Positions 1-64,000 of a DNA stretch of 64,000 bases are shown one piece after another. The notes below the pieces were generated by a model. The model saw nothing but the letters and a program-made list of their open reading frames with translations, was not told the origin of the DNA and searched no databases. The stretch comes from Chitinophaga sp. 180180018-3 (lineage in GTDB: Bacteria; Bacteroidota; Bacteroidia; Chitinophagales; Chitinophagaceae): contig NZ_CP140772.1 in NCBI RefSeq assembly GCF_037893185.1, forward strand, positions 1,798,001 through 1,862,000. The letters are read 5' to 3'. Both the position numbers and the translations under genes were made by a program. Position 1 is the first letter of the stretch, and the number at the start of each line of letters is the position of its first letter.

Positions 1-749
1 ATGGCCGTTTGCAGGCTGCGAACGCTATACCAGGTACAGCTGTTTCAATAAACGTGGATAATGCTCCGTTGAGCGAAGCTGGATTAGCTTATGCAAAAGC
101 ATCTGCCTACAAAATTCTGATGAATGGTGTACATACGGTAACCCTGAATGACGCCAGCGGTAAAAAACTGGCAGAACAGCAGGTCACTATTAATGGCAGC
201 GACAACTACACTGCGTGGGCATATCCTGACGAGAACGGCCAGCCTGTATTAAAGGTGGTGGCGAATAATCTCAGTGGTAATTTCTACATCGGCAATAATA
301 AAGGCGACGATGGCAGCAACGATCAATACACCGTTTCGATGCCATTCAAAGTACGTTTCCTGAATCTCTCCACCGATGTTCCTGAATTGACATTTACAGA
401 AGCCAACGGCGCGCTGCTTTCGGGGTACCTGACCTTTAGCGGCACCGGAAGTCAGCATCTGGGAAGGGGATATGTAGTTACTGATCAGCCATATATTCTC
501 TTTGGCGTGCTGCTGGGGATCAATAGACTGATGGCGTATGCTTCAAAACCAGGCATTTTGCCCGGCGATTGGATCAGGGAAGTACCGCAGCTGAAGGGTA
601 CGGATTTCGTTGCCCGTCCGGAGTTATATAACGGTAACATACCTGCATTCGAAACAGGCGTGTATACCGTAGCGCTGACAGGCAGCTTACATCCTAAGAA
701 CCCGGGTGATGCGCCAGCGAAAATGATCATCATCAAGCATAATCAATAA
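1..749 (+). CDS. DUF4397-like surface protein, 5' end cut off by window
   Basis: The frame is open from position 3 to the left edge, so the true start and any signal peptide lie outside the window. TTG at position 9 is only the first possible alternative start. About 248 residues are visible. The stretch with VRFLNLSTDVPELTF resembles the repeated core of DUF4397 proteins, which are exported and often found next to fasciclin proteins in Bacteroidota. No catalytic motif is visible. It ends 8 bp before the next gene and is read in the same direction as the following six genes, which suggests one operon. Its function is unknown; a surface or adhesion role is inferred from context only. Confidence 0.6.
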   Translation, partial: GRLQAANAIPGTAVSINVDNAPLSEAGLAYAKASAYKILMNGVHTVTLNDASGKKLAEQQVTINGSDNYTAWAYPDENGQPVLKVVANNLSGNFYIGNNKGDDGSNDQYTVSMPFKVRFLNLSTDVPELTFTEANGALLSGYLTFSGTGSQHLGRGYVVTDQPYILFGVLLGINRLMAYASKPGILPGDWIREVPQLKGTDFVARPELYNGNIPAFETGVYTVALTGSLHPKNPGDAPAKMIIIKHNQ

Positions 750-757
750 CGACTATT

Positions 758-1918
758 ATGAAGTGTGTATATAAAAACAAACGGAATATTATTTGGGGAT
801 ATATAGCCGTCGTTGGTTTATTGATGGCCGGCTGCCGTAAAACGGATTTCCCCGATGTCAGCTCGCCGGCTTACCTCAGGGTATTCAACTGCCTGACCTA
901 TAACGTATCAATCGACAATAAAGATGCTCCGCAACCCTTTATGACTATGTTGATAGATCCTCAGCTGGATGCTTCGGGGGTACCGGTAGGCGCTGATGTA
1001 ACATTCGATTTTCTGGCAACAAGAGGACCGCTGGCGAGGCCATATCCGGATGCAGGTAATACTGCATTATGGCAGAAAGAATTCCCGGGTACGGCAAAGA
1101 TACCGGTGGGGCCTATTGTAAACGGATACGACCTCTCTGGTTACGGAATGGTTAAAAGCGGAAAGCACCGGTTTCTGTTTATGGCCCGGCCGCGCAGTAG
1201 CGATCCGTTTTACACATTGCCGGTGAGCGCAAGAAAAAAGGTATTGGCAGATACCACTGTTAACCTGGATCAGGGTGAGATTTATACCATGAACATCCTG
1301 GAGAAATCGGTGCGTACCCGTGAAACAGGCGTCTATCTTCGCAAGGAGCTGTTCACCAAAATACCGCTATCAGATTCTTTGGTATATACCAATTTCTACA
1401 ATCTTAGTTCGGAAGGGTATGCGCAAACTTACGTATTTGACGAAAACAGCGGCAACGTTTGTATCAGGGACACCATGAATATTTTTTATTCGCTGTACGC
1501 TAAAGGAAGGGCTATCCCGGGATTTACGAATGTTTTCACAGGAGGTATAGTCAGATCCCAGGATCCGGTAGTGCATCCTTACAACAGCTTCCCGCTTTTT
1601 CCTGATTCAACCGCCAGTCACATTTATGCAGGCACCGCTGGTCAGCTGTTTAATATCCTGAGCCCTGGAACTCCGCCGGATCAGGGCTTACAGTCTGGCA
1701 CCGCTAAAGGTTCTTATACTTCGTTTGCGCTTGGACCTGAAGCACCGGTAGCAGTATTTAACCTGGGAGGCGACGTGCGTACAGGAATGGTTATCACCGT
1801 TTATTCCGGTATATATAACCCACGGTCATTTGCCACTATCAATACCGTAGAGTATGTGAACGGCAATATGTATATCACTACGCTGCAACGCCGCTATGAT
1901 CCGCCAATCTATAAATAA
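758..1918 (+). CDS. Lipoprotein of the fasciclin operon, DUF4397-like
   Basis: This is a 386-residue protein with a type II signal peptide: a charged N-terminus, a hydrophobic stretch and the lipobox LMAGC with Cys26, so it is probably membrane-anchored on the periplasmic or surface side. The start of the mature part (YLRVFNCL, then VSIDNKDAP) is like the DUF4397 fold, but the rest is divergent and I do not recognise a named family with certainty. It lies 8 bp after the preceding gene and 7 bp before the first fasciclin gene, so the genes are probably co-transcribed. No enzymatic motif is visible. Confidence 0.6.
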   Translation: MKCVYKNKRNIIWGYIAVVGLLMAGCRKTDFPDVSSPAYLRVFNCLTYNVSIDNKDAPQPFMTMLIDPQLDASGVPVGADVTFDFLATRGPLARPYPDAGNTALWQKEFPGTAKIPVGPIVNGYDLSGYGMVKSGKHRFLFMARPRSSDPFYTLPVSARKKVLADTTVNLDQGEIYTMNILEKSVRTRETGVYLRKELFTKIPLSDSLVYTNFYNLSSEGYAQTYVFDENSGNVCIRDTMNIFYSLYAKGRAIPGFTNVFTGGIVRSQDPVVHPYNSFPLFPDSTASHIYAGTAGQLFNILSPGTPPDQGLQSGTAKGSYTSFALGPEAPVAVFNLGGDVRTGMVITVYSGIYNPRSFATINTVEYVNGNMYITTLQRRYDPPIYK

Positions 1919-1925
1919 TTCAACC

Positions 1926-2948
1926 ATGAGAAGAAATTTCATTTTTTATATAACGCTGTTAATGTTGCTGGCGGGCGCCTGTAAAAAAATAGATGTTACA
2001 GAAGATAACCACACCAGTGATATACGCTCGGTTGGTGACTTCGTTCGCAATAACTATGATCTCAGCCTGCTCAACGCTGCATTACAGAAAACAGGTTTCC
2101 TTGACAGTCTGAATGCGGAAGGGCCATTCACCCTGTGGGCGCCGGATAATACCGCGTTTAACAATATTGGTATTATGAAGCCGGAAGACTTTAATGGGAT
2201 GAATGCCGACAGTCTTCGTACCAGCCTGAAGAATCTGGTGATAAAGGATCGCTTATACATCGCCAATTTACCTACACAGCTGGATAGCCGGTATCCCTGC
2301 CTCGGTGGTATGCAATGCTATTTATCCGTAGGTGTGATTGGTACTAACCCCGATGCATTTCCTGTTACATTCAATGGTAGCTGGATATATGATGCACCCA
2401 AGCGGAATCTGGCCATGAAGAACGGGGTAATACATATCATGAAGGCAGTACCAAAGTATCGGGAGCAAAGTACCCAGGACTTCCTGGCAGCAGATACGAG
2501 CCTTTCCCTTTTCGTAGTGCTGCTGAAGAAAACCAATCAATGGGATACGCTGAAAACAGCCGGGCCTTTTACCATTTACGCACCGGTCAATGCAGCTTTC
2601 CTGAATTACAACCTCACCGCCGACAGTATTAACAAACTGGATGTAAGCCGTTACAACCCACTGGCATTTAATATTTATACGCTGGGTTTGAAACCACACC
2701 ATATCCTGATGGGTGATTTCGGGGTAATAGGTGCCTACAGTGAGAAACTGAATCTGGGTAGCGGTTATACCATGAACCCTGGCTTCTCATTCACTTTATG
2801 GGCTCCCAATGGTCAATGGGGATATCACGGTCCGAACACCGTTACTATTGCTGATGGTGCAAAAGGGCAGGATATCATGGTCACAAACGGTGTGATAAAC
2901 CACCTCAACAATATCCTGCTTTATCCTGATTCACTTTTAATCAAGTAA
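1926..2948 (+). CDS. Fasciclin (FAS1) domain lipoprotein 1
   Basis: The ATG at 1926 is chosen over an in-frame start at 1896, because it sits directly before a lipoprotein signal peptide (MLLAGAC, Cys19) and does not overlap the preceding gene. The 340-residue product has two FAS1 domains, about residues 33-175 and 183-335. Each shows the family marks: a GPFT(L/I)(W/Y)AP..(T/N).AF box near the start and an NGVI(H/N) box near the end. FAS1 domains mediate adhesion between cells or to matrix; here the protein is probably outer-membrane anchored. It is the first of three consecutive FAS1 lipoproteins. The second domain ends in a longer, less typical C-terminal part. Confidence 0.85.
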   Translation: MRRNFIFYITLLMLLAGACKKIDVTEDNHTSDIRSVGDFVRNNYDLSLLNAALQKTGFLDSLNAEGPFTLWAPDNTAFNNIGIMKPEDFNGMNADSLRTSLKNLVIKDRLYIANLPTQLDSRYPCLGGMQCYLSVGVIGTNPDAFPVTFNGSWIYDAPKRNLAMKNGVIHIMKAVPKYREQSTQDFLAADTSLSLFVVLLKKTNQWDTLKTAGPFTIYAPVNAAFLNYNLTADSINKLDVSRYNPLAFNIYTLGLKPHHILMGDFGVIGAYSEKLNLGSGYTMNPGFSFTLWAPNGQWGYHGPNTVTIADGAKGQDIMVTNGVINHLNNILLYPDSLLIK

Positions 2949-2957
2949 AAACCGGAA

Positions 2958-4127
2958 ATGATGAAGAGAAAATATTTCATATATACGTTTACGTTATCGA
3001 TCCTTTTCCTTTCTGCGTGCCGGCTGAAAGATGCGCAGGTAACACCGGTAGGTAAGCCTATCGAGTACAGCGGTCCGTCATTGCTGATCAGGAAACTGCT
3101 GGATAGTACCAATCTTACTATTTACAAAGCGATATGGAAGAAGGTAAACATGGATTCCGTGATTGATGCAGGAGGATACCAGGCTTATACCCTGCTGGCG
3201 CCTTCGGACGATGCTTTTACAAAGGCGGGCATCACTGCTGATAAAGTGAACAGTATACCGGTAGAACAACTGGATACGCTGCTGCTTTACCATGTGTTGG
3301 ATACCTGGTTATCAGGCATTCAGTTGAAGCAACTGAATGGGAGTAACAACATGAAGTCGCTGCTGAGACGTATAGACTATCCCGGGTATTACAGTAACAA
3401 TCCTTTTATCTATTATCAATACCTGGGGCTTCATGGCGGCAAGCTGATGGTAAACGGGAAACCACATCCGCTCAACGCGCTGGAGGCTACTAACGGAACA
3501 ATTTACATACTGGATGAAGTATTGAAGAAACCGGAGCAGGATATGTATGAGTACCTGGGCAGTAACCCTGATTTCTTTTACTTTATGGAATCAGTCCGGA
3601 TTAACGATAGTATTTACAAGACTTCCTGGGCAAACCCGCAACTGACAAGGTTGCTGCAAACTACCTCCGATCATCGTTCGTTTACGCTGTTTGCGCCCAC
3701 CAACAGGGCCTTTCAGCAAAGTGGTTTTAAAACCGTTGATGATATCCGTCAACGAGCACTGTTGTACCCGGTAGATTGGGCACATTATGACAATAACAAT
3801 TACTACGTGTACCCGACCACGTCGATGGACACCGTACTTTCTGCCAACCACCTGGATTATAACGGAGGAATGCGGGTGAATTACCCGTTGGTGCTCTTTT
3901 CGAATGATCTGACAGACAATCCCTCCCTGTCAGGGTTTCAGATTAGTCCGGGTTCGCAATATCACGAAGGGCCTCAGTTTATCAGGCTCAATTTCACCAG
4001 CAGTAATGGCGCCATCATGGTAAAACAAACCGGTTCAGCACTCCCGGCCCGCAAGCTGGTAACCACTGACCTGTTGCTCCGCAATGGTGTTATACATGTG
4101 ATCGACGACGGATTGTTCATGCCATAA
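2958..4127 (+). CDS. Fasciclin (FAS1) domain lipoprotein 2
   Basis: This is a 389-residue lipoprotein (lipobox LFLSAC, Cys21; the ATG at 2961 is an equally possible start). The first FAS1 domain covers about residues 45-192, with YTLLAPSDDAF and NGTIYILDEVL as its hallmark boxes. The second covers about residues 197-387, with FTLFAPTNRAF and NGVIHVIDDGL. The second domain has a long insertion rich in Tyr and Asn before the closing box. The gene follows the previous fasciclin gene by 9 bp. The role is inferred to be surface adhesion or structural; FAS1 domains have no catalytic motif to confirm. Confidence 0.85.
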   Translation: MMKRKYFIYTFTLSILFLSACRLKDAQVTPVGKPIEYSGPSLLIRKLLDSTNLTIYKAIWKKVNMDSVIDAGGYQAYTLLAPSDDAFTKAGITADKVNSIPVEQLDTLLLYHVLDTWLSGIQLKQLNGSNNMKSLLRRIDYPGYYSNNPFIYYQYLGLHGGKLMVNGKPHPLNALEATNGTIYILDEVLKKPEQDMYEYLGSNPDFFYFMESVRINDSIYKTSWANPQLTRLLQTTSDHRSFTLFAPTNRAFQQSGFKTVDDIRQRALLYPVDWAHYDNNNYYVYPTTSMDTVLSANHLDYNGGMRVNYPLVLFSNDLTDNPSLSGFQISPGSQYHEGPQFIRLNFTSSNGAIMVKQTGSALPARKLVTTDLLLRNGVIHVIDDGLFMP

Positions 4128-4154
4128 GCCTCATACATAAAAGCATATAGTAAG

Positions 4155-5132
4155 ATGAAGAAGAATATTTTGTTTTTTGCGTCGATGCTCTTATTGTTTT
4201 CCTGTAAGAAAGACGATAATAAGCCTTCGGGTTCCAGCCAGGACAGTAATAAGCTCCTGTATGTCATCGAGGATAATAAGTTCAATTTCTCCAATTTCAA
4301 TACGGCACTGACGGTGACGAATTTCAATACAACGTTATTGGATAATGGACCGTTTACAGTGCTGATACCGGATAATAACGCATTTCAGAAAGCAGGCTAT
4401 AATACTGACCAGGACGTGGCAAAAGAGAAAGGCGCCGTATTGGTGAACATGGTGAAATATCATACCCTGAAAGGATTATGGCAACTGGATAAGCTGCCGT
4501 TCCGGTTTAACCAGCCGGTGGTCACTTCTTCCGGTGCGCAGTTATTCATTACTCACTGGGTACATAATCAGGATACGGTAATTACTATCAACGGTACAAG
4601 GGTAACCGCCCAGAACCTGCCGGCCAGCAATGGTTTGATCCAGGTGATCAACACTGTGCTGAACCCGCTGACCCAGGATAAACTGAGCGATGCCATTGCA
4701 GCAGAGCCTTCGCTGACTTATTTCAATGCCGCCTTGCAACAGGCAGGATTGAAAGATCTGTTGAAAGGAGATGGACCGCTGACCGTGTTTGCCCCCAACA
4801 ACACAGCATTTATTGCAGCAGGCTTTCTTACCACCGACAGTATTGCACAAACAAGTCCGGCGGTGCTGCGTAATATGCTGCAGTTTCATATGCTGGCCAA
4901 CCGTCGCTTTGTATACGACTATGTATTGAGCACCGACAACTCCAATCAATCCCTGCAGAATATGCTTAATAGCAGTGCTACTACTGTGAACCTGCAGAAC
5001 TCCGGTAACGACTATACGATTACTATACAGGGAGCCGGGAATCTGCAACCCGCACAGGTAGTGAAACCTAACGTGCTAACCAATAACGGCGTATTACATA
5101 TCATTGATCAGGTGCTGGCGGAAAATTTCTGA
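4155..5132 (+). CDS. Fasciclin (FAS1) domain lipoprotein 3
   Basis: This is a 325-residue lipoprotein (MLLLFSC, Cys17, then KKDDNKP as a charged linker). It is the most regular of the three: FAS1 domain 1 covers about residues 35-172 (FTVLIPDNNAF, NGLIQVINTVL) and domain 2 about residues 178-324 (LTVFAPNNTAF, NGVLHIIDQVL). The protein ends right after the second domain. It lies 27 bp after fasciclin gene 2 and 25 bp before the TonB-dependent receptor gene. The domain count of two per protein is shared by all three paralogues, which suggests they arose by duplication and then diverged. Confidence 0.88.
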   Translation: MKKNILFFASMLLLFSCKKDDNKPSGSSQDSNKLLYVIEDNKFNFSNFNTALTVTNFNTTLLDNGPFTVLIPDNNAFQKAGYNTDQDVAKEKGAVLVNMVKYHTLKGLWQLDKLPFRFNQPVVTSSGAQLFITHWVHNQDTVITINGTRVTAQNLPASNGLIQVINTVLNPLTQDKLSDAIAAEPSLTYFNAALQQAGLKDLLKGDGPLTVFAPNNTAFIAAGFLTTDSIAQTSPAVLRNMLQFHMLANRRFVYDYVLSTDNSNQSLQNMLNSSATTVNLQNSGNDYTITIQGAGNLQPAQVVKPNVLTNNGVLHIIDQVLAENF

Positions 5133-5157
5133 TGCGTTCACTAAAAAAGATCCGAAA

Positions 5158-8100
5158 ATGAAAAAGATATATACATTATTGTGCCTGTTGTGTTTACTGT
5201 TGACGACGCAACTGAAGGCACAGGAAACCAGCGGGCGGCTCGATGGGCGCGTGCTGGACGGTAAAGGGCAGCCTGTGCCCGGTGTGACGGTGCAGGCTGT
5301 TCATACGCCAACGGGTACACGTTATGGTACCATTGCAGGCAACGATGGGCGTTATCATCTCGCCGGACTTCGTATAGGTGGTCCGTATACCGTACAGGCC
5401 ACTATGATGGGCATGGGCACTCAGGTCCGGGAAGGTTTGCAGATCCGCCTGGGGGAACCGTTGCAGCTAACGTTGGTGCTGGAAGACTCTAAGAAGCAGT
5501 TGTCGGAAGTGGTGGTGAAAGGCGCAAAAACCGTGAAAGCGAATACTTACGGAGCAGGCCAGAATATCAGTGGTGCACAATTGAAAAACATGCCCACCAT
5601 CAACCGGAGCATACAGGATATGACCCGTCTGGTACCACAGGCTTCCAAGGATAACTCTTTCGGGGGTACGAATTTCCGCTACAACAACGTAACGCTGGAT
5701 GGCGCCATCAACAACGATGCGATTGGCTTCAGTCCTTCTGTGGGAGGGATTACCGGTACCTCCGGAATGCCTGGTTCCAGCACTCATACCAACCCGGTAT
5801 CGATGGATGCGATTGAAGATATGCAGGTATACCTCGCGCCATTCGATGTGAAGATTGGTAACTTCACCGGCGGTAGCATCAATGCCGTAACCCGTAGTGG
5901 TACCAACAACTTTACAGGCTCCGTATACGCTTTCGGCAGAAACGCCGCTATTACGGGTAAAGACAAAGCTGGTTCGCTGGGTAAGATGAACAGCGACTTT
6001 TACGATTATCAAACAGGTATCCGCATCGGATTTCCGATCATTAAAGATAAATTGTTCTTCTTTACGAATGAGGAAATGACCGGTCGCCGTGATCCGGCAC
6101 AGCTCATGGCAGGCCAGTCTGAAACAGCGCAGATACTGAGCGTAAAAGACGAACAGGATATCCGCAACGCTACCCTGCAACGCTACGGTAAAGCATTTGA
6201 TCCGGGAACAGGTGGTGCGTTCAACGCCAGCAGCAGTTCGAAGAAGTTCTTTAACCGCCTCGACTGGAACATCAACGACCGGAATCAGCTGTCGATCCGC
6301 AACAACACCATCCTTTCTGAAGCAGTGATCATGGACCGCGACCAGGCCGATTTCCGCTTCACGAGCATGGCGTATAAACAAACCAATAACCAGACCTCTA
6401 CGGTAGCTGAACTGAAAACCCGCATCAATCCAAAGCTGGCGAACAGCCTGGTGGTGGGTTACACTGTGGTGAACGACAAACGCGATCCGCAGTCGGATCC
6501 TTCATTGCCACAGGTGCAGATCATGGGCCGTACACCCGGTACCACTATTTACCTGGGTACAGACAGGGAGGCCGCCATTTTTAATATGCAGCAGCGCACC
6601 TGGGAAATTACCGACAACCTCACCTGGTACAAGGGAAAACATACTTTCCTGTTTGGTACACACAACGAATTGTATCATATCAACTATGGTTTTGTGAACA
6701 GCTGGAATGGCCGTGTGGATTACCTGAGCATTGATGATTACCTGAATAATAATCCGTGGAGAGTAAGAGGAAGTTACAATTATACTGATAACAGCAGGGA
6801 CTATATCATGGCACATCCGCAGTCGTTCAACCTGGATATGTTGAGTGCTTATGCACAGGATGAGATTCAGCTGACGGATAAACTGAAGATTACTCCCGGA
6901 GTGAGGGTGGATTACACCTTACTACCGGTGAAGCCTATACTGAGCGATAAAACCAGAACAGCTATCCAGGATGGATACCTGGGAACTACCTATTACTATA
7001 CACCTTTAAACCAGATCAGGAATAGTTATTTTAACCGGGTGCAGATCTCTCCGCGCCTGGGATTTCGTTATGACTGGCTGGGCGATCAAAGCCTGATCCT
7101 GCGCGGCGGTATCGGTATGTTTACCGGCAGAATTCCGCTGGCATGGCTGGCTTACGCCTACTACAACAATGGCGACACCTATGGCGCATTCGATCAGAAG
7201 GCCGATCAGCAGGCATTTGTAAAAGGTACCGATCCGCTTAAACCCAGTGGTAATGGCATCGGTGGATTCATCGGGCAGAACGGAGCGGTGCTGAATAACA
7301 AGAACAGCGGTAAAACGCAGGTAGATGTCGTAGATAACAACTTCGTGATGCCGAAAGTACTGCGTACAAGTCTGGCTATGGATTACACTACTCCAACCGG
7401 ATATAAATTCACTATTGAGGGTATTTATACCAAGAGTTTGAAAGATGTGATGTTCCGGCAGGTGAATATCAAAGACGATCCGCGCTATTATGGTTATGAC
7501 GTGAACCAGGTACAGCCGGTATTCAGCGGTAACATTGACCCGCGTTTCGCCAATGCTTATGAATTAAGCAATACCAATAAAGGATACAGATATAATGTAA
7601 CAGGAAGCATCAACCGCAATTTTGAATTTGGTTTGAATGCAGGCGTTTCCTATACCTATGGAGAATCGAAGGATGTATCCAACGGTATTCGTAACTCCAT
7701 GGAAAGTAACTGGCAGCTGAACCAGGCATTGAATCCCAATAACCCGGATCTGGCATACTCTAATTTCGATATCCGTCACAGGATCGTAGTACATGCCGAT
7801 TACCGGAAAGCCTGGGATAAGAAGTGGGTCAGCAGTTTTTCGCTGTTTGTGAGTGCACAGTCCGGCTCTCCGTTTAGCTATGGTATCGTGAACAACAGTA
7901 TCCAGGGATTGCCTCAGCAGGTGAGCCTGGTGTACATACCACAGGCTTCAGAGGCAATCCGTTATTTCCAGGATTATACAGATGCTGCCGGCAATGCAGT
8001 AACAGCCGCAGCACAGGCAGATGCCTTCAATCGTTTTGTGGATGGAAATGCTTATCTGCGCAGCCGCAGAGGAGGTTTTACAGAACGTAATACCGGTCGT

Positions 8101-8418
8101 ACGCCATGGAATACACAGGCCGACTTCCACTTCGCGCAGGAGTATCATTTCTCTGCACGTCCGGGTAGCAGCTATCTGACATTTACGCTGGATATCATGA
8201 ATCTCACTAACCTGTTGAACAAAGACTGGGGCAGGGTTTACTTCTCTCCCAATACCTTTAACTCAACAGCCAGTGTGGGATTGACGCCATTTTATCCCGG
8301 CCGTCAGAGTAAGGATAACTACCCGGTATATATGTTTACCGATCCGGGTAAACCGTACTCCATCGATTTCTTTAGCTCCCGGTATCAGTTGCAGCTGGGG
8401 ATGAGGTATTCATTTTAA
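5158..8418 (+). CDS. Oar-like TonB-dependent outer-membrane protein
   Basis: The ATG at 5158 is chosen because it begins a clean signal peptide (MKKIYTLLCLLCLLLTTQLKAQ region) and leaves a gap after the previous gene. The mature part of the 1086-residue product starts with a carboxypeptidase-regulatory-like beta-sandwich (about residues 25-110, with GRVLDGKGQPVPGVTV). A plug domain follows (about 120-260, with GGSINAVTRSGTNNF), then a long beta-barrel ending in an aromatic C-terminus (RYSF). This arrangement matches Oar/OmpA-related TonB receptors rather than SusC: no STN domain is present and there is no SusD partner. It should import or export a large substrate using TonB energy. The substrate cannot be read from the sequence. 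Confidence 0.85.
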   Translation: MKKIYTLLCLLCLLLTTQLKAQETSGRLDGRVLDGKGQPVPGVTVQAVHTPTGTRYGTIAGNDGRYHLAGLRIGGPYTVQATMMGMGTQVREGLQIRLGEPLQLTLVLEDSKKQLSEVVVKGAKTVKANTYGAGQNISGAQLKNMPTINRSIQDMTRLVPQASKDNSFGGTNFRYNNVTLDGAINNDAIGFSPSVGGITGTSGMPGSSTHTNPVSMDAIEDMQVYLAPFDVKIGNFTGGSINAVTRSGTNNFTGSVYAFGRNAAITGKDKAGSLGKMNSDFYDYQTGIRIGFPIIKDKLFFFTNEEMTGRRDPAQLMAGQSETAQILSVKDEQDIRNATLQRYGKAFDPGTGGAFNASSSSKKFFNRLDWNINDRNQLSIRNNTILSEAVIMDRDQADFRFTSMAYKQTNNQTSTVAELKTRINPKLANSLVVGYTVVNDKRDPQSDPSLPQVQIMGRTPGTTIYLGTDREAAIFNMQQRTWEITDNLTWYKGKHTFLFGTHNELYHINYGFVNSWNGRVDYLSIDDYLNNNPWRVRGSYNYTDNSRDYIMAHPQSFNLDMLSAYAQDEIQLTDKLKITPGVRVDYTLLPVKPILSDKTRTAIQDGYLGTTYYYTPLNQIRNSYFNRVQISPRLGFRYDWLGDQSLILRGGIGMFTGRIPLAWLAYAYYNNGDTYGAFDQKADQQAFVKGTDPLKPSGNGIGGFIGQNGAVLNNKNSGKTQVDVVDNNFVMPKVLRTSLAMDYTTPTGYKFTIEGIYTKSLKDVMFRQVNIKDDPRYYGYDVNQVQPVFSGNIDPRFANAYELSNTNKGYRYNVTGSINRNFEFGLNAGVSYTYGESKDVSNGIRNSMESNWQLNQALNPNNPDLAYSNFDIRHRIVVHADYRKAWDKKWVSSFSLFVSAQSGSPFSYGIVNNSIQGLPQQVSLVYIPQASEAIRYFQDYTDAAGNAVTAAAQADAFNRFVDGNAYLRSRRGGFTERNTGRTPWNTQADFHFAQEYHFSARPGSSYLTFTLDIMNLTNLLNKDWGRVYFSPNTFNSTASVGLTPFYPGRQSKDNYPVYMFTDPGKPYSIDFFSSRYQLQLGMRYSF

Positions 8419-8442
8419 GGTATCAATGTCAAACCAAAAGCA

Positions 8443-10614
8443 ATGAAGCAATTTTTATTTTTCCTGACATGCGCCGTGGTATTGCTGGCAGCTTGTAAAA
8501 AAGATCATAAGGAAGCTGCCGCCCCGCTTACTGTTTCGGGATTTTTGCCCAACAGCGGTAACCCGGGCACGGTGGTGACTATACGAGGAACAGGATTCAG
8601 CAGTACGCTGGATGCAAATGAAGTATCATTCAATGGTGTAACCGCCAGGGTGATGAGTGCCAACGATACTGTACTGATTGTACAGGCGCCGGATAAGGGC
8701 ACTACAGGCCCGCTGACGGTAAAAAACGGAGAGCGTAAAGTACAGGCGGCTGCCTATACTTATCAGGCATTGAGCATACATGGTATATCACCTGCCAACG
8801 GACCGGAAGGAACCAATATTTATATTTCCGGTGCCGGCTTTGCCGGTACTAATGGTCCGGCTACGGTTACTGTTAACGGGCATTCCGCCATTATTTCCAA
8901 TTCGAACGATACCCTGCTGGTAGCTATTGTGCCTGCAGGGGCAGGAGCAGGGGCGGTAGAAGTAGCAGTTAATAATACCCATGCTGCCGGCCCGGTGTTT
9001 AATTTTCAGTCGATCACTGCTATCAAGCCTGTTAAAGGCGGCGCCGGCACCAAAGTGATAGTCACCGGTACCGGATTTGATCAGACGCTGGCAAATAACC
9101 TCGTGGCATTTAACGGAACCGCTGCAACAGTGCTGAGCGTAACCCCCACATCAATGGTGGTGATAGCGCCGGATAATGTAAGAACCGGCCCTGTTTCCCT
9201 GACCGTAAACGGCCAGAAAACGGCTGGTCCGGTGTTCACGCAGGTGCCTGCTCCTTCTATCAAAACAGTAGCACCGCTCAGTGGTCCTGTAGGCACTATG
9301 GTGACTGTACAGGGTGATAATTTCAGCGAACTGCCTGAAGAAGATTCTGCCTACATCAACGGTACTGCAGTTCGGCTCCTCAGTGTAGCTAAAAATCAAC
9401 TGACATTTACTGTACCCGCGGGTGCTACTACAGGAGCCATCAAAGTAGTGGTAAATGGTCAGCAGGTAACTGGTCCTCAGTACACCGTTCAGGCGTTGGG
9501 TATTTCACAACTATTGCCTGATAATGGTCTGGAAGGATCTGTTATCAGCATCAAGGGAACAGGATTTGATCTGTCGCCAGGCAATAATCATGTAAGTGTA
9601 AACGGTGTTGCATTAACAGTGAACACCGCAACAGATACCCTGCTCACAGTAACTATACCGAATGGTATTACCACTGGTGCAGTGAATATCACTACCGGCA
9701 GCCTCTCGGCTACAGGACCTGTTTTCCGCAGGGCAGGAGTAAGTACTTTCTATGCCGGCTATATGGTACAGAAAAACCCGCGTGGTATGGTGGTAGACAG
9801 CAAAGGCAACGTATACATCGGTAACCACGAGTTTATCTACAAGATTGCTCCGGATGGCACTGGTGGTGTGTTTGTAGGTAGCGTCAGAGGTAATGTGGAT
9901 GGTGTGGGTACGAATGCACAAATTGGTCTGGCTTACGGACTGGCTATCGATGCGCAGGATAATATCTACATGGCGGATGCTATATACAACAATATCCGCA
10001 AGATATCTCCGGCAGGCGTGGTCACTACGTTCTTCTCCAACCTCGATAATTCGCCACGGTATATGTCGATTGATGCCGCTGGTAATATTTACGTTGGTTC
10101 TGAATACAACGGTACTTACGTGATTAAAGCCGATGGTAGTCAGATTACGCAGGCCTCGAGGGGTGGATTCTCAACCGCCTTTACTTGCGCGAACGGCTAT
10201 GTGTACTGGTCTAATACAGACGGAAATCTGGTACTCCGTTATAACATGACTACCGGCCAGTCGGAATTCTTCGCGGGTATGTGGGGCCAGAACGGTTATG
10301 TAGACGGACCGAAAGGAACGGGTAAACTCGATGGGCCATCTTCATTAACGTATGATCCGTTAACAGGTATTATCTATGTGATAGATGCGAATAACTATTC
10401 TATCAGAACTATTTCTACCGTGGATGCCACTATTGGTACCATCACCGGGTCTGGAGGAACTTATCAATCCGGTCAAAGCGGATATAAAGACGGTACGTTG
10501 ACGGAAGCATTGTTCACCGTTGGACAAGGCTCTTCAATGGCGGTCGATAAACAGGGTAATATCTATGTAATAGAAGAATATCCTGGCAGGATACGGAAGA
10601 TCACCCTCAAGTAA
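8443..10614 (+). CDS. Lipoprotein with five IPT/TIG domains and an NHL-repeat propeller
   Basis: The 723-residue product has a lipobox (VLLAAC, Cys18) followed by five consecutive IPT/TIG immunoglobulin-like domains in about residues 28-430. Each opens with a P.sG..Gt.V.I.G..F pattern. From about residue 435 to the end there are NHL-type repeats (for example GMVVDSKGNVYIGN, GLAIDAQDNIYMAD, SMAVDKQGNIYVIEE), which should form a beta-propeller. Such proteins are outer-membrane anchored and probably bind glycans or proteins. The gene is the last of the operon and is followed by a terminator. A shorter relative lies at 17705, also downstream of a TonB-dependent system. Confidence 0.85.
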   Translation: MKQFLFFLTCAVVLLAACKKDHKEAAAPLTVSGFLPNSGNPGTVVTIRGTGFSSTLDANEVSFNGVTARVMSANDTVLIVQAPDKGTTGPLTVKNGERKVQAAAYTYQALSIHGISPANGPEGTNIYISGAGFAGTNGPATVTVNGHSAIISNSNDTLLVAIVPAGAGAGAVEVAVNNTHAAGPVFNFQSITAIKPVKGGAGTKVIVTGTGFDQTLANNLVAFNGTAATVLSVTPTSMVVIAPDNVRTGPVSLTVNGQKTAGPVFTQVPAPSIKTVAPLSGPVGTMVTVQGDNFSELPEEDSAYINGTAVRLLSVAKNQLTFTVPAGATTGAIKVVVNGQQVTGPQYTVQALGISQLLPDNGLEGSVISIKGTGFDLSPGNNHVSVNGVALTVNTATDTLLTVTIPNGITTGAVNITTGSLSATGPVFRRAGVSTFYAGYMVQKNPRGMVVDSKGNVYIGNHEFIYKIAPDGTGGVFVGSVRGNVDGVGTNAQIGLAYGLAIDAQDNIYMADAIYNNIRKISPAGVVTTFFSNLDNSPRYMSIDAAGNIYVGSEYNGTYVIKADGSQITQASRGGFSTAFTCANGYVYWSNTDGNLVLRYNMTTGQSEFFAGMWGQNGYVDGPKGTGKLDGPSSLTYDPLTGIIYVIDANNYSIRTISTVDATIGTITGSGGTYQSGQSGYKDGTLTEALFTVGQGSSMAVDKQGNIYVIEEYPGRIRKITLK

Positions 10615-10635
10615 ATGAGAATCCTATATGCGAAG

Positions 10636-10668
10636 AACCCGCTGATCATCTGGTCGGCGGGTTTTTTT
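10636..10668 (+). terminator. Rho-independent terminator of the fasciclin operon
   Basis: The stem pairs AACCCGC with GCGGG(TT) around a short loop and is followed by seven T residues (10662-10668). It lies 22 bp after the stop of the IPT-NHL gene and marks the end of the seven-gene operon. Confidence 0.85.
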
Positions 10669-10715
10669 ATACAGCCTGGTATACGGGATCTGCCTGATCC
10701 GGACAACATCCGCTT

Positions 10716-11297
10716 TTAGCGGTAAAAAACCGTAGAGAGCGCCACCAGCAATAGTCCGTAGTCCTTGAATTCTTCCCGCATTACCTGCAGTGATTTGCCC
10801 ATATGCTTTTCTACTGCTTTCACGGAAATGCCTAAACGCTGTGCAATTTCTTTATTAGACAGGTGATCCCGTCTGCTGAGGAGGAATACTTCCCGGCTGC
10901 GGGCTGTCAATTGATCCAATGCCAGTGCAAATCTTTTTTCCAGCAGCTTGTAGTCATAGGCATGCTCATTTTCTGCTGTTTTGGTAATAGGGAGATGTTG
11001 ATGATGTTGCTGATGTAATAGTGAATTACGTAATTCATTGAAGATGCGGTTGCGCAGGGCACTGTGAAGATAGGCACTGAAATTTTGTATGCCCGTGAGT
11101 GTTGCGCGTTTTTTATAGAGGGTGGTAAAAATGTCCTGTATCATGTCTTCCAGCAGGTGTGGCACAGGAAATTTTTTGTATGCATGGTTGTATAGTGTAG
11201 CGGCATAGCGCTGATACAAGGTTTCGAAGGCCTTGTTATCATTATTCGCCAGTAATGCTATTAATGCGTTATCCTCTAATGCAATATACTCCGTCAT
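10716..11297 (-). CDS. ECF-type RNA polymerase sigma-70 factor
   Basis: This is a 193-residue product from the ATG at 11297; a GTG nine bases upstream is less likely. Region sigma-2 covers about residues 15-85 (FETLYQRYAATLYNHAYKK, then DMIQDIF). Region sigma-4 covers about residues 122-180 and contains the helix-turn-helix LSNKEIAQRLGISVKAVEKH. Length and motifs fit the Bacteroidetes expansion family of ECF sigma factors that work with FecR-type anti-sigma proteins. It is divergent from fecR (159 bp apart), and should direct transcription of the fecR-susC-susD locus when FecR releases it. Confidence 0.93.
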   Translation of the reverse strand: MTEYIALEDNALIALLANNDNKAFETLYQRYAATLYNHAYKKFPVPHLLEDMIQDIFTTLYKKRATLTGIQNFSAYLHSALRNRIFNELRNSLLHQQHHQHLPITKTAENEHAYDYKLLEKRFALALDQLTARSREVFLLSRRDHLSNKEIAQRLGISVKAVEKHMGKSLQVMREEFKDYGLLLVALSTVFYR

Positions 11298-11404
11298 GCG
11301 TACCACTTATGCCGGTCTAATTTTGGTGTCCGGCCGCCATAAAGCGCAAAAGATATAAAAAATGGGTGGTTACCGGTAAAAAAACAGAAAATTAATTTCA
11401 AAAA

Positions 11405-11437
11405 GGGGTAGGGTGGGTGGAGAATGCGGTGTCTATA
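11405..11437 (+). promoter_or_regulatory. Possible ECF-dependent promoter of fecR
   Basis: A G-rich box (GGGGTAGGGTGGG at 11405-11417) is followed by CGGTGTCTATA at 11427-11437, about 20 bp before the fecR start. G-rich/GTCTA boxes of this sort are seen in front of fecR genes in Chitinophaga-like genomes. That it is the target of the adjacent ECF factor is inference. Confidence 0.35.
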
Positions 11438-11456
11438 CCAGCAGACAACCAAAATA

Positions 11457-12479
11457 ATGAGTGATCAACAACTGATTGGATTATTGGAAAAATACCTGCA
11501 GGGCCAATGTACGAAAGACGAACAAGCGGCGCTGGAATCCTGGTATGAAAACTACACAACCGCTCAAATGCCTGATAGTGGTGATGCACAGCCGGATTTG
11601 CCGCGCATGTACACCGATATTACAGATCGTTTAAAGCGGGAAGGAGCGTGGCAGGAAGACCCGGTAGCGGTGGTGCGTCGTACTTCGTTCAGATGGTGGA
11701 AGGTGGCTGCCGCCGCAGCGGTCGTACTGCTCGTGGCAGGTTCGGCGGTGTGGCTGTGGTTGCCCCGCGCCGACCGGCAGCTGGTGCTGGATACCCCCGA
11801 AGGCGTCCGGAAAAAGGTATTACTGGAAGACGGCACGCAGGTATGGCTCAATGTGGGTAGTCATCTCTCTTATCCCGCCAATATCGGCAGCAGCCATCGT
11901 GAGGTATACCTCCGTGGTGAGGCTTTTTTTGAGGTAGCCCAACAGGCAGCACATCCTTTTGTGATTCATACGCCTGATTTGAATGTGCAGGTACTGGGTA
12001 CCCGCTTCAATGTAAAAGCTTACGACGGAGAAGGCAGCATTGAAACCACGCTGGTAGAAGGTCGTGTGGCCGTGAGCCGCAATGGTAACAGCCTGGTACT
12101 GGAGCCCGGCGAAAAAGCCATCCTGAAAAAGAAAACATCGTTAACCAATGCCATGGCGACAAACGGACGTATGGTAGATTGGGGCGATGTATTACTCATC
12201 GTGGAAAAGGTAACACCGAATGTAAGCAGTCAGCAGGTGAGCGAACTGGTATGGATGGACAACCGCCTGGAGTTTAAGGATAAAACATTCCCGGAACTGG
12301 CGCAACTGATGAGCCGCTGGTACAACCGTAAAATTATATTAACAGATACCTTCCCGGCAGATTATAAATTCAAGGGCACTTTTAAGAAAGAAACTGTCAC
12401 TGACGTCCTGAAATTATTACAGGTAACAGCCGATTTTAATTATACGATAAAAGGAGATACTATTTACATACATCATTAG
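11457..12479 (+). CDS. FecR-type anti-sigma factor
   Basis: The ATG at 11457 (MSDQQLIGLLEKYLQG) is preferred to an upstream in-frame ATG at 11424, which lies inside the promoter-like region. The 340-residue product has a cytoplasmic sigma-binding N-terminus (about residues 1-78) and one membrane segment (about 80-102, rich in Ala and Val, ending VWLWLP). Periplasmic FecR (about 110-215) and DUF4974-like (about 255-338) domains follow. FecR proteins hold the ECF factor until an STN-domain TonB receptor is occupied. The downstream susC has such an STN domain, so the three genes form a full trans-envelope switch. Confidence 0.92.
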   Translation: MSDQQLIGLLEKYLQGQCTKDEQAALESWYENYTTAQMPDSGDAQPDLPRMYTDITDRLKREGAWQEDPVAVVRRTSFRWWKVAAAAAVVLLVAGSAVWLWLPRADRQLVLDTPEGVRKKVLLEDGTQVWLNVGSHLSYPANIGSSHREVYLRGEAFFEVAQQAAHPFVIHTPDLNVQVLGTRFNVKAYDGEGSIETTLVEGRVAVSRNGNSLVLEPGEKAILKKKTSLTNAMATNGRMVDWGDVLLIVEKVTPNVSSQQVSELVWMDNRLEFKDKTFPELAQLMSRWYNRKIILTDTFPADYKFKGTFKKETVTDVLKLLQVTADFNYTIKGDTIYIHH

Positions 12480-12506
12480 TCAACCAAATCACAAAACAGT
12501 AACACG

Positions 12507-12545
12507 ATGAAAAACAGTACGCCGATTCCACCAGAACCTGTATAA
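12507..12545 (+). other. Possible 12-codon leader peptide between fecR and susC
   Basis: An ATG at 12507 opens a 12-codon frame (MKNSTPIPPEPV) that stops at 12545. It lies 28 bp after fecR and 27 bp before a terminator-like hairpin, the arrangement of a leader peptide plus attenuator. There is no direct proof of translation. Confidence 0.25.
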
Positions 12546-12571
12546 ACACACTCTTTCCGCCAAAAAAAAGA

Positions 12572-12597
12572 GGGAAGTGTCGCCACACCTCCCTTTT
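12572..12597 (+). terminator. Terminator or attenuator hairpin upstream of susC
   Basis: GGGAAGTGT (12572-12580) pairs with ACACCTCCC (12585-12593) around the loop CGCC, with one A-C mismatch, and is followed by TTTT. It lies between fecR and susC. It could reduce read-through from fecR, or act as a conditional structure in the susC leader. Confidence 0.5.
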
Positions 12598-12676
12598 AAA
12601 AGCTAAACATGGAACGAAACAAGTAGTCCGTGCGGGATTTTTATTGTTTCAAATGTCTAACATTCAATTCAAATGT

Positions 12677-15600
12677 ATGAAAAAAACGCTGTGTTTAAAA
12701 ACAGCCCTTTCCAACTATTTAGTGAGAAAAACATTCTTGTGTATGAAGCTTTGCCTCATCCTCATTACGGCTTTCATCCTGCAGGCGCGTGCCGATGTGC
12801 ACTCGCAGAGCCGGTTTACGCTTAACAGCAAGCAAATGGCGCTGCATAAGCTGCTGGAGTGGGTGGAAACCAGGAGCGATTACCGTTTCCTGTACAACTA
12901 CAAAACCTTTCCGAAGGATGAAAAGGTGGATGTGAATTTCAAAGAAGCCACGCTGCCGGAAATCCTGGACCAGGTGCTGGCCAAAAACTTTCGCTACAAA
13001 ATGTTGGAAGGTGGACTGGTAGCTATCTCTGAAAGTACAGCAGATATAACGGTAACGGGTAAGGTAATGGCAGAAAATGGCCAGGAGCTACCTGGTGTAA
13101 ATGTGCAGTTGAAAGGTACCAGTAAAGGCACCGCTACGGATGTTGATGGTAATTTTAAAATGACCGTGCCGGAAAATGGTACCCTGGTGATTTCCTATCT
13201 CGGGTATGAAACCAAAGAAGTACCGGTAAAAGGAAATACCCGGTTAGTGATTAAGCTGAAGGCAGCGGAATCAGGCCTCAACGAGGTAGTGGTATTAGGT
13301 TACGGACAGAAACAAACCAAACAAAGTATTACCGGTGCGGTATCCAGCATACAAACAAAAGAGTTGAAACAAAGCCCTGTAGCTAACTTATCCAATGCCC
13401 TGGCGGGAAGGCTGCCGGGATTGATCACGGCGCAGCACTCCGGTCGCCCGGGTAGCGATGATGCGCAGTTGTTCATTCGTGGTATCAGCACTACCGGTGC
13501 CACTAACCCATTGGTGGTGATCGACGGGTTGCCCCGTGGCGACGCCAATATCGGGCAGTTGGACCCTAATGAAATAGAATCCGTTTCTATCCTGAAAGAT
13601 GCTTCCTCTACTGCATTGTATGGTATACAAGGTGCAAACGGTATTGTGCTGGTCACCACCAAACGCGGAAAGGATGGTCCTCCCAATATCCAGGTAAATA
13701 TGCAGTATGCGTTACAGCAGCCTACCAATTTTCCCCGCTTCCTCAGCGCTTATGAGTCAGGTGTACTGGAGAATGAAGCGGCTAAAAATGACGGCCTGCC
13801 GGCGGTATTTACCGACCAGGAATTAGAATATTATAAAACCGGCCTGAAACCATACGACTACCCCAATACCGACTGGTACCACGAAATGATCCGGAAAAAT
13901 TCACCACAGAAAACACTGAATATTAATATCGGTGGCGGATCCAAATATGTAAAATATTTTGTTTCCGGTTCTTACCTGCGCCAGGAGCCGATCTACAACC
14001 ACGCCAATGAAAACATCTACGGCATTAAATATAAATACGACCGTTTTAACTTCCGCTCTAACGTAGATATTACGCTGGATAAAAATACGGACCTGCAGGT
14101 GGACCTGGCATCACGCCTGGAAAACAGAACCAGTCCTTCCGGAGATCGTGGCAACAACGAATTTTTCTTCGTCGTGCTTTCACAAATGATCAATCGTCTG
14201 ACCCCAGTATTTAATCCCAATGGGAGCATTGCCTCCGGTACCATGCGGGAAGACTTCTATAATCCGTATGGACTGGTTACCCGCAACGGCTACCTCGACG
14301 CCTACTGGCATAGCACCAATGGTAGTGTGGCACTGACCCGTAAGCTGGATTTTATTACGCCCGGCCTGAAAGTCAGAGGACTCTTTACTTTCGAAAACTA
14401 CGGTGATATCAACTTTGCACTGGACCAGGAATTTGATTCCTGGCGTTATAAATCCACTCCCGGCGGTGATGGCACCTATACCCAACACCGCAAAGCTACC
14501 AGCTTACAGCGTTCTGGTTTTTCCAGCGGAGAAAGATATTACTACTATGACATGAAACTCATGTACGACCGGGATTTCGGTAAACATGCCGTCAGTGGTT
14601 TGTTCCTCTTTAACCGGAACTACCGCTCCCAGTCGGGCAACCTCCCACGGGTATACGAAGGTTATGTAGGAAGAATTGCCTATAACTATGCTACCAAATA
14701 TTACCTGGAATTCAACGCTGGTTACAATGGATCGGAAAACTTTCCTCCCCGCAGACGGTATGGATTTTTCCCGGCCATTTCTGCTGCCTGGGTGATCAGC
14801 CAGGAAAATTTTATGAAAAACCAGCAAGCATTCAGCTTCCTGAAAATGCGCTTCTCACATGGGTATGTAGGTAATGACCAGGTCAACGGAGGACGTTGGT
14901 TGTATTTATCTGACTACTCCCGCGGCAGTGGATTTACCTTTGGTAGCGTGGCTTCCGGCGTAGGAGGCTATTATGAAAACAGGATTGGTAATCCCGCCAT
15001 TACCTGGGAGAAAGCCGCTAAAACAGACCTTGGTATTGAAACCGGTTTCCTGAGAGATAAGCTGAAGTTTTCTGTAGACTTCTTTAATGAACTGCGTAAA
15101 GACATTCTCGTAGCAGCGCGTACGATTCCTGGATATATGGGTATCACGGCGGACCTGAACAGGAACATGGGACGTATTCAGAACAGAGGTATAGAAGCAG
15201 AACTGAACCTGAATGCCAACGCTGGCCAGGTAGGCCTGTTTGCAAAATTGAATTACCAGTTCGTGAAAAATAAGATCCTGGAACTGGATGAACCCAAGCT
15301 GGCCTATCCTTATCAAAGCCAGATAGGACTGCCTATTGGTTATGATCTGGGTTACGTGGCAGAAGGATTGTTCCAGAGCCAGGATGAAATCAATAAGAGC
15401 CCTAAACAAACCTTTGCCCCCTTGATTCCAGGTGATATCAAATACAAGGATCTCAACGGTGATGGCAAAATTGACGAGGCCGACAGAACGATGTTACCGA
15501 TGTTGAATGTGCCTACCGGTTATTTCGGCGCCACTTTCGGTATTGATTATAAAGGGATGGATGTGAGCGTATTGTTCCAGGGCGCTACGGGTGGTCGTCA

Positions 15601-16000
15601 GATTTTCTCTTCACAGCTCACCGCCAACTACCGCGAAAGTTATCGTCCGATTCATGAAGGCAGATGGACGCCGGAAAATGCCGCCAACGCTACTTTCCCG
15701 GCCCTGCACCTTTCTGAAAGCAATATGTCTAACAACTTTATCAGCTCTACCTACTGGATTAGAAAAACAGATTATGTGAAATTGAAGAATGCAGAAATAG
15801 GCTATCGTTTACCGGCTCATTTACTGAAAAGAGTGAAGATAAAGAGCGCCCGTATTTATGTGAATGGCATGAACCTGATTTCATGGGATCACGTAAAAGA
15901 CCTGGGTATAGATCCGGAATCCAATACCGGCGGACGTTGGGGCTGGCAGCCTTATCCGATTATGCGCATATATAATGCAGGTATTACCATCAATCTTTAA
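12677..16000 (+). CDS. SusC/RagA-family TonB-linked outer-membrane transporter with STN domain
   Basis: ATG 12677 (MKKTLCLK) is chosen; upstream in-frame ATGs give an odd N-terminus. The TTCAAATGT motif occurs twice just before it (12648 and 12668). The 1107-residue product has a signal peptide and an STN secretin/TonB short N-terminal domain (about residues 45-115). A carboxypeptidase-D-regulatory-like domain follows (about 118-205), then a plug starting with NEVVVLGYGQKQTKQSITG, and a beta-barrel. The STN domain marks it as the receptor that signals to FecR. It pairs with the SusD 19 bp downstream to import a glycan or similar oligomer. Confidence 0.95.
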   Translation: MKKTLCLKTALSNYLVRKTFLCMKLCLILITAFILQARADVHSQSRFTLNSKQMALHKLLEWVETRSDYRFLYNYKTFPKDEKVDVNFKEATLPEILDQVLAKNFRYKMLEGGLVAISESTADITVTGKVMAENGQELPGVNVQLKGTSKGTATDVDGNFKMTVPENGTLVISYLGYETKEVPVKGNTRLVIKLKAAESGLNEVVVLGYGQKQTKQSITGAVSSIQTKELKQSPVANLSNALAGRLPGLITAQHSGRPGSDDAQLFIRGISTTGATNPLVVIDGLPRGDANIGQLDPNEIESVSILKDASSTALYGIQGANGIVLVTTKRGKDGPPNIQVNMQYALQQPTNFPRFLSAYESGVLENEAAKNDGLPAVFTDQELEYYKTGLKPYDYPNTDWYHEMIRKNSPQKTLNINIGGGSKYVKYFVSGSYLRQEPIYNHANENIYGIKYKYDRFNFRSNVDITLDKNTDLQVDLASRLENRTSPSGDRGNNEFFFVVLSQMINRLTPVFNPNGSIASGTMREDFYNPYGLVTRNGYLDAYWHSTNGSVALTRKLDFITPGLKVRGLFTFENYGDINFALDQEFDSWRYKSTPGGDGTYTQHRKATSLQRSGFSSGERYYYYDMKLMYDRDFGKHAVSGLFLFNRNYRSQSGNLPRVYEGYVGRIAYNYATKYYLEFNAGYNGSENFPPRRRYGFFPAISAAWVISQENFMKNQQAFSFLKMRFSHGYVGNDQVNGGRWLYLSDYSRGSGFTFGSVASGVGGYYENRIGNPAITWEKAAKTDLGIETGFLRDKLKFSVDFFNELRKDILVAARTIPGYMGITADLNRNMGRIQNRGIEAELNLNANAGQVGLFAKLNYQFVKNKILELDEPKLAYPYQSQIGLPIGYDLGYVAEGLFQSQDEINKSPKQTFAPLIPGDIKYKDLNGDGKIDEADRTMLPMLNVPTGYFGATFGIDYKGMDVSVLFQGATGGRQIFSSQLTANYRESYRPIHEGRWTPENAANATFPALHLSESNMSNNFISSTYWIRKTDYVKLKNAEIGYRLPAHLLKRVKIKSARIYVNGMNLISWDHVKDLGIDPESNTGGRWGWQPYPIMRIYNAGITINL

Positions 16001-16019
16001 TCACGGTAGATAAATTATA

Positions 16020-17675
16020 ATGATGAAAAAGGTGTTATTTAAAACAGGGATTACTGCCGTAGTGATGCTGTGTGCAACTGCATGCAGTAAAAATTATCTC
16101 GACAGAAGGCCCAGTGACCTGATCACAGAGAAAGAGGTCTTTTCTAATATTGAAAATGCAGAAGGCTTTGTAAATGTGATTTACATGAGCTTGCCCAATA
16201 TGTTCAAACCTAATTCAGGATGGGGCACGGGCAGTGCAACGGATGAAACCAACCAGAGTATCGACAACTCCGCTTCTTACCCGGATGCAGGTAATTTCAA
16301 CACAGGGTCTATGAGTCCGTCGAATTTCCCCATGTCTGATTTATGGAACAGTTACTACGGAAAAATCCGCGCCTGCAATAAGTTCCTGGCGAACTATGAC
16401 CTGGTGCCTGTAGATCCCAATTATCCTGAACGCCGCGGCCGCCTTAAAGGAGAAGTGTTGCTGTTGCGTGGGTATTACTATTTTGAGTTGATGCGCATGT
16501 GGGGAGGACTGCCTTTGTTGCTGACAGAAAAGAGCCCGTTCGATGACCCGGCGAGTATTTATTATAAACGTAACAGCATTGACGAAGTGACTGCCAGTAT
16601 TCTGAAAGACTTGCAGGAAGCGAGTATGCTGTTACCGGTTACTTATGCCGACCGTCCCTCTAACTGGGGACGTGCCAGCAAAATGATTGCCATGGCGCTG
16701 GAAGGACGGGTACGCCTGTTTTATGCCAGCCCGTTGTTTAATCCCGCCAACGATGCCACCCGCTGGCAACAGGCGGCAGTAGCCTGCCGCGCTGCATTAG
16801 ACACGGCTATCACCAACGGCTATACGCTGAACGATAGCTATAGTGATATTTTTACGCAGTATTTCAATAAGGAAGTGATCTGGAGCCGCCCTGCGCCCGG
16901 TGCTTTCGGTGATGGCGGTATCGACCGCGAAATGAATCCGCGCAGTGCCAACGGTTATGGTAACGTTACCCCTTTACAGGAGCTGGTAGATGATTACGAA
17001 ATGAAAGCTACCGGTTTGCCGATTACCGATCCTAACTCCGGCTATATTGCACAACGCCCCTACGACGGAAGAGATCCCCGCTTTTACGCTACCATACTGT
17101 ATCCTGGCTGTACCTGGAAAGGGAAGGTATTGGATCCCAATGGTGCGGATGCGCCACGTTCCGGACAAATTTCTACCAACTACTGGCCGCGTAAATACCT
17201 ACTGCCTTCTGTGGACCTGTTTTCCGGTAGCGGTGGAAGCGACCGCAAATGGGTGCTGATCAGAACGGCAGAACTGTATCTCAACTACGCAGAAGCGCAG
17301 AATGAAGCGACCGGTCCGCAGGCAGATGTATACAATGCCCTGAACGCAGTGCGTGCCCGTGCAGGCATGCCTGCCTACAGCGGGGGCGATAAAACATCCC
17401 TGCGTGCTAAAATCCGCCATGAAAGAAGAATTGAGCTGGCGCTGGAAGATCATCGCTTCTGGGATGTTCGTCGCTGGAAAATAGCGGAGATAGTGGATAA
17501 TAAAGCCGTTCATGGCGTAGCGGTTTCCGGTAGCGGTAACATTACCTATACCTATCCCGTGATCGAAACCAGGGTATTTGATGCGAAGAAAAACTATTGG
17601 TTACCCATTCCGCAAAGCGAGATTGACAAGGTGAGTGGCAATAATCCCGGCTTTACCCAAAATCCGGGCTGGTAA
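16020..17675 (+). CDS. SusD/RagB-family nutrient-binding lipoprotein
   Basis: This is a 551-residue lipoprotein (lipobox LCATAC, Cys22) with the standard SusD N-terminus (NYLDRRPSDLITEKEVF) and TPR-like helices (RLKGEVLLLRGYYYFELMRM). The C-terminal signature includes RHERRIELALEDHRFWDVRRW and the ending LPIPQSEID. It sits on the cell surface as the lid of SusC and binds the substrate. It starts 19 bp after susC and is followed, 29 bp later, by an IPT-NHL lipoprotein gene. Several extended loops are rich in Ser, Gly and Asn. Confidence 0.96.
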   Translation: MMKKVLFKTGITAVVMLCATACSKNYLDRRPSDLITEKEVFSNIENAEGFVNVIYMSLPNMFKPNSGWGTGSATDETNQSIDNSASYPDAGNFNTGSMSPSNFPMSDLWNSYYGKIRACNKFLANYDLVPVDPNYPERRGRLKGEVLLLRGYYYFELMRMWGGLPLLLTEKSPFDDPASIYYKRNSIDEVTASILKDLQEASMLLPVTYADRPSNWGRASKMIAMALEGRVRLFYASPLFNPANDATRWQQAAVACRAALDTAITNGYTLNDSYSDIFTQYFNKEVIWSRPAPGAFGDGGIDREMNPRSANGYGNVTPLQELVDDYEMKATGLPITDPNSGYIAQRPYDGRDPRFYATILYPGCTWKGKVLDPNGADAPRSGQISTNYWPRKYLLPSVDLFSGSGGSDRKWVLIRTAELYLNYAEAQNEATGPQADVYNALNAVRARAGMPAYSGGDKTSLRAKIRHERRIELALEDHRFWDVRRWKIAEIVDNKAVHGVAVSGSGNITYTYPVIETRVFDAKKNYWLPIPQSEIDKVSGNNPGFTQNPGW

Positions 17676-17704
17676 CTGTAACTGTTTCACTTAAACAAGA
17701 ACGA

Positions 17705-18982
17705 ATGAAAACTATATTATATCATTTGCAAATAGTGTTGTTGATATGTGTAGCAGCAGCCTGTAAAAAAGACAAAGGCTTTGTGCACGACAACAACGCT
17801 CCGATCATCGTCGACAAATTTACCCCTGAATCAGGCGCATCAGGCACCGAGGTATTGATTTATGGCAGCAATTTTACCACGGATACCGCTGCGGTAAATG
17901 TGACCGTAAACGGTGTGAAAGCATTGGTAGAAGGCGTTATCAGTGATCATATCCTGGTAGTGATACCGGAAAAAGCCGGTAGCGATAAAATCACTGTGAC
18001 CATCAATGGCAAAACAACTACCGCCGCTAAAGCGTTTGGATATATCACTTCCTATAAGGTAAGCACGCTGGCCGGCAACGGTGCTGCGGGCATTGCAGAT
18101 GGAAAAGGAATTTTCTCCTCTTTCAATTTTTCCAGATGTGGATTGGATGTAGACGACGCCGGTAACGTATACGTAGCCGATGGCAACAACCGCCGTGTGC
18201 GTAAAATTACGCCGGATGGTAACGTAACCACCCTCGCAGGTAATGGTAACGGGGGCTACCAGGAAGGTAAAGGACAAACCGCACAGTTCTCATTTCCCCT
18301 CGACGTAGCGGTAGATAAAGATGGCTCCGTGATCGTAGCAGATCCGGCCGACTGGACCATCCGCAGGGTGACGGCTGATGGCACTACTTCTCTGATTGCG
18401 TGGGGAGAAGCATGGGGTATTGGCATCGACAAGCGCAACGGAAATATTTATTACGCCAACGCCCGCGGGTCTGGCAGCATTTACCAGGTAACACCTAATG
18501 GTACAGCCACGGAGATTATTAAGAACCTCGTTTACCCCGTAGATGTAGCTGTAGATAGTAACAGTAACCTGTATGTATCCGAGAACGGTACTTCTATGAT
18601 TAAGAAGTTTGCGGCGGATACCTGGGAGCCTACCGTAATTGCAGGCGCTGCTTATCAAACCGGTTTGGTAAATGGAAAAGGCACCGATGCGCGTTTCGAC
18701 TATCCATGGGCGATTGCGGTGGACGCCAACAACAACCTGTTTGTAGCAGGTAATGGTACCGGCGATGGTTCATCTGTGAACACCAATCAGTGTATCCGTA
18801 AGATCACGGCCAACACCTGGGATGTGACTACCTATATTGGCGGCAGCACTCCCGGATTTGCCGATGGTGCCGGCGCGGCGGCGTTGTTCAATGCACCCAC
18901 CGGTGTAGCGGTAGATAAGAACGGAGTGGTATATGTAGTGGATAGAAATAATAACAGGATTAGAAAAGTAATTGCAGAATAA
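17705..18982 (+). CDS. Lipoprotein with one IPT/TIG domain and NHL repeats
   Basis: The 425-residue product has a lipobox (CVAAAC, Cys20) and one IPT/TIG domain (about residues 35-115, with FTPESGASGTEVLIYGSNF). NHL repeats follow over about residues 120-425, with the recurring pattern (G)(L/I)AVD..(G/N)N(L/V)(Y/F)VA(D/G). In SusCD loci, the gene after susD often encodes a surface glycan-binding protein; this protein holds that position. It is a short version of the protein at 8443, which has five IPT domains. It ends 2 bp before the next gene, suggesting translational coupling. Confidence 0.87.
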   Translation: MKTILYHLQIVLLICVAAACKKDKGFVHDNNAPIIVDKFTPESGASGTEVLIYGSNFTTDTAAVNVTVNGVKALVEGVISDHILVVIPEKAGSDKITVTINGKTTTAAKAFGYITSYKVSTLAGNGAAGIADGKGIFSSFNFSRCGLDVDDAGNVYVADGNNRRVRKITPDGNVTTLAGNGNGGYQEGKGQTAQFSFPLDVAVDKDGSVIVADPADWTIRRVTADGTTSLIAWGEAWGIGIDKRNGNIYYANARGSGSIYQVTPNGTATEIIKNLVYPVDVAVDSNSNLYVSENGTSMIKKFAADTWEPTVIAGAAYQTGLVNGKGTDARFDYPWAIAVDANNNLFVAGNGTGDGSSVNTNQCIRKITANTWDVTTYIGGSTPGFADGAGAAALFNAPTGVAVDKNGVVYVVDRNNNRIRKVIAE

Positions 18983-18984
18983 AT

Positions 18985-20118
18985 ATGACCAGGTTAAAGA
19001 AGATAGTATTAGCAGGATGTTTATTGTTAGGGTGTTTCCAGTTACGCGCACAACAGCCCGCTCCTTTTAAATGGAATGTATTGCCTGTAAAAGGGTTGCT
19101 GTTGAGCGTGCCGCAACGGCAGGATGTACCGCTGCTTTGCGACTTTATCAAAAAAGCATTGGTAGCGGAAGGCGTGAATACGCTGGCGTTAAGAATAGAA
19201 TTGGCCTACAAATTTAAATCGGATCCGGAAGTAGCCGAATGGAATGGTATCACCGAAGAAGATTTAAAACAGATTGTACAGGCCTGTAAGGAAGCGAAGA
19301 TCCGCTTTATTCCAACCGTGAACCTCTTGGCGCATCAGTCGGAGCAAACGGAGATAGGGCCGCTGTTAAAGAAGTATCCGCAGCTGGACGAGTCACCGGA
19401 TTATAATCCGCCGGTGCCCTGGAAAGATGGTGGTATGTTCGATTTCTACAGCAAGTGTTTGTGTACACAGCATCCGGATTTATTCAGGATCATTTTTCCT
19501 TTGGTGGATGAACTGATTGAAGTAACCGGCGCAGATGCCTTTCACGTGGGGCTGGACGAAGCCTGGATCATCGGGTATAATAAGTGTCCGCGTTGTGGTG
19601 GCAAAGATCCGGCGGAATTGTTTGGCGCTTATGTGACCGCCCTGCATCAGCATCTCAAAGAAAAAAAATGCCAGATGTGGATGTGGAGTGATCGCCTGAT
19701 AGATGGTAAGGAAACCAATCTGCTGGCATGGCAGGCCAGCATGAACAACACGGCACGCGCCATAGACATGATACCGAAGGATATTATGATTTGCGACTGG
19801 AAGTATGAAGATGCCCCACCTACGCCTGCCTACTTTGCAGTGAAAGGATTCCAGGTATTGCCCTCTTCCTGTGGAAAGGAATCATCAGCAATGGCGCAGC
19901 TGGAGCAGGTGTATGCTGCCCGTAAAAATGCCCTGCAGACCGATTTCTCCCGCACATTAGCAGAACGTATGCCCGGCATCTTTGAAACGATGTGGGTAAA
20001 TACCAAAGAGTTTATTGACGGATATTATGGCCGTAAAGGCGTGCGTCCGGGAACAATGGCCAATGTGAATACGTTTAAGGCCTTGTTTGCGGAAATAAGA
20101 AAGAAAGAAAAAATGTAG
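18985..20118 (+). CDS. Secreted GH20-like family protein (putative beta-N-acetylhexosaminidase-like)
   Basis: This is a 377-residue protein with an N-terminal signal peptide ending at FQLRAQQ. The middle has a TIM-barrel-like layout and the motif HVGLDEAW at about residues 186-193. This corresponds to the H-x-G-x-D-E signature of GH20 hexosaminidases, where the D-E pair takes part in substrate-assisted catalysis. A CPRCG motif follows directly. The family normally also has an extra N-terminal domain, which is absent here. It is the last gene of the susCD operon, and the linkage suggests an amino-sugar substrate. Specificity is inference. Confidence 0.7.
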   Translation: MTRLKKIVLAGCLLLGCFQLRAQQPAPFKWNVLPVKGLLLSVPQRQDVPLLCDFIKKALVAEGVNTLALRIELAYKFKSDPEVAEWNGITEEDLKQIVQACKEAKIRFIPTVNLLAHQSEQTEIGPLLKKYPQLDESPDYNPPVPWKDGGMFDFYSKCLCTQHPDLFRIIFPLVDELIEVTGADAFHVGLDEAWIIGYNKCPRCGGKDPAELFGAYVTALHQHLKEKKCQMWMWSDRLIDGKETNLLAWQASMNNTARAIDMIPKDIMICDWKYEDAPPTPAYFAVKGFQVLPSSCGKESSAMAQLEQVYAARKNALQTDFSRTLAERMPGIFETMWVNTKEFIDGYYGRKGVRPGTMANVNTFKALFAEIRKKEKM

Positions 20119-20125
20119 CGCGGGC

Positions 20126-20258
20126 TTTTGTGTGGATCAGGATTGAGCTGATTACATTTTTAGGATGTAGAAAGATAATAGCCTGTTTATTATCTTCTAA
20201 ATCCTGAAAATCAAAATAAAAAATCAGTTTAATCGGTTTAATCCTGATCCAGACAAAA
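20126..20258. repeat. 133-bp palindromic repeat element
   Basis: The ends are 19-bp inverted repeats with one mismatch (20126-20144 and 20240-20258; shared core GGATCAGGATT / AATCCTGATCC). Inside is a second imperfect inverted repeat (20161-20180 with 20188-20206, core AGATAATA / TATTATCT). It has no coding capacity. It looks like a small REP or MITE-like element just after the susCD operon, and may also act as a 3' mRNA structure. Confidence 0.6.
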
Positions 20259-20477
20259 CTATCAATTGTGTTTTATGCTGACCGCAATATAAGGTCCCGA
20301 TTCAATTATCATTTGAGGTAACCTTATACTTGTTTTACTTGTGTTTTTAAAATAGTACTTTGGTGTGGTAACCGCCAATTATCATTTAGTTTTGCCAGCC
20401 ATAATAGTTGAGGGTTCAATTAAATGCGTTGTTATGTCGTAAGATCGTATAACCGTTACCGTTAACACATCAAATGT
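20259..20477. other. Intergenic stretch, no gene seen
   Basis: This AT-rich sequence lies between the palindromic element and the convergent HxlR gene. No ORF, RNA or strong hairpin was recognised. Confidence 0.6.
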
Positions 20478-20840
20478 CTACTTAAAAGCTCCTTCCATAT
20501 CTTTAAATGCCCAGGCAGCCATTGCCTGTATCACCGGAAATAGTCCCTGACCTGCATTGCTCAGCCGGTAGGTCACAAAAGGCGGTACTACCGGTTTCGA
20601 TTCCCTGATAACCAGGTTATCGGCTTCCAGTTGTTTCAAATGCTGGATGAGCACTTTCTCCGTGATCGCCGGAATTGCCCGTTTCAACTCACTGTAGCGT
20701 TTGTGGCCGTTAGATAAATGGTATAGAATAATCGGCTTCCAGTAGCCGCCTATCTTTTCCATTACGTAAGTCACCGGGCACAGCTCCAACGCATATCGCT
20801 TATTTTCCTGAATAGTGGACGCTTCTTTAATTCTTCCCAT
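20478..20840 (-). CDS. HxlR-family winged-helix transcriptional regulator
   Basis: The start at 20840 (MGRIKEASTIQENKRY) is chosen over an upstream alternative start at 20954, which would run into the divergent gene. The 120-residue product has the HxlR hallmarks: CPVTYVMEKIGGYWKPIIL at about residues 20-38, then the RYSELKRAIPAITEKVLIQHLKQLE recognition region, and a winged part with YRLSNAG. HxlR proteins sense electrophiles or redox change and control a divergent oxidoreductase. The divergent NmrA-type gene at 20920 is the likely target. Confidence 0.92.
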   Translation of the reverse strand: MGRIKEASTIQENKRYALELCPVTYVMEKIGGYWKPIILYHLSNGHKRYSELKRAIPAITEKVLIQHLKQLEADNLVIRESKPVVPPFVTYRLSNAGQGLFPVIQAMAAWAFKDMEGAFK

Positions 20841-20855
20841 AATACATACTTTGGG

Positions 20856-20894
20856 GTAAGTACTTGTTAAAAAGTAAGTACAAAGATACCTTTG
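20856..20894 (+). promoter_or_regulatory. Promoter with HxlR-type operator for the NmrA-like gene
   Basis: TACCTTTG at 20887-20894 matches the Bacteroidota -7 element TAnnTTTG, with a TTG at 20864-20866 at suitable spacing. The segment between contains AAGTAC twice (20858-20863 and 20875-20880 region) in a partial dyad with AAGTACTT. This is a good candidate site for the adjacent HxlR repressor. Confidence 0.5.
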
Positions 20895-20919
20895 TTTCTC
20901 CAAAAACAAAACAAGTAAA

Positions 20920-21801
20920 ATGAAATTAATCGTAACAGGTTCTTTAGGGAACATAGGGAAACCTTTGACTAAAAAATTGATTGCTGCAGGGCATCAGGTA
21001 ACCGTTGTGAGTAGTGCCGCTGCCCGCAAAGCCGCCATAGAAGAGCTGGGAGCAACAGCAGCCATCGGCTCAGTTAACGACGCTGCTTTCCTGGAGCAGG
21101 TATTCGCCGGCGCTGACGCCGTATGGGCTATGACGCCGCCCAATATGAGAGGCGATAACGCAATTGCAACTACTACCGAAGCAGGTAAAGCATTTGCTGC
21201 AGCTTTCAGGAAAGCAGGGATACAGCGGGTTGTAATGTTAAGTAGTATAGGAGCAGATCTTCCGGGCGGCAACGGACCTATTGCGGGTTTGCACAATATA
21301 GAACAACTATACAGCCAGCTCGAAGGAGTTGCTGTTACTTATCTGAGAGCCGGCTTTTTTTATACGAATTATTACAACGATATTGCGTTGATCAAAGGTG
21401 GAGGTATCATTGGCGCTAACTATCCGGCATTGCAGGAAATGCTGCTCGTGCATCCGGAAGACATTGCAGCAGCGGCTGCAGAAGAGCTGCAACAATCAGC
21501 TACCGGACAGCAGGTACGATATGTAGTCAGCGATATACGCACTACCGCTGAAGTGGCGGCTGCGTTAGGCAATGCAGTAGGGATACCGGCACTGCCCTGG
21601 GTGGAGTTCACAGACGAAGCGGCGTTGCAGGGTATGATAAATGCAGGGCTGCCGGAAGAATTTGCAGGATTGTATACAGAAATGGGTGTGGGGCTTCGCA
21701 ATGGTAGTATTATGGCTGATTTCAGAAAAAGAAGTGCACAGGCAACAGGCAATATTAAACTAGAGGATTTCGCAAAAGAATTTGCAGAGAGATTCAAATA
21801 A
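20920..21801 (+). CDS. NmrA-like NAD(P)-binding oxidoreductase
   Basis: The 293-residue product begins with a Rossmann fold (KLIVTGSLGNIGKPLTKKL, glycine-rich motif at about residues 6-13). It continues in the style of NmrA/QOR2-like atypical SDR proteins (AVWAMTPPN, VVMLSSIGADLPGG, TYLRAGFFYTNY). These bind NAD(P)(H) and act as quinone or small-molecule reductases, or as redox sensors; the substrate is unknown. The gene is divergent from HxlR and is followed after 5 bp by a secreted glycosidase-like gene, an unusual pairing that may be just co-transcription. Confidence 0.85.
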   Translation: MKLIVTGSLGNIGKPLTKKLIAAGHQVTVVSSAAARKAAIEELGATAAIGSVNDAAFLEQVFAGADAVWAMTPPNMRGDNAIATTTEAGKAFAAAFRKAGIQRVVMLSSIGADLPGGNGPIAGLHNIEQLYSQLEGVAVTYLRAGFFYTNYYNDIALIKGGGIIGANYPALQEMLLVHPEDIAAAAAEELQQSATGQQVRYVVSDIRTTAEVAAALGNAVGIPALPWVEFTDEAALQGMINAGLPEEFAGLYTEMGVGLRNGSIMADFRKRSAQATGNIKLEDFAKEFAERFK

Positions 21802-21806
21802 ACAGC

Positions 21807-23051
21807 ATGAAACGTATTTCAGTTTTATTGACTTGCTGTATTTTAACATTCCAGGTAGCCGCTCAGAAAAGTCCGTTTCGCTATCCAACCTACAAAGGAC
21901 TGGTAATGGCAGGCTACCAGGGATGGTTCAATACTCCCGATGATGGCGCTCGCCGGGGATGGCATCATTATGAAAAACGGGGAACCTTTGCCCCGGGATC
22001 CTGTGAGATAGACCTTTGGCCGGATATGCGGGAATACAAAAAGCAATATCCCACACCGTTTCAAAATGAAGATAACCAGATAGCTAATGTATTCAGTCCA
22101 TATGACGAGTCGACGGTGGCCCTTCACTTTAAATGGATGAAAGACTACGGTATAGACGGAGTGTTCATGCAGCGTTTTGTGGCAGAGATCCGTAATGAAA
22201 GTGGCAGGCGCCATTTTAATACAGTATTGCATCATGCGATGGAGGCTGCCAGGGCAAATGACCGGGCTATTTGTATCATGTACGACCTCAGTGGAATGAA
22301 CCCCGGGGAAGAGCAGTTGCTCCTGCAGGATATTGACACGCTGAGCAGGGAATACGGACTGCTCGATGGTAAGGGGAACAAATTTCCTACCTATCTGCAT
22401 CATGCCGGTAAGCCATTGGTAGCAGTATGGGGAGTAGGTTTCAGCGATCACCGGAAGTATGGGTTTGGAGAAGCTGAAACAATCATCGCCGGACTTAACC
22501 AGCGGGGTTTCAGTGTGATGCTGGGAGTGCCTGCCTATTGGCGGGAATTTGGGTCCGATGCGCTGAAAGATCCGGATCTGCACAGATTATTAAAGAAATG
22601 TGCTATTGTAGCTCCCTGGTTTGTAGGAAGATATGATCAGGAGGGATATCCTGCCTTTCAACAAACAATAGAAAAAGACATGCTATGGTGCCGGGAAAAC
22701 CACCTGGATTATGTACCTCTTGTCTTTCCTGGTTTCTCGTGGCGTAATATGAACGGGCCACAGGCCCGCAGCATTCCACGGAATAAAGGCTCCTTTTTCT
22801 GGCAACAGGTGGCAGGGGCAAAGAAGGCGGGCGCAGAGATGTTATACATCGCCATGTTTGACGAGATGAATGAAGGCACTTCCATATTTAAATGTGCAAC
22901 CCTAAGCCAGCTTCCCCGGAACCCCGGTGGCAGTTTTGTGGGAATAGATGATGAATTGGGAAGTGATTATTACTTATGGCTGGCAGGTCAGGCGGGCGAC
23001 TGGTTTCATGAGAAATCCGGATTCAGTGACCATCTCCCTGTAAGAAAATAG
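21807..23051 (+). CDS. Secreted GH71/GH99-like family protein
   Basis: This is a 414-residue protein with a signal peptide (to about FQVAAQ). The mature part reads like the GH71/99-like proteins of Bacteroidota: GLVMAGYQGWFNTPDDG near the N-terminus, ALHFKWMKDYGIDGVFMQRF, a central KPLVAVWGVGF and a late GAEMLYIAMFDEMNEGTSIFK. Family members of known function cleave alpha-mannan or alpha-glucan linkages, but this clade is poorly characterised. The acidic residues in the MFDEMNEGT stretch are candidates for catalysis. The gene ends 131 bp before the tRNA-Pro gene. Confidence 0.75.
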   Translation: MKRISVLLTCCILTFQVAAQKSPFRYPTYKGLVMAGYQGWFNTPDDGARRGWHHYEKRGTFAPGSCEIDLWPDMREYKKQYPTPFQNEDNQIANVFSPYDESTVALHFKWMKDYGIDGVFMQRFVAEIRNESGRRHFNTVLHHAMEAARANDRAICIMYDLSGMNPGEEQLLLQDIDTLSREYGLLDGKGNKFPTYLHHAGKPLVAVWGVGFSDHRKYGFGEAETIIAGLNQRGFSVMLGVPAYWREFGSDALKDPDLHRLLKKCAIVAPWFVGRYDQEGYPAFQQTIEKDMLWCRENHLDYVPLVFPGFSWRNMNGPQARSIPRNKGSFFWQQVAGAKKAGAEMLYIAMFDEMNEGTSIFKCATLSQLPRNPGGSFVGIDDELGSDYYLWLAGQAGDWFHEKSGFSDHLPVRK

Positions 23052-23134
23052 ATGTTGGATGAATAATTACCATGATATTTTATTGCGTTTAATGAGATCC
23101 GCTTTTTGTTTTTTTAAAAATGACAGGTCAGAAA

Positions 23135-23165
23135 TTTGTGATTTTAAAGTAATTGTATAAATTTG
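23135..23165 (+). promoter_or_regulatory. Consensus promoter of tRNA-Pro
   Basis: TTTG at 23135-23138, a 19-bp spacer and TAAATTTG at 23158-23165 give an exact match to the Bacteroidota housekeeping promoter TTTG-N19-TAnnTTTG. The tRNA starts 18 bp downstream. Confidence 0.85.
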
Positions 23166-24772
23166 CAGCCCGGGATTAATAACGGGATGTAGCGCAGCCC
23201 GGTAGCGCGCTTCGTTCGGGACGAAGAGGCCGCTGGTTCGAATCCAGTCATCCCGACTTGACGGGACAAAGTAGAAAAATCTACTTTTGTCCCGTTTTTA
23301 TTTTGTCGTAACTTCTTGTTAATCAGATTGATGTATTGAATGAAATCGTTACGCCGGGCGGTTCGAACTTTGCTTTCCTCAAAAACGATTTTTTCAGGGT
23401 AAATTGAACCAACATCTTTTCTTATCTCGGATAAACATCCGTCTTTTAGCGCTTCCTTAATTTCAAAAACCCTTTTAACCCCTCGTTTTATAAGGATTTG
23501 AACATTATCAGCATCATTATTCATTCGTGTCAATTGTGACTCCAGCATTGATATTTTTGCACTGTACTGTGATTTCATATCACGGTAGTCATCGGCGTCT
23601 ATTTGACGTGTTGCAAGAAGGTCCCTTGTGTGTGAAAGTCTATCTTCATAATCCTTTATTTGAAGCAGAATTTCTTTCTTTTCAAATTGAACTTCATTCG
23701 TCTTATTAAGGTACTCCTTGATGATCAATTCCTGATAGAATGCCATGTCACCAATTTCAGGAACAAAGCTCGCAAGATCTTTCAAAATAGCTTCGTTCAC
23801 TATTTCTGCATTTGTTCTATGCTTACACGCACCAACACAATGATAATAGGAATAGTATTTTGTACGCCCTTTAGACTTGCTTCCTGTTAATAATTTTTCA
23901 CATTCAGGACAGATCAGAAATCCGCGCATTGGAAACTCATCAAGGGTTTTGACTTTTGGACGGTAGTTTCTTCCTCGGCCATCAAGGATATCCTGCACCT
24001 CATAATATAATTCCTCCGATATAATGGCTTTATGTTGTCCTTTTACAAAGCGACTTTCTTCATCCTTGAATTGAGGGATGAAAATCTTACCACAGTAAAG
24101 AGGGTTTCGTATTACCTGCCAAAAAGCATTTTTGCTACATTTCAACCCTTTTTCTTTAGCCCGTTTCCATATCTGCTCCGTATTGAAGATACCCTTTGCT
24201 ATTTCTTCAAAGGCCCATCGTAGTATCGACGCATCAGGTTCCAGTGGAGCAATATATTTTCTCCCGTTTTCCTCTGTCTTATTAATGTAAGCTACGGGTG
24301 CAAGACCCATATATCGCCCCTCTTTACGCGCCCTTCTCATGCCATAGAAAACATTCAAGGCACGCCTGTCGTTCTCCACTTCCGGGGCGGCAAGGTAAAA
24401 TGCCAGCATCATTTTGTTTTCCGGTATGGAAAGATCTAATGGTTGCTCTATCGCCTGTGGTTCCACGCCAAATCCACGCAGCACGTTAATCATCTGATAA
24501 GCATCACCAGCATTACGACTGAACCGATCCCATTTAGTGAACAATATCAGATTAACATTGCTTTTTTTCTTTTTCAGACCCTGTATCAAACTTTTCCATT
24601 GTGGCCTGTTGAAAGACTTTGCAGAATGATCCTCGTATATAACGTTACGAATCATGATGGAATGGCTCTCACAATATTTGCGCAGCATCTCTTCCTGGTT
24701 TCTCTGGGAGTACCCCTTATCGGCTTGCTCGTCGGTACTTACCCGAATGTATAAATCAGCAATATTTACCAT
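23144..24772 (-). CDS. Large serine recombinase 1; C-terminus read through the tRNA-Pro gene
   Basis: The 542-residue product has a resolvase N-terminal domain (about residues 4-150) with the nucleophile Ser12 in LYIRVSTDEQ and the arginine motif WDRFSRN. A recombinase domain (about 165-285) and a zinc ribbon (CPEC, then HC and C.HR) follow, with a coiled-coil rich C-terminal part. It is about two-thirds identical by eye to recombinase 2 at 25427. The last 45 or so residues are odd: they are encoded by the tRNA terminator, the antisense of the tRNA (giving GMTGFEPAASSS) and the tRNA promoter. The natural end may therefore have been replaced on integration. It probably catalyses ICE integration and excision. 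Confidence 0.9.
   Translation of the reverse strand: MVNIADLYIRVSTDEQADKGYSQRNQEEMLRKYCESHSIMIRNVIYEDHSAKSFNRPQWKSLIQGLKKKKSNVNLILFTKWDRFSRNAGDAYQMINVLRGFGVEPQAIEQPLDLSIPENKMMLAFYLAAPEVENDRRALNVFYGMRRARKEGRYMGLAPVAYINKTEENGRKYIAPLEPDASILRWAFEEIAKGIFNTEQIWKRAKEKGLKCSKNAFWQVIRNPLYCGKIFIPQFKDEESRFVKGQHKAIISEELYYEVQDILDGRGRNYRPKVKTLDEFPMRGFLICPECEKLLTGSKSKGRTKYYSYYHCVGACKHRTNAEIVNEAILKDLASFVPEIGDMAFYQELIIKEYLNKTNEVQFEKKEILLQIKDYEDRLSHTRDLLATRQIDADDYRDMKSQYSAKISMLESQLTRMNNDADNVQILIKRGVKRVFEIKEALKDGCLSEIRKDVGSIYPEKIVFEESKVRTARRNDFIQYINLINKKLRQNKNGTKVDFSTLSRQVGMTGFEPAASSSRTKRATGLRYIPLLIPGCKFIQLL
23183..23256 (+). tRNA. tRNA-Pro, anticodon CGG
   Basis: This 74-nt cloverleaf has acceptor arms CGGGATG and CATCCCG with discriminator A. 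The anticodon stem CTTCG/CGAAG encloses the loop TTCGGGA, anticodon CGG. The T-arm contains GGTTCGAATCC. CCA is not encoded. It marks the left boundary of the inserted element. Confidence 0.95.
23260..23300 (+). terminator. Terminator after tRNA-Pro
   Basis: ACGGGACAAAGTAGA (23261-23275) pairs with TCTACTTTTGTCCCGT (23280-23295) around a short A-rich loop and is followed by T residues. It is nearly symmetrical and is also coding for recombinase 1 on the other strand. Confidence 0.85.
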
Positions 24773-24782
24773 GATCTATAAT

Positions 24783-25199
24783 TTAATTGCCCTTTATCGG
24801 TTGGTTAAATAACCTACCAAATAATTGTTCAGTTGTCAAATCTTGAAGTTTACTCCTGTCAGCGCAGAAACAAAAATCCACATCGTATAGCCCTTTGAAA
24901 CGTTCTTGCTCTGTTGCAAACAACGCATAATTCCTTCCTATGCGAGATGAATCTACACTTATCAGAAGTTGGGCTCTTCCAAGATTGTTGCTTAGATAAA
25001 CCTCCAATTCCTTCCAGCCTTTTCGATTGAAATTATTTCCGGATGAAACATCCCAAAAGACATTTACTAACTCAATATTGTTCTTCAAACAATACTCTTC
25101 AATAGTCGCCTTTTGTCGAATAAGCGAATCGAAATTTCCCATTTCGATTTTCGCAGCCCGCAAATAGGACACCGCTCGCTTTCTTATACTTCTCTCCAT
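24783..25199 (-). CDS. Catalytically deficient resolvase-like protein
   Basis: This is a 138-residue protein that aligns with the N-terminal resolvase domain of the neighbouring recombinases (SYLRAA against LYIRVS; FNRKGW against FNRPEW; SSRIGRN against WDRFSRN). At the position of the catalytic serine it has Ala16, and the Asp of the DR motif is Ser, while both arginines of the motif remain. It lacks the recombinase domain and the zinc ribbon. It ends 10 bp before recombinase 1, so they are co-transcribed. It cannot cut DNA in the usual way. It may be a regulator or directionality partner that forms mixed oligomers with the active enzymes, or a decayed remnant. Confidence 0.75.
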   Translation of the reverse strand: MERSIRKRAVSYLRAAKIEMGNFDSLIRQKATIEEYCLKNNIELVNVFWDVSSGNNFNRKGWKELEVYLSNNLGRAQLLISVDSSRIGRNYALFATEQERFKGLYDVDFCFCADRSKLQDLTTEQLFGRLFNQPIKGN

Positions 25200-25206
25200 A
25201 TCTTAG

Positions 25207-25240
25207 TGTCTTTGTTTGGCACTAATTTACGTTATTTGGC
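25207..25240. promoter_or_regulatory. Weak member of the phased TGGC-box sites
   Basis: TGGC occurs at 25217 and 25237, exactly two 10-bp steps apart, with the near-match TGTC at 25207. It lies just upstream of the minus-strand resolvase-like gene (start 25199), in the same orientation as the four stronger sites. Confidence 0.25.
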
Positions 25241-25335
25241 CGACAGAAATAGTTGTTTAGCTGTAATATTTGAAGGCAAGGATTACCCATAGTGGGTTTG
25301 AAAGCCAGGAAGGTTAATGAGAGCGTGTTTGGCCA

Positions 25336-25362
25336 CAAAAAAAGCATCCCTTCCAGGATGCT
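25336..25362 (-). terminator. Terminator of the recombinase 2 transcript
   Basis: AGCATCC (25343-25349) and GGATGCT (25356-25362) form a perfect 7-bp stem. On the minus strand it is followed by seven T residues, and it lies about 65 bp past the recombinase 2 stop codon. It separates the two recombinase transcription units. Confidence 0.85.
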
Positions 25363-25426
25363 CTAAATGATGAAAGCAGAAAGATAAAACTGTTGAGGTT
25401 CTTTTGGAAGATCCTGACCTTACACA

Positions 25427-26896
25427 TTATCTAAGATGATAACTATAACTCAATGCTACGTTTACTTTTCCCACTGAAAAAACATTCCCATTAAAGGTTA
25501 GTTTATCAGGGTATATCATGTTTACGATGGCTCGTACATCTTCATTATTCCCTTCTCCTAATATCTTATCCAACCTCATGAGGTTCTCCAATCCCGATGA
25601 AAGAAGCCCTTCCAGACAAGGAAATTTTGCGTTAAGGCCATCGACTTTTATATTTAACTGCTCGATCGTGGAACTGTATTGAGCTTTAAAATCGTTGTAA
25701 TCCGATGCCTCTATCTTATCCGTTGCAAGAAGGTCCCTAATGTGAGACATTCTTTTTTCATATTCATTTATCTGGCCCAAGACCTGTTTTTTTGAGACCT
25801 GAATATCATTTGTCATTTCATAATAAGTTTCGCACACTATCCTATGATAAATATCCAATATCTCCTTTTTGGGTACGTATCTTTTCAGCTCATCGTCGAA
25901 AGCCTTTGTTATTTTTTCAGAATTAATCCGGTGTGAACATCCTCGGTAACAATGGTAGTAAGTATAATGCCGACTTCTTCCTCTTGATTTACTTGCTGTA
26001 AGCAGCTTTCCGCATTCGGGGCATATAAGAAAGCCTTTCAGGGGAAATTCCCGCTGCGTCTCAATCTTTGGTCTGTATTTTCTACCACGACCGTCCAAAA
26101 CGTCCTGCACACGATCAAACAATTCTTCTGTAATAATTGCCTCGTGCTGCCCCTCTACAAAATAACTTTCCTCATCCTTAAACCTGGGAATAAAAATCTT
26201 TCCACAGTACAACGGATTCCTGATCAATTGCCAAAAGGCATTTTTGCTGCATCTTAGACCTTTATCCTTAGCCTTTTTCCAAATCTGTGCTGTATTGAAA
26301 GCCCCTTTGCCTATATGTTCAAAAGCCCATAAAAGAATTGATGCGTCAGGTTGCTTTGGAGCGATGTATTTATTGCCTGTCTCATCAACTTTGTTCTTAT
26401 AACCCACCGGAGCAAGTCCCATATAACGACCTTCCTTCTTTGCCCGTCTCATTCCGTAAAAAACATTGAGGGCACGGCGGTCATTTTCAACTTCAGGTGC
26501 GGCAAGATAGAATGCCAGCATCATTTTATTCTCCGGTATAGACAAATCTAAAGGCTGCTCAATAGCCTGCGGCTCAACGTTGAGGTCACGCAGCACATTT
26601 ATCATTTGGTAGGCATCGCCGGCATTGCGGCTGAATCGGTCCCATTTTGTGAACAAGATCAAGTCTATCCGATTTCTGTGCTTTTTAAGTTGCTGAATTA
26701 ATTTCTTCCACTCCGGCCTGTTGAAAGATTTTGCGGAATGATCTTCATAAATAATATTACGGATCTCGATAGAATGGTTGTCACAATATTTCCGCAACAT
26801 TTCCTCCTGGTTTCTTTGCGAATAACCTTTGTCCGCCTGCTCATCGGTGCTTACGCGGATATATAGATCAGCGATAGGTTCCCTGTCCTTTTTCAT
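25427..26896 (-). CDS. Large serine recombinase 2
   Basis: The 489-residue product has the resolvase domain with Ser16 in LYIRVSTDEQ and the WDRFSRN arginine motif. A recombinase domain (about residues 170-290) and a zinc ribbon (CPECGKLL, then a HC and C.HR pair) follow, plus a helical C-terminal part with YEKRMSHIRDLLATDKIEASDY, which matches recombinase 1. The ending VALSYSYHLR is different from recombinase 1 and stays clear of host DNA, so it may show the original style of C-terminus. The start overlaps the stop of the 52-residue gene upstream (ATGA), indicating translational coupling. It is a probable integrase of the element. Confidence 0.93.
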   Translation of the reverse strand: MKKDREPIADLYIRVSTDEQADKGYSQRNQEEMLRKYCDNHSIEIRNIIYEDHSAKSFNRPEWKKLIQQLKKHRNRIDLILFTKWDRFSRNAGDAYQMINVLRDLNVEPQAIEQPLDLSIPENKMMLAFYLAAPEVENDRRALNVFYGMRRAKKEGRYMGLAPVGYKNKVDETGNKYIAPKQPDASILLWAFEHIGKGAFNTAQIWKKAKDKGLRCSKNAFWQLIRNPLYCGKIFIPRFKDEESYFVEGQHEAIITEELFDRVQDVLDGRGRKYRPKIETQREFPLKGFLICPECGKLLTASKSRGRSRHYTYYHCYRGCSHRINSEKITKAFDDELKRYVPKKEILDIYHRIVCETYYEMTNDIQVSKKQVLGQINEYEKRMSHIRDLLATDKIEASDYNDFKAQYSSTIEQLNIKVDGLNAKFPCLEGLLSSGLENLMRLDKILGEGNNEDVRAIVNMIYPDKLTFNGNVFSVGKVNVALSYSYHLR

Positions 26897-27051
26897 CTCT
26901 CTAAATATTTTACGACCACAATCCTGGCCAGTTTCTTTAAAAACAACAACAGCTTTGCTGCATCCTCACTGCTCATTTCCTTAGCCTCTCCATTAAACAT
27001 TTTAATGAGCTTTTCGGGTGTCATCTTGCTGTTTGAAAAACTGTTATTCAT
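26893..27051 (-). CDS. Small 52-residue protein coupled to serine recombinase 2
   Basis: This short frame begins MNNSFSNSKMTPEKLIKMF and ends VVKYLER. Its TGA overlaps the ATG of recombinase 2 in an ATGA junction, strong evidence that it is translated. Predicted to be mostly helical, with a Lys/Leu-rich amphipathic C-terminal half (AAKLLLFLKKLARIVVVKYL). Small genes in front of serine recombinases can encode directionality factors or regulators; that role is inference. It is the first gene of the recombinase 2 unit and lies 69 bp from a phased TGGC-box site. Confidence 0.65.
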   Translation of the reverse strand: MNNSFSNSKMTPEKLIKMFNGEAKEMSSEDAAKLLLFLKKLARIVVVKYLER

Positions 27052-27119
27052 CTTATTCACTACTCTTGACAATTATGGAAAGTTTAAATTATCAAAGAGT
27101 TGTGGCGGGTTTTCAAATG

Positions 27120-27143
27120 TGGCAGCGAGTGGAAGCATTTGGC
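27120..27143. promoter_or_regulatory. Phased TGGC-box site upstream of the recombinase unit
   Basis: TGGC at 27120, TGGA at 27130 and TGGC at 27140 lie at an exact 10-bp period. The site is 69-92 bp upstream of the minus-strand 52-residue gene, with GCCA on its coding strand. The same arrangement occurs at 47654, 55096 and 61114. Confidence 0.45.
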
Positions 27144-27206
27144 TATCCGGGACGCCTCATAGAGCTGTAAAATGCTGTTTGCTATAAAAAATATTATTAC
27201 ACATTA

Positions 27207-27233
27207 AATGTAACGACCGTTACATTACATTTG
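27207..27233 (+). promoter_or_regulatory. Operator and promoter of the ChrB-like gene
   Basis: AATGTAACG and CGTTACATT form a perfect 9-bp inverted repeat with a 2-bp centre (27207-27226). The -7 element TACATTTG (27226-27233, matching TAnnTTTG) overlaps its last base. The ATG is at 27238, so the transcript would start at or next to the start codon. A repressor bound to the palindrome would block the promoter. Confidence 0.6.
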
Positions 27234-27237
27234 TATC

Positions 27238-27783
27238 ATGATTAAGGTCAATGCCTGGTTGCTGTTAACGTACAAAGTACCGCCGGAACCATCAAAAAAC
27301 AGGATCGCTTTATGGCGCAAATTGAAAGCACTCGGTGCTGTATATCTGCAAAACAGTATTTGTCTCCTACCTAAAACAACGGAACATATCAGGCAATTGA
27401 AGTTGATAGAAAACGATATTGCCAGGATTAAGGGCGAAAGTGTTCTGTTAGAAACTGTTGGCTTAGATAAGACTCAGGAACAAAAAGTTGTCAGCCGGTT
27501 TAAGGCAGACAGAGACGAAGAATACAAGGAATTTTTAGGGAAATGCGCCGACTTTGATGCCGAAATTAAAAAAGAAACTAAAGCCAAGCATTTCACCTAC
27601 GCAGAACTTGAAGAAAACGATGTGGACTTAAAGAAACTGCAAACATGGTTTGACAAGATTAAGAAATTGGATTTCTATGGAGCGGCGCTTGCTGTAACAG
27701 CAGGCCATAAACTCATGGAATGCCAGGTTATATTGGATGAATATGCCCGGAAAGTATATAACGCGCATGAAGAAAATCAATAA
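27238..27783 (+). CDS. ChrB N-terminal-domain-like protein (putative regulator)
   Basis: This 181-residue protein starts with WLLLTYKVPPEPSKNRIALW, the typical opening of the ChrB N-terminal domain, followed by RKLKALGAVYLQNSICLLP. In ChrB this part is a PaaX/PadR-like regulatory domain that senses chromate. The larger C-terminal domain of full ChrB is missing, and instead a charged helical region follows. A palindromic operator directly in front suggests autoregulation. The stop codon overlaps the MFS transporter gene by 17 bp, so the pair works together. Chromate as the ligand is not shown; the partner is an MFS carrier rather than ChrA. Confidence 0.75.
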   Translation: MIKVNAWLLLTYKVPPEPSKNRIALWRKLKALGAVYLQNSICLLPKTTEHIRQLKLIENDIARIKGESVLLETVGLDKTQEQKVVSRFKADRDEEYKEFLGKCADFDAEIKKETKAKHFTYAELEENDVDLKKLQTWFDKIKKLDFYGAALAVTAGHKLMECQVILDEYARKVYNAHEENQ

Positions 27784-28972
27784 CATTGTCCTACCTCGCC
27801 AGTCCAATTTAAGAAGAAGGTCATGGCAGTTCATCTTACTATTTGGTATCATTAGTATGTTCGGTGACATTACTTACGAAGGCGGGCGAAGCATCGCATC
27901 ACCGTACCTCGCTATTTTAGGAGCCGGTTCTGCAATGGTAGGTTTAGTAAGCGGCTTGGGGGAATTTATTGGTTATGCCTTTCGGCTGGTGTCGGGTTAT
28001 ATTGCTGGTAAAACAAAATCATATTGGACTATAACATTTGTCGGTTATGGACTATTGATATCAATTCCATTGCTTGCCATTACCAATAATTGGCAATTAG
28101 CAGCATTATTTGTAGTGCTGGAACGACTTGGAAAGGCTGTAAGATCTCCTGCTAAAGATACCATGCTTTCATTTGCAACATCCAATACCGGAAGAGGTTT
28201 CGGATTTGCGGTACATGAATTTATCGATCAGATAGGCGGGATTATAGGCCCGCTACTTTTTTCGATAGTCTTCTTTTTGCACGGAACATACAGAACGGGA
28301 TTTACCCTGCTCTGGATACCAGCTATACTCACTATTATTTTTTTACTCATAGCACGAATAAAAGTACCCAAACCTGAATTATTGGAAGACGATCATACAG
28401 AAAAAGAAGAGCTATCGGCTCTGCCCCAAAAATTAAGTCCAAAATTTTGGCGTTATATGCTATTTTCTTTTTTAAGTGTCTTAGGCTTTGCCAATTTTCA
28501 ACTTATTGCTTATCACCTGAAAGTAAATGCTGTCATAACTGACACACAGATTCCTTTGTTTTATGCTATTGCAATGGGAGTTGATGCAGTAGCTGCATTG
28601 ATTATTGGTAAAATATATGATAAAACCGGACTGAAGGTTTTAGGTCTGCTTCCACTGATAACTATTCCGATTGCTTTTGCCGCATTTACACACTCCTTCA
28701 ATTGGGTACTGGTCAGCGTTGTATTATGGGGTGTCGCAATGGCCATTCATGAAACCATTATGAGAGCTGCGATTGCCGATATAGTAACAGCAAAAAGAAG
28801 AGCATTTGCGTATGGCATCTTTTACACTGCTTATGGATTAGCCTGGTTCTTAGGAAGCACTTCAATAGGGTATTTATATCAAATAAGCATTCCCCTCATT
28901 TTATGGTTTGTTGCCTGCGTTCAGATTTTAGCCTTGTTGTCTTTCCTATTCCTTTACAAAGAATTGAAATAA
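27767..28972 (+). CDS. MFS transporter
   Basis: The start at 27767 (MKKINNIVLPRQ) is preferred; an earlier in-frame ATG at 27737 lies deeper inside the ChrB-like gene. The 401-residue product shows about twelve membrane segments arranged in two halves around a hydrophilic loop (near residues 200-225, EDDHTEKEEL). Family marks include GRSIASPYLAILGAGSAMVG and a central GKAVRSPAKDTMLSFA. It resembles MFS permeases found beside ChrB-like regulators. The probable role is efflux of a toxic compound or ion, but the substrate is unknown. It is ICE cargo. Confidence 0.85.
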   Translation: MKKINNIVLPRQSNLRRRSWQFILLFGIISMFGDITYEGGRSIASPYLAILGAGSAMVGLVSGLGEFIGYAFRLVSGYIAGKTKSYWTITFVGYGLLISIPLLAITNNWQLAALFVVLERLGKAVRSPAKDTMLSFATSNTGRGFGFAVHEFIDQIGGIIGPLLFSIVFFLHGTYRTGFTLLWIPAILTIIFLLIARIKVPKPELLEDDHTEKEELSALPQKLSPKFWRYMLFSFLSVLGFANFQLIAYHLKVNAVITDTQIPLFYAIAMGVDAVAALIIGKIYDKTGLKVLGLLPLITIPIAFAAFTHSFNWVLVSVVLWGVAMAIHETIMRAAIADIVTAKRRAFAYGIFYTAYGLAWFLGSTSIGYLYQISIPLILWFVACVQILALLSFLFLYKELK

Positions 28973-29590
28973 ATTTCACGATCAATTGCGGGACTTCTTC
29001 ATTAAAACCAGGGAAAACAACATACGATTGTAACAACTACCCATCGTTCCATATTTCCCATTTTGAAGCGATAATACCTATCTATAAAAACGCTTCTTCA
29101 TTTTCAAATATCTCCCCTCTGTTGTGTGGCTTTTACAGCCACAAACTTTTAAAAAAGGTTTAGAAAATTCAACGAATTGGTTGTGTTGTTTTGATACACT
29201 CCAGGCCGTTTCCTAATGCCTTTTTCACTGCTTCCACGGATTTTTTTTATTCAAGAGCCAGTATGCTGTTTTTGTTTCGTTTCAAGAGCAAAGGTATGAC
29301 CGTGTTCTTAACGGGGGCAAAAGGTCATGCAAGTTTGGAAAAAAATCTCCACCCCTTGGGTAGTATTTTTTCCCAAAACCTTGTGCCCCCTAAACACTAA
29401 CCTTTCCTGCTCGTGAAACGAAACATAGCATACTCCGGCTCTTTACACGAATAAAAAAAATGTCAGAAGTGAAAAAATACAGCATTGGAAACGGCAACAA
29501 AGTGAAACGAAACAGCACCTCCTCTCATTGCCGAATAAATCAAAAAAAATCAGACAAGAACAAATTCAATAACGCTAAAAATCAACAATC
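28973..29590. other. 618-bp intergenic region upstream of ssb
   Basis: I see no well-supported gene. The region holds a small hairpin (TGTGGC / GCCACA, 29125-29143) after the MFS gene, the long inverted repeat at 29248-29453, and a further TGAAACGAAAC copy at 29503. A 44-codon Lys/Asn-rich frame (29460-29594) ends in an ATGA overlap with ssb but is of low complexity. Confidence 0.6.
29248..29453. repeat. Long imperfect inverted repeat upstream of ssb
   Basis: The left arm (29248-29294) and right arm (29401-29453) match over about 50 bp with small gaps. Exact blocks include GTTTCGTTTCA / TGAAACGAAAC, AGTATGCT / AGCATACT and GAGCC / GGCTC. The 106 bp between the arms have no gene. It may be an origin, a regulatory region or a promoter pair. 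Confidence 0.6.
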
Positions 29591-29971
29591 ATGAACATCA
29601 CAGGAAGACTGACAAGGGATGCGGAAGTACGCACAACGTCAAACGGCAAACAGGTAGTAAACTTTTCCGTAGCGGTAAACGACAGCTACAAGAACAAACA
29701 GGGCGAGCGAGTGGAGCAAACCGCCTTCTTCGACTGCTCATACTGGATAACCCCGAACGTGGTGAAGATGCTCACCAAAGGGCTACTGGTGGAACTCACA
29801 GGCAGGGTAAGTACAAGGGCGTGGGTAAGCAAGGACGGAGAACCGAGAGCAGGACTAAACTTCCATACCTCCAACATCAAACCGCTTGCAGGAGGTAGAA
29901 GAAGCGAAACGCCACAGGCTACTACGGAACTGAACACAGGCAATACACAGGAAGACGACCTACCATTTTAA
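29591..29971 (+). CDS. ssb: Single-stranded DNA-binding protein
   Basis: The 126-residue product has an OB-fold (about residues 1-100; MNITGRLTRDAEVRTTSNGKQ, AFFDCSYW, LVELTGRVSTRAWV). It has a short linker and an acidic tail ending DDLPF, the site that binds other replication proteins. It protects single-stranded DNA during conjugative transfer or element replication. It is the first gene of the plus-strand accessory and PRTRC operon. Confidence 0.95.
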   Translation: MNITGRLTRDAEVRTTSNGKQVVNFSVAVNDSYKNKQGERVEQTAFFDCSYWITPNVVKMLTKGLLVELTGRVSTRAWVSKDGEPRAGLNFHTSNIKPLAGGRRSETPQATTELNTGNTQEDDLPF

Positions 29972-30015
29972 ACAGCAATCGATCATTTTTTTAACAATTC
30001 AAAATTTAAAACATC

Positions 30016-31089
30016 ATGGCACATAATCTCAATTTCAACAGCAGAACAGGTAAATACAGTTTCTTCAGCGTTCAGGAAAAAGCATGGCACGGCTTGGGGC
30101 AGATCGTACAGGACTATCCCACAAGTGAAGAAGCAATCCGATATGCAGGGCTTGATTACGAAGTCATCAAAAGTCCGCTGTTCACCAAAGGCTCAAACAT
30201 CATAGAAACTTCACAGGGTATCGAAGTAGGATACAGCGAACTGGACGTTCCCAACTACTTCGCCAACATCCGAAGCGACAACAATGCAGTATTAGGCGTT
30301 GTAGGCAAGGATTACCATATCGTGCAGAATCGCGAAGCGTTCAATTTCTTTGATGCCATTGTAGGCGGTGGGGACGGCATCCTGTATGAAACAGCAGGTG
30401 CATTGGGCAACGGTGAGCGCATATTTATTACGGCAAAACTGCCCGACTATATACGAGTTGGCAACGGTGATGATATTACAGAAAAATACATCTTCCTGAC
30501 AACCTCCCACGATGGAAGCGGAAGTATTACGGCAGCGTTTACGCCCATCCGTATCGTTTGCCAAAATACCCTTAACGCTTCGCTTCGCAACATGAGCAAC
30601 GTGGTACGTATTAAGCATACATCAGGCGCTAAACAACGCTTGGAGAATGCGCACAAGGTTATGGGACTGGCAAACACCCTCAGCAACCAATTACAGGACA
30701 TTTTCAACAACTGGACAAAAGTAAGGGTAACGGATAGCGAAGTAAAGAAACTGATACAGCTTGCACTTTGCCCCAACAAGGAAACCCTTGACCTGCTCAA
30801 AAAAGGTGCAGAGGAAGAAGTTTCCACTGTGTTCAAAAATACCGTTGATGATGCCTTTGCCTATGCAATGATAAGCGATACACAGCAGATGGAAACCACC
30901 AAAGGCACTTTGTTCGGAGCGTACAATGCCGTGACAGGCTACTATCAGAACGTAAGGAATTACAAAGACAGCGAAGCCAAATTACAGAGCATTGTATTGG
31001 GCGGTACTGCACAGTTAAAGACCCAAAAAGCCTTTGAACTGTGTACCTCATTCGAGAAAATCGGGGCAGACGCTTTTGAACTCAATTAA
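30016..31089 (+). CDS. DUF932 (phage/plasmid-like TIGR03299) protein
   Basis: This is a 357-residue protein with the typical DUF932 opening (AWHGLGQIVQDYPTSEEAI), the central GKDYHIVQNREAFNFFDAIV and a TPIRIVCQNTLNASLR box. The family is widespread on phages, plasmids and ICEs, where it lies near ssb and PRTRC genes. Its biochemical role is unknown, and no catalytic motif is evident. Spacing to ssb is 44 bp, and a GC-rich hairpin follows the stop codon. Confidence 0.9.
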   Translation: MAHNLNFNSRTGKYSFFSVQEKAWHGLGQIVQDYPTSEEAIRYAGLDYEVIKSPLFTKGSNIIETSQGIEVGYSELDVPNYFANIRSDNNAVLGVVGKDYHIVQNREAFNFFDAIVGGGDGILYETAGALGNGERIFITAKLPDYIRVGNGDDITEKYIFLTTSHDGSGSITAAFTPIRIVCQNTLNASLRNMSNVVRIKHTSGAKQRLENAHKVMGLANTLSNQLQDIFNNWTKVRVTDSEVKKLIQLALCPNKETLDLLKKGAEEEVSTVFKNTVDDAFAYAMISDTQQMETTKGTLFGAYNAVTGYYQNVRNYKDSEAKLQSIVLGGTAQLKTQKAFELCTSFEKIGADAFELN

Positions 31090-31098
31090 GTAACCACA

Positions 31099-31124
31099 GG
31101 CGACCGCCTGCAAAGGTGGTCGCC
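31099..31124 (+). terminator. GC-rich hairpin after the DUF932 gene
   Basis: GGCGACC (31099-31105) pairs with GGTCGCC (31118-31124). There is no proper T-tract, so this is a weak terminator or an mRNA-processing structure. Confidence 0.4.
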
Positions 31125-31142
31125 CTTAAAAAAATTACAGGA

Positions 31143-31322
31143 ATGATACTCGAAACCTTTATAGCAACCGTAAAACACGACAATGGCAAAATTCGATTTA
31201 GGGTTGTATCACTAAACGGAGAGCAAGGAGTAATCGAACAGATAACGGCAGCAGAAGGATGCCCCCCAAGCGCTATTGTTAAAATAAAAAAAGTTGATAA
31301 CGATATAAAAAGTGAGATATGA
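31143..31322 (+). CDS. Small hypothetical ICE protein (59 residues)
   Basis: The ATG at 31143 is preferred to a GTG at 31116, which lies in the hairpin. The product (MILETFIATVKHDNGKIRF at the start) looks like a compact beta-strand-rich protein and ends with a Lys/Asp-rich tail. The stop overlaps the next start (ATGA), suggesting coupled translation. I do not recognise a family. Confidence 0.6.
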   Translation: MILETFIATVKHDNGKIRFRVVSLNGEQGVIEQITAAEGCPPSAIVKIKKVDNDIKSEI

Positions 31323-31513
31323 AAGCAAAATCAATAGACGAAGCGAAAAGTTACGCAAAAGCACAAAGCCTGAATAAAGATAACAAAGATGTGGCTATAT
31401 ATATCATTCATTGTAACCGAACAGAATCTTTCTACGTAGATACCGATAGTTTAATACGACTGTGGGAGCAGCTAATCGGCTACTATATCAATGGGGTTTT
31501 TACTTCTGAATAA
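31319..31513 (+). CDS. Small hypothetical ICE protein (64 residues)
   Basis: The start is coupled to the previous gene by an ATGA overlap. The 64-residue product begins MKAKSIDEAKSYAKAQSLN and has a short hydrophobic strand (VAIYIIHC) followed by NRTESFYVDTDSLIRLWEQLIGYY. It is soluble, with no recognised domain. The position among accessory genes suggests an ICE maintenance or host-interaction role, which is speculative. Confidence 0.6.
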   Translation: MKAKSIDEAKSYAKAQSLNKDNKDVAIYIIHCNRTESFYVDTDSLIRLWEQLIGYYINGVFTSE

Positions 31514-31544
31514 TTACACTCCTAATATTAAAAATTCAAAGAAA

Positions 31545-32204
31545 ATGAAAACGATTAGTATAAAGCTATACACCTTTTCCGAACTGGAAAAGGAAGCACA
31601 GGACAAAGCAACGGAGCATTTTAGATTCTTTAACACCGATCATAACTGGTGGGAAAGCGAATGCGAGGATTTTATAACTATCTGCTCATTAATTGGCATC
31701 CGTATAAACCTGAAAGAGATTTATTTCAGAGGATTTTATTCGCAGGGAGACGGGAGTTGTTTCATTTCAAATATTGATGTATCAGCATTCATTAAAGGTA
31801 TAGCGGAACAGGCTTGGAAAAGTTATGCCCCCACACTGGAGCTGAACATACAGCCATGTACCATTGACAGGCGTGTAATAAAACTTATCGAAAACAGGAC
31901 AATAGAAATGCCAATGTGGACAGACAAACCCCACATGGGTTATTATGTAGCGTATTACTCTGAAAGTTATTTACATAAGGATAGCGGCAGGCAACACGCT
32001 TTAATTGAGGCTGAAATCGAAAAACTGGACGTGTGGGTATTGCGGACTTTAGAGCAGTTAAACAACTATCTATACAAGTGCCTTGAATGTACTTATGATT
32101 ATTTGATAAGCGATGAAGCCATACAAGAAACCATAGAAGCGAACGAGTATCATTTTACGCCAAACGGAGTGCATACTGACTGGCTTTGTAATTATGCCGA
32201 ATAA
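31545..32204 (+). CDS. Phage/ICE accessory protein, annotated in relatives as antitoxin-like
   Basis: The start at 31545 (MKTISIKLYTFSELEKEAQDKA) is chosen; the longer frame from 31491 overlaps the previous gene. The 219-residue product has the marked motif FRGFYSQGDGSCF, which is shared with phage and ICE proteins sometimes labelled as antitoxins of stability systems. A toxin partner is not obvious next to it, so that label is doubtful. It is rich in Trp, Tyr and Glu, and acidic overall. Confidence 0.65.
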   Translation: MKTISIKLYTFSELEKEAQDKATEHFRFFNTDHNWWESECEDFITICSLIGIRINLKEIYFRGFYSQGDGSCFISNIDVSAFIKGIAEQAWKSYAPTLELNIQPCTIDRRVIKLIENRTIEMPMWTDKPHMGYYVAYYSESYLHKDSGRQHALIEAEIEKLDVWVLRTLEQLNNYLYKCLECTYDYLISDEAIQETIEANEYHFTPNGVHTDWLCNYAE

Positions 32205-32217
32205 AAAATCAGCAACA

Positions 32218-32433
32218 ATGAAACTATCTATAACAGATTTAAATGGCCACCCGATTGAGGTCACAGACCTTGACAAAGCGATCAGGATAACAGCCGAATA
32301 CAAGGCATACAGGCACGAGGACAAAAGTTTTTCTGATTTCGACAACAGGCAATGCGCCTACTGGACAGATATACACGAGAAACTCATGTCATTAAAAAAA
32401 CAATTAATGAATAATAAAAACTTAAAGAAATGA
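32218..32433 (+). CDS. Small hypothetical ICE protein (71 residues)
   Basis: The ATG at 32218 (MKLSITDLNGHPIEVTDL) is preferred to an ATG at 32194 inside the upstream gene. The product ends in a Lys/Asn-rich tail, and its stop overlaps the PRTRC-E start by 4 bp. The central part (DFDNRQCAYWTDIHEKL) is distinctive, but I cannot name the family. It is probably co-translated with the PRTRC genes. Confidence 0.6.
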   Translation: MKLSITDLNGHPIEVTDLDKAIRITAEYKAYRHEDKSFSDFDNRQCAYWTDIHEKLMSLKKQLMNNKNLKK

Positions 32434-32957
32434 ACGCAAACTTTTTCAAGCAGATAACACAAATGAACATTACAGGTGATTTGCATCTGGTTATTTCAAA
32501 GGGTGCAGATAATACCCTTATTGTTACCACACAATTAAACAATGAGCATTGCGGAGACGATGCAAAGCACACCATAGTTCCACTCAATTTAAAGGGAACG
32601 GCAGAAGAACTGGACGAGGGATATTTTGAGCGGATAACCGCACCTATTGAAAAGGCTTCGGGATTAATGGTGAACATGGAAGCCTTTTTAAAGCAATTGG
32701 AGGAAGCGCAAAAGCAATCTGCTATGGAGAAGGAAAAAGCAGACAAAGAGCGCAGGGAAAAGGAAGCAAGGGACAAGAAGTACAAAGAAGCAATGACAAA
32801 AGCGGATGAACTGGAAAAAGAGGGCAAACACCGTGAAGCATGGATGAAAGTACCCGACCCAACCGAATACCCCGAAAACGCCGAGGCAATACGCAAACGT
32901 AAATCGCAATTGTCCGACAAGTTCGCATCACCGAGCCTATTCGGGCAAGCAGAGTAA
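32430..32957 (+). CDS. PRTRC system protein E
   Basis: The 175-residue product opens with NFFKQITQMNITGDLHLVIS, characteristic of PRTRC protein E. It continues with an APIEKASGLMVNMEAFLKQLE segment and a long charged coiled coil (about residues 90-140, rich in Glu and Lys). PRTRC clusters (ParB-related, ThiF-related cassette) are found on plasmids and ICEs; their function is unknown. The gene is coupled to the preceding small gene by overlap and lies upstream of protein C. Confidence 0.85.
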   Translation: MNANFFKQITQMNITGDLHLVISKGADNTLIVTTQLNNEHCGDDAKHTIVPLNLKGTAEELDEGYFERITAPIEKASGLMVNMEAFLKQLEEAQKQSAMEKEKADKERREKEARDKKYKEAMTKADELEKEGKHREAWMKVPDPTEYPENAEAIRKRKSQLSDKFASPSLFGQAE

Positions 32958-32989
32958 AACAAATTGTTCAACGCCAAAAATCAGCAATC

Positions 32990-33208
32990 ATGTTATTAGC
33001 AACACAGTTAGAACGCATATTCCTGTTTGAAGACAAAGGGCAGGAAATCAGGTTGACAGACCCCGAACCCCAATGGAGCGTACAGGCAGTATTGAATTTC
33101 TATTCCAATACCTACCCGATACTCACCACTGCAAAAATATCCGCACCTGCTATCAGGGAAGATACGGTGCAGTACCGTTTTGAGAGCGTAATGGGAACAA
33201 AAGGTTAA
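32990..33208 (+). CDS. PRTRC system protein C
   Basis: This is a 72-residue protein with the hallmark of PRTRC C: a start resembling (L/V)ERIFLFEDKGQEIRLTDP, then a YSNTYPILTTA segment. Length and order (E, C, then the F-position gene, B and ThiF) agree with PRTRC cassettes. The function in the cassette is unknown. It resembles a small ubiquitin-like beta-grasp candidate in size, and the cassette contains an E1/ThiF-like enzyme; this connection is inference only. Confidence 0.85.
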   Translation: MLLATQLERIFLFEDKGQEIRLTDPEPQWSVQAVLNFYSNTYPILTTAKISAPAIREDTVQYRFESVMGTKG

Positions 33209-33227
33209 TCTAAAAAATAGTAAAACG

Positions 33228-34382
33228 ATGACTTATGCAACAACATATCATATCGGGTACGATATGCCTACCCAAAGAGCCAAAGCAAAAACGGTTGCAC
33301 CGCCAGTTGAGCGAGTTCGCAAACTGGATGATCCGTCCAAAGTATGCAGCAGAGATACAAAAGGACAAGCGACAGTCCGTACCAATAACCATGTTGCCAA
33401 TGGTTTTCTAAAATGTTCCTTCCTGCCAAAGCTGAAAGAAACGGAAACCGTACAGGCTTGTGGGAAATCTGCAAAAACGGAGAGGGATTTTTATAAGTCC
33501 CTTTCCCAACTTGCCGAGCATTACGCCATACAGCCCATGCAAACGCAGTCTTATGGCTATCCGTACAATATCGCATTGGCATTATGGGACACGCAGGAAC
33601 GGTTGGGAAGAAACGTAAGGGATTGGGAAGAAATTAAACTCCTACAGGATAGCAGGAAAACATATTTGACGAGCGAGGAACGATACAATACAGGTGCTAC
33701 ATTGTTCTATATTCCCGTAGTGCCTTTGTACCGAATGCTCAAAAACCCAAAAAGGAAATATACCGCACAGCTTTTGTTATCGGTATGTACTTACCTGTAC
33801 CACATAGCGGACATACCGTATTACAGGCAGGAAAACAGCTTCCTGTACTGGCAGTACGAGATGTTGAAGGAATGGGTAGTAAGTGATGAATATACGGACG
33901 AAACGAGCATCTACCTAAGTGAGTTAGAACAGGCTGAATGGATTGGAGACCGCATGGAACAGAAAATTTTCCACCTTGCCAACCTTACATTTTTCGGGCA
34001 ACGTCTTGCAAGGCTTAAAACCGCAGATGCCTTAGACCTCGATTGCCTGAAACTTGCCCAGGAAGCGTTTGAACTATATCAACGATACCCTAATGAAAAA
34101 GTATTTCGCAATGCCCGACCCAATGGCGAAGCCGAAGAAGACGACATGGAAAACGTCATTCCAATGGATAAGTACGTTTCATTTTGTGCCGATGGAAAAG
34201 GCTGGTTAAACGAAAACCTCGAACAATGTGTAAATACGGATTTACAGGAATACGGGCAAATGGAGGAACCTATTATTATTAAGCGCTTTGACGGAAACGA
34301 CATAGCGGGCAACAATCTCGATTTTGAAAACCGCTTGTTCATCTTAATGGAGGAACTGGCATACCTACTAAGCAACATTTAA
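33228..34382 (+). CDS. PRTRC-cluster protein in the F position
   Basis: This 384-residue protein lies between PRTRC C and PRTRC B, where Bacteroidota clusters carry a large F-like protein. It is mostly alpha-helical (ALALWDTQERLGRNVRDWEEI, YRMLKNPKRKYTAQLLLSV). It contains no motif I can assign to an enzyme. The N-terminal 70 residues are basic and probably disordered; the C-terminal 100 are acidic. The assignment is based mainly on gene order. Confidence 0.6.
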   Translation: MTYATTYHIGYDMPTQRAKAKTVAPPVERVRKLDDPSKVCSRDTKGQATVRTNNHVANGFLKCSFLPKLKETETVQACGKSAKTERDFYKSLSQLAEHYAIQPMQTQSYGYPYNIALALWDTQERLGRNVRDWEEIKLLQDSRKTYLTSEERYNTGATLFYIPVVPLYRMLKNPKRKYTAQLLLSVCTYLYHIADIPYYRQENSFLYWQYEMLKEWVVSDEYTDETSIYLSELEQAEWIGDRMEQKIFHLANLTFFGQRLARLKTADALDLDCLKLAQEAFELYQRYPNEKVFRNARPNGEAEEDDMENVIPMDKYVSFCADGKGWLNENLEQCVNTDLQEYGQMEEPIIIKRFDGNDIAGNNLDFENRLFILMEELAYLLSNI

Positions 34383-34393
34383 AAAAAGAAACG

Positions 34394-35107
34394 ATGAACG
34401 ATATAACAGGAAACTTCGGAACGCTGTACCACCCCAAAACTGCTTTGGTATTCTATCAAACGAAAGGAACCAACACAGATACTTATGTGGAATACTTCGA
34501 CATGGACAGCAATGGTACACCCATCAATGCCCATCCATTGACGGTAAGGGAAGCAAACCAACTGGCAAAAGCATTGAAGACGGCAAAGGAAGAAAAAGAA
34601 CCCTGCCTGAAAGTTAACGGCATTTTGGGTAACCACATTTTACACCTTGACCCGCAGAAAGGCATGGCGATATGGTTTACCAAAACCATGAAAAGGGAAC
34701 TATACTTTACCGAAAAGTTGGGCATTCCCAAAGGAACCGCCCATGTACCGCCGATGCTGTGGGTGGCAGGCAGAAACAGCCTGTATGTTTTTGCATTGGC
34801 ATCCAACCGCAGACCCACCACACGTACAACGCTTTATAATGCGCCATTTTTTAACGTGTACGAGGAAGGAAATGTATGTATGGGGACGGTGGATGTGCGT
34901 ATTAAGAAAACCGCATCACTGGAGGAATTTATCACCGCGTGGGAAGGCTACTTTTTTAATTCCTATTTCAGCCATCTGATGCAGGACTACAATCCGATTA
35001 ACGGCAATTGTGTAAGCCTTTGGGAGCATCTTATCGCAACTGGAGATGTATTTCCCAAAGAGGTACTGAAAAAGAGTAACATAACCTTAAACGATTTTTT
35101 ACAATGA
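34394..35107 (+). CDS. PRTRC system protein B
   Basis: The 237-residue product contains LGNHILHLDPQKGMAIWFTK style residues and a PPMLWVAGRNSLYVFAL box, both typical of PRTRC B. It also has the NVYEEGNVCMGTVDV stretch and a C-terminal FFNSYFSHL region. The stop overlaps the ThiF-family start by 4 bp (ATGA), so the two should be made together. Its role is unknown; it is always found with the ThiF-like member in this cassette type. Confidence 0.88.
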   Translation: MNDITGNFGTLYHPKTALVFYQTKGTNTDTYVEYFDMDSNGTPINAHPLTVREANQLAKALKTAKEEKEPCLKVNGILGNHILHLDPQKGMAIWFTKTMKRELYFTEKLGIPKGTAHVPPMLWVAGRNSLYVFALASNRRPTTRTTLYNAPFFNVYEEGNVCMGTVDVRIKKTASLEEFITAWEGYFFNSYFSHLMQDYNPINGNCVSLWEHLIATGDVFPKEVLKKSNITLNDFLQ

Positions 35108-35910
35108 ATACAGATAAAATAAAAGTCCATTTTACGGACAGCGATTTAATAGACGCCACCAATCCTGTAACGGTAAACCTGATCGGTGCAGGTGGTACAG
35201 GCTCGAAAGTTCTTACAGGCTTGTTGGAAATGAATCATAGCCTTATAGCTTTGGGACATGCAGGTTTGCACGTTCGGTTATGGGACGATGATATTGTAAC
35301 GGAAGCAAATTTGGGACGACAGCGTTTTTCGGAATGTGAAAAAGGACTGTATAAATCGGTAGCCCTGATAAATAGGGCAAACCGTTGCGAGGGTACAAAC
35401 TGGAAAGCAGAAAATCGAAAATTTGAAAGAGACAGTTTAGGTAGGTTGCCCGAACATGCAGAGGCGAATATTTTTATTACCTGCGTTGATAGCGTAGCAG
35501 CAAGATTTGAAATAGCCGATATATTGAAAAAAATGAACAGCGGCAGGTATTATACAAACCGTCCAAGCTATTGGCTTGACTTTGGTAATACCCTTTATAC
35601 TGGACAGGTCATACTATCCACTATCAGGGAGATACGGCAACCCAAGTCCGAGCGATATGAAACAGCAGCCGTCATGCCTTTTGTTACCGAAGAATTTGGC
35701 GACCTATTGAAGCAAGCCGAAGAGCAGGACGACACGCCAAGCTGTTCGTTGGCGGAAGCATTGGAAAAGCAGGATTTGTACATAAACGGCTCGCTTGCTC
35801 AAATGGGATGTTCCTTGTTATGGAACCTGTTCCGTAAAGGTCTAACACCATACAGGGGATTTTTTCATAATATCGGGGAGTTCCGCACACAGCCCATTCC
35901 CATAGCCTGA
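35104..35910 (+). CDS. PRTRC system ThiF-family protein
   Basis: This is a 268-residue E1-like protein. A Rossmann nucleotide-binding loop VNLIGAGGTGSKV lies at about residues 24-36, followed by the adenylation-type motifs LWDDDIVTEANLGRQRF and ITCVDSVAARFEI. ThiF/E1 enzymes adenylate the C-terminus of ubiquitin-like or sulphur-carrier proteins. A CPxC-type zinc site is not apparent. It is the last gene of the plus-strand operon and is followed by two strong hairpins. Confidence 0.9.
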   Translation: MNTDKIKVHFTDSDLIDATNPVTVNLIGAGGTGSKVLTGLLEMNHSLIALGHAGLHVRLWDDDIVTEANLGRQRFSECEKGLYKSVALINRANRCEGTNWKAENRKFERDSLGRLPEHAEANIFITCVDSVAARFEIADILKKMNSGRYYTNRPSYWLDFGNTLYTGQVILSTIREIRQPKSERYETAAVMPFVTEEFGDLLKQAEEQDDTPSCSLAEALEKQDLYINGSLAQMGCSLLWNLFRKGLTPYRGFFHNIGEFRTQPIPIA

Positions 35911-35979
35911 CCCGCCCCCGATGGCTATCGGGGCGGGCAAAAAGACACTCCCTGCCGACGGGCGGGGCAGTCTTTTTGC
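35911..35979. terminator. Two strong hairpins after the PRTRC operon
   Basis: The first is CCCGCCCCCGAT / ATCGGGGCGGG (35911-35937), starting right after the ThiF stop codon. The second has outer arms GCAAAAAGAC / GTCTTTTTGC (35937-35979) with an inner GC-rich pairing. Together they should end transcription of the PRTRC operon. Confidence 0.75.
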
Positions 35980-36223
35980 TGTAAAGCGGAGCAACCCCTT
36001 TGGTAAAATGTCCCCGATGCACAATATCTCTTTGAGCATTTTACAAAAACAGGTTGCGCTCATGTTTGTGGGATATTCGTTATCCCTTTCTTTATTCTGG
36101 CAGACTTCTTTTCTTTCCATATAAGCGACCAAAGAAAAGAAGCAAAAGAACGCCGCTGTTGTTGCCGACCGACCAAGACTACTTTCTTTCGTGAGATGGC
36201 GAAAAAGAAAGTAGCAAAGAAAC
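35980..36223. other. Region between PRTRC operon and response regulator
   Basis: It contains an 11-bp inverted repeat CTACTTTCTTT / AAAGAAAGTAG (36179-36214), which could end minus-strand transcription from the response regulator. A 38-codon hydrophobic frame at 36008 is not supported as a gene. Nothing else was recognised. Confidence 0.5.
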
Positions 36224-36673
36224 CTATGATTGTAATCGAGGTTTAAAATATTCCTTTGCTACTTCGCATATACCAGCACTGAAATAACGTCCCCCATCGC
36301 AGATAACACGGATTGCCTTTGCCAGTTCCTGGGGATCTGCGCCTTTCAGGATATATCCATCGGCCCCATTGCGAAGCATTTGCACCACATCATTCTCATC
36401 ATCGTTTACGCTGAACGCCAAGAATTTCAGTAATGGATATTTTGCCCGTAGTGATTTGACCGTCTCAAATCCATCCATAACCGGCATATTGACATCAACA
36501 ATACACAGATCGGGGAGCATTTCACAGGCTTCCATTTTTATCAATGCCAACTGGCCGTTTTCGGCTTCAAACACAGTTTCAAGACCATGATCTTTGAGAA
36601 ACTGGCAGATACTCTCCCTGAGTAGATCGTGGTCATCTATAATAGCTATTTTTATTATTTTTTGTTCGCTCAT
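36224..36673 (-). CDS. Stand-alone receiver-domain response regulator
   Basis: The 149-residue product is a CheY-like receiver. It has the acidic pair in AIIDDHDL, the phosphoacceptor Asp in CIVDVNMPVMDGFE (about residue 60), Ser in FLAFSVND at the Thr/Ser position, and Lys in YILKGADPQ. The N-terminal region resembles NarL/FixJ regulators, but there is no output helix-turn-helix: the protein stops 25 residues after the receiver. No histidine kinase is seen in the window. It may act by protein contact, or be a truncated regulator. Confidence 0.88.
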   Translation of the reverse strand: MSEQKIIKIAIIDDHDLLRESICQFLKDHGLETVFEAENGQLALIKMEACEMLPDLCIVDVNMPVMDGFETVKSLRAKYPLLKFLAFSVNDDENDVVQMLRNGADGYILKGADPQELAKAIRVICDGGRYFSAGICEVAKEYFKPRLQS

Positions 36674-36694
36674 AGTTTTCCATTTTTATTTGAG

Positions 36695-36925
36695 TTAAGA
36701 CATCTCTTCATTTTTAGCAGCATCATTGAGTAAATCGGTCGTTCTTATATCCCTCACGCTATGAGAGATTAACCAGTCGTAAAATCGCCCGACATCATCG
36801 GGCGTAAACCGGATCAATTCTCCATTTTTGAGGGAGATGATAAAAAGGTCAATACACACTGTAAAAGCAGATAGCTCAGCGGCGGGAATGTTCAGGGCGG
36901 GATAGTTTTTGCTGCCAGTGTCCAT
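36695..36925 (-). CDS. Small conserved-looking ICE protein (76 residues)
   Basis: The ATG at 36925 (MDTGSKNYPALNIPAAELSAF) is chosen over a longer frame that runs into the upstream hairpin region. The product has the segment CIDLFIISLKNGELIRFTPDDVGRFYDWL, suggesting a compact alpha/beta fold. It precedes the receiver gene by 21 bp and is probably co-transcribed with it. I do not recognise the family. Confidence 0.6.
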   Translation of the reverse strand: MDTGSKNYPALNIPAAELSAFTVCIDLFIISLKNGELIRFTPDDVGRFYDWLISHSVRDIRTTDLLNDAAKNEEMS

Positions 36926-37261
36926 ATTCTTGTTTTTTGGGTTTAGTGGAGCACTGTACAAAAAAAAGCGCAGGCAACCACACTTACCGATACTGGGGCA
37001 CTGGTATGCCTGTCTCCGAATAAGCGAGCGCCCACGCCATAGCATGAGCGTTCTTACTTATTGTCTCGGAGATATAAAAATTACCAGTTTTCAGTATCGA
37101 GACTTAAAGCAAAAACACTTTAAGATTTTCAATATATTTCTGCAAAGATACCAAACTCCTCTTTATTTTTAAAATGATGCATCTTTGGAGTGCACAGAAT
37201 TGCCTCGATGTGTAAAAAAGCAGCATTCAGATGCGCCACTTTTTACATTTACAGTTCTATA
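36926..37261. other. Intergenic region with dyad symmetry, probable promoter area
   Basis: TCTCCGAATAAG (37013-37024) pairs with CTTATT and TCGGAGA (37057-37072), with a 3-nt bulge. TGTAAAAA / TTTTTACA forms a weaker repeat at about 37209-37248. The 13-mer GTGGAGCACTGTA (36946-36958) recurs at 55123. No gene is seen. Transcription of the small gene and receiver should start here on the minus strand. Confidence 0.5.
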
Positions 37262-37300
37262 AGCAAAAAAAATCGGATACCCTTTCAAGGTATCCGATTT
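37262..37300 (-). terminator. Terminator at the end of the tra region
   Basis: AAATCGGATACC (37270-37281) pairs perfectly with GGTATCCGATTT (37289-37300). On the minus strand the stem runs into a stretch of T, just after the small membrane protein gene. Confidence 0.85.
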
Positions 37301-37324
37301 ACTTTAAGATTTGTTATCGTATGC

Positions 37325-37603
37325 TTACCGAGAATTTTGTGTTTCTACGTTTTGAGATGCTTTTTCTTTTGCCTTTTTCTGCCTTGAATAGCTCCATAAA
37401 AATAATAACCCAAAAATAATCAGGGCATAAGCTATCCATTTGCCAACCCGTTCAATAAACTTAATGGCAACCGACTTCTCATAAGATGAAAAGCCCTCAG
37501 CGCCGGTAGGACTGCGCCGGTAAAATTTCCGCCGATTAATCCAATATCGCAGAACTAAGCCCAACACCAGCGCTATAATACCCAATACCAATGATGCAAC
37601 CAT
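37325..37603 (-). CDS. Small membrane protein (92 residues)
   Basis: The product has two membrane segments (about residues 3-22, VASLVLGIIALVLGLVL; about 56-74, WIAYALIIFGLLFLW). A basic, Arg-rich loop lies between them and a polar charged tail at the end. It is downstream of the DUF3872 gene with a hairpin in between and is followed by a strong terminator. The function is unknown; it could be a T4SS accessory or an entry-exclusion protein, which is speculation from size and location. Confidence 0.65.
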   Translation of the reverse strand: MVASLVLGIIALVLGLVLRYWINRRKFYRRSPTGAEGFSSYEKSVAIKFIERVGKWIAYALIIFGLLFLWSYSRQKKAKEKASQNVETQNSR

Positions 37604-37742
37604 ATTCTTAATCTTTACAATTTCACAAGTATAAATTTAAGAAAATTAATCGCCATTTTCTATTCCGAATGTATTCCATTACAAGACCTTCTGCCGGAGT
37701 GCGGTTCCTGCGAAAAATCAAGTGACAAAAGTCCGCAAACAG

Positions 37743-37782
37743 CAAAAGTCCCCGATCATAAAAAATACTTCGAGGACTTTTG
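37743..37782. terminator. Hairpin after the DUF3872 gene
   Basis: CAAAAGTCC and GGACTTTTG form a 9-bp stem (37743-37751 / 37774-37782) with a long AT-rich loop. It lies just after the minus-strand transfer genes and before the small membrane protein gene. Confidence 0.5.
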
Positions 37783-37806
37783 TTCGATTTTTTATACCCC
37801 TCAATT

Positions 37807-38241
37807 TTAGTCGCTACTATTGAATTGAAAGCTCAACTGCTTTTCATTACCGAAATTGTCAGAAATCCAAATATCAAAGGATTGCGACACCGCAGAAGCC
37901 GATGTATAATATAACCTGAACTGTGTCTGCGGTAATGGGTAGAGATCATTGGGCAGGTATGGCGTTTCATTATAGTATCGTAAGGCTCCTATGCCTTCGA
38001 ACTGAAAGTATCGGATGTAATACTGGGCGTCACTGAAGTTGCCCGCACGTTGTATGGTAATCCTTATTTCAACGGTCTGTCCGTTCGCCATGTCTGCGGG
38101 AACAGGCATCACTTTAACTTCAAACGGGTAATTTTGTTGTATCTCCAATTCGTCCTTATCACAGGATGATAACATGATGGCACTTGTAAAGACCAGGACA
38201 AGCATCCACAGAAATTTGCTTTTATTCAATAATCGTTTCAT
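37807..38241 (-). CDS. traQ: Conjugative transfer protein TraQ-like (DUF3872)
   Basis: This is a 144-residue lipoprotein (MLSSC, Cys27). The mature part resembles DUF3872 proteins of Bacteroidota ICEs: YPFEVKVMPVPADMANGQTVEIR, then YYIRYFQFEG and a DNFGNEKQLSFQF end. Predicted all-beta, it is probably a periplasmic or outer-membrane factor of the transfer apparatus. It follows TraO by 12 bp. TraP, which lies between TraO and TraQ in CTnDOT-type elements, is absent. Confidence 0.85.
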   Translation of the reverse strand: MKRLLNKSKFLWMLVLVFTSAIMLSSCDKDELEIQQNYPFEVKVMPVPADMANGQTVEIRITIQRAGNFSDAQYYIRYFQFEGIGALRYYNETPYLPNDLYPLPQTQFRLYYTSASAVSQSFDIWISDNFGNEKQLSFQFNSSD

Positions 38242-38253
38242 TGTTTGTTCTTT

Positions 38254-38811
38254 TTAAAAGTTAAACCTTAGTCCAACACCTGCCGATGGACGAAACTGTT
38301 TTAAATCCGTACCCCAAACTACTTTGGTACGACCTTGCAGGAGTAGGACAAACCTGTCGGACAGATAGGTTTCAAAAGACAACCGCCCTCCGGCTCCGTA
38401 GATAAAGTTGTTTTTATCGAGAATTATTGAACCGTCATAAAGCATTGTCTTACTACGGTTGATGGTTTCGTAGCCTGCAATGGCGCTGAGTCCTGCATTC
38501 AGCGTAATGGTCTTTCTTGCATCGCCCAATAACTGAAGACTATAATCCACCTCGCCCGTATAGGCTTCCAATGGTATCTGCAAATCCCTGTAATCGGCAA
38601 CCTGATGTGTGTACTCCGCACCCCACAGCCAGTAATTGCCATTCTTTCCGTTTACAGTAAGCATGATATTCAGATAATAATTGTCGCTTACTTCTTTGGA
38701 CAATAAACCTGCGTTAATTTCCACCCCCTTTTGTTTGGGAAGCATACGCTGTGCCTGTACAGCCGTAATGCTTAACATCGCAAGCATTACGGCAAAAATG
38801 TATATTCTCAT
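38254..38811 (-). CDS. traO: Conjugative transfer protein TraO
   Basis: This 185-residue protein has a signal peptide (ending TAVQAQR) and a pattern of alternating beta strands finishing with GVGLRFNF, like a small outer-membrane beta-barrel. Internal motifs GVEINAGLLSKEVSDNYYLNI and GGRLSFETYLSDRFVLLLQGR fit TraO of CTnDOT-like elements. It probably helps form or anchor the outer-membrane part of the mating channel. It lies 17 bp downstream of traN. Confidence 0.9.
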   Translation of the reverse strand: MRIYIFAVMLAMLSITAVQAQRMLPKQKGVEINAGLLSKEVSDNYYLNIMLTVNGKNGNYWLWGAEYTHQVADYRDLQIPLEAYTGEVDYSLQLLGDARKTITLNAGLSAIAGYETINRSKTMLYDGSIILDKNNFIYGAGGRLSFETYLSDRFVLLLQGRTKVVWGTDLKQFRPSAGVGLRFNF

Positions 38812-38828
38812 TGTTCTTTCTGTTTGGA

Positions 38829-39731
38829 TTAATTAATCTTTAGGTGCATATCCTTTATTTGCTTTGCGTTTACCAGGTCGGAATTTTCTACCTGTAAGGT
38901 TTGCTGCCTGCCGCCGTTCTTTTCAAAGATTTCGATAACCAATACCTTGTCATCGGCAATGGTAAATTGGTCCAGCAGGAATACGTTTTGCTCAACGGTG
39001 TTACCGGCGATTTCATCCAGTGGTTTATACAACCGAAGCGGCACCATCGGTTTTTCCTGTACCACCGTGCGCCTGGCTACTTTTTTATCAACTACCTTGA
39101 AGTTCACGAAGTCAATATTGAAAGGAACGTTGCTTTTGTTCCTCAATTCGGTGTGGAAATAAAACTTCCCGTTATGAACGTATATGCCCTTTAACAAAAA
39201 CTGGATGCCATAGCTTTTTGAGCCAATATGCTTAACGATTCTTTTGTTCTTTTTGTAGACTGTTTCTAATATCAGTCCGGCAAGCGAAGGCGGGTTCTTT
39301 CCAAGTTCTTCAAAAAGCACGTCATTACTATTTTCCCTGCTGGACATCTTCTGCATCGTAAGCAGGTCGTAGTTCATTGTTGGGGGATTTGGGCTGTAAA
39401 AAACATTGAAGTTGTAAAAACGACCGTCATCGGTGATCACCGAAAAATTAGTTTCTTCATCAAAATCTCTCACAGATGCTTTTACACGCAAGACATTTTC
39501 GGCATCCTCCGCTTTACCGGCAATGAGATACTCACTACCCAAGTCCACATACCGGATAGCCGCAGGGAAGATCAGGTGAGAAGTTTTGTTATAGGTGACC
39601 TCCATCTGGTAAGGTTCCACCTTACCCATATTTAATTTGGTTGTAGTAGTTGCAGCCTGCTGTGCATACGAGTGGAAATGGCCTGCGACAATACAGGTCA
39701 AAACCAATATACTTTTAAACAATGTTTTCAT
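38829..39731 (-). CDS. traN: Conjugative transfer protein TraN (VirB9-like, DUF4138)
   Basis: The 300-residue product has a signal peptide (to about HSYAQQ). It shows the DUF4138 pattern: TSHLIFPAAIRYVDLGS with LIAGKAEDAENVLRVKA near the N-terminus and YFHTELRNKSNVPFNIDFV in the second half. TraN is thought to act like VirB9, a periplasmic/outer-membrane ring of the type IV secretion system, together with TraM and TraO. It is followed by traO after 17 bp. Confidence 0.93.
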   Translation of the reverse strand: MKTLFKSILVLTCIVAGHFHSYAQQAATTTTKLNMGKVEPYQMEVTYNKTSHLIFPAAIRYVDLGSEYLIAGKAEDAENVLRVKASVRDFDEETNFSVITDDGRFYNFNVFYSPNPPTMNYDLLTMQKMSSRENSNDVLFEELGKNPPSLAGLILETVYKKNKRIVKHIGSKSYGIQFLLKGIYVHNGKFYFHTELRNKSNVPFNIDFVNFKVVDKKVARRTVVQEKPMVPLRLYKPLDEIAGNTVEQNVFLLDQFTIADDKVLVIEIFEKNGGRQQTLQVENSDLVNAKQIKDMHLKIN

Positions 39732-39760
39732 TTCTTACTTATTTATTTAGTGTTGAACAA

Positions 39761-41098
39761 TTAGTTTTTTGAAACAAGGAAAAGTTGATGGCCTGCCTTG
39801 ACGGTTACTTTTGGTGTTTTCACTTTTTTGGAAAAATAGCCGGATATGCCCTGTACCACGCCACGGCTCAAGTCACCCGCCATTTGCTGCCCTGCCGAAC
39901 GAGTCATCATAATGCTGGTGCCTGAAGTCTGGCTCATGTTGGAGGCGATTTGCGTTAAGGCGTTCATTTCGGGAGAATATGGTACACTTAATCCCTGCTG
40001 CCCGTCAAGACCATATACCGTAATATCTACAGGCATGAAATAGCCATCTAATTCAATAGAAGTAACTTTTAGTTGGAGGCGATTGCTCCCAAACTTGGCT
40101 CTGGCTGTTATGGTAGTTCCCTGCGGAATAATCCTATTTGTGATATGGGCAGGTTCCAACAAGCGTAGTTTCACATCACTGTCCTCCATAATGGTCTGTG
40201 TTTCCTGTACCACCGCCCTGATGCTGTTTTTAGGCTGTATCACCTGCTCCGAAACACCCGCCGTATAAAAACCCCGGTTCCGGGTTTCATTCCAGCTTGC
40301 AAGAAAAGCACTGTCGGTCGGCTCACGGTAAAGGGCGGAAACAGCATTTTTTCGGCTCGGGGTGAATGCTGCAAAGTGTTCCTTTTGCGTGGCCTGGGAC
40401 GATGCCGCAGTTGCGGAATCGCCTTTGGCTGACTGTGCAGGATTATTCATACCTGAAGGCAGATAGCGTGAAGCCATCTCGTAAGATTTTTCCATCAGGG
40501 CCAGTTGATCCTGTACCGTAGAGGTCGGAGGTACATTTTTTTCTGCCAGTTGTTCCTTCAGTTCTTCAACCTGCTTTCGCAGTTCCTGTGTCTCGTAGTT
40601 GTTATCCTGATAGAATGAGCTCAGGGTACTCTGCGCATTGCGGTAACTATTCAGGGCAGGATTACCCGACCTTTTTTTGCCATCTTCGTAGCCAGTGTCT
40701 TCTCCAATGCCTTCCTCCGGCTGCTCCATCTGCTCATCAGTTGCACTGTCAGTGCTCCAGTAGTCAGAAAGCGAGGTCAGTGCATCACGTTTTTCCTGCA
40801 TTTTCTTTTCGAGCATTTCCTGTTCGTAAGCCTTTTGTTTATCAGATTGAAGTCCTGCATCGGTGGCTTGCGGCACGGCATCGTTTAAACCGATATCCTC
40901 TACTTTTTTCTTGTCAGAAGAAGGTTTGAAGATCAGGTACATGCAACCGAAAAACACAATACCCATCAGGATAAAAATGATCGGCTTTTTAAGTTTTTCA
41001 GCCTTTTTATGCACACGCTCATTGGGTGCATCTGTACCGGTTTTCTGGTCATCTTCCTCGACCAGAAAACTCACTCTTTTGTTTTCGTTATCTTTCAT
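39761..41098 (-). CDS. traM: Conjugative transfer protein TraM (VirB10-like)
   Basis: The start at 41098 (MKDNENKRVSF) is chosen. The longer frame runs into traL, and even with this start there is an 11-bp overlap. The 445-residue product has one membrane segment (about residues 39-57, IIFILMGIVFFGCMYLIF), a long low-complexity and coiled-coil spacer (Gln/Glu/Ser-rich, about 60-260) and a conserved C-terminal beta domain (ITNRIIPQGTTITARAKFG, then LKVTSIELDGYFMPVDITVYG). It spans the periplasm as the VirB10-like scaffold. Confidence 0.93.
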   Translation of the reverse strand: MKDNENKRVSFLVEEDDQKTGTDAPNERVHKKAEKLKKPIIFILMGIVFFGCMYLIFKPSSDKKKVEDIGLNDAVPQATDAGLQSDKQKAYEQEMLEKKMQEKRDALTSLSDYWSTDSATDEQMEQPEEGIGEDTGYEDGKKRSGNPALNSYRNAQSTLSSFYQDNNYETQELRKQVEELKEQLAEKNVPPTSTVQDQLALMEKSYEMASRYLPSGMNNPAQSAKGDSATAASSQATQKEHFAAFTPSRKNAVSALYREPTDSAFLASWNETRNRGFYTAGVSEQVIQPKNSIRAVVQETQTIMEDSDVKLRLLEPAHITNRIIPQGTTITARAKFGSNRLQLKVTSIELDGYFMPVDITVYGLDGQQGLSVPYSPEMNALTQIASNMSQTSGTSIMMTRSAGQQMAGDLSRGVVQGISGYFSKKVKTPKVTVKAGHQLFLVSKN

Positions 41099-41372
41099 AC
41101 ATTTTATTTTTAAGAATTTTTGAAATACTGTCCTGCGATGGAACCGAGGACTTTTTTTGTTTGATAACCGGGTTCTCAATATGCTCGATGCTCATTCCCT
41201 CGTTGGGTTTGCCAACGTCATAACATACTTTCACGATGACGATGACAGACAGTAACGCATAACCGGCAAAGAGCAACAACATATATCGGTGCTGTTTTTT
41301 CCAGGGCAATGCACGCCACCGTTCATCGAGCTTGTCGATCCGGTTATTGATGATTGTTCTTAAATTTTTCAT
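41088..41372 (-). CDS. traL: Conjugative transfer protein TraL-like, single membrane segment
   Basis: This 94-residue protein from the ATG at 41372 has a basic N-terminus (RIDKLDERWRALPWKKQHRY), one membrane segment (about residues 32-50, MLLLFAGYALLSVIVIV) and a polar C-terminal tail. Size and place before TraM match TraL. The end overlaps the traM start by 11 bp, which implies coupled translation. The role in the inner-membrane complex is unknown. Confidence 0.75.
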   Translation of the reverse strand: MKNLRTIINNRIDKLDERWRALPWKKQHRYMLLLFAGYALLSVIVIVKVCYDVGKPNEGMSIEHIENPVIKQKKSSVPSQDSISKILKNKMYER

Positions 41373-41394
41373 TCCATAATTTTTGTTGCGATTT

Positions 41395-41820
41395 TTATAG
41401 CCTTCGCCCGGTGCGGGAAACAACGTTTTGTATGGCCGCATCACTGACCATAGCAATAGCCTCTTTTGATCTGGGTGCGCCAATCGTAGACAGGTTATTT
41501 AATTCTGTTTTTTTCAGCAGTTGACCAAAACGATCTTTTTTCGTGACCTCCATTTTTTGGAGGTTAAATTTTCCGTTCTGGTATTTTACCCACATGCTGC
41601 ATTCAATTCGCGGTTTGTCTTCACCCGACCATTGCAGGTATCCCGTCAATAACAATACAGGCTTAGCTACACCCTCTACACCATTGCGGCAGTTGTCCAG
41701 GTATTCGCCAATACTTTCTTTCAGCTTTCCGGCATACGCACCCTGCGTATGGAAATAACCGTCATATCCTTTGTCAGTAAGGATTTTCGCAAACGTGTTC
41801 AAATCTGATAATGCTTCCAT
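41395..41820 (-). CDS. ICE transfer-region hypothetical protein (141 residues)
   Basis: This soluble 141-residue protein lies between traK and traL. It has a YHTQGAY-like segment (GYFHTQGAYAGKLKESIGEYL) and a beta-rich middle (PVLLLTGYLQWSGEDKP), with a KKTELNNLSTIGAPRSKEA part near the end. No signal peptide or membrane segment is seen, so it should act in the cytoplasm. I cannot assign a Tra letter. It is 10 bp after traK, in the same operon. Confidence 0.7.
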   Translation of the reverse strand: MEALSDLNTFAKILTDKGYDGYFHTQGAYAGKLKESIGEYLDNCRNGVEGVAKPVLLLTGYLQWSGEDKPRIECSMWVKYQNGKFNLQKMEVTKKDRFGQLLKKTELNNLSTIGAPRSKEAIAMVSDAAIQNVVSRTGRRL

Positions 41821-41830
41821 AATATTGATT

Positions 41831-42454
41831 TTAGCGGTCTATGACCTCCACGTCTTTGTTTTCCAACACAGCAAACTTTTCGATATTAAAGCCCTGCGGG
41901 TTGTTGTCGGATCGAACAGAGTTGACCAGATAGCAGGCGGTAACCAGGCTGCGCCTTGTTACATTGCTTGAACGGATGATAAACTGTTTGGCATAAGTTC
42001 TTACGGCATAGGGATAGTTGTCAAAATTGCAGACTACACTGTCCACTTCGATGCGTTGCTGTACGTTGCCGGATATGATCCGGTTGTAGTAACCTTTTTC
42101 CGAAAGATCCTTGTAATAATCAAAGGCGCTTTTGTCGGCAAGGTTGAACGCCCGCTTCATATTGCTTTCGATGGCATTTTTGTCCGGTGCCAGCGTAAAG
42201 AACAGTTCATGAAAGCGACGTACATGCTCACGGGCTTCTACCGGCCTGTTAATACTTGCGTCCTGCGAGAGTGCCAGCATCAATGATTTGCCGTTGTCAA
42301 GCACATAAACTTTTTGCCTTTGTTGCTCCGCAAAGCGGTAGGATTGCCAAACGGCATATCCCACCACGCTGATGCAGAGTACGGCAAATACAATGGCATA
42401 TAGCCTTATTTGCCTGAAACTGTTTTCGATGTTTCTTAAAGTCTTAAATTCCAT
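41831..42454 (-). CDS. traK: Conjugative transfer protein TraK (VirB8-like)
   Basis: The 207-residue product has a short cytoplasmic N-terminus (KTLRNIENSFRQIRLYA), one membrane segment (about residues 18-38) and a periplasmic domain with VEAREHVRRFHELFFTLAPD and YYNRIISGNVQQRIEVDSV. It fits TraK of Bacteroidota elements, which is VirB8-like in layout. It should bridge inner- and outer-membrane parts of the channel. It lies 15 bp downstream of traJ. Confidence 0.93.
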   Translation of the reverse strand: MEFKTLRNIENSFRQIRLYAIVFAVLCISVVGYAVWQSYRFAEQQRQKVYVLDNGKSLMLALSQDASINRPVEAREHVRRFHELFFTLAPDKNAIESNMKRAFNLADKSAFDYYKDLSEKGYYNRIISGNVQQRIEVDSVVCNFDNYPYAVRTYAKQFIIRSSNVTRRSLVTACYLVNSVRSDNNPQGFNIEKFAVLENKDVEVIDR

Positions 42455-42469
42455 TTCTATTAATGATTA

Positions 42470-43465
42470 TTATTTGTTCAATAGCCTGCCACCGATATTG
42501 CCTGCCACAGCTCCGGTACCGGCACCTGCGATATTTCCTGTTTTCGATGCGGTCTGGTTGACATTGCGCATAAAGTTCCCTGCGCCTCCTGCCTGAATGA
42601 CCCAACCCGCTACTGTTGGAATGGTGAAGTAGCCGACAATGCCAATCAGCATGAATATCACATACACCGTATTGGAGGTATCAGGTATGTAGGTGGGATC
42701 AGCCAGCATCTCGATGTCCCGCTCCAGGATAAGCGACTGGATTTTGGCGAGCATAGAGCTAAACATATCGGCGATGGGCAACCACAGATATACACTGATG
42801 TATCGCGTGAGCCATTGCGTAAGCGTGGACTGGAAGCCATCCCACACCGATATGGCAAAAGCTATCGGCCCCAGTATTGAAAGCACGATCAGGAAGAACG
42901 TTCGTATCGTGTCAATGACCAATGCCGCCGCCTGAAAAAGCATTTCGAGCAGTTCCCGGAACCAGTCGCGGATACTTTTCTTTAGATCGTACATTCCTCT
43001 TTCCATGTACATGCCCGACATCGTTACCAGGTCGGAAGGTGACCAACCCAGCTCGTCCAGCTTTTTATCAAACTCTTCGTCCGATACCAGATAGGCTGTT
43101 TCGGGATTACGAAGCATTGCCTCCCTTTCCAGCAGGTCTTTTTGTTCTTGCAGCTTGTTCAGGTCAAGTACCTGATTTTGCAGCATAGCATTTGTGCCTT
43201 TCACCACCGGGCTTAATACCGCATTGATAGTCCCCAACACAATGGTTGGGAAGAACATTATGCAAAGCCCGATGGCAAAAGGTCTTAAAAGAGGAAACAC
43301 GTCTATCGGTTCTGCCCGACTGAGTGCCTGCCATACCTTTAAAGCCACATAGAATAACGCGCCTAACCCGGCTATACCTTTTGCCACTGCCGCCATGTCT
43401 GCTGATAATGGCACCATCTCATCGTACAGCGAGCGCAGGAGTTGATGAAGATTTTCCCATTCCAT
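42470..43465 (-). CDS. traJ: Conjugative transfer protein TraJ (VirB6-like)
   Basis: This is a 331-residue polytopic inner-membrane protein. Hydrophobic segments occur at about residues 25-45, 58-85, 180-210, 225-245 and 268-300, with a large soluble loop between (about 95-170, containing ATTAYLVSDEEFD-like residues). The C-terminus is rich in Gly and Asn (GNIAGAGTGAVAGNIGG). It fits TraJ, the VirB6-like core channel component. It begins 3 bp after traI ends, so the two genes are tightly linked. Confidence 0.92.
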   Translation of the reverse strand: MEWENLHQLLRSLYDEMVPLSADMAAVAKGIAGLGALFYVALKVWQALSRAEPIDVFPLLRPFAIGLCIMFFPTIVLGTINAVLSPVVKGTNAMLQNQVLDLNKLQEQKDLLEREAMLRNPETAYLVSDEEFDKKLDELGWSPSDLVTMSGMYMERGMYDLKKSIRDWFRELLEMLFQAAALVIDTIRTFFLIVLSILGPIAFAISVWDGFQSTLTQWLTRYISVYLWLPIADMFSSMLAKIQSLILERDIEMLADPTYIPDTSNTVYVIFMLIGIVGYFTIPTVAGWVIQAGGAGNFMRNVNQTASKTGNIAGAGTGAVAGNIGGRLLNK

Positions 43466-43468
43466 AGC

Positions 43469-44101
43469 TTACCAGTATTTTTGTTCAGCAGTACCATATA
43501 GCTCCAGCACTCTTTTGGTGTTGTTCTGTTTTTTTGCCCGCAGAATGCTCACAGAAATATTCTTGTTGGTATAGTAGCGGACAAGATTATGATAGTCCTT
43601 AACTTCTTTGTACACACGGTCAATGATGTCCATGCGCTCCTTGTCGTTCAGTGAGAGGCCGTTGGAGGAAACAATCTGCTTCAACTCCTTTAACAGTTCG
43701 GTGCTTTCGTTCAGCAATGTGGAATAGCCATTAGCAATTGCCGAAAGCTCCTGTGGTGTGAAATTGGGATCGTTCATCATCTTTCCAAAATTCTTTACAT
43801 ACATTTCGGAAACATCACCTACAAGTAAAACAGTCTGCTGCACCTTACGTGCATCTTTGACAAGATTGTTCACGGCTTTGAGTTTGTCGTAATATTCCTT
43901 GCCCTGGTCGTACACTTTCTTTACCTCGTTGAAGTTTTTCACCACATTAGACACCGTGGATGAAGTCTGTACAATTTCATTGGCACTATTGAGAATACCG
44001 GATATAAGATTTCCGGGATCGGTCACGACCCATTGCGCTTTTGCACAAGGTGCTACGGCAAGCATGATTGCCGTACACACTACTAACATGATCTTTTTCA
44101 T
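43469..44101 (-). CDS. traI: Conjugative transfer protein TraI (DUF4141, VirB5-like)
   Basis: The start at 44101 (MKKIMLVVCTAIMLAV) is chosen because it opens a signal peptide ending near CAKAQ; the longer frame is non-coding in character. The 210-residue mature helical protein has WVVTDPGNLISGILNSANEI at the N-terminus and coiled-coil parts. This matches the DUF4141 TraI family. By size and secretion it may be the minor pilus (VirB5-like) component. The gene is 3 bp from traJ. Confidence 0.9.
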   Translation of the reverse strand: MKKIMLVVCTAIMLAVAPCAKAQWVVTDPGNLISGILNSANEIVQTSSTVSNVVKNFNEVKKVYDQGKEYYDKLKAVNNLVKDARKVQQTVLLVGDVSEMYVKNFGKMMNDPNFTPQELSAIANGYSTLLNESTELLKELKQIVSSNGLSLNDKERMDIIDRVYKEVKDYHNLVRYYTNKNISVSILRAKKQNNTKRVLELYGTAEQKYW

Positions 44102-44162
44102 TGTTTCCTGATTTTTAAAATGATTAATAATTATTTTTCTTGTCTCCTTCAGGTGGAAGGCA

Positions 44163-44378
44163 TTATATCTTCCTGCCCGTTTTTCTGCCGACTCCAGTGG
44201 ATTGTTTCTGTTGCAGATCATTGAGCCGGATAAAAAAATCCTGTAGGCTTTGAGGCTTGGTGGCTGCAACATCCTTACATAGTTTTGCAAAATCTTGATC
44301 CTCCTTGTTTGCGGGATCGGCTTCAAATATTAAAGCCTTGTTGCCCCCTATGGGCAGTGTGATTTTTTCTTTTTCCAT
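44163..44378 (-). CDS. Small hypothetical protein between TraG and TraI (TraH position)
   Basis: This 71-residue hydrophilic protein begins MEKEKITLPIGGNKALIFE and continues DFAKLCKDVAATKPQSLQDF, ending in a basic tail (VGRKTGRKI). It lies where CTnDOT-type elements carry traH, but I cannot confirm homology. It has no signal peptide. The basic tail is similar in style to other proteins encoded in the transfer region. Confidence 0.55.
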   Translation of the reverse strand: MEKEKITLPIGGNKALIFEADPANKEDQDFAKLCKDVAATKPQSLQDFFIRLNDLQQKQSTGVGRKTGRKI

Positions 44379-44400
44379 CTTTCCAGTTTTTTAAAATGGG

Positions 44401-46908
44401 TTAATAGTTGTCTGCTTTTTCACGCCTCTGAAGAGCAATGCGTTTGATAGCCATTTCCACATTGCCATCCAGTTCATGGGCGAGTTGCATCACTTCCATT
44501 TTTTCCGACTCCTCTGTGGTATAGGCCAGGTACTCTTCCAGGCTAACTTCGGTGGCATATACAGCCGAGTGCGTACCGCCCAGCCCGATCCAGACTTCCT
44601 TGTAAAGCCTGCTGGCATCATTGTTCATATTGATCGAAAGGATCTGGGATTTTTCTTTTTCGGTGAGGCCAAGCATTGCCTGGATGTCATCGAATTTGTT
44701 CATGTATTTGCGCTGGTCTAATAAAATTTTGCAGTCGCTATTATTGATGATGCTTTCCTTTACGATGGGAGATTGGATAATATCATCGACTTCTTGTGTC
44801 ACGACGATAGCCTCGCCAAAAAATTTCCGGACGGTTTTGAATAAATATTTTATATACTCCGCCATTCCCTCTTTCGCAATGGCCTTCCACGCTTCTTCGA
44901 TCAAAATGAGTTTACGCACACCTTTTAGCCTGCGCATCTTGTTGATGAAGACCTCCATTATGATGATCGTTACGATGGGGAACAAAATTTTGTGATCCTT
45001 GATCGCGTCAATTTCAAAGACTATAAAGCGCTTGGAAAGCAGGTCGAGTTGCTTATCAGAGTTGAGTAAGTAATCATACTCGCCGCCTTTGTAATACGGT
45101 TCCAGCACGTTGAGGAAGTTGGCAAGATCAAAGTCTTTTTCCCTTACTTTCTTTTCTTCCAGCACTTCCCGGTAGTCGCTCTGTACGTATTCATAGAAGC
45201 CGTTAAAGGAAGGATAATCCTCATGCTGTTTGATGCGTTCGATATAACCGCTCACAGCGTTGGATAACGCTACTTCCTCGGAGCGTTTCGGGGGTTCGTC
45301 GTCACGTTTCCAAAGGGTAAGAATGAGTGTTTTGATGCTTTCCCTTTTTTCAATATCGAACACACCATCGTCTGTGAAGAAGGGATTAAAAGCAATCGGG
45401 TTATCCTCAGTGTACGTGAAATACACACCGTCTTGTCCTTTGGTTTTTCCCTTAATGAGTTCGCAGAGTCCCTGGTAACTGTTACCGGTATCCACGAGCA
45501 GAACGTGAGCGCCCTGTTCGTAATACTGTCGTACCATGTGGTTGGTAAAAAAAGACTTGCCTGAACCCGACGGACCTAATATGAACTTATTGCGGTTCGT
45601 AATGATGCCACGCTTCATGGGCAGATCTGAAATATCCAGATGAATAGGCTTGCCTGTAAGCCTGTCGGCCATCTTAATACCGAAGGGTGAGGGTGAACTC
45701 TGGTAATTAGTTTCTTCGGTGAAGAAGCACAATGCCGGTTCAATGAACGTATAAAAACTTTCCTCTGCCGGGAAATCCCCTGCATTTCCCGGCATCGCTG
45801 CCCAATACAGCGTGGCAACGTCTGTGGTGTTATGCCGTGGCTTGCATTCCATCAATGCCAGTGCACTGCCCGTGTCGTTCTTCAGGTGCTTCAGCTCATG
45901 CGGATCGTCTGACCAGGCCATCACGTTGAAGTGTGCCCGGATAGAGGAAAGCCCATAGCTGTGCGCTTCATTGAGATAACGCTCGATCCACTCTTTGTTG
46001 ATCTGGTTGGCACGACTGTACCTTGCCAGGGAGTGCATATTGCGTGCGGACTTTTCAAACTTGCGCAGGTTCTCTTCGCTGTTATCTAAAAACAGATACT
46101 GATTGTAAATGTGATTACAGTTAAGCAGCAACCCTACAGGCGATGCAAAGGATAAAAGGCAGTCGCTCCTGTCTGTTGAAAGTTTTTCGTATCGGGTATT
46201 TGCCGATACCGTTCCGGGAAGGTCGTCCGTATCAGATAAGGTATGCAGACTTAAACGTTTATTGCCTACACGTACTTCCTCATTTCCCAGGCCGATATCC
46301 TGCATAGCTGTCCCCGCTTCCCTTGACAGGGTAAGATATTGCTCCAGTAATCCCAGGCTTTGCGGCGCACCAATGATGTCTTCTTCGCTAAGGCGTTCCA
46401 GTTTCACAAACCCGCTATCGTTCACGATCCGCTCAAACTGAGCGACCGCCTCCATAAAACGGCGAACGGTTTCCCTGTCCCTGATTTCTTTGGGGATAAG
46501 AACACCTTTACAAAGCGAGCTGAAATTGCTTTGCATCCGCATTCGTTCCTTTGTTGTCTTGGTCAGGAACAGGTAGCAATAATGGTTCAGGAACGGGCGC
46601 TCATTAAAATGGCGCTGATAAGATTTTGCAAGAAAGCTCTGGTTCTCCTGCGCAATGTCGGGATCGTAGTTCTCTCTGATATACCAATCTTGCTTGTGGA
46701 TAATGGAAAAGTCCGGCAATGTTTTGATCGCCTTGTGCCATGCCGAATGGATGGCATCATATTCCGGTGCAGCTACGGTGAACAGTTCCGGCAGATGTAC
46801 CCGAAAACATGCCGTTATATCTGCATCCTTGGAGATGATGCAATGGTTCTCCACTGCGAACAGCGGAAACTTACTTTCCAGTGTCGTGGTCTTTGCGGTG
46901 TTTCTCAT
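44401..46908 (-). CDS. traG: TraG-family conjugation ATPase (VirB4-like)
   Basis: This is an 835-residue ATPase. Walker A (GPSGSGKSF) is at about residues 445-453, and the Walker B region LILIEEAWKAI at about 666-676. Before Walker A are the typical TraG blocks (NRNKFILGPSG; SDLPMKRGI). It powers pilus assembly and substrate transfer in type IV secretion from the cytoplasmic side of the inner membrane. The full length and intact motifs indicate an active enzyme. Its start overlaps the traF stop by 4 bp. Confidence 0.96.
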   Translation of the reverse strand: MRNTAKTTTLESKFPLFAVENHCIISKDADITACFRVHLPELFTVAAPEYDAIHSAWHKAIKTLPDFSIIHKQDWYIRENYDPDIAQENQSFLAKSYQRHFNERPFLNHYCYLFLTKTTKERMRMQSNFSSLCKGVLIPKEIRDRETVRRFMEAVAQFERIVNDSGFVKLERLSEEDIIGAPQSLGLLEQYLTLSREAGTAMQDIGLGNEEVRVGNKRLSLHTLSDTDDLPGTVSANTRYEKLSTDRSDCLLSFASPVGLLLNCNHIYNQYLFLDNSEENLRKFEKSARNMHSLARYSRANQINKEWIERYLNEAHSYGLSSIRAHFNVMAWSDDPHELKHLKNDTGSALALMECKPRHNTTDVATLYWAAMPGNAGDFPAEESFYTFIEPALCFFTEETNYQSSPSPFGIKMADRLTGKPIHLDISDLPMKRGIITNRNKFILGPSGSGKSFFTNHMVRQYYEQGAHVLLVDTGNSYQGLCELIKGKTKGQDGVYFTYTEDNPIAFNPFFTDDGVFDIEKRESIKTLILTLWKRDDEPPKRSEEVALSNAVSGYIERIKQHEDYPSFNGFYEYVQSDYREVLEEKKVREKDFDLANFLNVLEPYYKGGEYDYLLNSDKQLDLLSKRFIVFEIDAIKDHKILFPIVTIIIMEVFINKMRRLKGVRKLILIEEAWKAIAKEGMAEYIKYLFKTVRKFFGEAIVVTQEVDDIIQSPIVKESIINNSDCKILLDQRKYMNKFDDIQAMLGLTEKEKSQILSINMNNDASRLYKEVWIGLGGTHSAVYATEVSLEEYLAYTTEESEKMEVMQLAHELDGNVEMAIKRIALQRREKADNY

Positions 46909-47237
46909 ACGGCACTGGATTTATGGGTTAACTTCAGGTAGCGATGTGCAGGCTTGCGACAGACGATGTACTTCGGATGTCTTTTTCTTGCACCGAGCTT
47001 CATTAATCCGTGCTCACCGTACTTACCATTGAGCGCAAATGTTTGCCAGATAATGAGCGATGCACCACCGGCTCCAATAAGCAGGCAGATATAGGAGTTC
47101 ACCCCAGCCATATACATCACCATCACAAGGATCAGCACACCGAGCAATCCACCTGCAAAAATGAACAGGTACTGCGCCTTCAATCCGTTGAACTCAACTG
47201 TTCTTCCGATGCCTTTATTGATATTGTATTTACTCAT
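46905..47237 (-). CDS. traF: Conjugative transfer protein TraF (DUF4133, VirB3-like)
   Basis: The start at 47237 (MSKYNINKGIGRTVEFNGLK) is chosen. The 110-residue product has two membrane segments (about residues 24-45 and 50-68) and a C-terminal basic region (RKRHPKYIVCRKPAHRYL). It matches DUF4133/TraF, a VirB3-like partner of the TraG ATPase. It overlaps traG by 4 bp and follows traE by 11 bp. Confidence 0.92.
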   Translation of the reverse strand: MSKYNINKGIGRTVEFNGLKAQYLFIFAGGLLGVLILVMVMYMAGVNSYICLLIGAGGASLIIWQTFALNGKYGEHGLMKLGARKRHPKYIVCRKPAHRYLKLTHKSSAV

Positions 47238-47248
47238 AGGGCGTCGGA

Positions 47249-47554
47249 TTAAAGGAAGAATGAACGAAGGATGGTAGCAGCCACAATAAGGAAGATGCAC
47301 GCACCGAACCAGCTTGCCGCAGTCTTGCTCGTGTCGGGATCGCCACTGCTGAATTTGTTGTACACCTTAACACCTCCGATTAACCCAACGACGGCTCCAA
47401 TGGCATAAATTAATTTGGTAGCCGGGTCAAAATAAGAGGTCACCATTTGTGTGGCCTCGTTGATGCCCGCACCTCCATTTCCTTGAGCGAATACACCAAA
47501 TGCTGACAGCAATGCAGCGCCTGTCAGCCACACTTTTTTTCTTTGCTTTTCCAT
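47249..47554 (-). CDS. traE: Conjugative transfer protein TraE (DUF4134, VirB2-like pilin)
   Basis: The 101-residue product has a signal peptide (to about FAQG) and two membrane segments (about residues 46-68 and 80-100, the latter ending ILRSFFL). This is the standard DUF4134 layout, equivalent to the VirB2 pilin. Its own leader is about 150 bp long and includes a CCCGC / GCGGG hairpin (47586-47600). It is separated from the upstream genes by a terminator, so it should have its own promoter. Confidence 0.93.
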   Translation of the reverse strand: MEKQRKKVWLTGAALLSAFGVFAQGNGGAGINEATQMVTSYFDPATKLIYAIGAVVGLIGGVKVYNKFSSGDPDTSKTAASWFGACIFLIVAATILRSFFL

Positions 47555-47653
47555 GTTTGAACTGAATTATTTTGTTACTACTTTCCCGCTTCATGCGGGC
47601 TTCGGAACAAAAATGTCATGGAAATTGAAGCGCTCTAACGATGTGTCTTTCAG

Positions 47654-47677
47654 TGGAATTACTTGGCAGTAGGTGGC
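47654..47677. promoter_or_regulatory. Phased TGGC-box site upstream of traE
   Basis: TGGA at 47654, TGGC at 47664 and TGGC at 47674 lie at an exact 10-bp period, 100-123 bp upstream of traE. The coding strand of traE reads TCCA/GCCA, as at the other sites. Confidence 0.45.
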
Positions 47678-47700
47678 TTTGTGATGAGGTTTCGGGGCAT

Positions 47701-47735
47701 AAAAAAAGTGTCAGGATTCTACAATCCTGACACTT
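47701..47735 (-). terminator. Strong terminator between the repeat-family genes and traE
   Basis: AAGTGTCAGGATT (47706-47718) pairs perfectly with AATCCTGACACTT (47723-47735) around a 4-nt loop. On the minus strand a run of seven T follows. It ends the transcript that begins at traA. Confidence 0.92.
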
Positions 47736-47773
47736 GAAAATGAAGTACAATAAGCAGCAGTTTTTTAGTCGAT

Positions 47774-49411
47774 CTACATCTTTCGACCTTTACCTTTTTG
47801 CGATTTATTTACTGGCGGTTTGATCATCGGTTTTTGTTTTTTCGCCTGCTTTTGTTGCCTTTTCAGGTTCTCCTTTATAATTTCCGGCAAGTATGTTTGC
47901 TGCCACGGAATTGTTTGAGCGATGAAATGGGATTTTACGCCGATCTTTTTTAAGTCGTCTTTTATATCCCAACCACCGTGCCTGTTCCACCCAATAGGAT
48001 CAAGGTCTTTCTGGAATGGGAACTGAACCGCTATCAGGTCTTTTGGAAAGTCAGTGATCTTATCGTAATCCAGTTCCCTAAATTCATGTTTCTTTGGATC
48101 GTAGGGTATCAGGTAGGCGTTCCTGTCTTCAGAAAAATAATGATCGATTTCATCGAACACTATTCCATTAGATAAAAAATCATCTTTTGGCCGCAGCATA
48201 TCCATACGTATGTCCACATAAAAAAGATGACCGGCAATATCAACAGTAGGTAGCCTTCCTTTATTCAACCGCAGGTCAAAAGCATACTGATCCACCATCA
48301 GTTCAAAATCAGTTTTAGTCTTTACCTCATCCACGGTGAGGCCATACTTTTGTGCCATACCAACGGGATCAAGCCCCACAAATTCCGGTATCTCTATCAA
48401 TACATCGCTTTTCTCAAATACATCGGGAATATTCTTAGTTTTCCTGTTGTATTCAAAAGAATACCCTTCACCAAAGTCTGTCATATCTTTAAAGGAAATT
48501 ACATTGCCTTCATTGGCTTTTTCCCGAAGTTCAAATTTGCTCACATCAACAACGAAGGCTGTTCCTTCTATATCCACTGTAGGCAGGTCCGGTTTTGAAG
48601 GTTTGGTATTCAGGTTATGAAGTGCCCAATGGTGCTCGCTTTTCAAGGTGTTGATATATTCTTCATAGGGAATGGTCTGCGGATCATAATGCATGGTAAG
48701 CGTCCTGTACATCAATCCATAGCGGGGATCATTCCCGTACCCCAAATTGGTGCCGATGGGGTCAAGGTCGGATAGACTGGGAACCTCCAGGATCAAACGG
48801 TCAGTGTTTTTGTCAATAGTACCATCCCTGAACGGATCTTCAACCCTGGAGGTTGATGTGTTGTAAAACAGGCGATACGATTCACGGTCTATGGAAAAGT
48901 AATCATACAGCGCGTTCAGGTAAATGGTTTCCCCGTTGCCATCCTGCGGACGTAATGCGTTGCCAGCTACATCAATTTCAAATCTTTTCCCGGCGAGGTC
49001 TATGGTTACAGGAATACCGTCCATCCTTCTGCCAAAAATGTCCTGGTCTACCATAATCTCAAAATCGGTTTTTTCCGAAATATCTTTCAATGTGCACCCG
49101 TATTTGCGGCACATGCCGTCCGGATCAATCTCACCAATGCAGGGTATCTTAACGGTAATAAGCGGATCACCTGCGGGCGCCGTTTCGGGTTTGCCTAAAA
49201 CAACAGGTTTGTTCCGCAGATAAGGAGAATGCAAAACATGGAATTTTTTGGAAACCCCGCTGTAATCAAACTCATAGTGCGTCTCATAATTCCGCATAGA
49301 TGAAAAGTAAATCCGGTTGCCTGGATTTGCCTTTTCTGAAAGGACTATTTTGTCAATGTCAAAGAGAAACTCCGTGCCCTCAATGATCACCGTTGGCTTG
49401 TCATTTTTCAT
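47774..49411 (-). CDS. Unrecognised repeat-family protein 1 (four units, 545 residues)
   Basis: I do not recognise this family. The protein consists of four copies of a unit of about 90-140 residues. Each opens with (L)PT(V/L)DI.G..F.VD and then LR.K, has a Y..PY or tyrosine-rich centre, and closes with an IP...(L/I)DP.G...(K/R)YG box. Units 1 and 2 are diverged; units 3 and 4 (from about residue 277) are regular. No signal peptide or membrane segment is present. The C-terminus is strongly basic (KKQKPMIKPPVNKSQKGKGRKM region). It lies in the traA-traD transcript between traD and traE and is the last gene before the strong terminator. Confidence 0.8.
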   Translation of the reverse strand: MKNDKPTVIIEGTEFLFDIDKIVLSEKANPGNRIYFSSMRNYETHYEFDYSGVSKKFHVLHSPYLRNKPVVLGKPETAPAGDPLITVKIPCIGEIDPDGMCRKYGCTLKDISEKTDFEIMVDQDIFGRRMDGIPVTIDLAGKRFEIDVAGNALRPQDGNGETIYLNALYDYFSIDRESYRLFYNTSTSRVEDPFRDGTIDKNTDRLILEVPSLSDLDPIGTNLGYGNDPRYGLMYRTLTMHYDPQTIPYEEYINTLKSEHHWALHNLNTKPSKPDLPTVDIEGTAFVVDVSKFELREKANEGNVISFKDMTDFGEGYSFEYNRKTKNIPDVFEKSDVLIEIPEFVGLDPVGMAQKYGLTVDEVKTKTDFELMVDQYAFDLRLNKGRLPTVDIAGHLFYVDIRMDMLRPKDDFLSNGIVFDEIDHYFSEDRNAYLIPYDPKKHEFRELDYDKITDFPKDLIAVQFPFQKDLDPIGWNRHGGWDIKDDLKKIGVKSHFIAQTIPWQQTYLPEIIKENLKRQQKQAKKQKPMIKPPVNKSQKGKGRKM

Positions 49412-49437
49412 TTTTTCATTTTTTAATACATCAGTTG

Positions 49438-50556
49438 CTACATCTTGCGCCCGCGTTTTCGGGATTTGTCAACCGTATGATCCGGTTTTTCCTTTTTCGA
49501 CTCCTTTTGCAGCTTATCCAGATTCTCTTTGATCCTTTCAGGTACATAAATATGTTCCCAGGTTTCAGTAACGGCTTTAAAGTTCATCCGTAATCCCGGT
49601 TCTTTCATTTCATCGATCAGGTCAAAGCCATGCTTTTTGTTCCACCCAACAGGGTCAAGTATGGCTTCGTTCGGGAAGGAGACAACCATTAGGTCTTTGG
49701 GAATTTGCGTGATCGTTTCGTAATCTATGTCCCGGAACTCATGTGCTTTCGGGTGGTATGGAATAAAGTAGCGTTGCGTATCATGATCATAGAATTTCTC
49801 GATTTCGGAGAACACGATGCCTTTGGAACTAAAATCATCTTTTGGGCGCAGCATATCCATCTGTAGATCCACATAAAAGGTATGCCCTTCAATATCCAGT
49901 GTAGGCAACACGCCCTTATTCCAGCGCAGGTCCAGCAGGCTGCCCGGCTCTATGGTCAGCTCAAAGTCGATCTTGCCTTTTACCTCCTCCAAACTCAGGT
50001 TATATTTTTGGGCCACACCAATGGGGTCAATGCTGGTCAACTCAGGTATTTGCACCATTTGCAGATCGGTTGAATCTGTAAAGGCCAGTTCCCTTCTTCT
50101 TTCATTGGTAGGAAAATTTTTGGTACTTACATCATAATGAAAAGTATATCCGTTTCCGTTACCAACATATTGCATTTCCTTTACGCGCATCACATTTTGC
50201 GGGTTGGCTTTTTCCCGCAATTCATCTTTGAGCCCGTCAACGATAAATTCCGTTCCTTCAATGAACATCGTTGGTTTTTCCCGCTCTGTTTTTGCCGCTT
50301 CTTTTTGCTGGCGCACTTCAACCACCCAATCAATATAGCCTTTTGCGTCTTCCATATTATGAGGAAACGATTTCCTGCGCCCGGACAGCTTGGAATCATC
50401 AAGACCAACTATAAACCCGTATTCGGGAAAGTCTTCTGTACGATAAACAATAATGAGGTTATTGATGTTCTTTTCAGCAACATTGTTCCTGTGGCTGGCG
50501 ATGGTATGTCCTTTATATTCCTCGAATATATAGTCGGGATCATTTTTTGAAACCAT
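49438..50556 (-). CDS. Unrecognised repeat-family protein 2 (two units plus N-terminal extension, 372 residues)
   Basis: This is a paralogue of the neighbours. An N-terminal part of about 95 residues, unique to this member (FEEYKGHTIASHRNNVAEKN, then DWVVEVRQQKEAAK), is followed by two repeat units. The first has FIEGTEFIVD and SIDPIGVAQKYNL; the second has LDIEGHTFYVDLQMDMLRP and LDPVGWNKKHGF. The C-terminal tail is basic (HTVDKSRKRGRKM). No signal peptide or enzyme motif is seen. It is in one transcript with the two paralogues, and spacing to its neighbours is 26 and 28 bp. The function is unknown. Confidence 0.8.
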   Translation of the reverse strand: MVSKNDPDYIFEEYKGHTIASHRNNVAEKNINNLIIVYRTEDFPEYGFIVGLDDSKLSGRRKSFPHNMEDAKGYIDWVVEVRQQKEAAKTEREKPTMFIEGTEFIVDGLKDELREKANPQNVMRVKEMQYVGNGNGYTFHYDVSTKNFPTNERRRELAFTDSTDLQMVQIPELTSIDPIGVAQKYNLSLEEVKGKIDFELTIEPGSLLDLRWNKGVLPTLDIEGHTFYVDLQMDMLRPKDDFSSKGIVFSEIEKFYDHDTQRYFIPYHPKAHEFRDIDYETITQIPKDLMVVSFPNEAILDPVGWNKKHGFDLIDEMKEPGLRMNFKAVTETWEHIYVPERIKENLDKLQKESKKEKPDHTVDKSRKRGRKM

Positions 50557-50584
50557 GTTCGTGTGTTTTAATTTAATTGAATGA

Positions 50585-52270
50585 CTACCTGCTGCGCCCG
50601 CGTTTCTTTACCTTATGAACGTTATGCGCAGGGATGCTTTTCTTGGATACAGAAATAATGGGTGATTTTTGATCCGGCTTAACCCGCTGGCTATTGTTCC
50701 TTTTGACGGTCTCCGCAAAGCGGGTCTGATCCCACGGAATAATATTCGATTGAAAATGTAACTGCGGCCCTTTCTGTTTAAGGCCGGCCACTACATTAAA
50801 TCCGTATCTCCGGTTCGCCCAAATGGGGTCCAGCCAATCTTCATGAGGTATCTGGACAACGATTACATCTTTCGGGATTTCTTTGCTGCTCAGACTTACT
50901 TCCTGGAACGTATGTGTTTTTTGATTATAGGGAATGGTATATGTTTCGTTTTTCGGCGAGTAGTAATATTCAAGTTCAGAGAAGATGATACCGCGTGACC
51001 ATATATCATCTTTGGGACGGAGCCTGTCCCTTGCAAGGTCAACATAAAAAGTATGGCCCGCAATATCAATAGTAGGCAACATCTGTTGTTGTTCCAGCTT
51101 ATTAATGACAGTCTGATCTACCATCAGATCAAAATCGGACATATTCTGTATTTCACTTTCCGGTACGCCATGCTTTTTTGCCATACCAGCCGGGTCAAGC
51201 TCTACGAAGTCAGGTATCTGGACAACGGTATAATCCCATTGATCTATTCCGGGCAAGCCTTTACTTTTTCGGCTGTAAGGGAACTCATATCCTGAACCGG
51301 GAAGCTCCCGCATGTCCAAAAAGGAAATAACATTTTGCCGGTTGGCTTTCTCCCGCAGCTCCAAACGGTTCACATCCACGATAAATTCCGTCCCATGTAT
51401 GTTGAGTATTGGAAGTGCCCTTGCCGTATCGGTGGGTAGCCTAAAAGGGATATCCGTACGCATATCATTGACTTCATATTCTTCTTTTGGTCTTAATTGC
51501 TCGGCGGTATTCCGCTTTATGTGCATCGGCACATCGGTTTCCTCCCAGGGCAGGATGCGGGCTTCATGATGCATCTGGAAAGACTCCAGGCTTTTGAAGT
51601 TGGGGAGACTGAAACCGTATTTTTTTGCCCAGCCCGGTTCATCCATTTCGGCAGCATGGGGAAACCGTACCATAATAAAATCTTTCGGGAGTTCAGTCAG
51701 GGCGGAAGTATTGTGCTGCTGAAACTCTCGTGTAGCAGGATTATAAGGTATTACATACGCTTGCCGTTCGTCATCATAATATTGCTGTATTTGGTCAAAG
51801 CCTATGCCTTTGGATCTGAAGTCATCCTTTGGGCGGAGTTTATACATTTGCAGGTCTACATAAAAGGTATGCCCCGCAATATCCAGCGTGGGCAGGATGC
51901 CTTTATTTAACCGTAAGTCGAGCGGGCTGCCCGGCGCAATCATCAGATCGAGATCGGACTTTCCGATCACCTCTTTCAATGGCCGCCTATACTTCTCCGC
52001 CATACCTAATGGGTCAATGCGGGTCAGTTCGGGTATTTCCACCCTCGGAAAGTCATCTATATAACTAAGATCAACGATCTTACTTTCGTCAACAATATTT
52101 TTTGTACCCAAATCATAATAGAAGAAATAGCCATTGTTATTTCCTGTGTACCGCATATCAGTTATGGGCATTACATTTTGCGGATTATTCTTTTCCCTTA
52201 GTTCTTCTCTGAGAACATCTATAATAAACTCCGTTCCTTCAATTTGGATACTTGGCAATGTTCTTTCCAT
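50585..52270 (-). CDS. Unrecognised repeat-family protein 3 (four units, 561 residues)
   Basis: This four-unit paralogue has units opening at about residues 4, 127, 284 and 398. Units 1 and 3 follow one subtype (EGTEFI(I/V)DV, ELREK); units 2 and 4 follow another (AGHTFYVDL, LRPKDD). The pattern therefore reads A-B-A-B, where A and B themselves share the (I)DI.G..F.VD...LR.K core. The C-terminal tail is long, basic and probably flexible, ending HKVKKRGRSR. It starts 38 bp after traD with no terminator between, so it belongs to the traA-traD transcript. No known domain was recognised. Confidence 0.8.
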   Translation of the reverse strand: MERTLPSIQIEGTEFIIDVLREELREKNNPQNVMPITDMRYTGNNNGYFFYYDLGTKNIVDESKIVDLSYIDDFPRVEIPELTRIDPLGMAEKYRRPLKEVIGKSDLDLMIAPGSPLDLRLNKGILPTLDIAGHTFYVDLQMYKLRPKDDFRSKGIGFDQIQQYYDDERQAYVIPYNPATREFQQHNTSALTELPKDFIMVRFPHAAEMDEPGWAKKYGFSLPNFKSLESFQMHHEARILPWEETDVPMHIKRNTAEQLRPKEEYEVNDMRTDIPFRLPTDTARALPILNIHGTEFIVDVNRLELREKANRQNVISFLDMRELPGSGYEFPYSRKSKGLPGIDQWDYTVVQIPDFVELDPAGMAKKHGVPESEIQNMSDFDLMVDQTVINKLEQQQMLPTIDIAGHTFYVDLARDRLRPKDDIWSRGIIFSELEYYYSPKNETYTIPYNQKTHTFQEVSLSSKEIPKDVIVVQIPHEDWLDPIWANRRYGFNVVAGLKQKGPQLHFQSNIIPWDQTRFAETVKRNNSQRVKPDQKSPIISVSKKSIPAHNVHKVKKRGRSR

Positions 52271-52308
52271 CTCCCTTTAATTTTGAAAAACAAAAGGGAG
52301 CTGTCTTT

Positions 52309-52941
52309 TCAGACAAACTCCCCAATGTCAAAGTCACTCAGATCATTTTTCCGCAAATCGGAAGAACCGGAATCCATTCCTGTCGGCAGGCTCCTGTCCA
52401 ATAATACTGCAATCTTTCGGGAAGCGCCTTCCATTGAGTTTTCCAAAAGGCTGAATAGTTCGGTTCCCTGTATCCTTTGAACTATATCCACCGCTTTTTG
52501 CTGCAAGGCCGGTTCCAGCACTTCTTGCTGTAACAAGGCCCCCACGGTACTCAGTTCGTCGAAGGTAACCCCTGTGGCAAAACCGTCATCGCCGTTCGGA
52601 TAACCATATCCATTCCATTCTTCTTCCTCTTCTTCAAGGTTGGGGCCGTCCCCAAAAACTTCATCCAGCTCTTCCTGCGGAATTTCCCTTGCGAAACCCT
52701 TTTCACTGGTTTCTGTTTCAAAATTATCAGCCGTAACCTTCGGTTTAGCTAAATGGCGTTGGGTGGCATTACTTGGCACTGCTTGTCGTACAGGCGGCTT
52801 TGGCTGGCCCATTATTTCCGGTAAATCAGGATTTACAGGAGGCTGTTGCCGATTGTTCCGCTCCACTTTTTTAATGGTAATTTTGTCCTTCGCCAGCAGA
52901 ACAATGACGATGAGCAGGCATATTAAAATCAGCAGTTCCAT
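52309..52941 (-). CDS. traD: Conjugative transfer protein TraD (DUF4122)
   Basis: The 210-residue product has an N-terminal membrane anchor (about residues 2-16, LLILICLLIVIVLL), then a proline-rich and acidic linker. The conserved C-terminal domain contains GVTFDELSTVGALLQQEVLEP and RIQGTELFSLLENSMEGASR. This fits the DUF4122/TraD family of Bacteroidota ICEs. It probably acts at the cytoplasmic face of the inner membrane; the exact role is unknown. It lies between the DUF3408 genes and the three repeat-family genes. Confidence 0.85.
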   Translation of the reverse strand: MELLILICLLIVIVLLAKDKITIKKVERNNRQQPPVNPDLPEIMGQPKPPVRQAVPSNATQRHLAKPKVTADNFETETSEKGFAREIPQEELDEVFGDGPNLEEEEEEWNGYGYPNGDDGFATGVTFDELSTVGALLQQEVLEPALQQKAVDIVQRIQGTELFSLLENSMEGASRKIAVLLDRSLPTGMDSGSSDLRKNDLSDFDIGEFV

Positions 52942-52943
52942 AA

Positions 52944-53216
52944 CTAAAATATAGGTTTGTTCTTGTCGTTATAAATGGTTTTTATTTCCTGGCCAAAATC
53001 CTGGAAGTGGTGCTTCAGAACACTATGCAGATAATCAGCAATGGTAATTTTTCCCGCACCAAGTATAAATGCAATGTGGGACAGTTTTTCGTGGAACTCC
53101 GGGCTGACATATACCGTTTTCCCGTCCTTTGCCAAAAAACCGGTAGGTGTTAAGAATGCCGATTGATATTCGGCAATGCGTAACGTGTTCCTTTGTTTTT
53201 GATTTGTCTTTTTCAT
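52944..53216 (-). CDS. DUF3408 transfer-region protein 3
   Basis: This is a 90-residue protein with the DUF3408 core: VYVSPEFHEKLSHI, then ADYLHSVLKHHFQDFGQEI and a final NKNKPIF. The N-terminus is basic (KKTNQKQRNTLRIAEY). It shares the core with the two upstream genes, so three DUF3408 paralogues lie in tandem. The fold resembles ribbon-helix-helix-like DNA-binding accessory proteins, but this is inference. It is coupled closely to traD (2 bp). Confidence 0.82.
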   Translation of the reverse strand: MKKTNQKQRNTLRIAEYQSAFLTPTGFLAKDGKTVYVSPEFHEKLSHIAFILGAGKITIADYLHSVLKHHFQDFGQEIKTIYNDKNKPIF

Positions 53217-53227
53217 GATCCAATACT

Positions 53228-53518
53228 TTAAAAAATGGGTTTAAACTTTTCATTAAAATCCTTGGTAATTGCCTGCTCGAACTGCTCGAAATGATGTTTA
53301 AGTATATTGTCCAGATAAGCGTACAACGGGATTTTATCATCTCCAATGACGTGAACAATCCTAACGATACGCTCATGGTATTCGGGGCGTATGTAGATCG
53401 ATTTTTCACCCCGGCACGCCATTGCGTGCTGTTTCAGGAACTGGGTTCCGTAGCTTTCTTTTTTAACGGAGCCATTACCTGCCTGTATGGTCTTTGCGTT
53501 TTTAATATTCTTTTTCAT
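53228..53518 (-). CDS. DUF3408 transfer-region protein 2 (TraC position)
   Basis: The start at 53518 (MKKNIKNAKTIQ) is chosen to avoid overlap with the upstream gene. The 96-residue product has the DUF3408 core (IYIRPEYHERIVRIVHVIGD, AYLDNILKHHFEQFEQAI, KFKPIF). The N-terminal 30 residues are Lys-rich and look flexible. It is one of three paralogues in tandem, which may form hetero-oligomers on DNA or with the ParA-like TraA. Confidence 0.82.
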   Translation of the reverse strand: MKKNIKNAKTIQAGNGSVKKESYGTQFLKQHAMACRGEKSIYIRPEYHERIVRIVHVIGDDKIPLYAYLDNILKHHFEQFEQAITKDFNEKFKPIF

Positions 53519-53531
53519 TGGTTTTGTTTTA

Positions 53532-53936
53532 CTATAAAATGGGTTTATACCTGTCATTGAAATAATCCGTTATCTCGTTGCCAAATTCCCTGAAATGATA
53601 TTCGAGAATATTGTCTATGTAGGAATAGAGTGTCGTTTTATCCTCCCTTGCCAGTTGAACGATCCGCAGCAGCCGCTCGTGAAACTCCGGTCTGATATAT
53701 ACCACTTTCCCATTTCTTCCGGAAGGGTAACGATTGGTCAAGAAAACATCTTCGTAGTCAATTTTCTTTGATGAAGCAGACTTTGTTTTTTCACGGGCTT
53801 TAGGCTCTTTATGCTCCGCCTGATCCTTATCCGTCTTTGTTACCGGAGCAGGTTCAGCGCCGCTCATAATGTTCATCAGGTAATCCTCATCCACGTTGGG
53901 CTTCTCAAATCCTTTCTTTATGTTATCTGTATCCAT
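53532..53936 (-). CDS. traB: DUF3408 transfer-region protein 1 (TraB position)
   Basis: The 134-residue product has a charged, disordered N-terminal half (Lys/Glu/Ala-rich, about residues 25-60) and the DUF3408 core (VYIRPEFHERLLRIVQLAR, SYIDNILEYHFREFG, YKPIL). It lies 12 bp downstream of the ParA-like gene. ParA proteins usually work with a small DNA-binding partner, and DUF3408 proteins are good candidates; that link is inference. Confidence 0.82.
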   Translation of the reverse strand: MDTDNIKKGFEKPNVDEDYLMNIMSGAEPAPVTKTDKDQAEHKEPKAREKTKSASSKKIDYEDVFLTNRYPSGRNGKVVYIRPEFHERLLRIVQLAREDKTTLYSYIDNILEYHFREFGNEITDYFNDRYKPIL

Positions 53937-53948
53937 ATCACAACTGAT

Positions 53949-54716
53949 TTAAGAATGAACAATTTTTAAGAACTCTTGTACAAAGAGATCCATTTTAGTC
54001 ATTTTCAGCAGGCCCGGTTCTGCCGCAAGCAGGCTTGAACGGAAGATGTAGTTGCCCGTATCGTCCGTTTCCTTGCGGAAGCGCTTGCTGTCCATAATTC
54101 TTGTATCCATAATGGAAAGGCCAAGCTGTCCGATCACCTGTTGGTAAGCATCGTAAAGCATCGTCTTCTCCCTGCCGTCCACCTGGTTCCAGAACAACCA
54201 GAATACCTGCTCTTTATTGGCGTTTTCAATTTCAGGAAGCTGGAGAAATGCTTTTGCAAATCCGAGCGTACTTTCCACTACAAACCGGTCCGCAGTGAGC
54301 GGCGAAAAAATAAAGTCCATTGCTTTCAGCGTTGTCAGCACGCCCTTTGTGTTTGCCGTTCCCGGCAAGTCAAAAAAAATCATATCGGGGTGTGCCGTCG
54401 ATTGCTGCACATACTCCAACGCTTTGTCCAGCGCTTCATCTGCCCTGCAACGGATAATGGGATAGGCTTTCTTATTGATAGCCTGGAATTGTTTCATTGC
54501 AGCTTTTTTGTGATAGTCGTTCTGCATAACGGTCTTCAGATCCCTTTCCCTCATTTTGCTTAGGCTGTGCTGGGGAAAATCGCAGTCCAGTACCACTATA
54601 TTAAATCCGAGCCGGTAATGGAGCAAGCTGGCAAGCAGGGTTGTTATGGTTGATTTTCCCACGCCGCCTTTTTGTGTGGAGAAGCTGATTTTTAAAGTTT
54701 TTTTTACTGTTTCCAT
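53949..54716 (-). CDS. traA: ParA-family ATPase TraA
   Basis: The start at 54716 (METVKKTLKISF) is chosen from the longer frame. The 255-residue product has the deviant Walker A motif STQKGGVGKST at about residues 12-22, VVLDCDFPQHSL (Walker A') and MIFFDLPG (Walker B). It is of the ParA/MinD type that opens CTnDOT-like transfer operons and is needed for transfer or partition. The start of its operon lies in the long intergenic region upstream of it. Confidence 0.92.
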   Translation of the reverse strand: METVKKTLKISFSTQKGGVGKSTITTLLASLLHYRLGFNIVVLDCDFPQHSLSKMRERDLKTVMQNDYHKKAAMKQFQAINKKAYPIIRCRADEALDKALEYVQQSTAHPDMIFFDLPGTANTKGVLTTLKAMDFIFSPLTADRFVVESTLGFAKAFLQLPEIENANKEQVFWLFWNQVDGREKTMLYDAYQQVIGQLGLSIMDTRIMDSKRFRKETDDTGNYIFRSSLLAAEPGLLKMTKMDLFVQEFLKIVHS

Positions 54717-55095
54717 TTTTCTAAAATTTAAAATTGTCCATTTGATAAATTGTGCAGTTGTACTGCCGCTTTTCTGCTTTACCATTTTTCCGGGTTGCTG
54801 TACCGTTGTGTTTTTTTACAGTTTCCCTGTTATATGCTTTTGCTTAAATCTGAAAACCCGTAAAGGTTTGTTTCTGTAAACATTGCTGCTTTTACGTTTT
54901 TATGGTTTTAAAACTTTATACTTTTACACCCCTGCATTTTTAAACCTGTGTTCTTTTCCTGTTTTCTGTATGTGCTTGAAACAGCACATACATTTTGTTT
55001 TTTTCTTTTCCGCACTTTTTTCTGTAAGTGCTCCTGTACAACTTTGAAACAAAGAAAATACCTCGGGCAGCTATATTTTAGAATGTGGTAGTCAT
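54717..55095. other. Long leader region of the tra operon
   Basis: On the minus strand this is a purine-rich leader with no gene. A perfect 10-bp hairpin TGTATGTGCT / AGCACATACA (54967-54992, 6-nt loop) is present, followed by a T-rich tract on the plus strand. It could regulate the traA transcript or end stray plus-strand transcription. Confidence 0.5.
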
Positions 55096-55119
55096 TGGCG
55101 TTCAGTGGCAGTCTTTGGC
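55096..55119. promoter_or_regulatory. Phased TGGC-box site between traA and mobA
   Basis: TGGC at 55096, 55106 and 55116, an exact 10-bp period, lie 380-403 bp upstream of traA. A 13-mer GTGGAGCACTGTA follows at 55123, shared with position 36946. Orientation relative to traA is the same as at the other sites. Confidence 0.5.
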
Positions 55120-55223
55120 AGTGTGGAGCACTGTAATGCTTTGACAAAGCAGCCCTTACTTTGTAATAGCTCCAATGCTATGGGTAAATGGAAAGAACAT
55201 TACAACATACAGGTAACAGGTGG

Positions 55224-55278
55224 AACGGCTCGCAGCCGTTTTTTTCTGCTTTATCTAATCCGTCCCGCAGGGCGGATT
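55224..55278 (+). terminator. Two hairpins with T-tracts upstream of the oriT-like region
   Basis: AACGGCT / AGCCGTT (55224-55240) is followed by five T. ATCCG(T)CCC / GGGCGGAT (55258-55277) is followed by further T. Both look like terminators on the plus strand, and they insulate or help fold the region before mobA. Confidence 0.6.
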
Positions 55279-55280
55279 TT

Positions 55281-55400
55281 TCTGTTCACCCGAACAGAGC
55301 AAGTTGTGTTTTGAGGCACTCGGAACCTGTTCCGTGCCTCAAAACAACTTGCCCTTGCAGGGGGCCGGAAAACACCCTCCGAAGTCGGGGTTTTTGTTGG
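55281..55400. other. Candidate origin of transfer (oriT) in front of mobA-mobB
   Basis: A 7-bp hairpin TCTGTTC / GAACAGA (55281-55298) is followed by a very long inverted repeat: left arm 55299-55326, right arm 55329-55352, ending GTTCCG-TGCCTCAAAAC-AACTTGC, with only two unpaired bases. A GC-rich segment with GGGGGCCGG and ACCC / GGGT pairing follows. It lies directly upstream of the relaxase operon. The nick site is not identified. Confidence 0.6.
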
Positions 55401-55449
55401 ATTACTGAACGATCAGCTCGCTGACGCTCGTTTTAAAAATTATATAGTT

Positions 55450-55893
55450 ATGAATGAACAGCAGAAAAAGAAACAATACAAAGGTGGTCGTAATCCTAAA
55501 GCAAACCCAAGCATCCACCGTTATGTATTTCGTTTGACGGACGAAGAAAATGCAAAATTCCTATCGCTCTTTGAAGCCTCTGGAGCAGATAACAAGGCGC
55601 AATTTGTTACTTCTTTACTGTTTGATAAACCGGTAAAGAGTGTGAAAGTAGATATGGCCGCAATGGATTATTATACCAGACTAACCGCGTTGTTCGGCCA
55701 GTTCAGGGCAGTTGGGATTAATTATAACCAGGTCGTGAAGATCCTTTACCGCAATTTTTCGGAGAAGAAGGCCGCCGCTTATCTCTTTAAACTGGAAAAA
55801 CAAACGGCAGAACTCGCAAAATTATGCCGGGATATTATGGAGCTAACAAAGGAGTTTGAAGTCAAACACCTGAACAAAAGCGGGGAGAAATGA
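55450..55893 (+). CDS. mobA: Mobilisation protein MobA (relaxosome accessory, MobC-like fold)
   Basis: The 147-residue product has a basic N-terminus (KKKQYKGGRNPKANPSIHRY), a ribbon-helix-helix-like part (YVFRLTDEENAKFLSLFEASG) and a helical C-terminal half with GQFRAVGINYNQVVKIL. The GxNxNQ-like motif is typical of relaxosome accessory proteins that help the relaxase at oriT. Its end overlaps mobB by 4 bp (ATGA). It lies 50 bp downstream of the hairpin-rich oriT candidate. Confidence 0.9.
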   Translation: MNEQQKKKQYKGGRNPKANPSIHRYVFRLTDEENAKFLSLFEASGADNKAQFVTSLLFDKPVKSVKVDMAAMDYYTRLTALFGQFRAVGINYNQVVKILYRNFSEKKAAAYLFKLEKQTAELAKLCRDIMELTKEFEVKHLNKSGEK

Positions 55894-57203
55894 TAGCGAA
55901 AATTGGTCATGGTGTAAATATGACAGGTGCACTTTCTTACAATCAGCTTAAAGTAGACAAGGAAAACGGGAAGGTTTTAGCAACACAAAGGATTATGGAA
56001 ACACCGGATGGCAGCTATTCGGTAGCTCAGTTATACCGTTCTTTTGAACCTTACCTCATCGCAAATAAAAAAACCGAAAAGCCCGTATTGCATATATCGC
56101 TCAATCCCGATCCCGGTGATAAAGTAACGGATGAAAATTTCAGGCAGATTGCCAAAGACTACATGGAGCGAATGGGCTACGGAGAACAGCCCTATGTCGT
56201 TTTTAAGCACACCGACATTGAACGCACGCATATCCATATTGTGTCTACCTGTGTTGACCGGTACGGCAAGAAGATACCCGACACATTTGAGAAGCTGCGC
56301 TCGATGGATGCTTGCAGGGCGTTGGAGCAAAAGTATAACCTCATACCTGCAACAGAGAAACAGCGCACCGGCAATGATCAGCTATTCCGCCCGGTTGATT
56401 ATAATGCCGGGGACATTAAGAGCCAGATCGCATCCGTAGTGCGGCACCTGCCAAAGTATTACCAGTACCAAACGCTTGGAGCCTACAATGCCCTGCTTTC
56501 GATGTTCAATATTACCGCTGAAGAAGTAAAGGGAGAACTACATGGACAGTCCAGGCACGGCATCGTGTATTTTGCGCTGAACGAACACGGAGAAAAAGCC
56601 AGTAACCCTTTTAAGTCATCCCTTTTTGGTAAAGATGCCGGATGGGACACGTTGCAACAGCATTTTATCGAGGCCAAGAAAAAAATGAAGACTGATCCAG
56701 CAAAAGCCATCCTCAAAAATACCATTGAAGCGGCAATGCACCTTACCGGCACCGAGGCCGATTTTAAAAAGCAACTGATGGAGCAAGGCATTAACACCGT
56801 TGTACGACGCACCGGGGAGGGGCGCATTTATGGCATGACGTTCATAGACCATGAAAGCCGTACGGTTTGGAATGGATCACAACTGGATACAGATCTTTCA
56901 GCCAATGTTTTTAACGATTGGTGGAAAGAGCAGTTTGCAGAACATCGTCAGGACGCCGACGATGCAAGGATCAACACGCCATTGCCAACCACTGGTAAAA
57001 ATGTCGGGGAAGCGTCAGACGAAACCCATGAGCTTTTTGATTTTCTGAACGAAGAACAGCCTGCCTACCTCAATGAAGACTTAGGACTTATAGATGGGTT
57101 AGGTGGGTTATTGCCTGAAGCCCAGGGAGAAGATTACGAGGAACAGGATTTTGCTAACCGGATGAGGAAAAAGAAGAAAAGCAAAAGACAGGGCAAACAG
57201 TAA
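55890..57203 (+). CDS. mobB: Relaxase MobB (mobilisation nuclease)
   Basis: The 437-residue product has a relaxase domain over about residues 1-250. It includes a likely catalytic Tyr in ALSYNQLKV, a VLHISLNP strand and the metal-binding three-histidine motif HTDIERTHIHIV at about residues 107-118. The C-terminal third is acidic and variable, then ends in a very basic tail (MRKKKKSKRQGKQ), which is typical of relaxases moved through a T4SS. It nicks oriT and pilots the strand. It is coupled to mobA. Confidence 0.93.
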   Translation: MIAKIGHGVNMTGALSYNQLKVDKENGKVLATQRIMETPDGSYSVAQLYRSFEPYLIANKKTEKPVLHISLNPDPGDKVTDENFRQIAKDYMERMGYGEQPYVVFKHTDIERTHIHIVSTCVDRYGKKIPDTFEKLRSMDACRALEQKYNLIPATEKQRTGNDQLFRPVDYNAGDIKSQIASVVRHLPKYYQYQTLGAYNALLSMFNITAEEVKGELHGQSRHGIVYFALNEHGEKASNPFKSSLFGKDAGWDTLQQHFIEAKKKMKTDPAKAILKNTIEAAMHLTGTEADFKKQLMEQGINTVVRRTGEGRIYGMTFIDHESRTVWNGSQLDTDLSANVFNDWWKEQFAEHRQDADDARINTPLPTTGKNVGEASDETHELFDFLNEEQPAYLNEDLGLIDGLGGLLPEAQGEDYEEQDFANRMRKKKKSKRQGKQ

Positions 57204-57267
57204 CAACTTAGGAGCAGAAAATTGTTTTGAACAGACCTGCCATTGCCAATTACAGGCAAACAATAGC

Positions 57268-57615
57268 TTACTTTTCTACTATCATTTTATGATGCTTTTT
57301 ACCCCATTCAATCATTTGAGTAATTAGGTTTCCGTATTCTTTGGAATATTCTGTGAACACGTATTCAACGGTAACCGGTGCATCTGTGCGCACTGTTCGG
57401 GTAATTAGTTTATTGTCTTCCAACTCTTTCAGATTGCGGGATAGCATTCTGGTAGTAATTCCCGGAATGCTGCGCTCAATATCCCTGAAACGTTTATTTC
57501 CATTACATATTGAATGAATAATGGGAAGTTTCCATTTGCCCCCGATGACATAAATAGTGTCCTGCAAAGCCTTTGTCTTTGCGGCCAGCTCCTCTTGATT
57601 AATCTTTTTTGCCAT
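57268..57615 (-). CDS. HxlR-family regulator 2 (ICE cargo)
   Basis: This 115-residue winged-helix protein has the core YVIGGKWKLPIIHSICNGNKRF and the recognition part DIERSIPGITTRMLSRNLKELE. The signature cysteine of classical HxlR is not in the usual place, since the N-terminus has KTKALQDTIYV instead. It is divergent from the quinone oxidoreductase gene, its likely target. A GTATCA / TGATAC dyad lies in the shared promoter region. Confidence 0.9.
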   Translation of the reverse strand: MAKKINQEELAAKTKALQDTIYVIGGKWKLPIIHSICNGNKRFRDIERSIPGITTRMLSRNLKELEDNKLITRTVRTDAPVTVEYVFTEYSKEYGNLITQMIEWGKKHHKMIVEK

Positions 57616-57627
57616 AGCTGTTTTTTG

Positions 57628-57670
57628 GTATCATCCGTTATAGTGGTTACAAAGTTATACCATTTGATAC
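57628..57670. promoter_or_regulatory. Divergent promoter region with dyad, HxlR operator candidate
   Basis: GTATCA (57628-57633) and TGATAC (57665-57670) form an inverted repeat. On the minus strand TAACTTTG (57650-57657) matches the Bacteroidota -7 element for the HxlR gene. The whole segment lies between the divergent genes. Confidence 0.45.
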
Positions 57671-57699
57671 GTAATTTTACCTGTTTAAAGTAAAATTAG

Positions 57700-58636
57700 A
57701 TGAAAGCAATAATCTTAAAAACATCGGGAGGGGTAGAAAACTTTGCCCTGGCAAACATCCCGACACCTGAAATAAAATCAAACGAAGTATTGATCAAGGT
57801 AAAGGCTATCGGTATTAATCCGGCGGATGCCCGTGTGAGAAATGAAATGAAGAAGGCTTATTTTGAGAATGCCACCATTATCTTAGGGTGGGACGCTTCC
57901 GGTGAAATCGTAGAGATCGGTAGTGATGTTGGATTTTAAAGTCGGAGATGAAGTATTTGGGCTTATCGGCTTGCCAGGTGTGGGCAGAACCTATGCAGAG
58001 TACGTCGCTGCTCCTGCATCACAGATTGCTGTTAAACCCAAAAATATCTCACACGAACAGGCGGCGGTTTCCACAATGGCTGCACTCACCGCGCTGCAAG
58101 CCATCCGCAAATTAGGCATCAAACAGGGTGACCGTGTTCTCATAACTGCCGCAGGTGGTGGTGTGGGGCATTTTGGTGTCCAGTTTGCAAAATTATACGG
58201 CGCGTATGTTATCGCCCTTGCTTCTACCGACAAAAGAGATTTCGTCATAGGTTTAGGGGCCGATGAGTTTATTGATTACAAAAAACAACGTTTTGAAGAT
58301 GTTGTAAAGGATGTTGATTATGTGCTGGATGCAGTGAAACAGGACGACCATATACTTCGCAGTCTTGAAGTATTGAAAAAGGGTGGTACACTGGTCAGTC
58401 TCTGGTCAGAGCTTCCTAAGGAACAGATGGAAAAAGCAAAAGAGCTTGGCGTACATGCCGTTTATAATGTGGTGCAGGCCAGTGGCGATGATATGAAGTT
58501 TGTAGCAGGGCTTCTGGAGGAAGAAAAAATTATACCGCACGTTTCCAAAACTTTTGTCTTTGAGGATATGGCCCAAGCCCACCTGGAAATAGAAAAGGGA
58601 CATACACAGGGAAAAATTGTTGTTCAAATCAAATAG
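57700..58636 (+). pseudogene. Quinone oxidoreductase-like (MDR superfamily), frameshifted
   Basis: Two reading frames together make one zinc-binding-dehydrogenase-type NADPH:quinone oxidoreductase of about 310 residues. Frame 1 (57700-57939) gives the GroES-like N-terminus up to GSDV. Frame 2 resumes with DFKVGDEVFGLIGLPGVG and carries the cofactor fold (GGGVGHFGVQFAKLYGA). The join at about 57929-57933 needs one base removed or two added. The gene is otherwise well conserved, so the shift is recent or a sequencing error. It reduces quinones or enones with NADPH when intact. Confidence 0.85.
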
Positions 58637-58640
58637 CGGG

Positions 58641-59681
58641 ATGAAACTTTCAATATTGGACATATCGTATGTACCCTATGGCGGCAACCGTAGGACAGCA
58701 TTGCAAAACACCATCGAGACCGCACAAGTTGCAGAAGATTTGGGATATGAACGTATATGGTTTGCGGAGCATCATAACATCGGTCACATAGCCGGACGCA
58801 CGCCGGAGGTCATGACTGCTGCGGCAGCAGCCAATACAAAGCGTATTCACGTAGGTTCGGGAGCCGTTTTATTGAACCATTACAGCCCCTATAAAGTGGC
58901 GGAGGTCTTTGCTACTTTATGCGAGCTTTATCCTGGACGAATTGATTTAGGAATCGGCCGTGCTACCACGGGACAGTATTCCGACTTTGCTTTGCAGAGC
59001 AACCGTACATCATTGCAAAAAGCGGATAACTCAATGGAACAGTTGGTGGAGTTACTGGCCTGGCTCACGAATGATTTCCCTTCCAACCACCCATTCAGCC
59101 AGGTAAAACTAAACAATGATGGTAGTTTACCGAATGTCTACCTGCTGGGCACAAGCGATTGGAGCGCTGAGGCGGCAGCCCGTTTGGGTTTGGCCTATGT
59201 CTTTGCCGCATTTATAACATCAGACCAGCAAAGAACTTTTGACATTACCCGCCATTACATTGAAAATTTCCAGCCGTCGAATAAGCCCTATGGAAGAAAA
59301 GCACCGGGTTTGACGCTGACAGTATATGTGTATGCCCACGAAAATGACGAATTAGCATTGGAACTTGCCGCGCCCTCATTGTATTCTATGCAATTGCTTA
59401 ACGCGGGAAGAAGGGAAGCCGTCAACCAATCCTTTATTCCTGAAAAGGAAGCATTGGAATTGCTTAATGGCTCTTATACGTTGGAACGCCTTACTAATCC
59501 CAACAAACCCCCAAGGCACTTCATCGGCAAAGCTGAAACCGTTGCCAGAGAATTAAAACAAATGCAGGCAGCATTCGGCTTGGAAGAAATAATGATACAG
59601 CTTATTTCAGGCAACCATCTGGGCAGGTTAAAGTCATTTGAATTATTATCACAGGCAATAGAAAAGGAAAAAATGTCTTAA
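58641..59681 (+). CDS. LLM-class flavin-dependent oxidoreductase (MsnO8-like)
   Basis: The start at 58641 (MKLSILDISYVPYGG) is chosen, 4 bp after the preceding gene. The 346-residue product is a luciferase-like TIM barrel, with RIWFAEHHNIGHIAGRTPEV, VGSGAVLLNHYSPYKVAE and YPGRIDLGIGRATTGQ as family blocks. Such enzymes use reduced flavin. The substrate is unknown; MsnO8-like members occur in cargo of many elements. It is part of the HxlR-associated oxidoreductase block. Confidence 0.9.
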   Translation: MKLSILDISYVPYGGNRRTALQNTIETAQVAEDLGYERIWFAEHHNIGHIAGRTPEVMTAAAAANTKRIHVGSGAVLLNHYSPYKVAEVFATLCELYPGRIDLGIGRATTGQYSDFALQSNRTSLQKADNSMEQLVELLAWLTNDFPSNHPFSQVKLNNDGSLPNVYLLGTSDWSAEAAARLGLAYVFAAFITSDQQRTFDITRHYIENFQPSNKPYGRKAPGLTLTVYVYAHENDELALELAAPSLYSMQLLNAGRREAVNQSFIPEKEALELLNGSYTLERLTNPNKPPRHFIGKAETVARELKQMQAAFGLEEIMIQLISGNHLGRLKSFELLSQAIEKEKMS

Positions 59682-59705
59682 AGCAAACAACTAAATTTTT
59701 ACAAA

Positions 59706-60509
59706 ATGAATAATCAGAAAACTATCTTCATCACAGGTGCGTCAACAGGTTTAGGGAAAGCCACGGCCAAACTGTTCCAGCAAAAAGGCTGGAATGTCAT
59801 TGCCACCATGCGCAACCCTGAAAAGGAAACTGAACTTTCGCAGTTGGAAAACGTAAGCCTCTTGCAGCTCGATATTGCAGATCCCGAACAGATCAAAACA
59901 GTTGCCCAACAGGCAATTGAACTGCATGATATTGATGTGGTGTTTAATAATGCAGGTTACGGGTTGTCCGGCGCTCTGGAAGCGCTTTCGGATGAACAAA
60001 TCGTACGCCAGATCGATACGAATCTTTTAGGTACTATTCGTGTTACCCAAGCCTTTATTCCCTATTTCAGAAACAGGAATAACGGCCTTTTCCTGAATAC
60101 GACTGCAATCGGCGCTTTCGTTGCATTTCCGTTCGTTTCCACGTATCATGCCACCAAATGGGCATTGGAAGGATGGAGCGAAAGCCTCTCGTATGAGCTG
60201 GGACTGTTCAACATCGGTGTAAAAACGATTGTTCCAGGTGGTATCAGGTCAGATTTTGGCAGGTCTATGGAGATAGTTCCGCACCCTGTTTATGATGAAG
60301 CAGCAAAGAAAGTTCATGCATTGGCACACCCGGATGCATACGCTACACCGGAACAGATTGCGGAGGTGGTTTATGAGGCAGCAACCGACAAGAAAGATCA
60401 GTTGCGCTATTTTGCAGGGGAAGATGCCTTTTCACTCTACAACAGACGATTGGAAATTGGCACGGAAGCGTTCAGGAAAGAAATCAGGAAAATGATTTTT
60501 GGCAAGTAG
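59706..60509 (+). CDS. SDR-family oxidoreductase with altered catalytic site
   Basis: The 267-residue product has a classical SDR fold with the cofactor motif TGASTGLGKAT (residues 10-20), NNAGYG (81-86) and the active-site Tyr147 and Lys151 in YHATK. The residue 13 before the Tyr, normally the catalytic Ser, is Ala134 (in NTTAIGA, where relatives have N.SS.GG). It may still bind NADP and might use a neighbouring Thr. It is the last gene of the oxidoreductase block and is followed by a 700-bp intergenic region. Confidence 0.88.
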   Translation: MNNQKTIFITGASTGLGKATAKLFQQKGWNVIATMRNPEKETELSQLENVSLLQLDIADPEQIKTVAQQAIELHDIDVVFNNAGYGLSGALEALSDEQIVRQIDTNLLGTIRVTQAFIPYFRNRNNGLFLNTTAIGAFVAFPFVSTYHATKWALEGWSESLSYELGLFNIGVKTIVPGGIRSDFGRSMEIVPHPVYDEAAKKVHALAHPDAYATPEQIAEVVYEAATDKKDQLRYFAGEDAFSLYNRRLEIGTEAFRKEIRKMIFGK

Positions 60510-61113
60510 TCAATTTATCCAATGTTACTTTGCTATTGGATGAAATTAGAAAATATTCCGGACAGCCGGTGTTGTCACCGATTTTAGGTGTCACTGCGGC
60601 ATAGGTAGTTCAGGCTACGGGATATGAGCGAGGAGCTGTTGGCCTGTGAAGGGAAGCTCGCTCACCCGCGCCTGGATAAAGCGCGTGCCCGCATTACATA
60701 ATAGCCCACTTACCAATTAAGGTAATATCCGGATGATTCGCATTTTTAAACCGGATGCGGGAAATGTGGCTTAGGGCTTTTGATATTTGCCTGCTTACAC
60801 GGGAGCGGAACTGTAAAAGTTATTTTTTGAGAAAAACCGGAATTGAAAACGCGTAAGCGCTTTCGGTATAACTCGCCATAAACTGCACCAGTTTTGTTAA
60901 GGAGCCAATTTTGGCTCCTTAATTATTTTACAGCAAAAAAAACACATAGACACTTATTGCTATGGGCTTGCTTAGCAAATTGTTTGGAAACGGGAAACGT
61001 CGAATGTAAGATCAATCTGATTCTATTGAAGGATTTAAAACTGCTCCGATTACCTGCCATTTAATTGATGCGCATGTCAGCTCCAGCAGTATCTAATAAA
61101 TGATTCTATACAC
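60510..61113. other. Intergenic region between cargo block and mobC
   Basis: No gene is supported. A terminator-like hairpin AAGGAGCCAA / TTGGCTCCTT (60899-60920) with a following AT-rich tail probably ends the cargo transcript. A 15-codon frame at 60962 (MGLLSKLFGNGKRRM), followed in the same frame by a further open stretch after its stop, may be a gene remnant. Confidence 0.5.
60899..60930 (+). terminator. Terminator after the cargo block
   Basis: The perfect 10-bp stem AAGGAGCCAA / TTGGCTCCTT with a TT centre is followed by AATTATTTT. It lies 390 bp after the SDR gene. Confidence 0.75.
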
Positions 61114-61147
61114 GCCAAATACTGCCACTAAAAGCCATCTGCCGCCA
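61114..61147. promoter_or_regulatory. Phased TGGC-box site upstream of mobC, four boxes
   Basis: GCCA at 61114, 61124, 61134 and 61144 (TGGC on the minus strand) lie at an exact 10-bp period, 63-96 bp upstream of mobC. This is the best copy. The orientation relative to the gene is the same as at 27120, 47654 and 55096. Confidence 0.55.
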
Positions 61148-61209
61148 CTCCCTGGCAACCGATAATCACAACTTATAAATTCACCTGCATCACTTCAATT
61201 TATTGAATT

Positions 61210-63207
61210 ATGCAGGGAGAAGACGATCTGAGAGGATTAGCCAAAATCATGGCTTTTATGAGAGCGGTAAGCATCATCATTGTGTTGATGCACTTTTATT
61301 GGTTCTGTTACGGGTTCTTTGCCGGGCGTGGCTGGACACTGGAAATCATCGGTAAGATACTGACCAATTTCAACCGCACCGCAGGGCTTTTTTCAAATAC
61401 GCTTTACACCAAAATTTTTGCACTGGTGTTACTGGCGCTGAGCTGTCTGGGTACTAAAGGCGTAAAAAATGAAAAGATTACCTGGACAAAAATCAATACC
61501 GTATTGGTCATTGGTTTTATCCTATTCTTTCTAAACATCCCCCTTTTAAAGTTACCCGCAGAGACTGCCGCTACGCTTTACATACTGACCACCTCATTAG
61601 GCTATATCGCTCTAATGGTTGCGGGCCTTTGGATAAGCCGCTTACTGCGCAATAACCTGATGGATGATGTTTTCAACAACGAGAACGAGAGCTTCCAGCA
61701 GGAAACCCAGTTGATGGAGAATGAATATTCGGTGAACCTCCCTACAAAGTTTTATTACAAAGGCAAATGGAACAACGGCTGGATCAATGTAGTCAATCCT
61801 TTTCGTGCCTCAATCGTATTGGGAACTCCGGGTTCCGGTAAAAGCTATGCTATCGTAAACAACTACATCAAGCAACATATTGAAAAGGGCTTCAGTATGT
61901 ATATCTACGATTTCAAGTTCGATGACCTTTCCACCATTGCCTACAATCACCTGCTGAAACATACCAACAAGTATAAAGTAAAGCCCAAATTTTACGTCAT
62001 CAACTTTGACGACCCGCGAAGGAGCCACCGTTGTAATCCTATCAATCCTGAGTTTATGACGGATATATCCGATGCTTACGAATCCGCCTATACCATCATG
62101 CTCAATCTTAACAGGTCGTGGATTCAGAAGCAAGGCGATTTTTTTGTGGATAGCCCAATTATCTTATTAGCTGCCATTATTTGGTTTTTGAGAATTTATG
62201 AAAACGGCAAATACTGCACGTTCCCACACGCAATAGAATTGCTGAATAAAAAGTATGCGGATGTTTTCACGATTTTAACTTCTTACCCGGACCTGGAAAA
62301 TTATTTGTCTCCTTTTATGGATGCCTGGCAGGGAGGGGCGCAGGATCAGTTACAGGGGCAGATAGCATCGGCCAAGATACCCTTATCGCGTATGATCTCG
62401 CCGCAGCTTTATTGGGTGATGACCGGCGATGATTTTTCACTGGACATCAACAATCCCAAAGAGCCGAAAATATTGTGTGTAGGTAATAATCCTGATCGTC
62501 AGAATATTTATTCTGCGGCATTAGGATTATACAATTCGCGCATCGTAAAACTCATCAACAAAAAGGGGCAGTTAAAGAGTTCCGTTATCATAGATGAGCT
62601 GCCCACGATCTACTTCAGGGGACTTGATAACCTGATCGCAACTGCCAGATCAAACAAGGTGGCAGTATGTTTAGGGTTCCAGGATTATTCGCAGTTAACC
62701 CGCGATTATGGCGATAAAGAAAGCAAGGTAATACAGAATACTGTTGGTAATATTTTCAGCGGACAGGTAGTGGGTGAAACTGCCAAAAACTTATCAGAAC
62801 GCTTCGGTAAAGTATTGCAGAAGCGCCAGAGCATGACCATCAATCGCAATGATAAGTCCACTTCCATATCTACACAAATGGATAGCCTGATACCGGCTTC
62901 CAAAATTTCTACCTTAACACAGGGTATGTTCGTAGGGGCCGTGTCCGACAATTTTGATGAACGCATTGAGCAAAAGATCTTTCATGCAGAAATTGTAGTG
63001 AATAACGAAAAGGTTACGGCAGAAACCAAAGCATACAAAAAGATACCGCAGATATTATCCTTTACCGATGAGAACGGAGCGGATAATATGAAGCAGGAAA
63101 TCGAAGCTAATTACCGGCAGGTAAAAGCAGATATTGTGCAGGTGATCGAAAGTGAGCTGGACCGTATAAAGAACGATCCTGATTTGCAGCACCTGGTGCA
63201 ACAATAA
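61210..63207 (+). CDS. mobC: Type IV coupling protein MobC (YWFCY domain)
   Basis: The 665-residue product has four membrane segments in the first 140 residues, including the YWFCYGFF motif that names the YWFCY family. A cytoplasmic ATPase part follows, with Walker A LGTPGSGKSYAIV (about residues 203-215) and a Walker B region SVIIDELPTIYF (about 457-468). It links the relaxosome to the transfer channel and provides energy for DNA translocation, like VirD4. Separated from mobB by the cargo block, it has its own upstream region with phased TGGC boxes. Confidence 0.94.
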   Translation: MQGEDDLRGLAKIMAFMRAVSIIIVLMHFYWFCYGFFAGRGWTLEIIGKILTNFNRTAGLFSNTLYTKIFALVLLALSCLGTKGVKNEKITWTKINTVLVIGFILFFLNIPLLKLPAETAATLYILTTSLGYIALMVAGLWISRLLRNNLMDDVFNNENESFQQETQLMENEYSVNLPTKFYYKGKWNNGWINVVNPFRASIVLGTPGSGKSYAIVNNYIKQHIEKGFSMYIYDFKFDDLSTIAYNHLLKHTNKYKVKPKFYVINFDDPRRSHRCNPINPEFMTDISDAYESAYTIMLNLNRSWIQKQGDFFVDSPIILLAAIIWFLRIYENGKYCTFPHAIELLNKKYADVFTILTSYPDLENYLSPFMDAWQGGAQDQLQGQIASAKIPLSRMISPQLYWVMTGDDFSLDINNPKEPKILCVGNNPDRQNIYSAALGLYNSRIVKLINKKGQLKSSVIIDELPTIYFRGLDNLIATARSNKVAVCLGFQDYSQLTRDYGDKESKVIQNTVGNIFSGQVVGETAKNLSERFGKVLQKRQSMTINRNDKSTSISTQMDSLIPASKISTLTQGMFVGAVSDNFDERIEQKIFHAEIVVNNEKVTAETKAYKKIPQILSFTDENGADNMKQEIEANYRQVKADIVQVIESELDRIKNDPDLQHLVQQ

Positions 63208-63234
63208 AAAATGTTGTCACACAAACATTAGAAC

Positions 63235-64000
63235 TTAATGTTTGTGGTCATTCTTATATTGTTTGGCAGTTTTACCAAATGCGCTTTTAAACATTTTGTT
63301 TAGATGGCTCTCATCCGTAAAATTCAATTCACCTGCTATCTCCGATATGGTCAAGTCGCTGAATTTAAGCCTTGTTGTAACTAAATTGAGTTTGTAGCGA
63401 ATAATATAGTCTTTAATCGTGCTTTCCGTCTCAGCCTTAAAATATCTGTTTAGATGGTCGGTCGATTTGCCAAAATGAGTGGCTATACTGCTGATTTTTA
63501 GTAATTCACTATCGTAAATGTGCTGCTGTATATATGCCGTAATTTCATGTACCCTGCTTTTGGGGTTTTCCCTTTTCGAAAATAGTGAAATGTTCTGCTG
63601 TATATTTCTTGCAATGAAATGAAGCAGCAGAAAAATGATATCCTGGATAATGATCTCATCAAAGAATTGTTTTTTGCCCTTCTCCTTGATCAACTGGTTG
63701 ATCAGTGCTTTGAATATCGGTTTGTCAGGATCGGATACAATGCTGCCCTGAACGTTATGATGATTATGAAAGATAAATTCCAGTTGTTTATACAATTCGC
63801 TGATATTGGCTTTCGTTTCACCAACCCTGCGGTTCTTCACAAAAAAGCCTTTGGTAAAATCTACTATACAGAATTTGGTGGGTGTGCTTATTTCAAAGGT
63901 GTGCGCATCTTCCGGCGTAAGCAGGAAAACATCACCCTTTGAAAATTCAAATCGGTTGTTATTAATATTATGTATTCCGGTGCCATCCAAAACATATATG
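63235..64000 (-). CDS. AraC-family transcriptional regulator, 5' end beyond window
   Basis: The frame is open to the right edge, so the start lies outside; TTG at 63990 is only an alternative start. The first visible part is the end of a cupin-like sensor domain (FEFSKGDVFLLTPEDAHTFE). The C-terminal 100 residues hold two helix-turn-helix motifs (KISSIATHFGKSTDHLNRYF and TISEIAGELNFTDESHLNKMF), the AraC/XylS DNA-binding domain. Such regulators bind direct repeats with boxes one helical turn apart, which makes it a candidate for the phased TGGC sites. It is convergent with mobC. Confidence 0.92.
   Translation of the reverse strand, partial: IYVLDGTGIHNINNNRFEFSKGDVFLLTPEDAHTFEISTPTKFCIVDFTKGFFVKNRRVGETKANISELYKQLEFIFHNHHNVQGSIVSDPDKPIFKALINQLIKEKGKKQFFDEIIIQDIIFLLLHFIARNIQQNISLFSKRENPKSRVHEITAYIQQHIYDSELLKISSIATHFGKSTDHLNRYFKAETESTIKDYIIRYKLNLVTTRLKFSDLTISEIAGELNFTDESHLNKMFKSAFGKTAKQYKNDHKH

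Follow-up and report, generated by a model that had tools for sequence, protein, structure and literature searches.

Ladders of four short boxes, spaced 10 bp apart, stand before several operons of the ICE carried by the window (the whole 64,000-nucleotide stretch that was analysed), and judging from sequence they read as putative activator sites of a single transfer regulon on the ICE. An excisionase-like HTH_17 protein of 102 aa, encoded by the ICE itself, probably lines up on the ladder head-to-tail in several copies and would recruit RNA polymerase; we put the probability of this reading at about two in three. In the following, ICE A is the window's element, ICE B is a second ICE of the same genome, and ICE C is a further array-bearing ICE.

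The original prediction named four intergenic sites, and its coordinates and the exact 10-bp spacing of the boxes proved correct at all of them, as did the presence of GCCA/TCCA when each site is read on its downstream unit's coding strand, and the four perfect boxes at 61114-61147. A fifth site in the window (52754-52777, inside traD) had been overlooked. The arrays, taken as four boxes each, and the first gene downstream of one of them are as follows.

27120..27153, minus strand: four-box array before the serine-recombinase unit (on the coding strand GTCC, GCCA, TCCA, GCCA)
26893..27051, minus strand: 52-aa ORF, the first gene downstream of the recombinase-unit array, preceding the serine recombinase at 25427-26896
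47644..47677, minus strand: four-box array before traE (DUF4134, 47249-47554; GCCA, GCCA, TCCA, GACA)
52754..52787, minus strand: four-box array within the traD ORF, 52309-52941(-) (GACA, GCCA, GCCA, GCCA)
55086..55119, minus strand: four-box array in the mob-traA intergenic region (GCCA, GCCA, GCCA, ACCA)
61114..61147, plus strand: four perfect GCCA boxes before the coupling gene (MobC family, 61210-63207)

The recombinase-unit array has three TGGC/TGGA boxes on the plus strand at 27120-27143; the domains of the recombinase itself were identified by domain search, and the coupling gene matches NCBIfam Bacteroid_MobC. Outside the window, ICE A carries two more arrays, at C1:1897422 (before DUF1896-methylase/helicase) and at C1:1904456 (before orf3-topoisomerase). 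A weak half-array lies near positions 25207-25240 of the window.

A chance origin of the arrays was ruled out by shuffles together with period and word controls. The loose pattern TGGM-N6-TGGM-N6-TGGM has 6 matches in the window, amounting to 5 sites, whereas 100 dinucleotide shuffles averaged 0.08 and never exceeded 2. Over the organism's own genome (8.13 Mb) there are 21 matches, compared with 5 for the reversed pattern used as a control; 10 of the 21 have TGGC in all three boxes, 8 of them in ICEs A and B and the other 2 at C1:3621819 and C1:7645890. Array sites are thus rare elsewhere in the genome, rather than numerous at random positions. When periods from 6 to 24 were scanned over 1.69 Mb, period 10 gave 163 matches and all other periods together gave 1. 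In homologous loci, when no more than one mismatch in the 12 letters was allowed, no matches were returned by the opposite strand, by periods 9 and 11, or by the control word.

Homologous ICEs carry the array at the same promoters, and the proposal of one regulon with conserved orientation is accordingly well supported. Two outcomes that the original prediction had named as refuting it, many sites at random genome positions and absence from homologous ICEs, were thus contradicted. If a single mismatch in the 12 letters is tolerated, the array precedes the coupling gene in 77/80 homologous loci and traA in 64/73, and lies inside traD in 54/66. None of the seven orf3 sites among the 80 loci passed at one mismatch; 5 pass a scan for four boxes plus the −7 element. 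No array was seen at the cut used in G139 C1:268238 and G107, two ICEs whose Xis orthologs are more distant. The 130-bit cut was picked once a gap in the list was visible. For covariation of the box word (GCCA or GACA) with Xis residues, there are only a few GACA-type ICEs, and mixed boxes.

The arrays also keep a fixed distance to a −7-like element (TAnnTTTG, Bacteroidetes), whose start lies 61-62 bp beyond the first base of box 1 at several unrelated promoters. The predicted elements in the window are listed here, with the number of defined letters of TAnnTTTG that agree.

27084..27091, minus strand: predicted −7 element TAATTTAA of the recombinase unit, 4/6 letters, 62 bp past the first base of box 1
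47608..47615, minus strand: predicted −7 element CATTTTTG of traE, 5/6 letters
52719..52726, minus strand: predicted −7 element TAATTTTG inside traD, 6/6 letters
55050..55057, minus strand: predicted −7 element TTTCTTTG of traA, 5/6 letters
61176..61183, plus strand: predicted −7 element TAAATTCA of the coupling gene, 4/6 letters

The −7 TAnnTTTG of a sigma-ABfr-type promoter is found at a fixed offset at traA, traE and traD, while the coupling and recombinase elements reach 4/6 letters only. Among traE promoters, all 24 distinct sequences have TTTG at 67-70. At offset 63, TAnnTTTG is matched within one letter by 36 of 56 traA promoters (where a T takes the place of the A) and by only 11 of 61 distinct coupling promoters. 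Sigma-ABfr-type promoters have a usual spacing between their −33 and −7 elements. A −33 TTTG starting at 38-44 was seen in 0 of 197 distinct sequences; in 9 of the 197, a TTTG starts at position 36, just beyond the −33 window tested. The absence of the −33 TTTG fits an activator-dependent promoter and, combined with the fixed distance to the −7 element, makes the array read as an activator site. Inside traD, synonymous positions within the boxes are strongly conserved, and coding constraint was consequently rejected as the cause of that array.

The best candidate reader is a 102-aa HTH_17 protein encoded outside the window, near the right end of ICE A, in an excision operon of CTnDOT-like type. 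Its sole Pfam domain above cut-off is PF12728 (HTH_17, E 1.3e-9), with no effector domain. The gene occupies the Xis2d place in the operon, and by gene order we take it to correspond to Xis2d. The closest solved relatives of the protein, by sequence and by fold, are BldC and excisionases, and the best PDB match, by sequence profile as well as by Foldseek, is BldC. The structure model was made of a 93%-identical ortholog and is of moderate confidence (mean pLDDT 77 and pTM 0.50 for the best of five models, 47-58 for the other four). With this model no Foldseek match reached E 0.001, and MerR-type regulators with another binding mode score alike (BmrR 6.8, SoxR 6.6). The protein is predicted to be a single MerR-like winged-helix domain of the HTH_17/BldC-like group. 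Its R60, invariant in 22/22 sequences, aligns with BldC Arg30, which reads a C-G pair, if chain residue 33 is Arg30; this numbering assumes a 3-residue tag, deduced from 71 versus 68 residues.

A sequence of events can be proposed from these data. RteC, encoded just upstream, would switch on xis first; Xis would then fire the tra, coupling, topoisomerase and methylase-helicase promoters and, in ICE A, also that of the recombinase, so that excision and transfer would start together. With one winged-helix monomer to a box, four monomers would line the same face of the DNA in a stack, in the manner of BldC on direct repeats; this stack would end just upstream of the missing −33 element and would substitute for it.

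Several known systems come closest to this scheme. BldC of Streptomyces, like the proposed Xis, is a small wHTH domain that binds head-to-tail to direct repeats of variable number; its repeats, however, are of 9 bp, AATTXXXX(C), as opposed to 10 bp in the ladder, and it is a developmental regulator that is not ICE-borne. Phage lambda Xis and Pukovnik Xis act at attachment sites, and we know of no promoter ladder for either. In CTnDOT of Bacteroides, rteC, the excisionase genes, orf3 and a topoisomerase gene follow one another in a block. Compared by gene content and order, ICE A resembles this RteC-Xis2c/Xis2d-Exc circuit, since rteC, a small HTH_17 gene, an orf3-like gene and topoisomerase III lie in one block: an RteC-family gene (PF09357, E 6.8e-76, C1:1905142-1905987) stands beside the excision genes, and an Exc-like topoisomerase III (topB, above cut-off) lies downstream. 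ICE A differs from CTnDOT in having serine recombinases near its left end. Furthermore, in ICEs A and C no second HTH_17 gene was found in the Xis2c place, between rteC2 and xis, and tblastn (E 1e-5) with the Xis2c-like protein of ICE B, where the gene is present, found no match in either. Such a gene was found in none of ICEs A, C and G065, unlike in CTnDOT, and as all three bear arrays, an Xis2c-like protein was rejected as the box reader.

CTnDOT excisionases are reported to activate transfer genes (PMC9956884), and a title cited there places Xis2d binding between mob and tra. The CTnDOT passages compared contain no 10-bp ladder, fixed −7 distance or recurrence at six or seven promoters. 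Literature searches returned no description of the ladder, with incomplete coverage of work on CTnDOT regulation. Excisionases that double as conjugation activators are already known in a few ICEs; one of them, RdfS of ICEMlSymR7A, has no readable site, its sites showing no consensus motif according to the abstract, in contrast to the strict word and period of the ladder boxes.

The main rival to Xis as the reader is RteC, which would recognise the boxes in two layouts, directly repeated at the transfer promoters and inverted at the excision promoter. CTnDOT RteC binds an inverted repeat at the excision operon promoter. It is described as an activator of that operon (PMC10865816). In ICE A, rteC lies immediately upstream of xis, RteC is present in 7/7 array-bearing ICEs examined, and the xis promoters of ICEs A, B and C have TGGC-N6-TGGC plus an inverted GCCA 19 bp before CAATTTTG, so that RteC rather than Xis could read the word. 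On the other hand, genome G000 has RteC (33-35% identity) near two ICEs without arrays, and no array precedes the RteC genes themselves (0/18 and 0/17). Moreover, the xis promoters of L036, L042 and L100 lack the GCCA half, although the strict array is retained at the L036 coupling promoter and at the traA promoter of all three. We consider RteC an unlikely reader.

Binding of the ladder by a host-coded or other ICE regulator is less probable still. Direct repeats also suit some response regulators, as pointed out in the discussion of the BldC paper, and one that consists of a receiver only is encoded in the window at 36224-36673. That protein, however, has no DNA-binding domain in Pfam; tblastn relatives occur in just 2/80 loci, and ICE B offers no more than a 34% match. 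Since the nine scanned ICE regions span five families of the class, any host factor would need to be widely shared.

The AraC gene at 63235, which the original prediction favored, does encode an AraC helix-turn-helix domain and lies just downstream of the coupling gene, yet its role as the activator is very improbable. By tblastn a relative (25% identity) was found in just 1/80 homologous loci and none in ICEs B and C, both with a full array set; the gene was rejected because it is not conserved alongside the sites, as the regulator of an AraC-family regulon would be. A second AraC gene of ICE A (C1:1890279), with a 69% relative in ICE C, none in B and a relative in 1/80 loci, was also discarded. 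That the arrays are partition, oriT or recombination sites is barely conceivable: one does lie in the mob-traA intergenic region, a possible origin-of-transfer location, and one before the recombinase, but they keep a fixed spacing to a −7-like element, are oriented towards the gene at several unrelated operons, and recur before orf3-topoisomerase, traE and DUF1896.

Returning to the excisionase-like reader, the ladder is likely a docking site for a row of such small proteins on the conjugative elements of many Bacteroidota. The odds are even, in our judgement, that four one-turn boxes with a fixed −7 gap serve a large class of Bacteroidota ICEs as their general switch for transfer. In such a switch an excisionase filament would replace the −33 contact and fire the traA, traE, coupling, topoisomerase and methylase-helicase operons jointly, a further promoter would be hidden in the traD coding sequence, and the word would change between lineages (GCCA to GACA) with period and gap held constant. 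A simple text rule, which asks for four boxes at 10-bp steps and a −7 element 61-62 bp past the start of box 1, would predict transfer promoters in unannotated elements, and regulons, their order and hidden promoters might thereby be readable from sequence across Bacteroidota. The ladder is also a direct test case for a one-turn filament that activates a promoter devoid of a −33 element.

When 198 genomes across the class were scanned for a stricter three-box pattern, 7 had matches. Those in G007, G034, G041, G148 and G158 look like chance; one of them, L115 in G158, passes the four-box plus −7 rule while lying inside a 709-aa ORF, translation-GTPase-like by eye, which means that the rule has false matches. 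The matches in G000 and G040 fall in array-bearing ICEs.

The original prediction placed TGGC/TGGA boxes exactly 10 bp apart, facing the gene, in four intergenic regions of the window's ICE (ICE A), and we found all four sites as claimed. A search of the window for TGGM-N6 three times over gave 6 matches at 5 sites, with a mean of 0.08 and a maximum of 2 in 100 shuffles of the window. Over the complete genome, a single contig (C1) of 8.13 Mb in which the window spans C1:1798001-1862000, the loose pattern had 21 matches versus 5 for the reversed control. TGGC filled all three boxes in 10 of the 21: five belong to ICE A (the window sites and C1:1897422), three to ICE B, a second ICE of the same genome (C1:3368978, 3368988 and 3373110), and two lie outside both ICEs. 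The additional array sites of ICE A were:

Window 52754-52777: fifth array site, within traD
C1:1897412-1897445: array beyond the window, before DUF1896
C1:1904456-1904489: array beyond the window, ahead of orf3; overlaps xis at its 3' end

A weak half-array was also noticed at window 25207-25240, in a region (23144-26896) with two related large serine recombinases separated by a short recombinase-like ORF (24783-25199).

Homologous loci were the best 80 of at least 581 relatives of the coupling protein, whose record titles name Chitinophagaceae, Sphingobacterium, Pedobacter, Flavobacterium, Chryseobacterium, Zunongwangia and others. A three-box array (G or T, then CCA) precedes the coupling gene in 53/80, with the first box lying 81-97 bp upstream of the start codon; many of the remaining loci keep the register with a letter changed. 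Counting every locus that had the gene and no fewer than 200 bases to inspect, and allowing at most one changed letter in 12, arrays lay upstream of the coupling gene in 77/80, traA in 64/73, traE in 9/29, DUF1896 in 4/12 and orf3 in 0/7, and within traD in 54/66. For these six genes the controls (opposite strand, periods 9 and 11, word ACCG) gave 0 at one letter. At two letters the counts rose to 73/73 for traA, 27/29 for traE, 6/12 for DUF1896 and 1/7 for orf3; ACCG then scored 14/80 for coupling and 1/73 for traA, period 11 scored 2/80 for coupling and 3/66 for traD, and the opposite strand 1/29 for traE. At one letter, no arrays were seen at relaxase (0/76), TraG (0/23), topoisomerase (0/15) or RteC (0/18 and 0/17) genes, and the 64/75 on the opposite strand at MobC_2 are the traA array viewed from the other side. 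GCCA three times at period 10 occurred 163 times in 1,687,365 bases, and once over the remaining periods between 6 and 24 combined; of seven control words at period 10, the highest count was 10, for TGCC (a word overlapping the true box), then 2 for AGCC and 0 for the rest. The proposal of one regulon with a fixed orientation to the gene is thus supported, as the arrays precede the same genes across homologous loci.

The array also keeps a fixed spacing to a predicted promoter element. The Bacteroidetes -7 element is described as TAnnTTTG (PMC7366714). With the four boxes set at 1, 11, 21 and 31, this element begins at 63 (62 for traD), the commonest offset in every promoter group. Loci with recurring identical sequence are not independent, and these counts use distinct sequences, taken from 78/80 coupling, 73/73 traA, 28/29 traE and 66/66 traD loci (loci with over 5 of the 16 box letters altered were dropped). 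A match within one of six letters was found at 63 in 36/56 traA, 24/24 traE and 11/61 coupling sequences, and at 62 in 55/56 traD sequences; TAAATTCA is the usual reading there in coupling promoters. T67, T68, T69 and G70 were kept in 52, 52, 52 and 53 of 56 traA sequences and each in 24/24 for traE. At the expected -33 place (seven starts, 38-44), TTTG occurred in 0 of 61 coupling, 56 traA, 24 traE and 56 traD sequences; it started at 36 in 9/197. Over 19 sites of seven operon kinds in ICEs A, B and C (the last in another genome, G040), 14 match five or six of the six -7 letters at 62 or 63, and four sites, three of coupling genes and one of the recombinase, match 4/6; the DUF1896 site of ICE A needs the register moved one box on to reach 5/6.

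Inside traD, a strict array occupies nearly the same gene position in 48 orthologs (46/80 loci, the window's and that of ICE B). Third codon positions within boxes 2-4 had conservation of 1.0, 0.98, 0.98 and 0.68, and the mean over 45 such positions outside the boxes was 0.64, with 0.94 as the highest value (53 of 58 distinct sequences, those sharing the same offset). These comparisons point to selection acting on the DNA. In ICE A three genes that lack a Pfam match (47774-52270) follow the predicted traD promoter, between traD and traE, and would be driven by it. By eye, these large genes share IEGTEF-like repeats; the traD-traE gap has another length in ICEs B and C.

We combined boxes and promoter in one rule: four boxes reading G[C/A]CA, up to three changes allowed, plus five or six letters of the -7 element at the set offset. 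In nine ICE regions (586 kb) it gave 27 matches, all at traA, traD or its traB-traE place, traE, DUF1896 or orf3; in seven loci of array-less ICEs (139,305 bases) it gave 0, and on 10 block shuffles 0-1 each. The 80 loci (1,623,365 bases) gave 175 matches. Of these, 160 fall at promoters that had been labelled; among the other 15, several look like unlabelled DUF1896, traE or traD sites. One match, in L115, a short locus of an unrelated genome, looks like chance. The rule found nothing in two of the nine regions (genome G139, C1 235-275 kb, and G107). GACA makes up most boxes in G032 C19 and G139 C1 (first 60 kb), and words are mixed in G032 C3, all with period and gap kept. In a more distant ICE (L138, G139), boxes GTCA/GCCA/GCAA/GCCA were seen by eye in the mob-traA region, one turn further upstream, with TTTATTTG still in register.

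What reads the arrays may be encoded in C1:1900826-1905987, outside the window at the right-hand end of ICE A. This stretch has rteC, xis, orf3 and topoisomerase III, in the gene order of the CTnDOT excision operon:

C1:1905142-1905987: rteC
C1:1904478-1904786: xis, 102-aa HTH_17 gene
Within C1:1900826-1905987: orf3, DUF4099/DUF3945

We favor a predicted Xis-type activator as the best reading of the arrays, with a probability of roughly two in three. Some HTH_17 profile match occurs in 46 of 198 genomes of the class. At 130 bits or more there are 9 places (G000 two, G040 one, G065 one, G032 two, G139 two, G107 one), every one on a contig with these tra genes, and the next-best matches score 117 bits and less. 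Seven of the 9 lie in ICEs with arrays by the rule; no such ortholog is present in five array-less ICEs with a coupling gene (three in G000, two in G040). The excision operon has two HTH_17 genes in ICE B, and one was found in ICEs A and C and in G065. The main rival, RteC as reader, seems unlikely; its gene lies beside xis. RteC occurs in 25/198 genomes, so its presence alone is no predictor of arrays; an RteC gene lies 28-41 kb away in two of the three array-less G000 ICEs. Both xis and rteC lack an array; the xis promoter of ICEs A, B and C has TGGC-N6-TGGC and an inverted GCCA 19 bp before CAATTTTG, and CCA..TGG palindromes, seen by eye upstream of rteC and xis, are possibly RteC sites (noted at C1:1904787-1905141, beyond the window; L119; L127/L132). 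The AraC protein encoded at window 63235, originally proposed as regulator, is rejected, with a relative in 1/80 loci and none in ICEs B and C.

Other features of these elements were noted in passing. A PRTRC-type cluster (window 29591-35910) encodes SSB, DUF932, PRTRC protein E, ubiquitin-like, E2-like and ThiF proteins, and a receiver-domain-only response regulator (36224-36673) adjoins the PRTRC and tra genes. In ICE A a 493-aa ORF, probably inserted, apparently divides the ORF6N-type gene (C1:1898303-1900826, beyond the window) into two parts; ICEs B and C have unbroken homologs of this gene. Cargo beyond the window in one locus (L102, 521-12960) comprises, as judged by sequence, two ORFs resembling P-type ATPases and one resembling an RND pump, with partners, which suggests a metal-efflux load.
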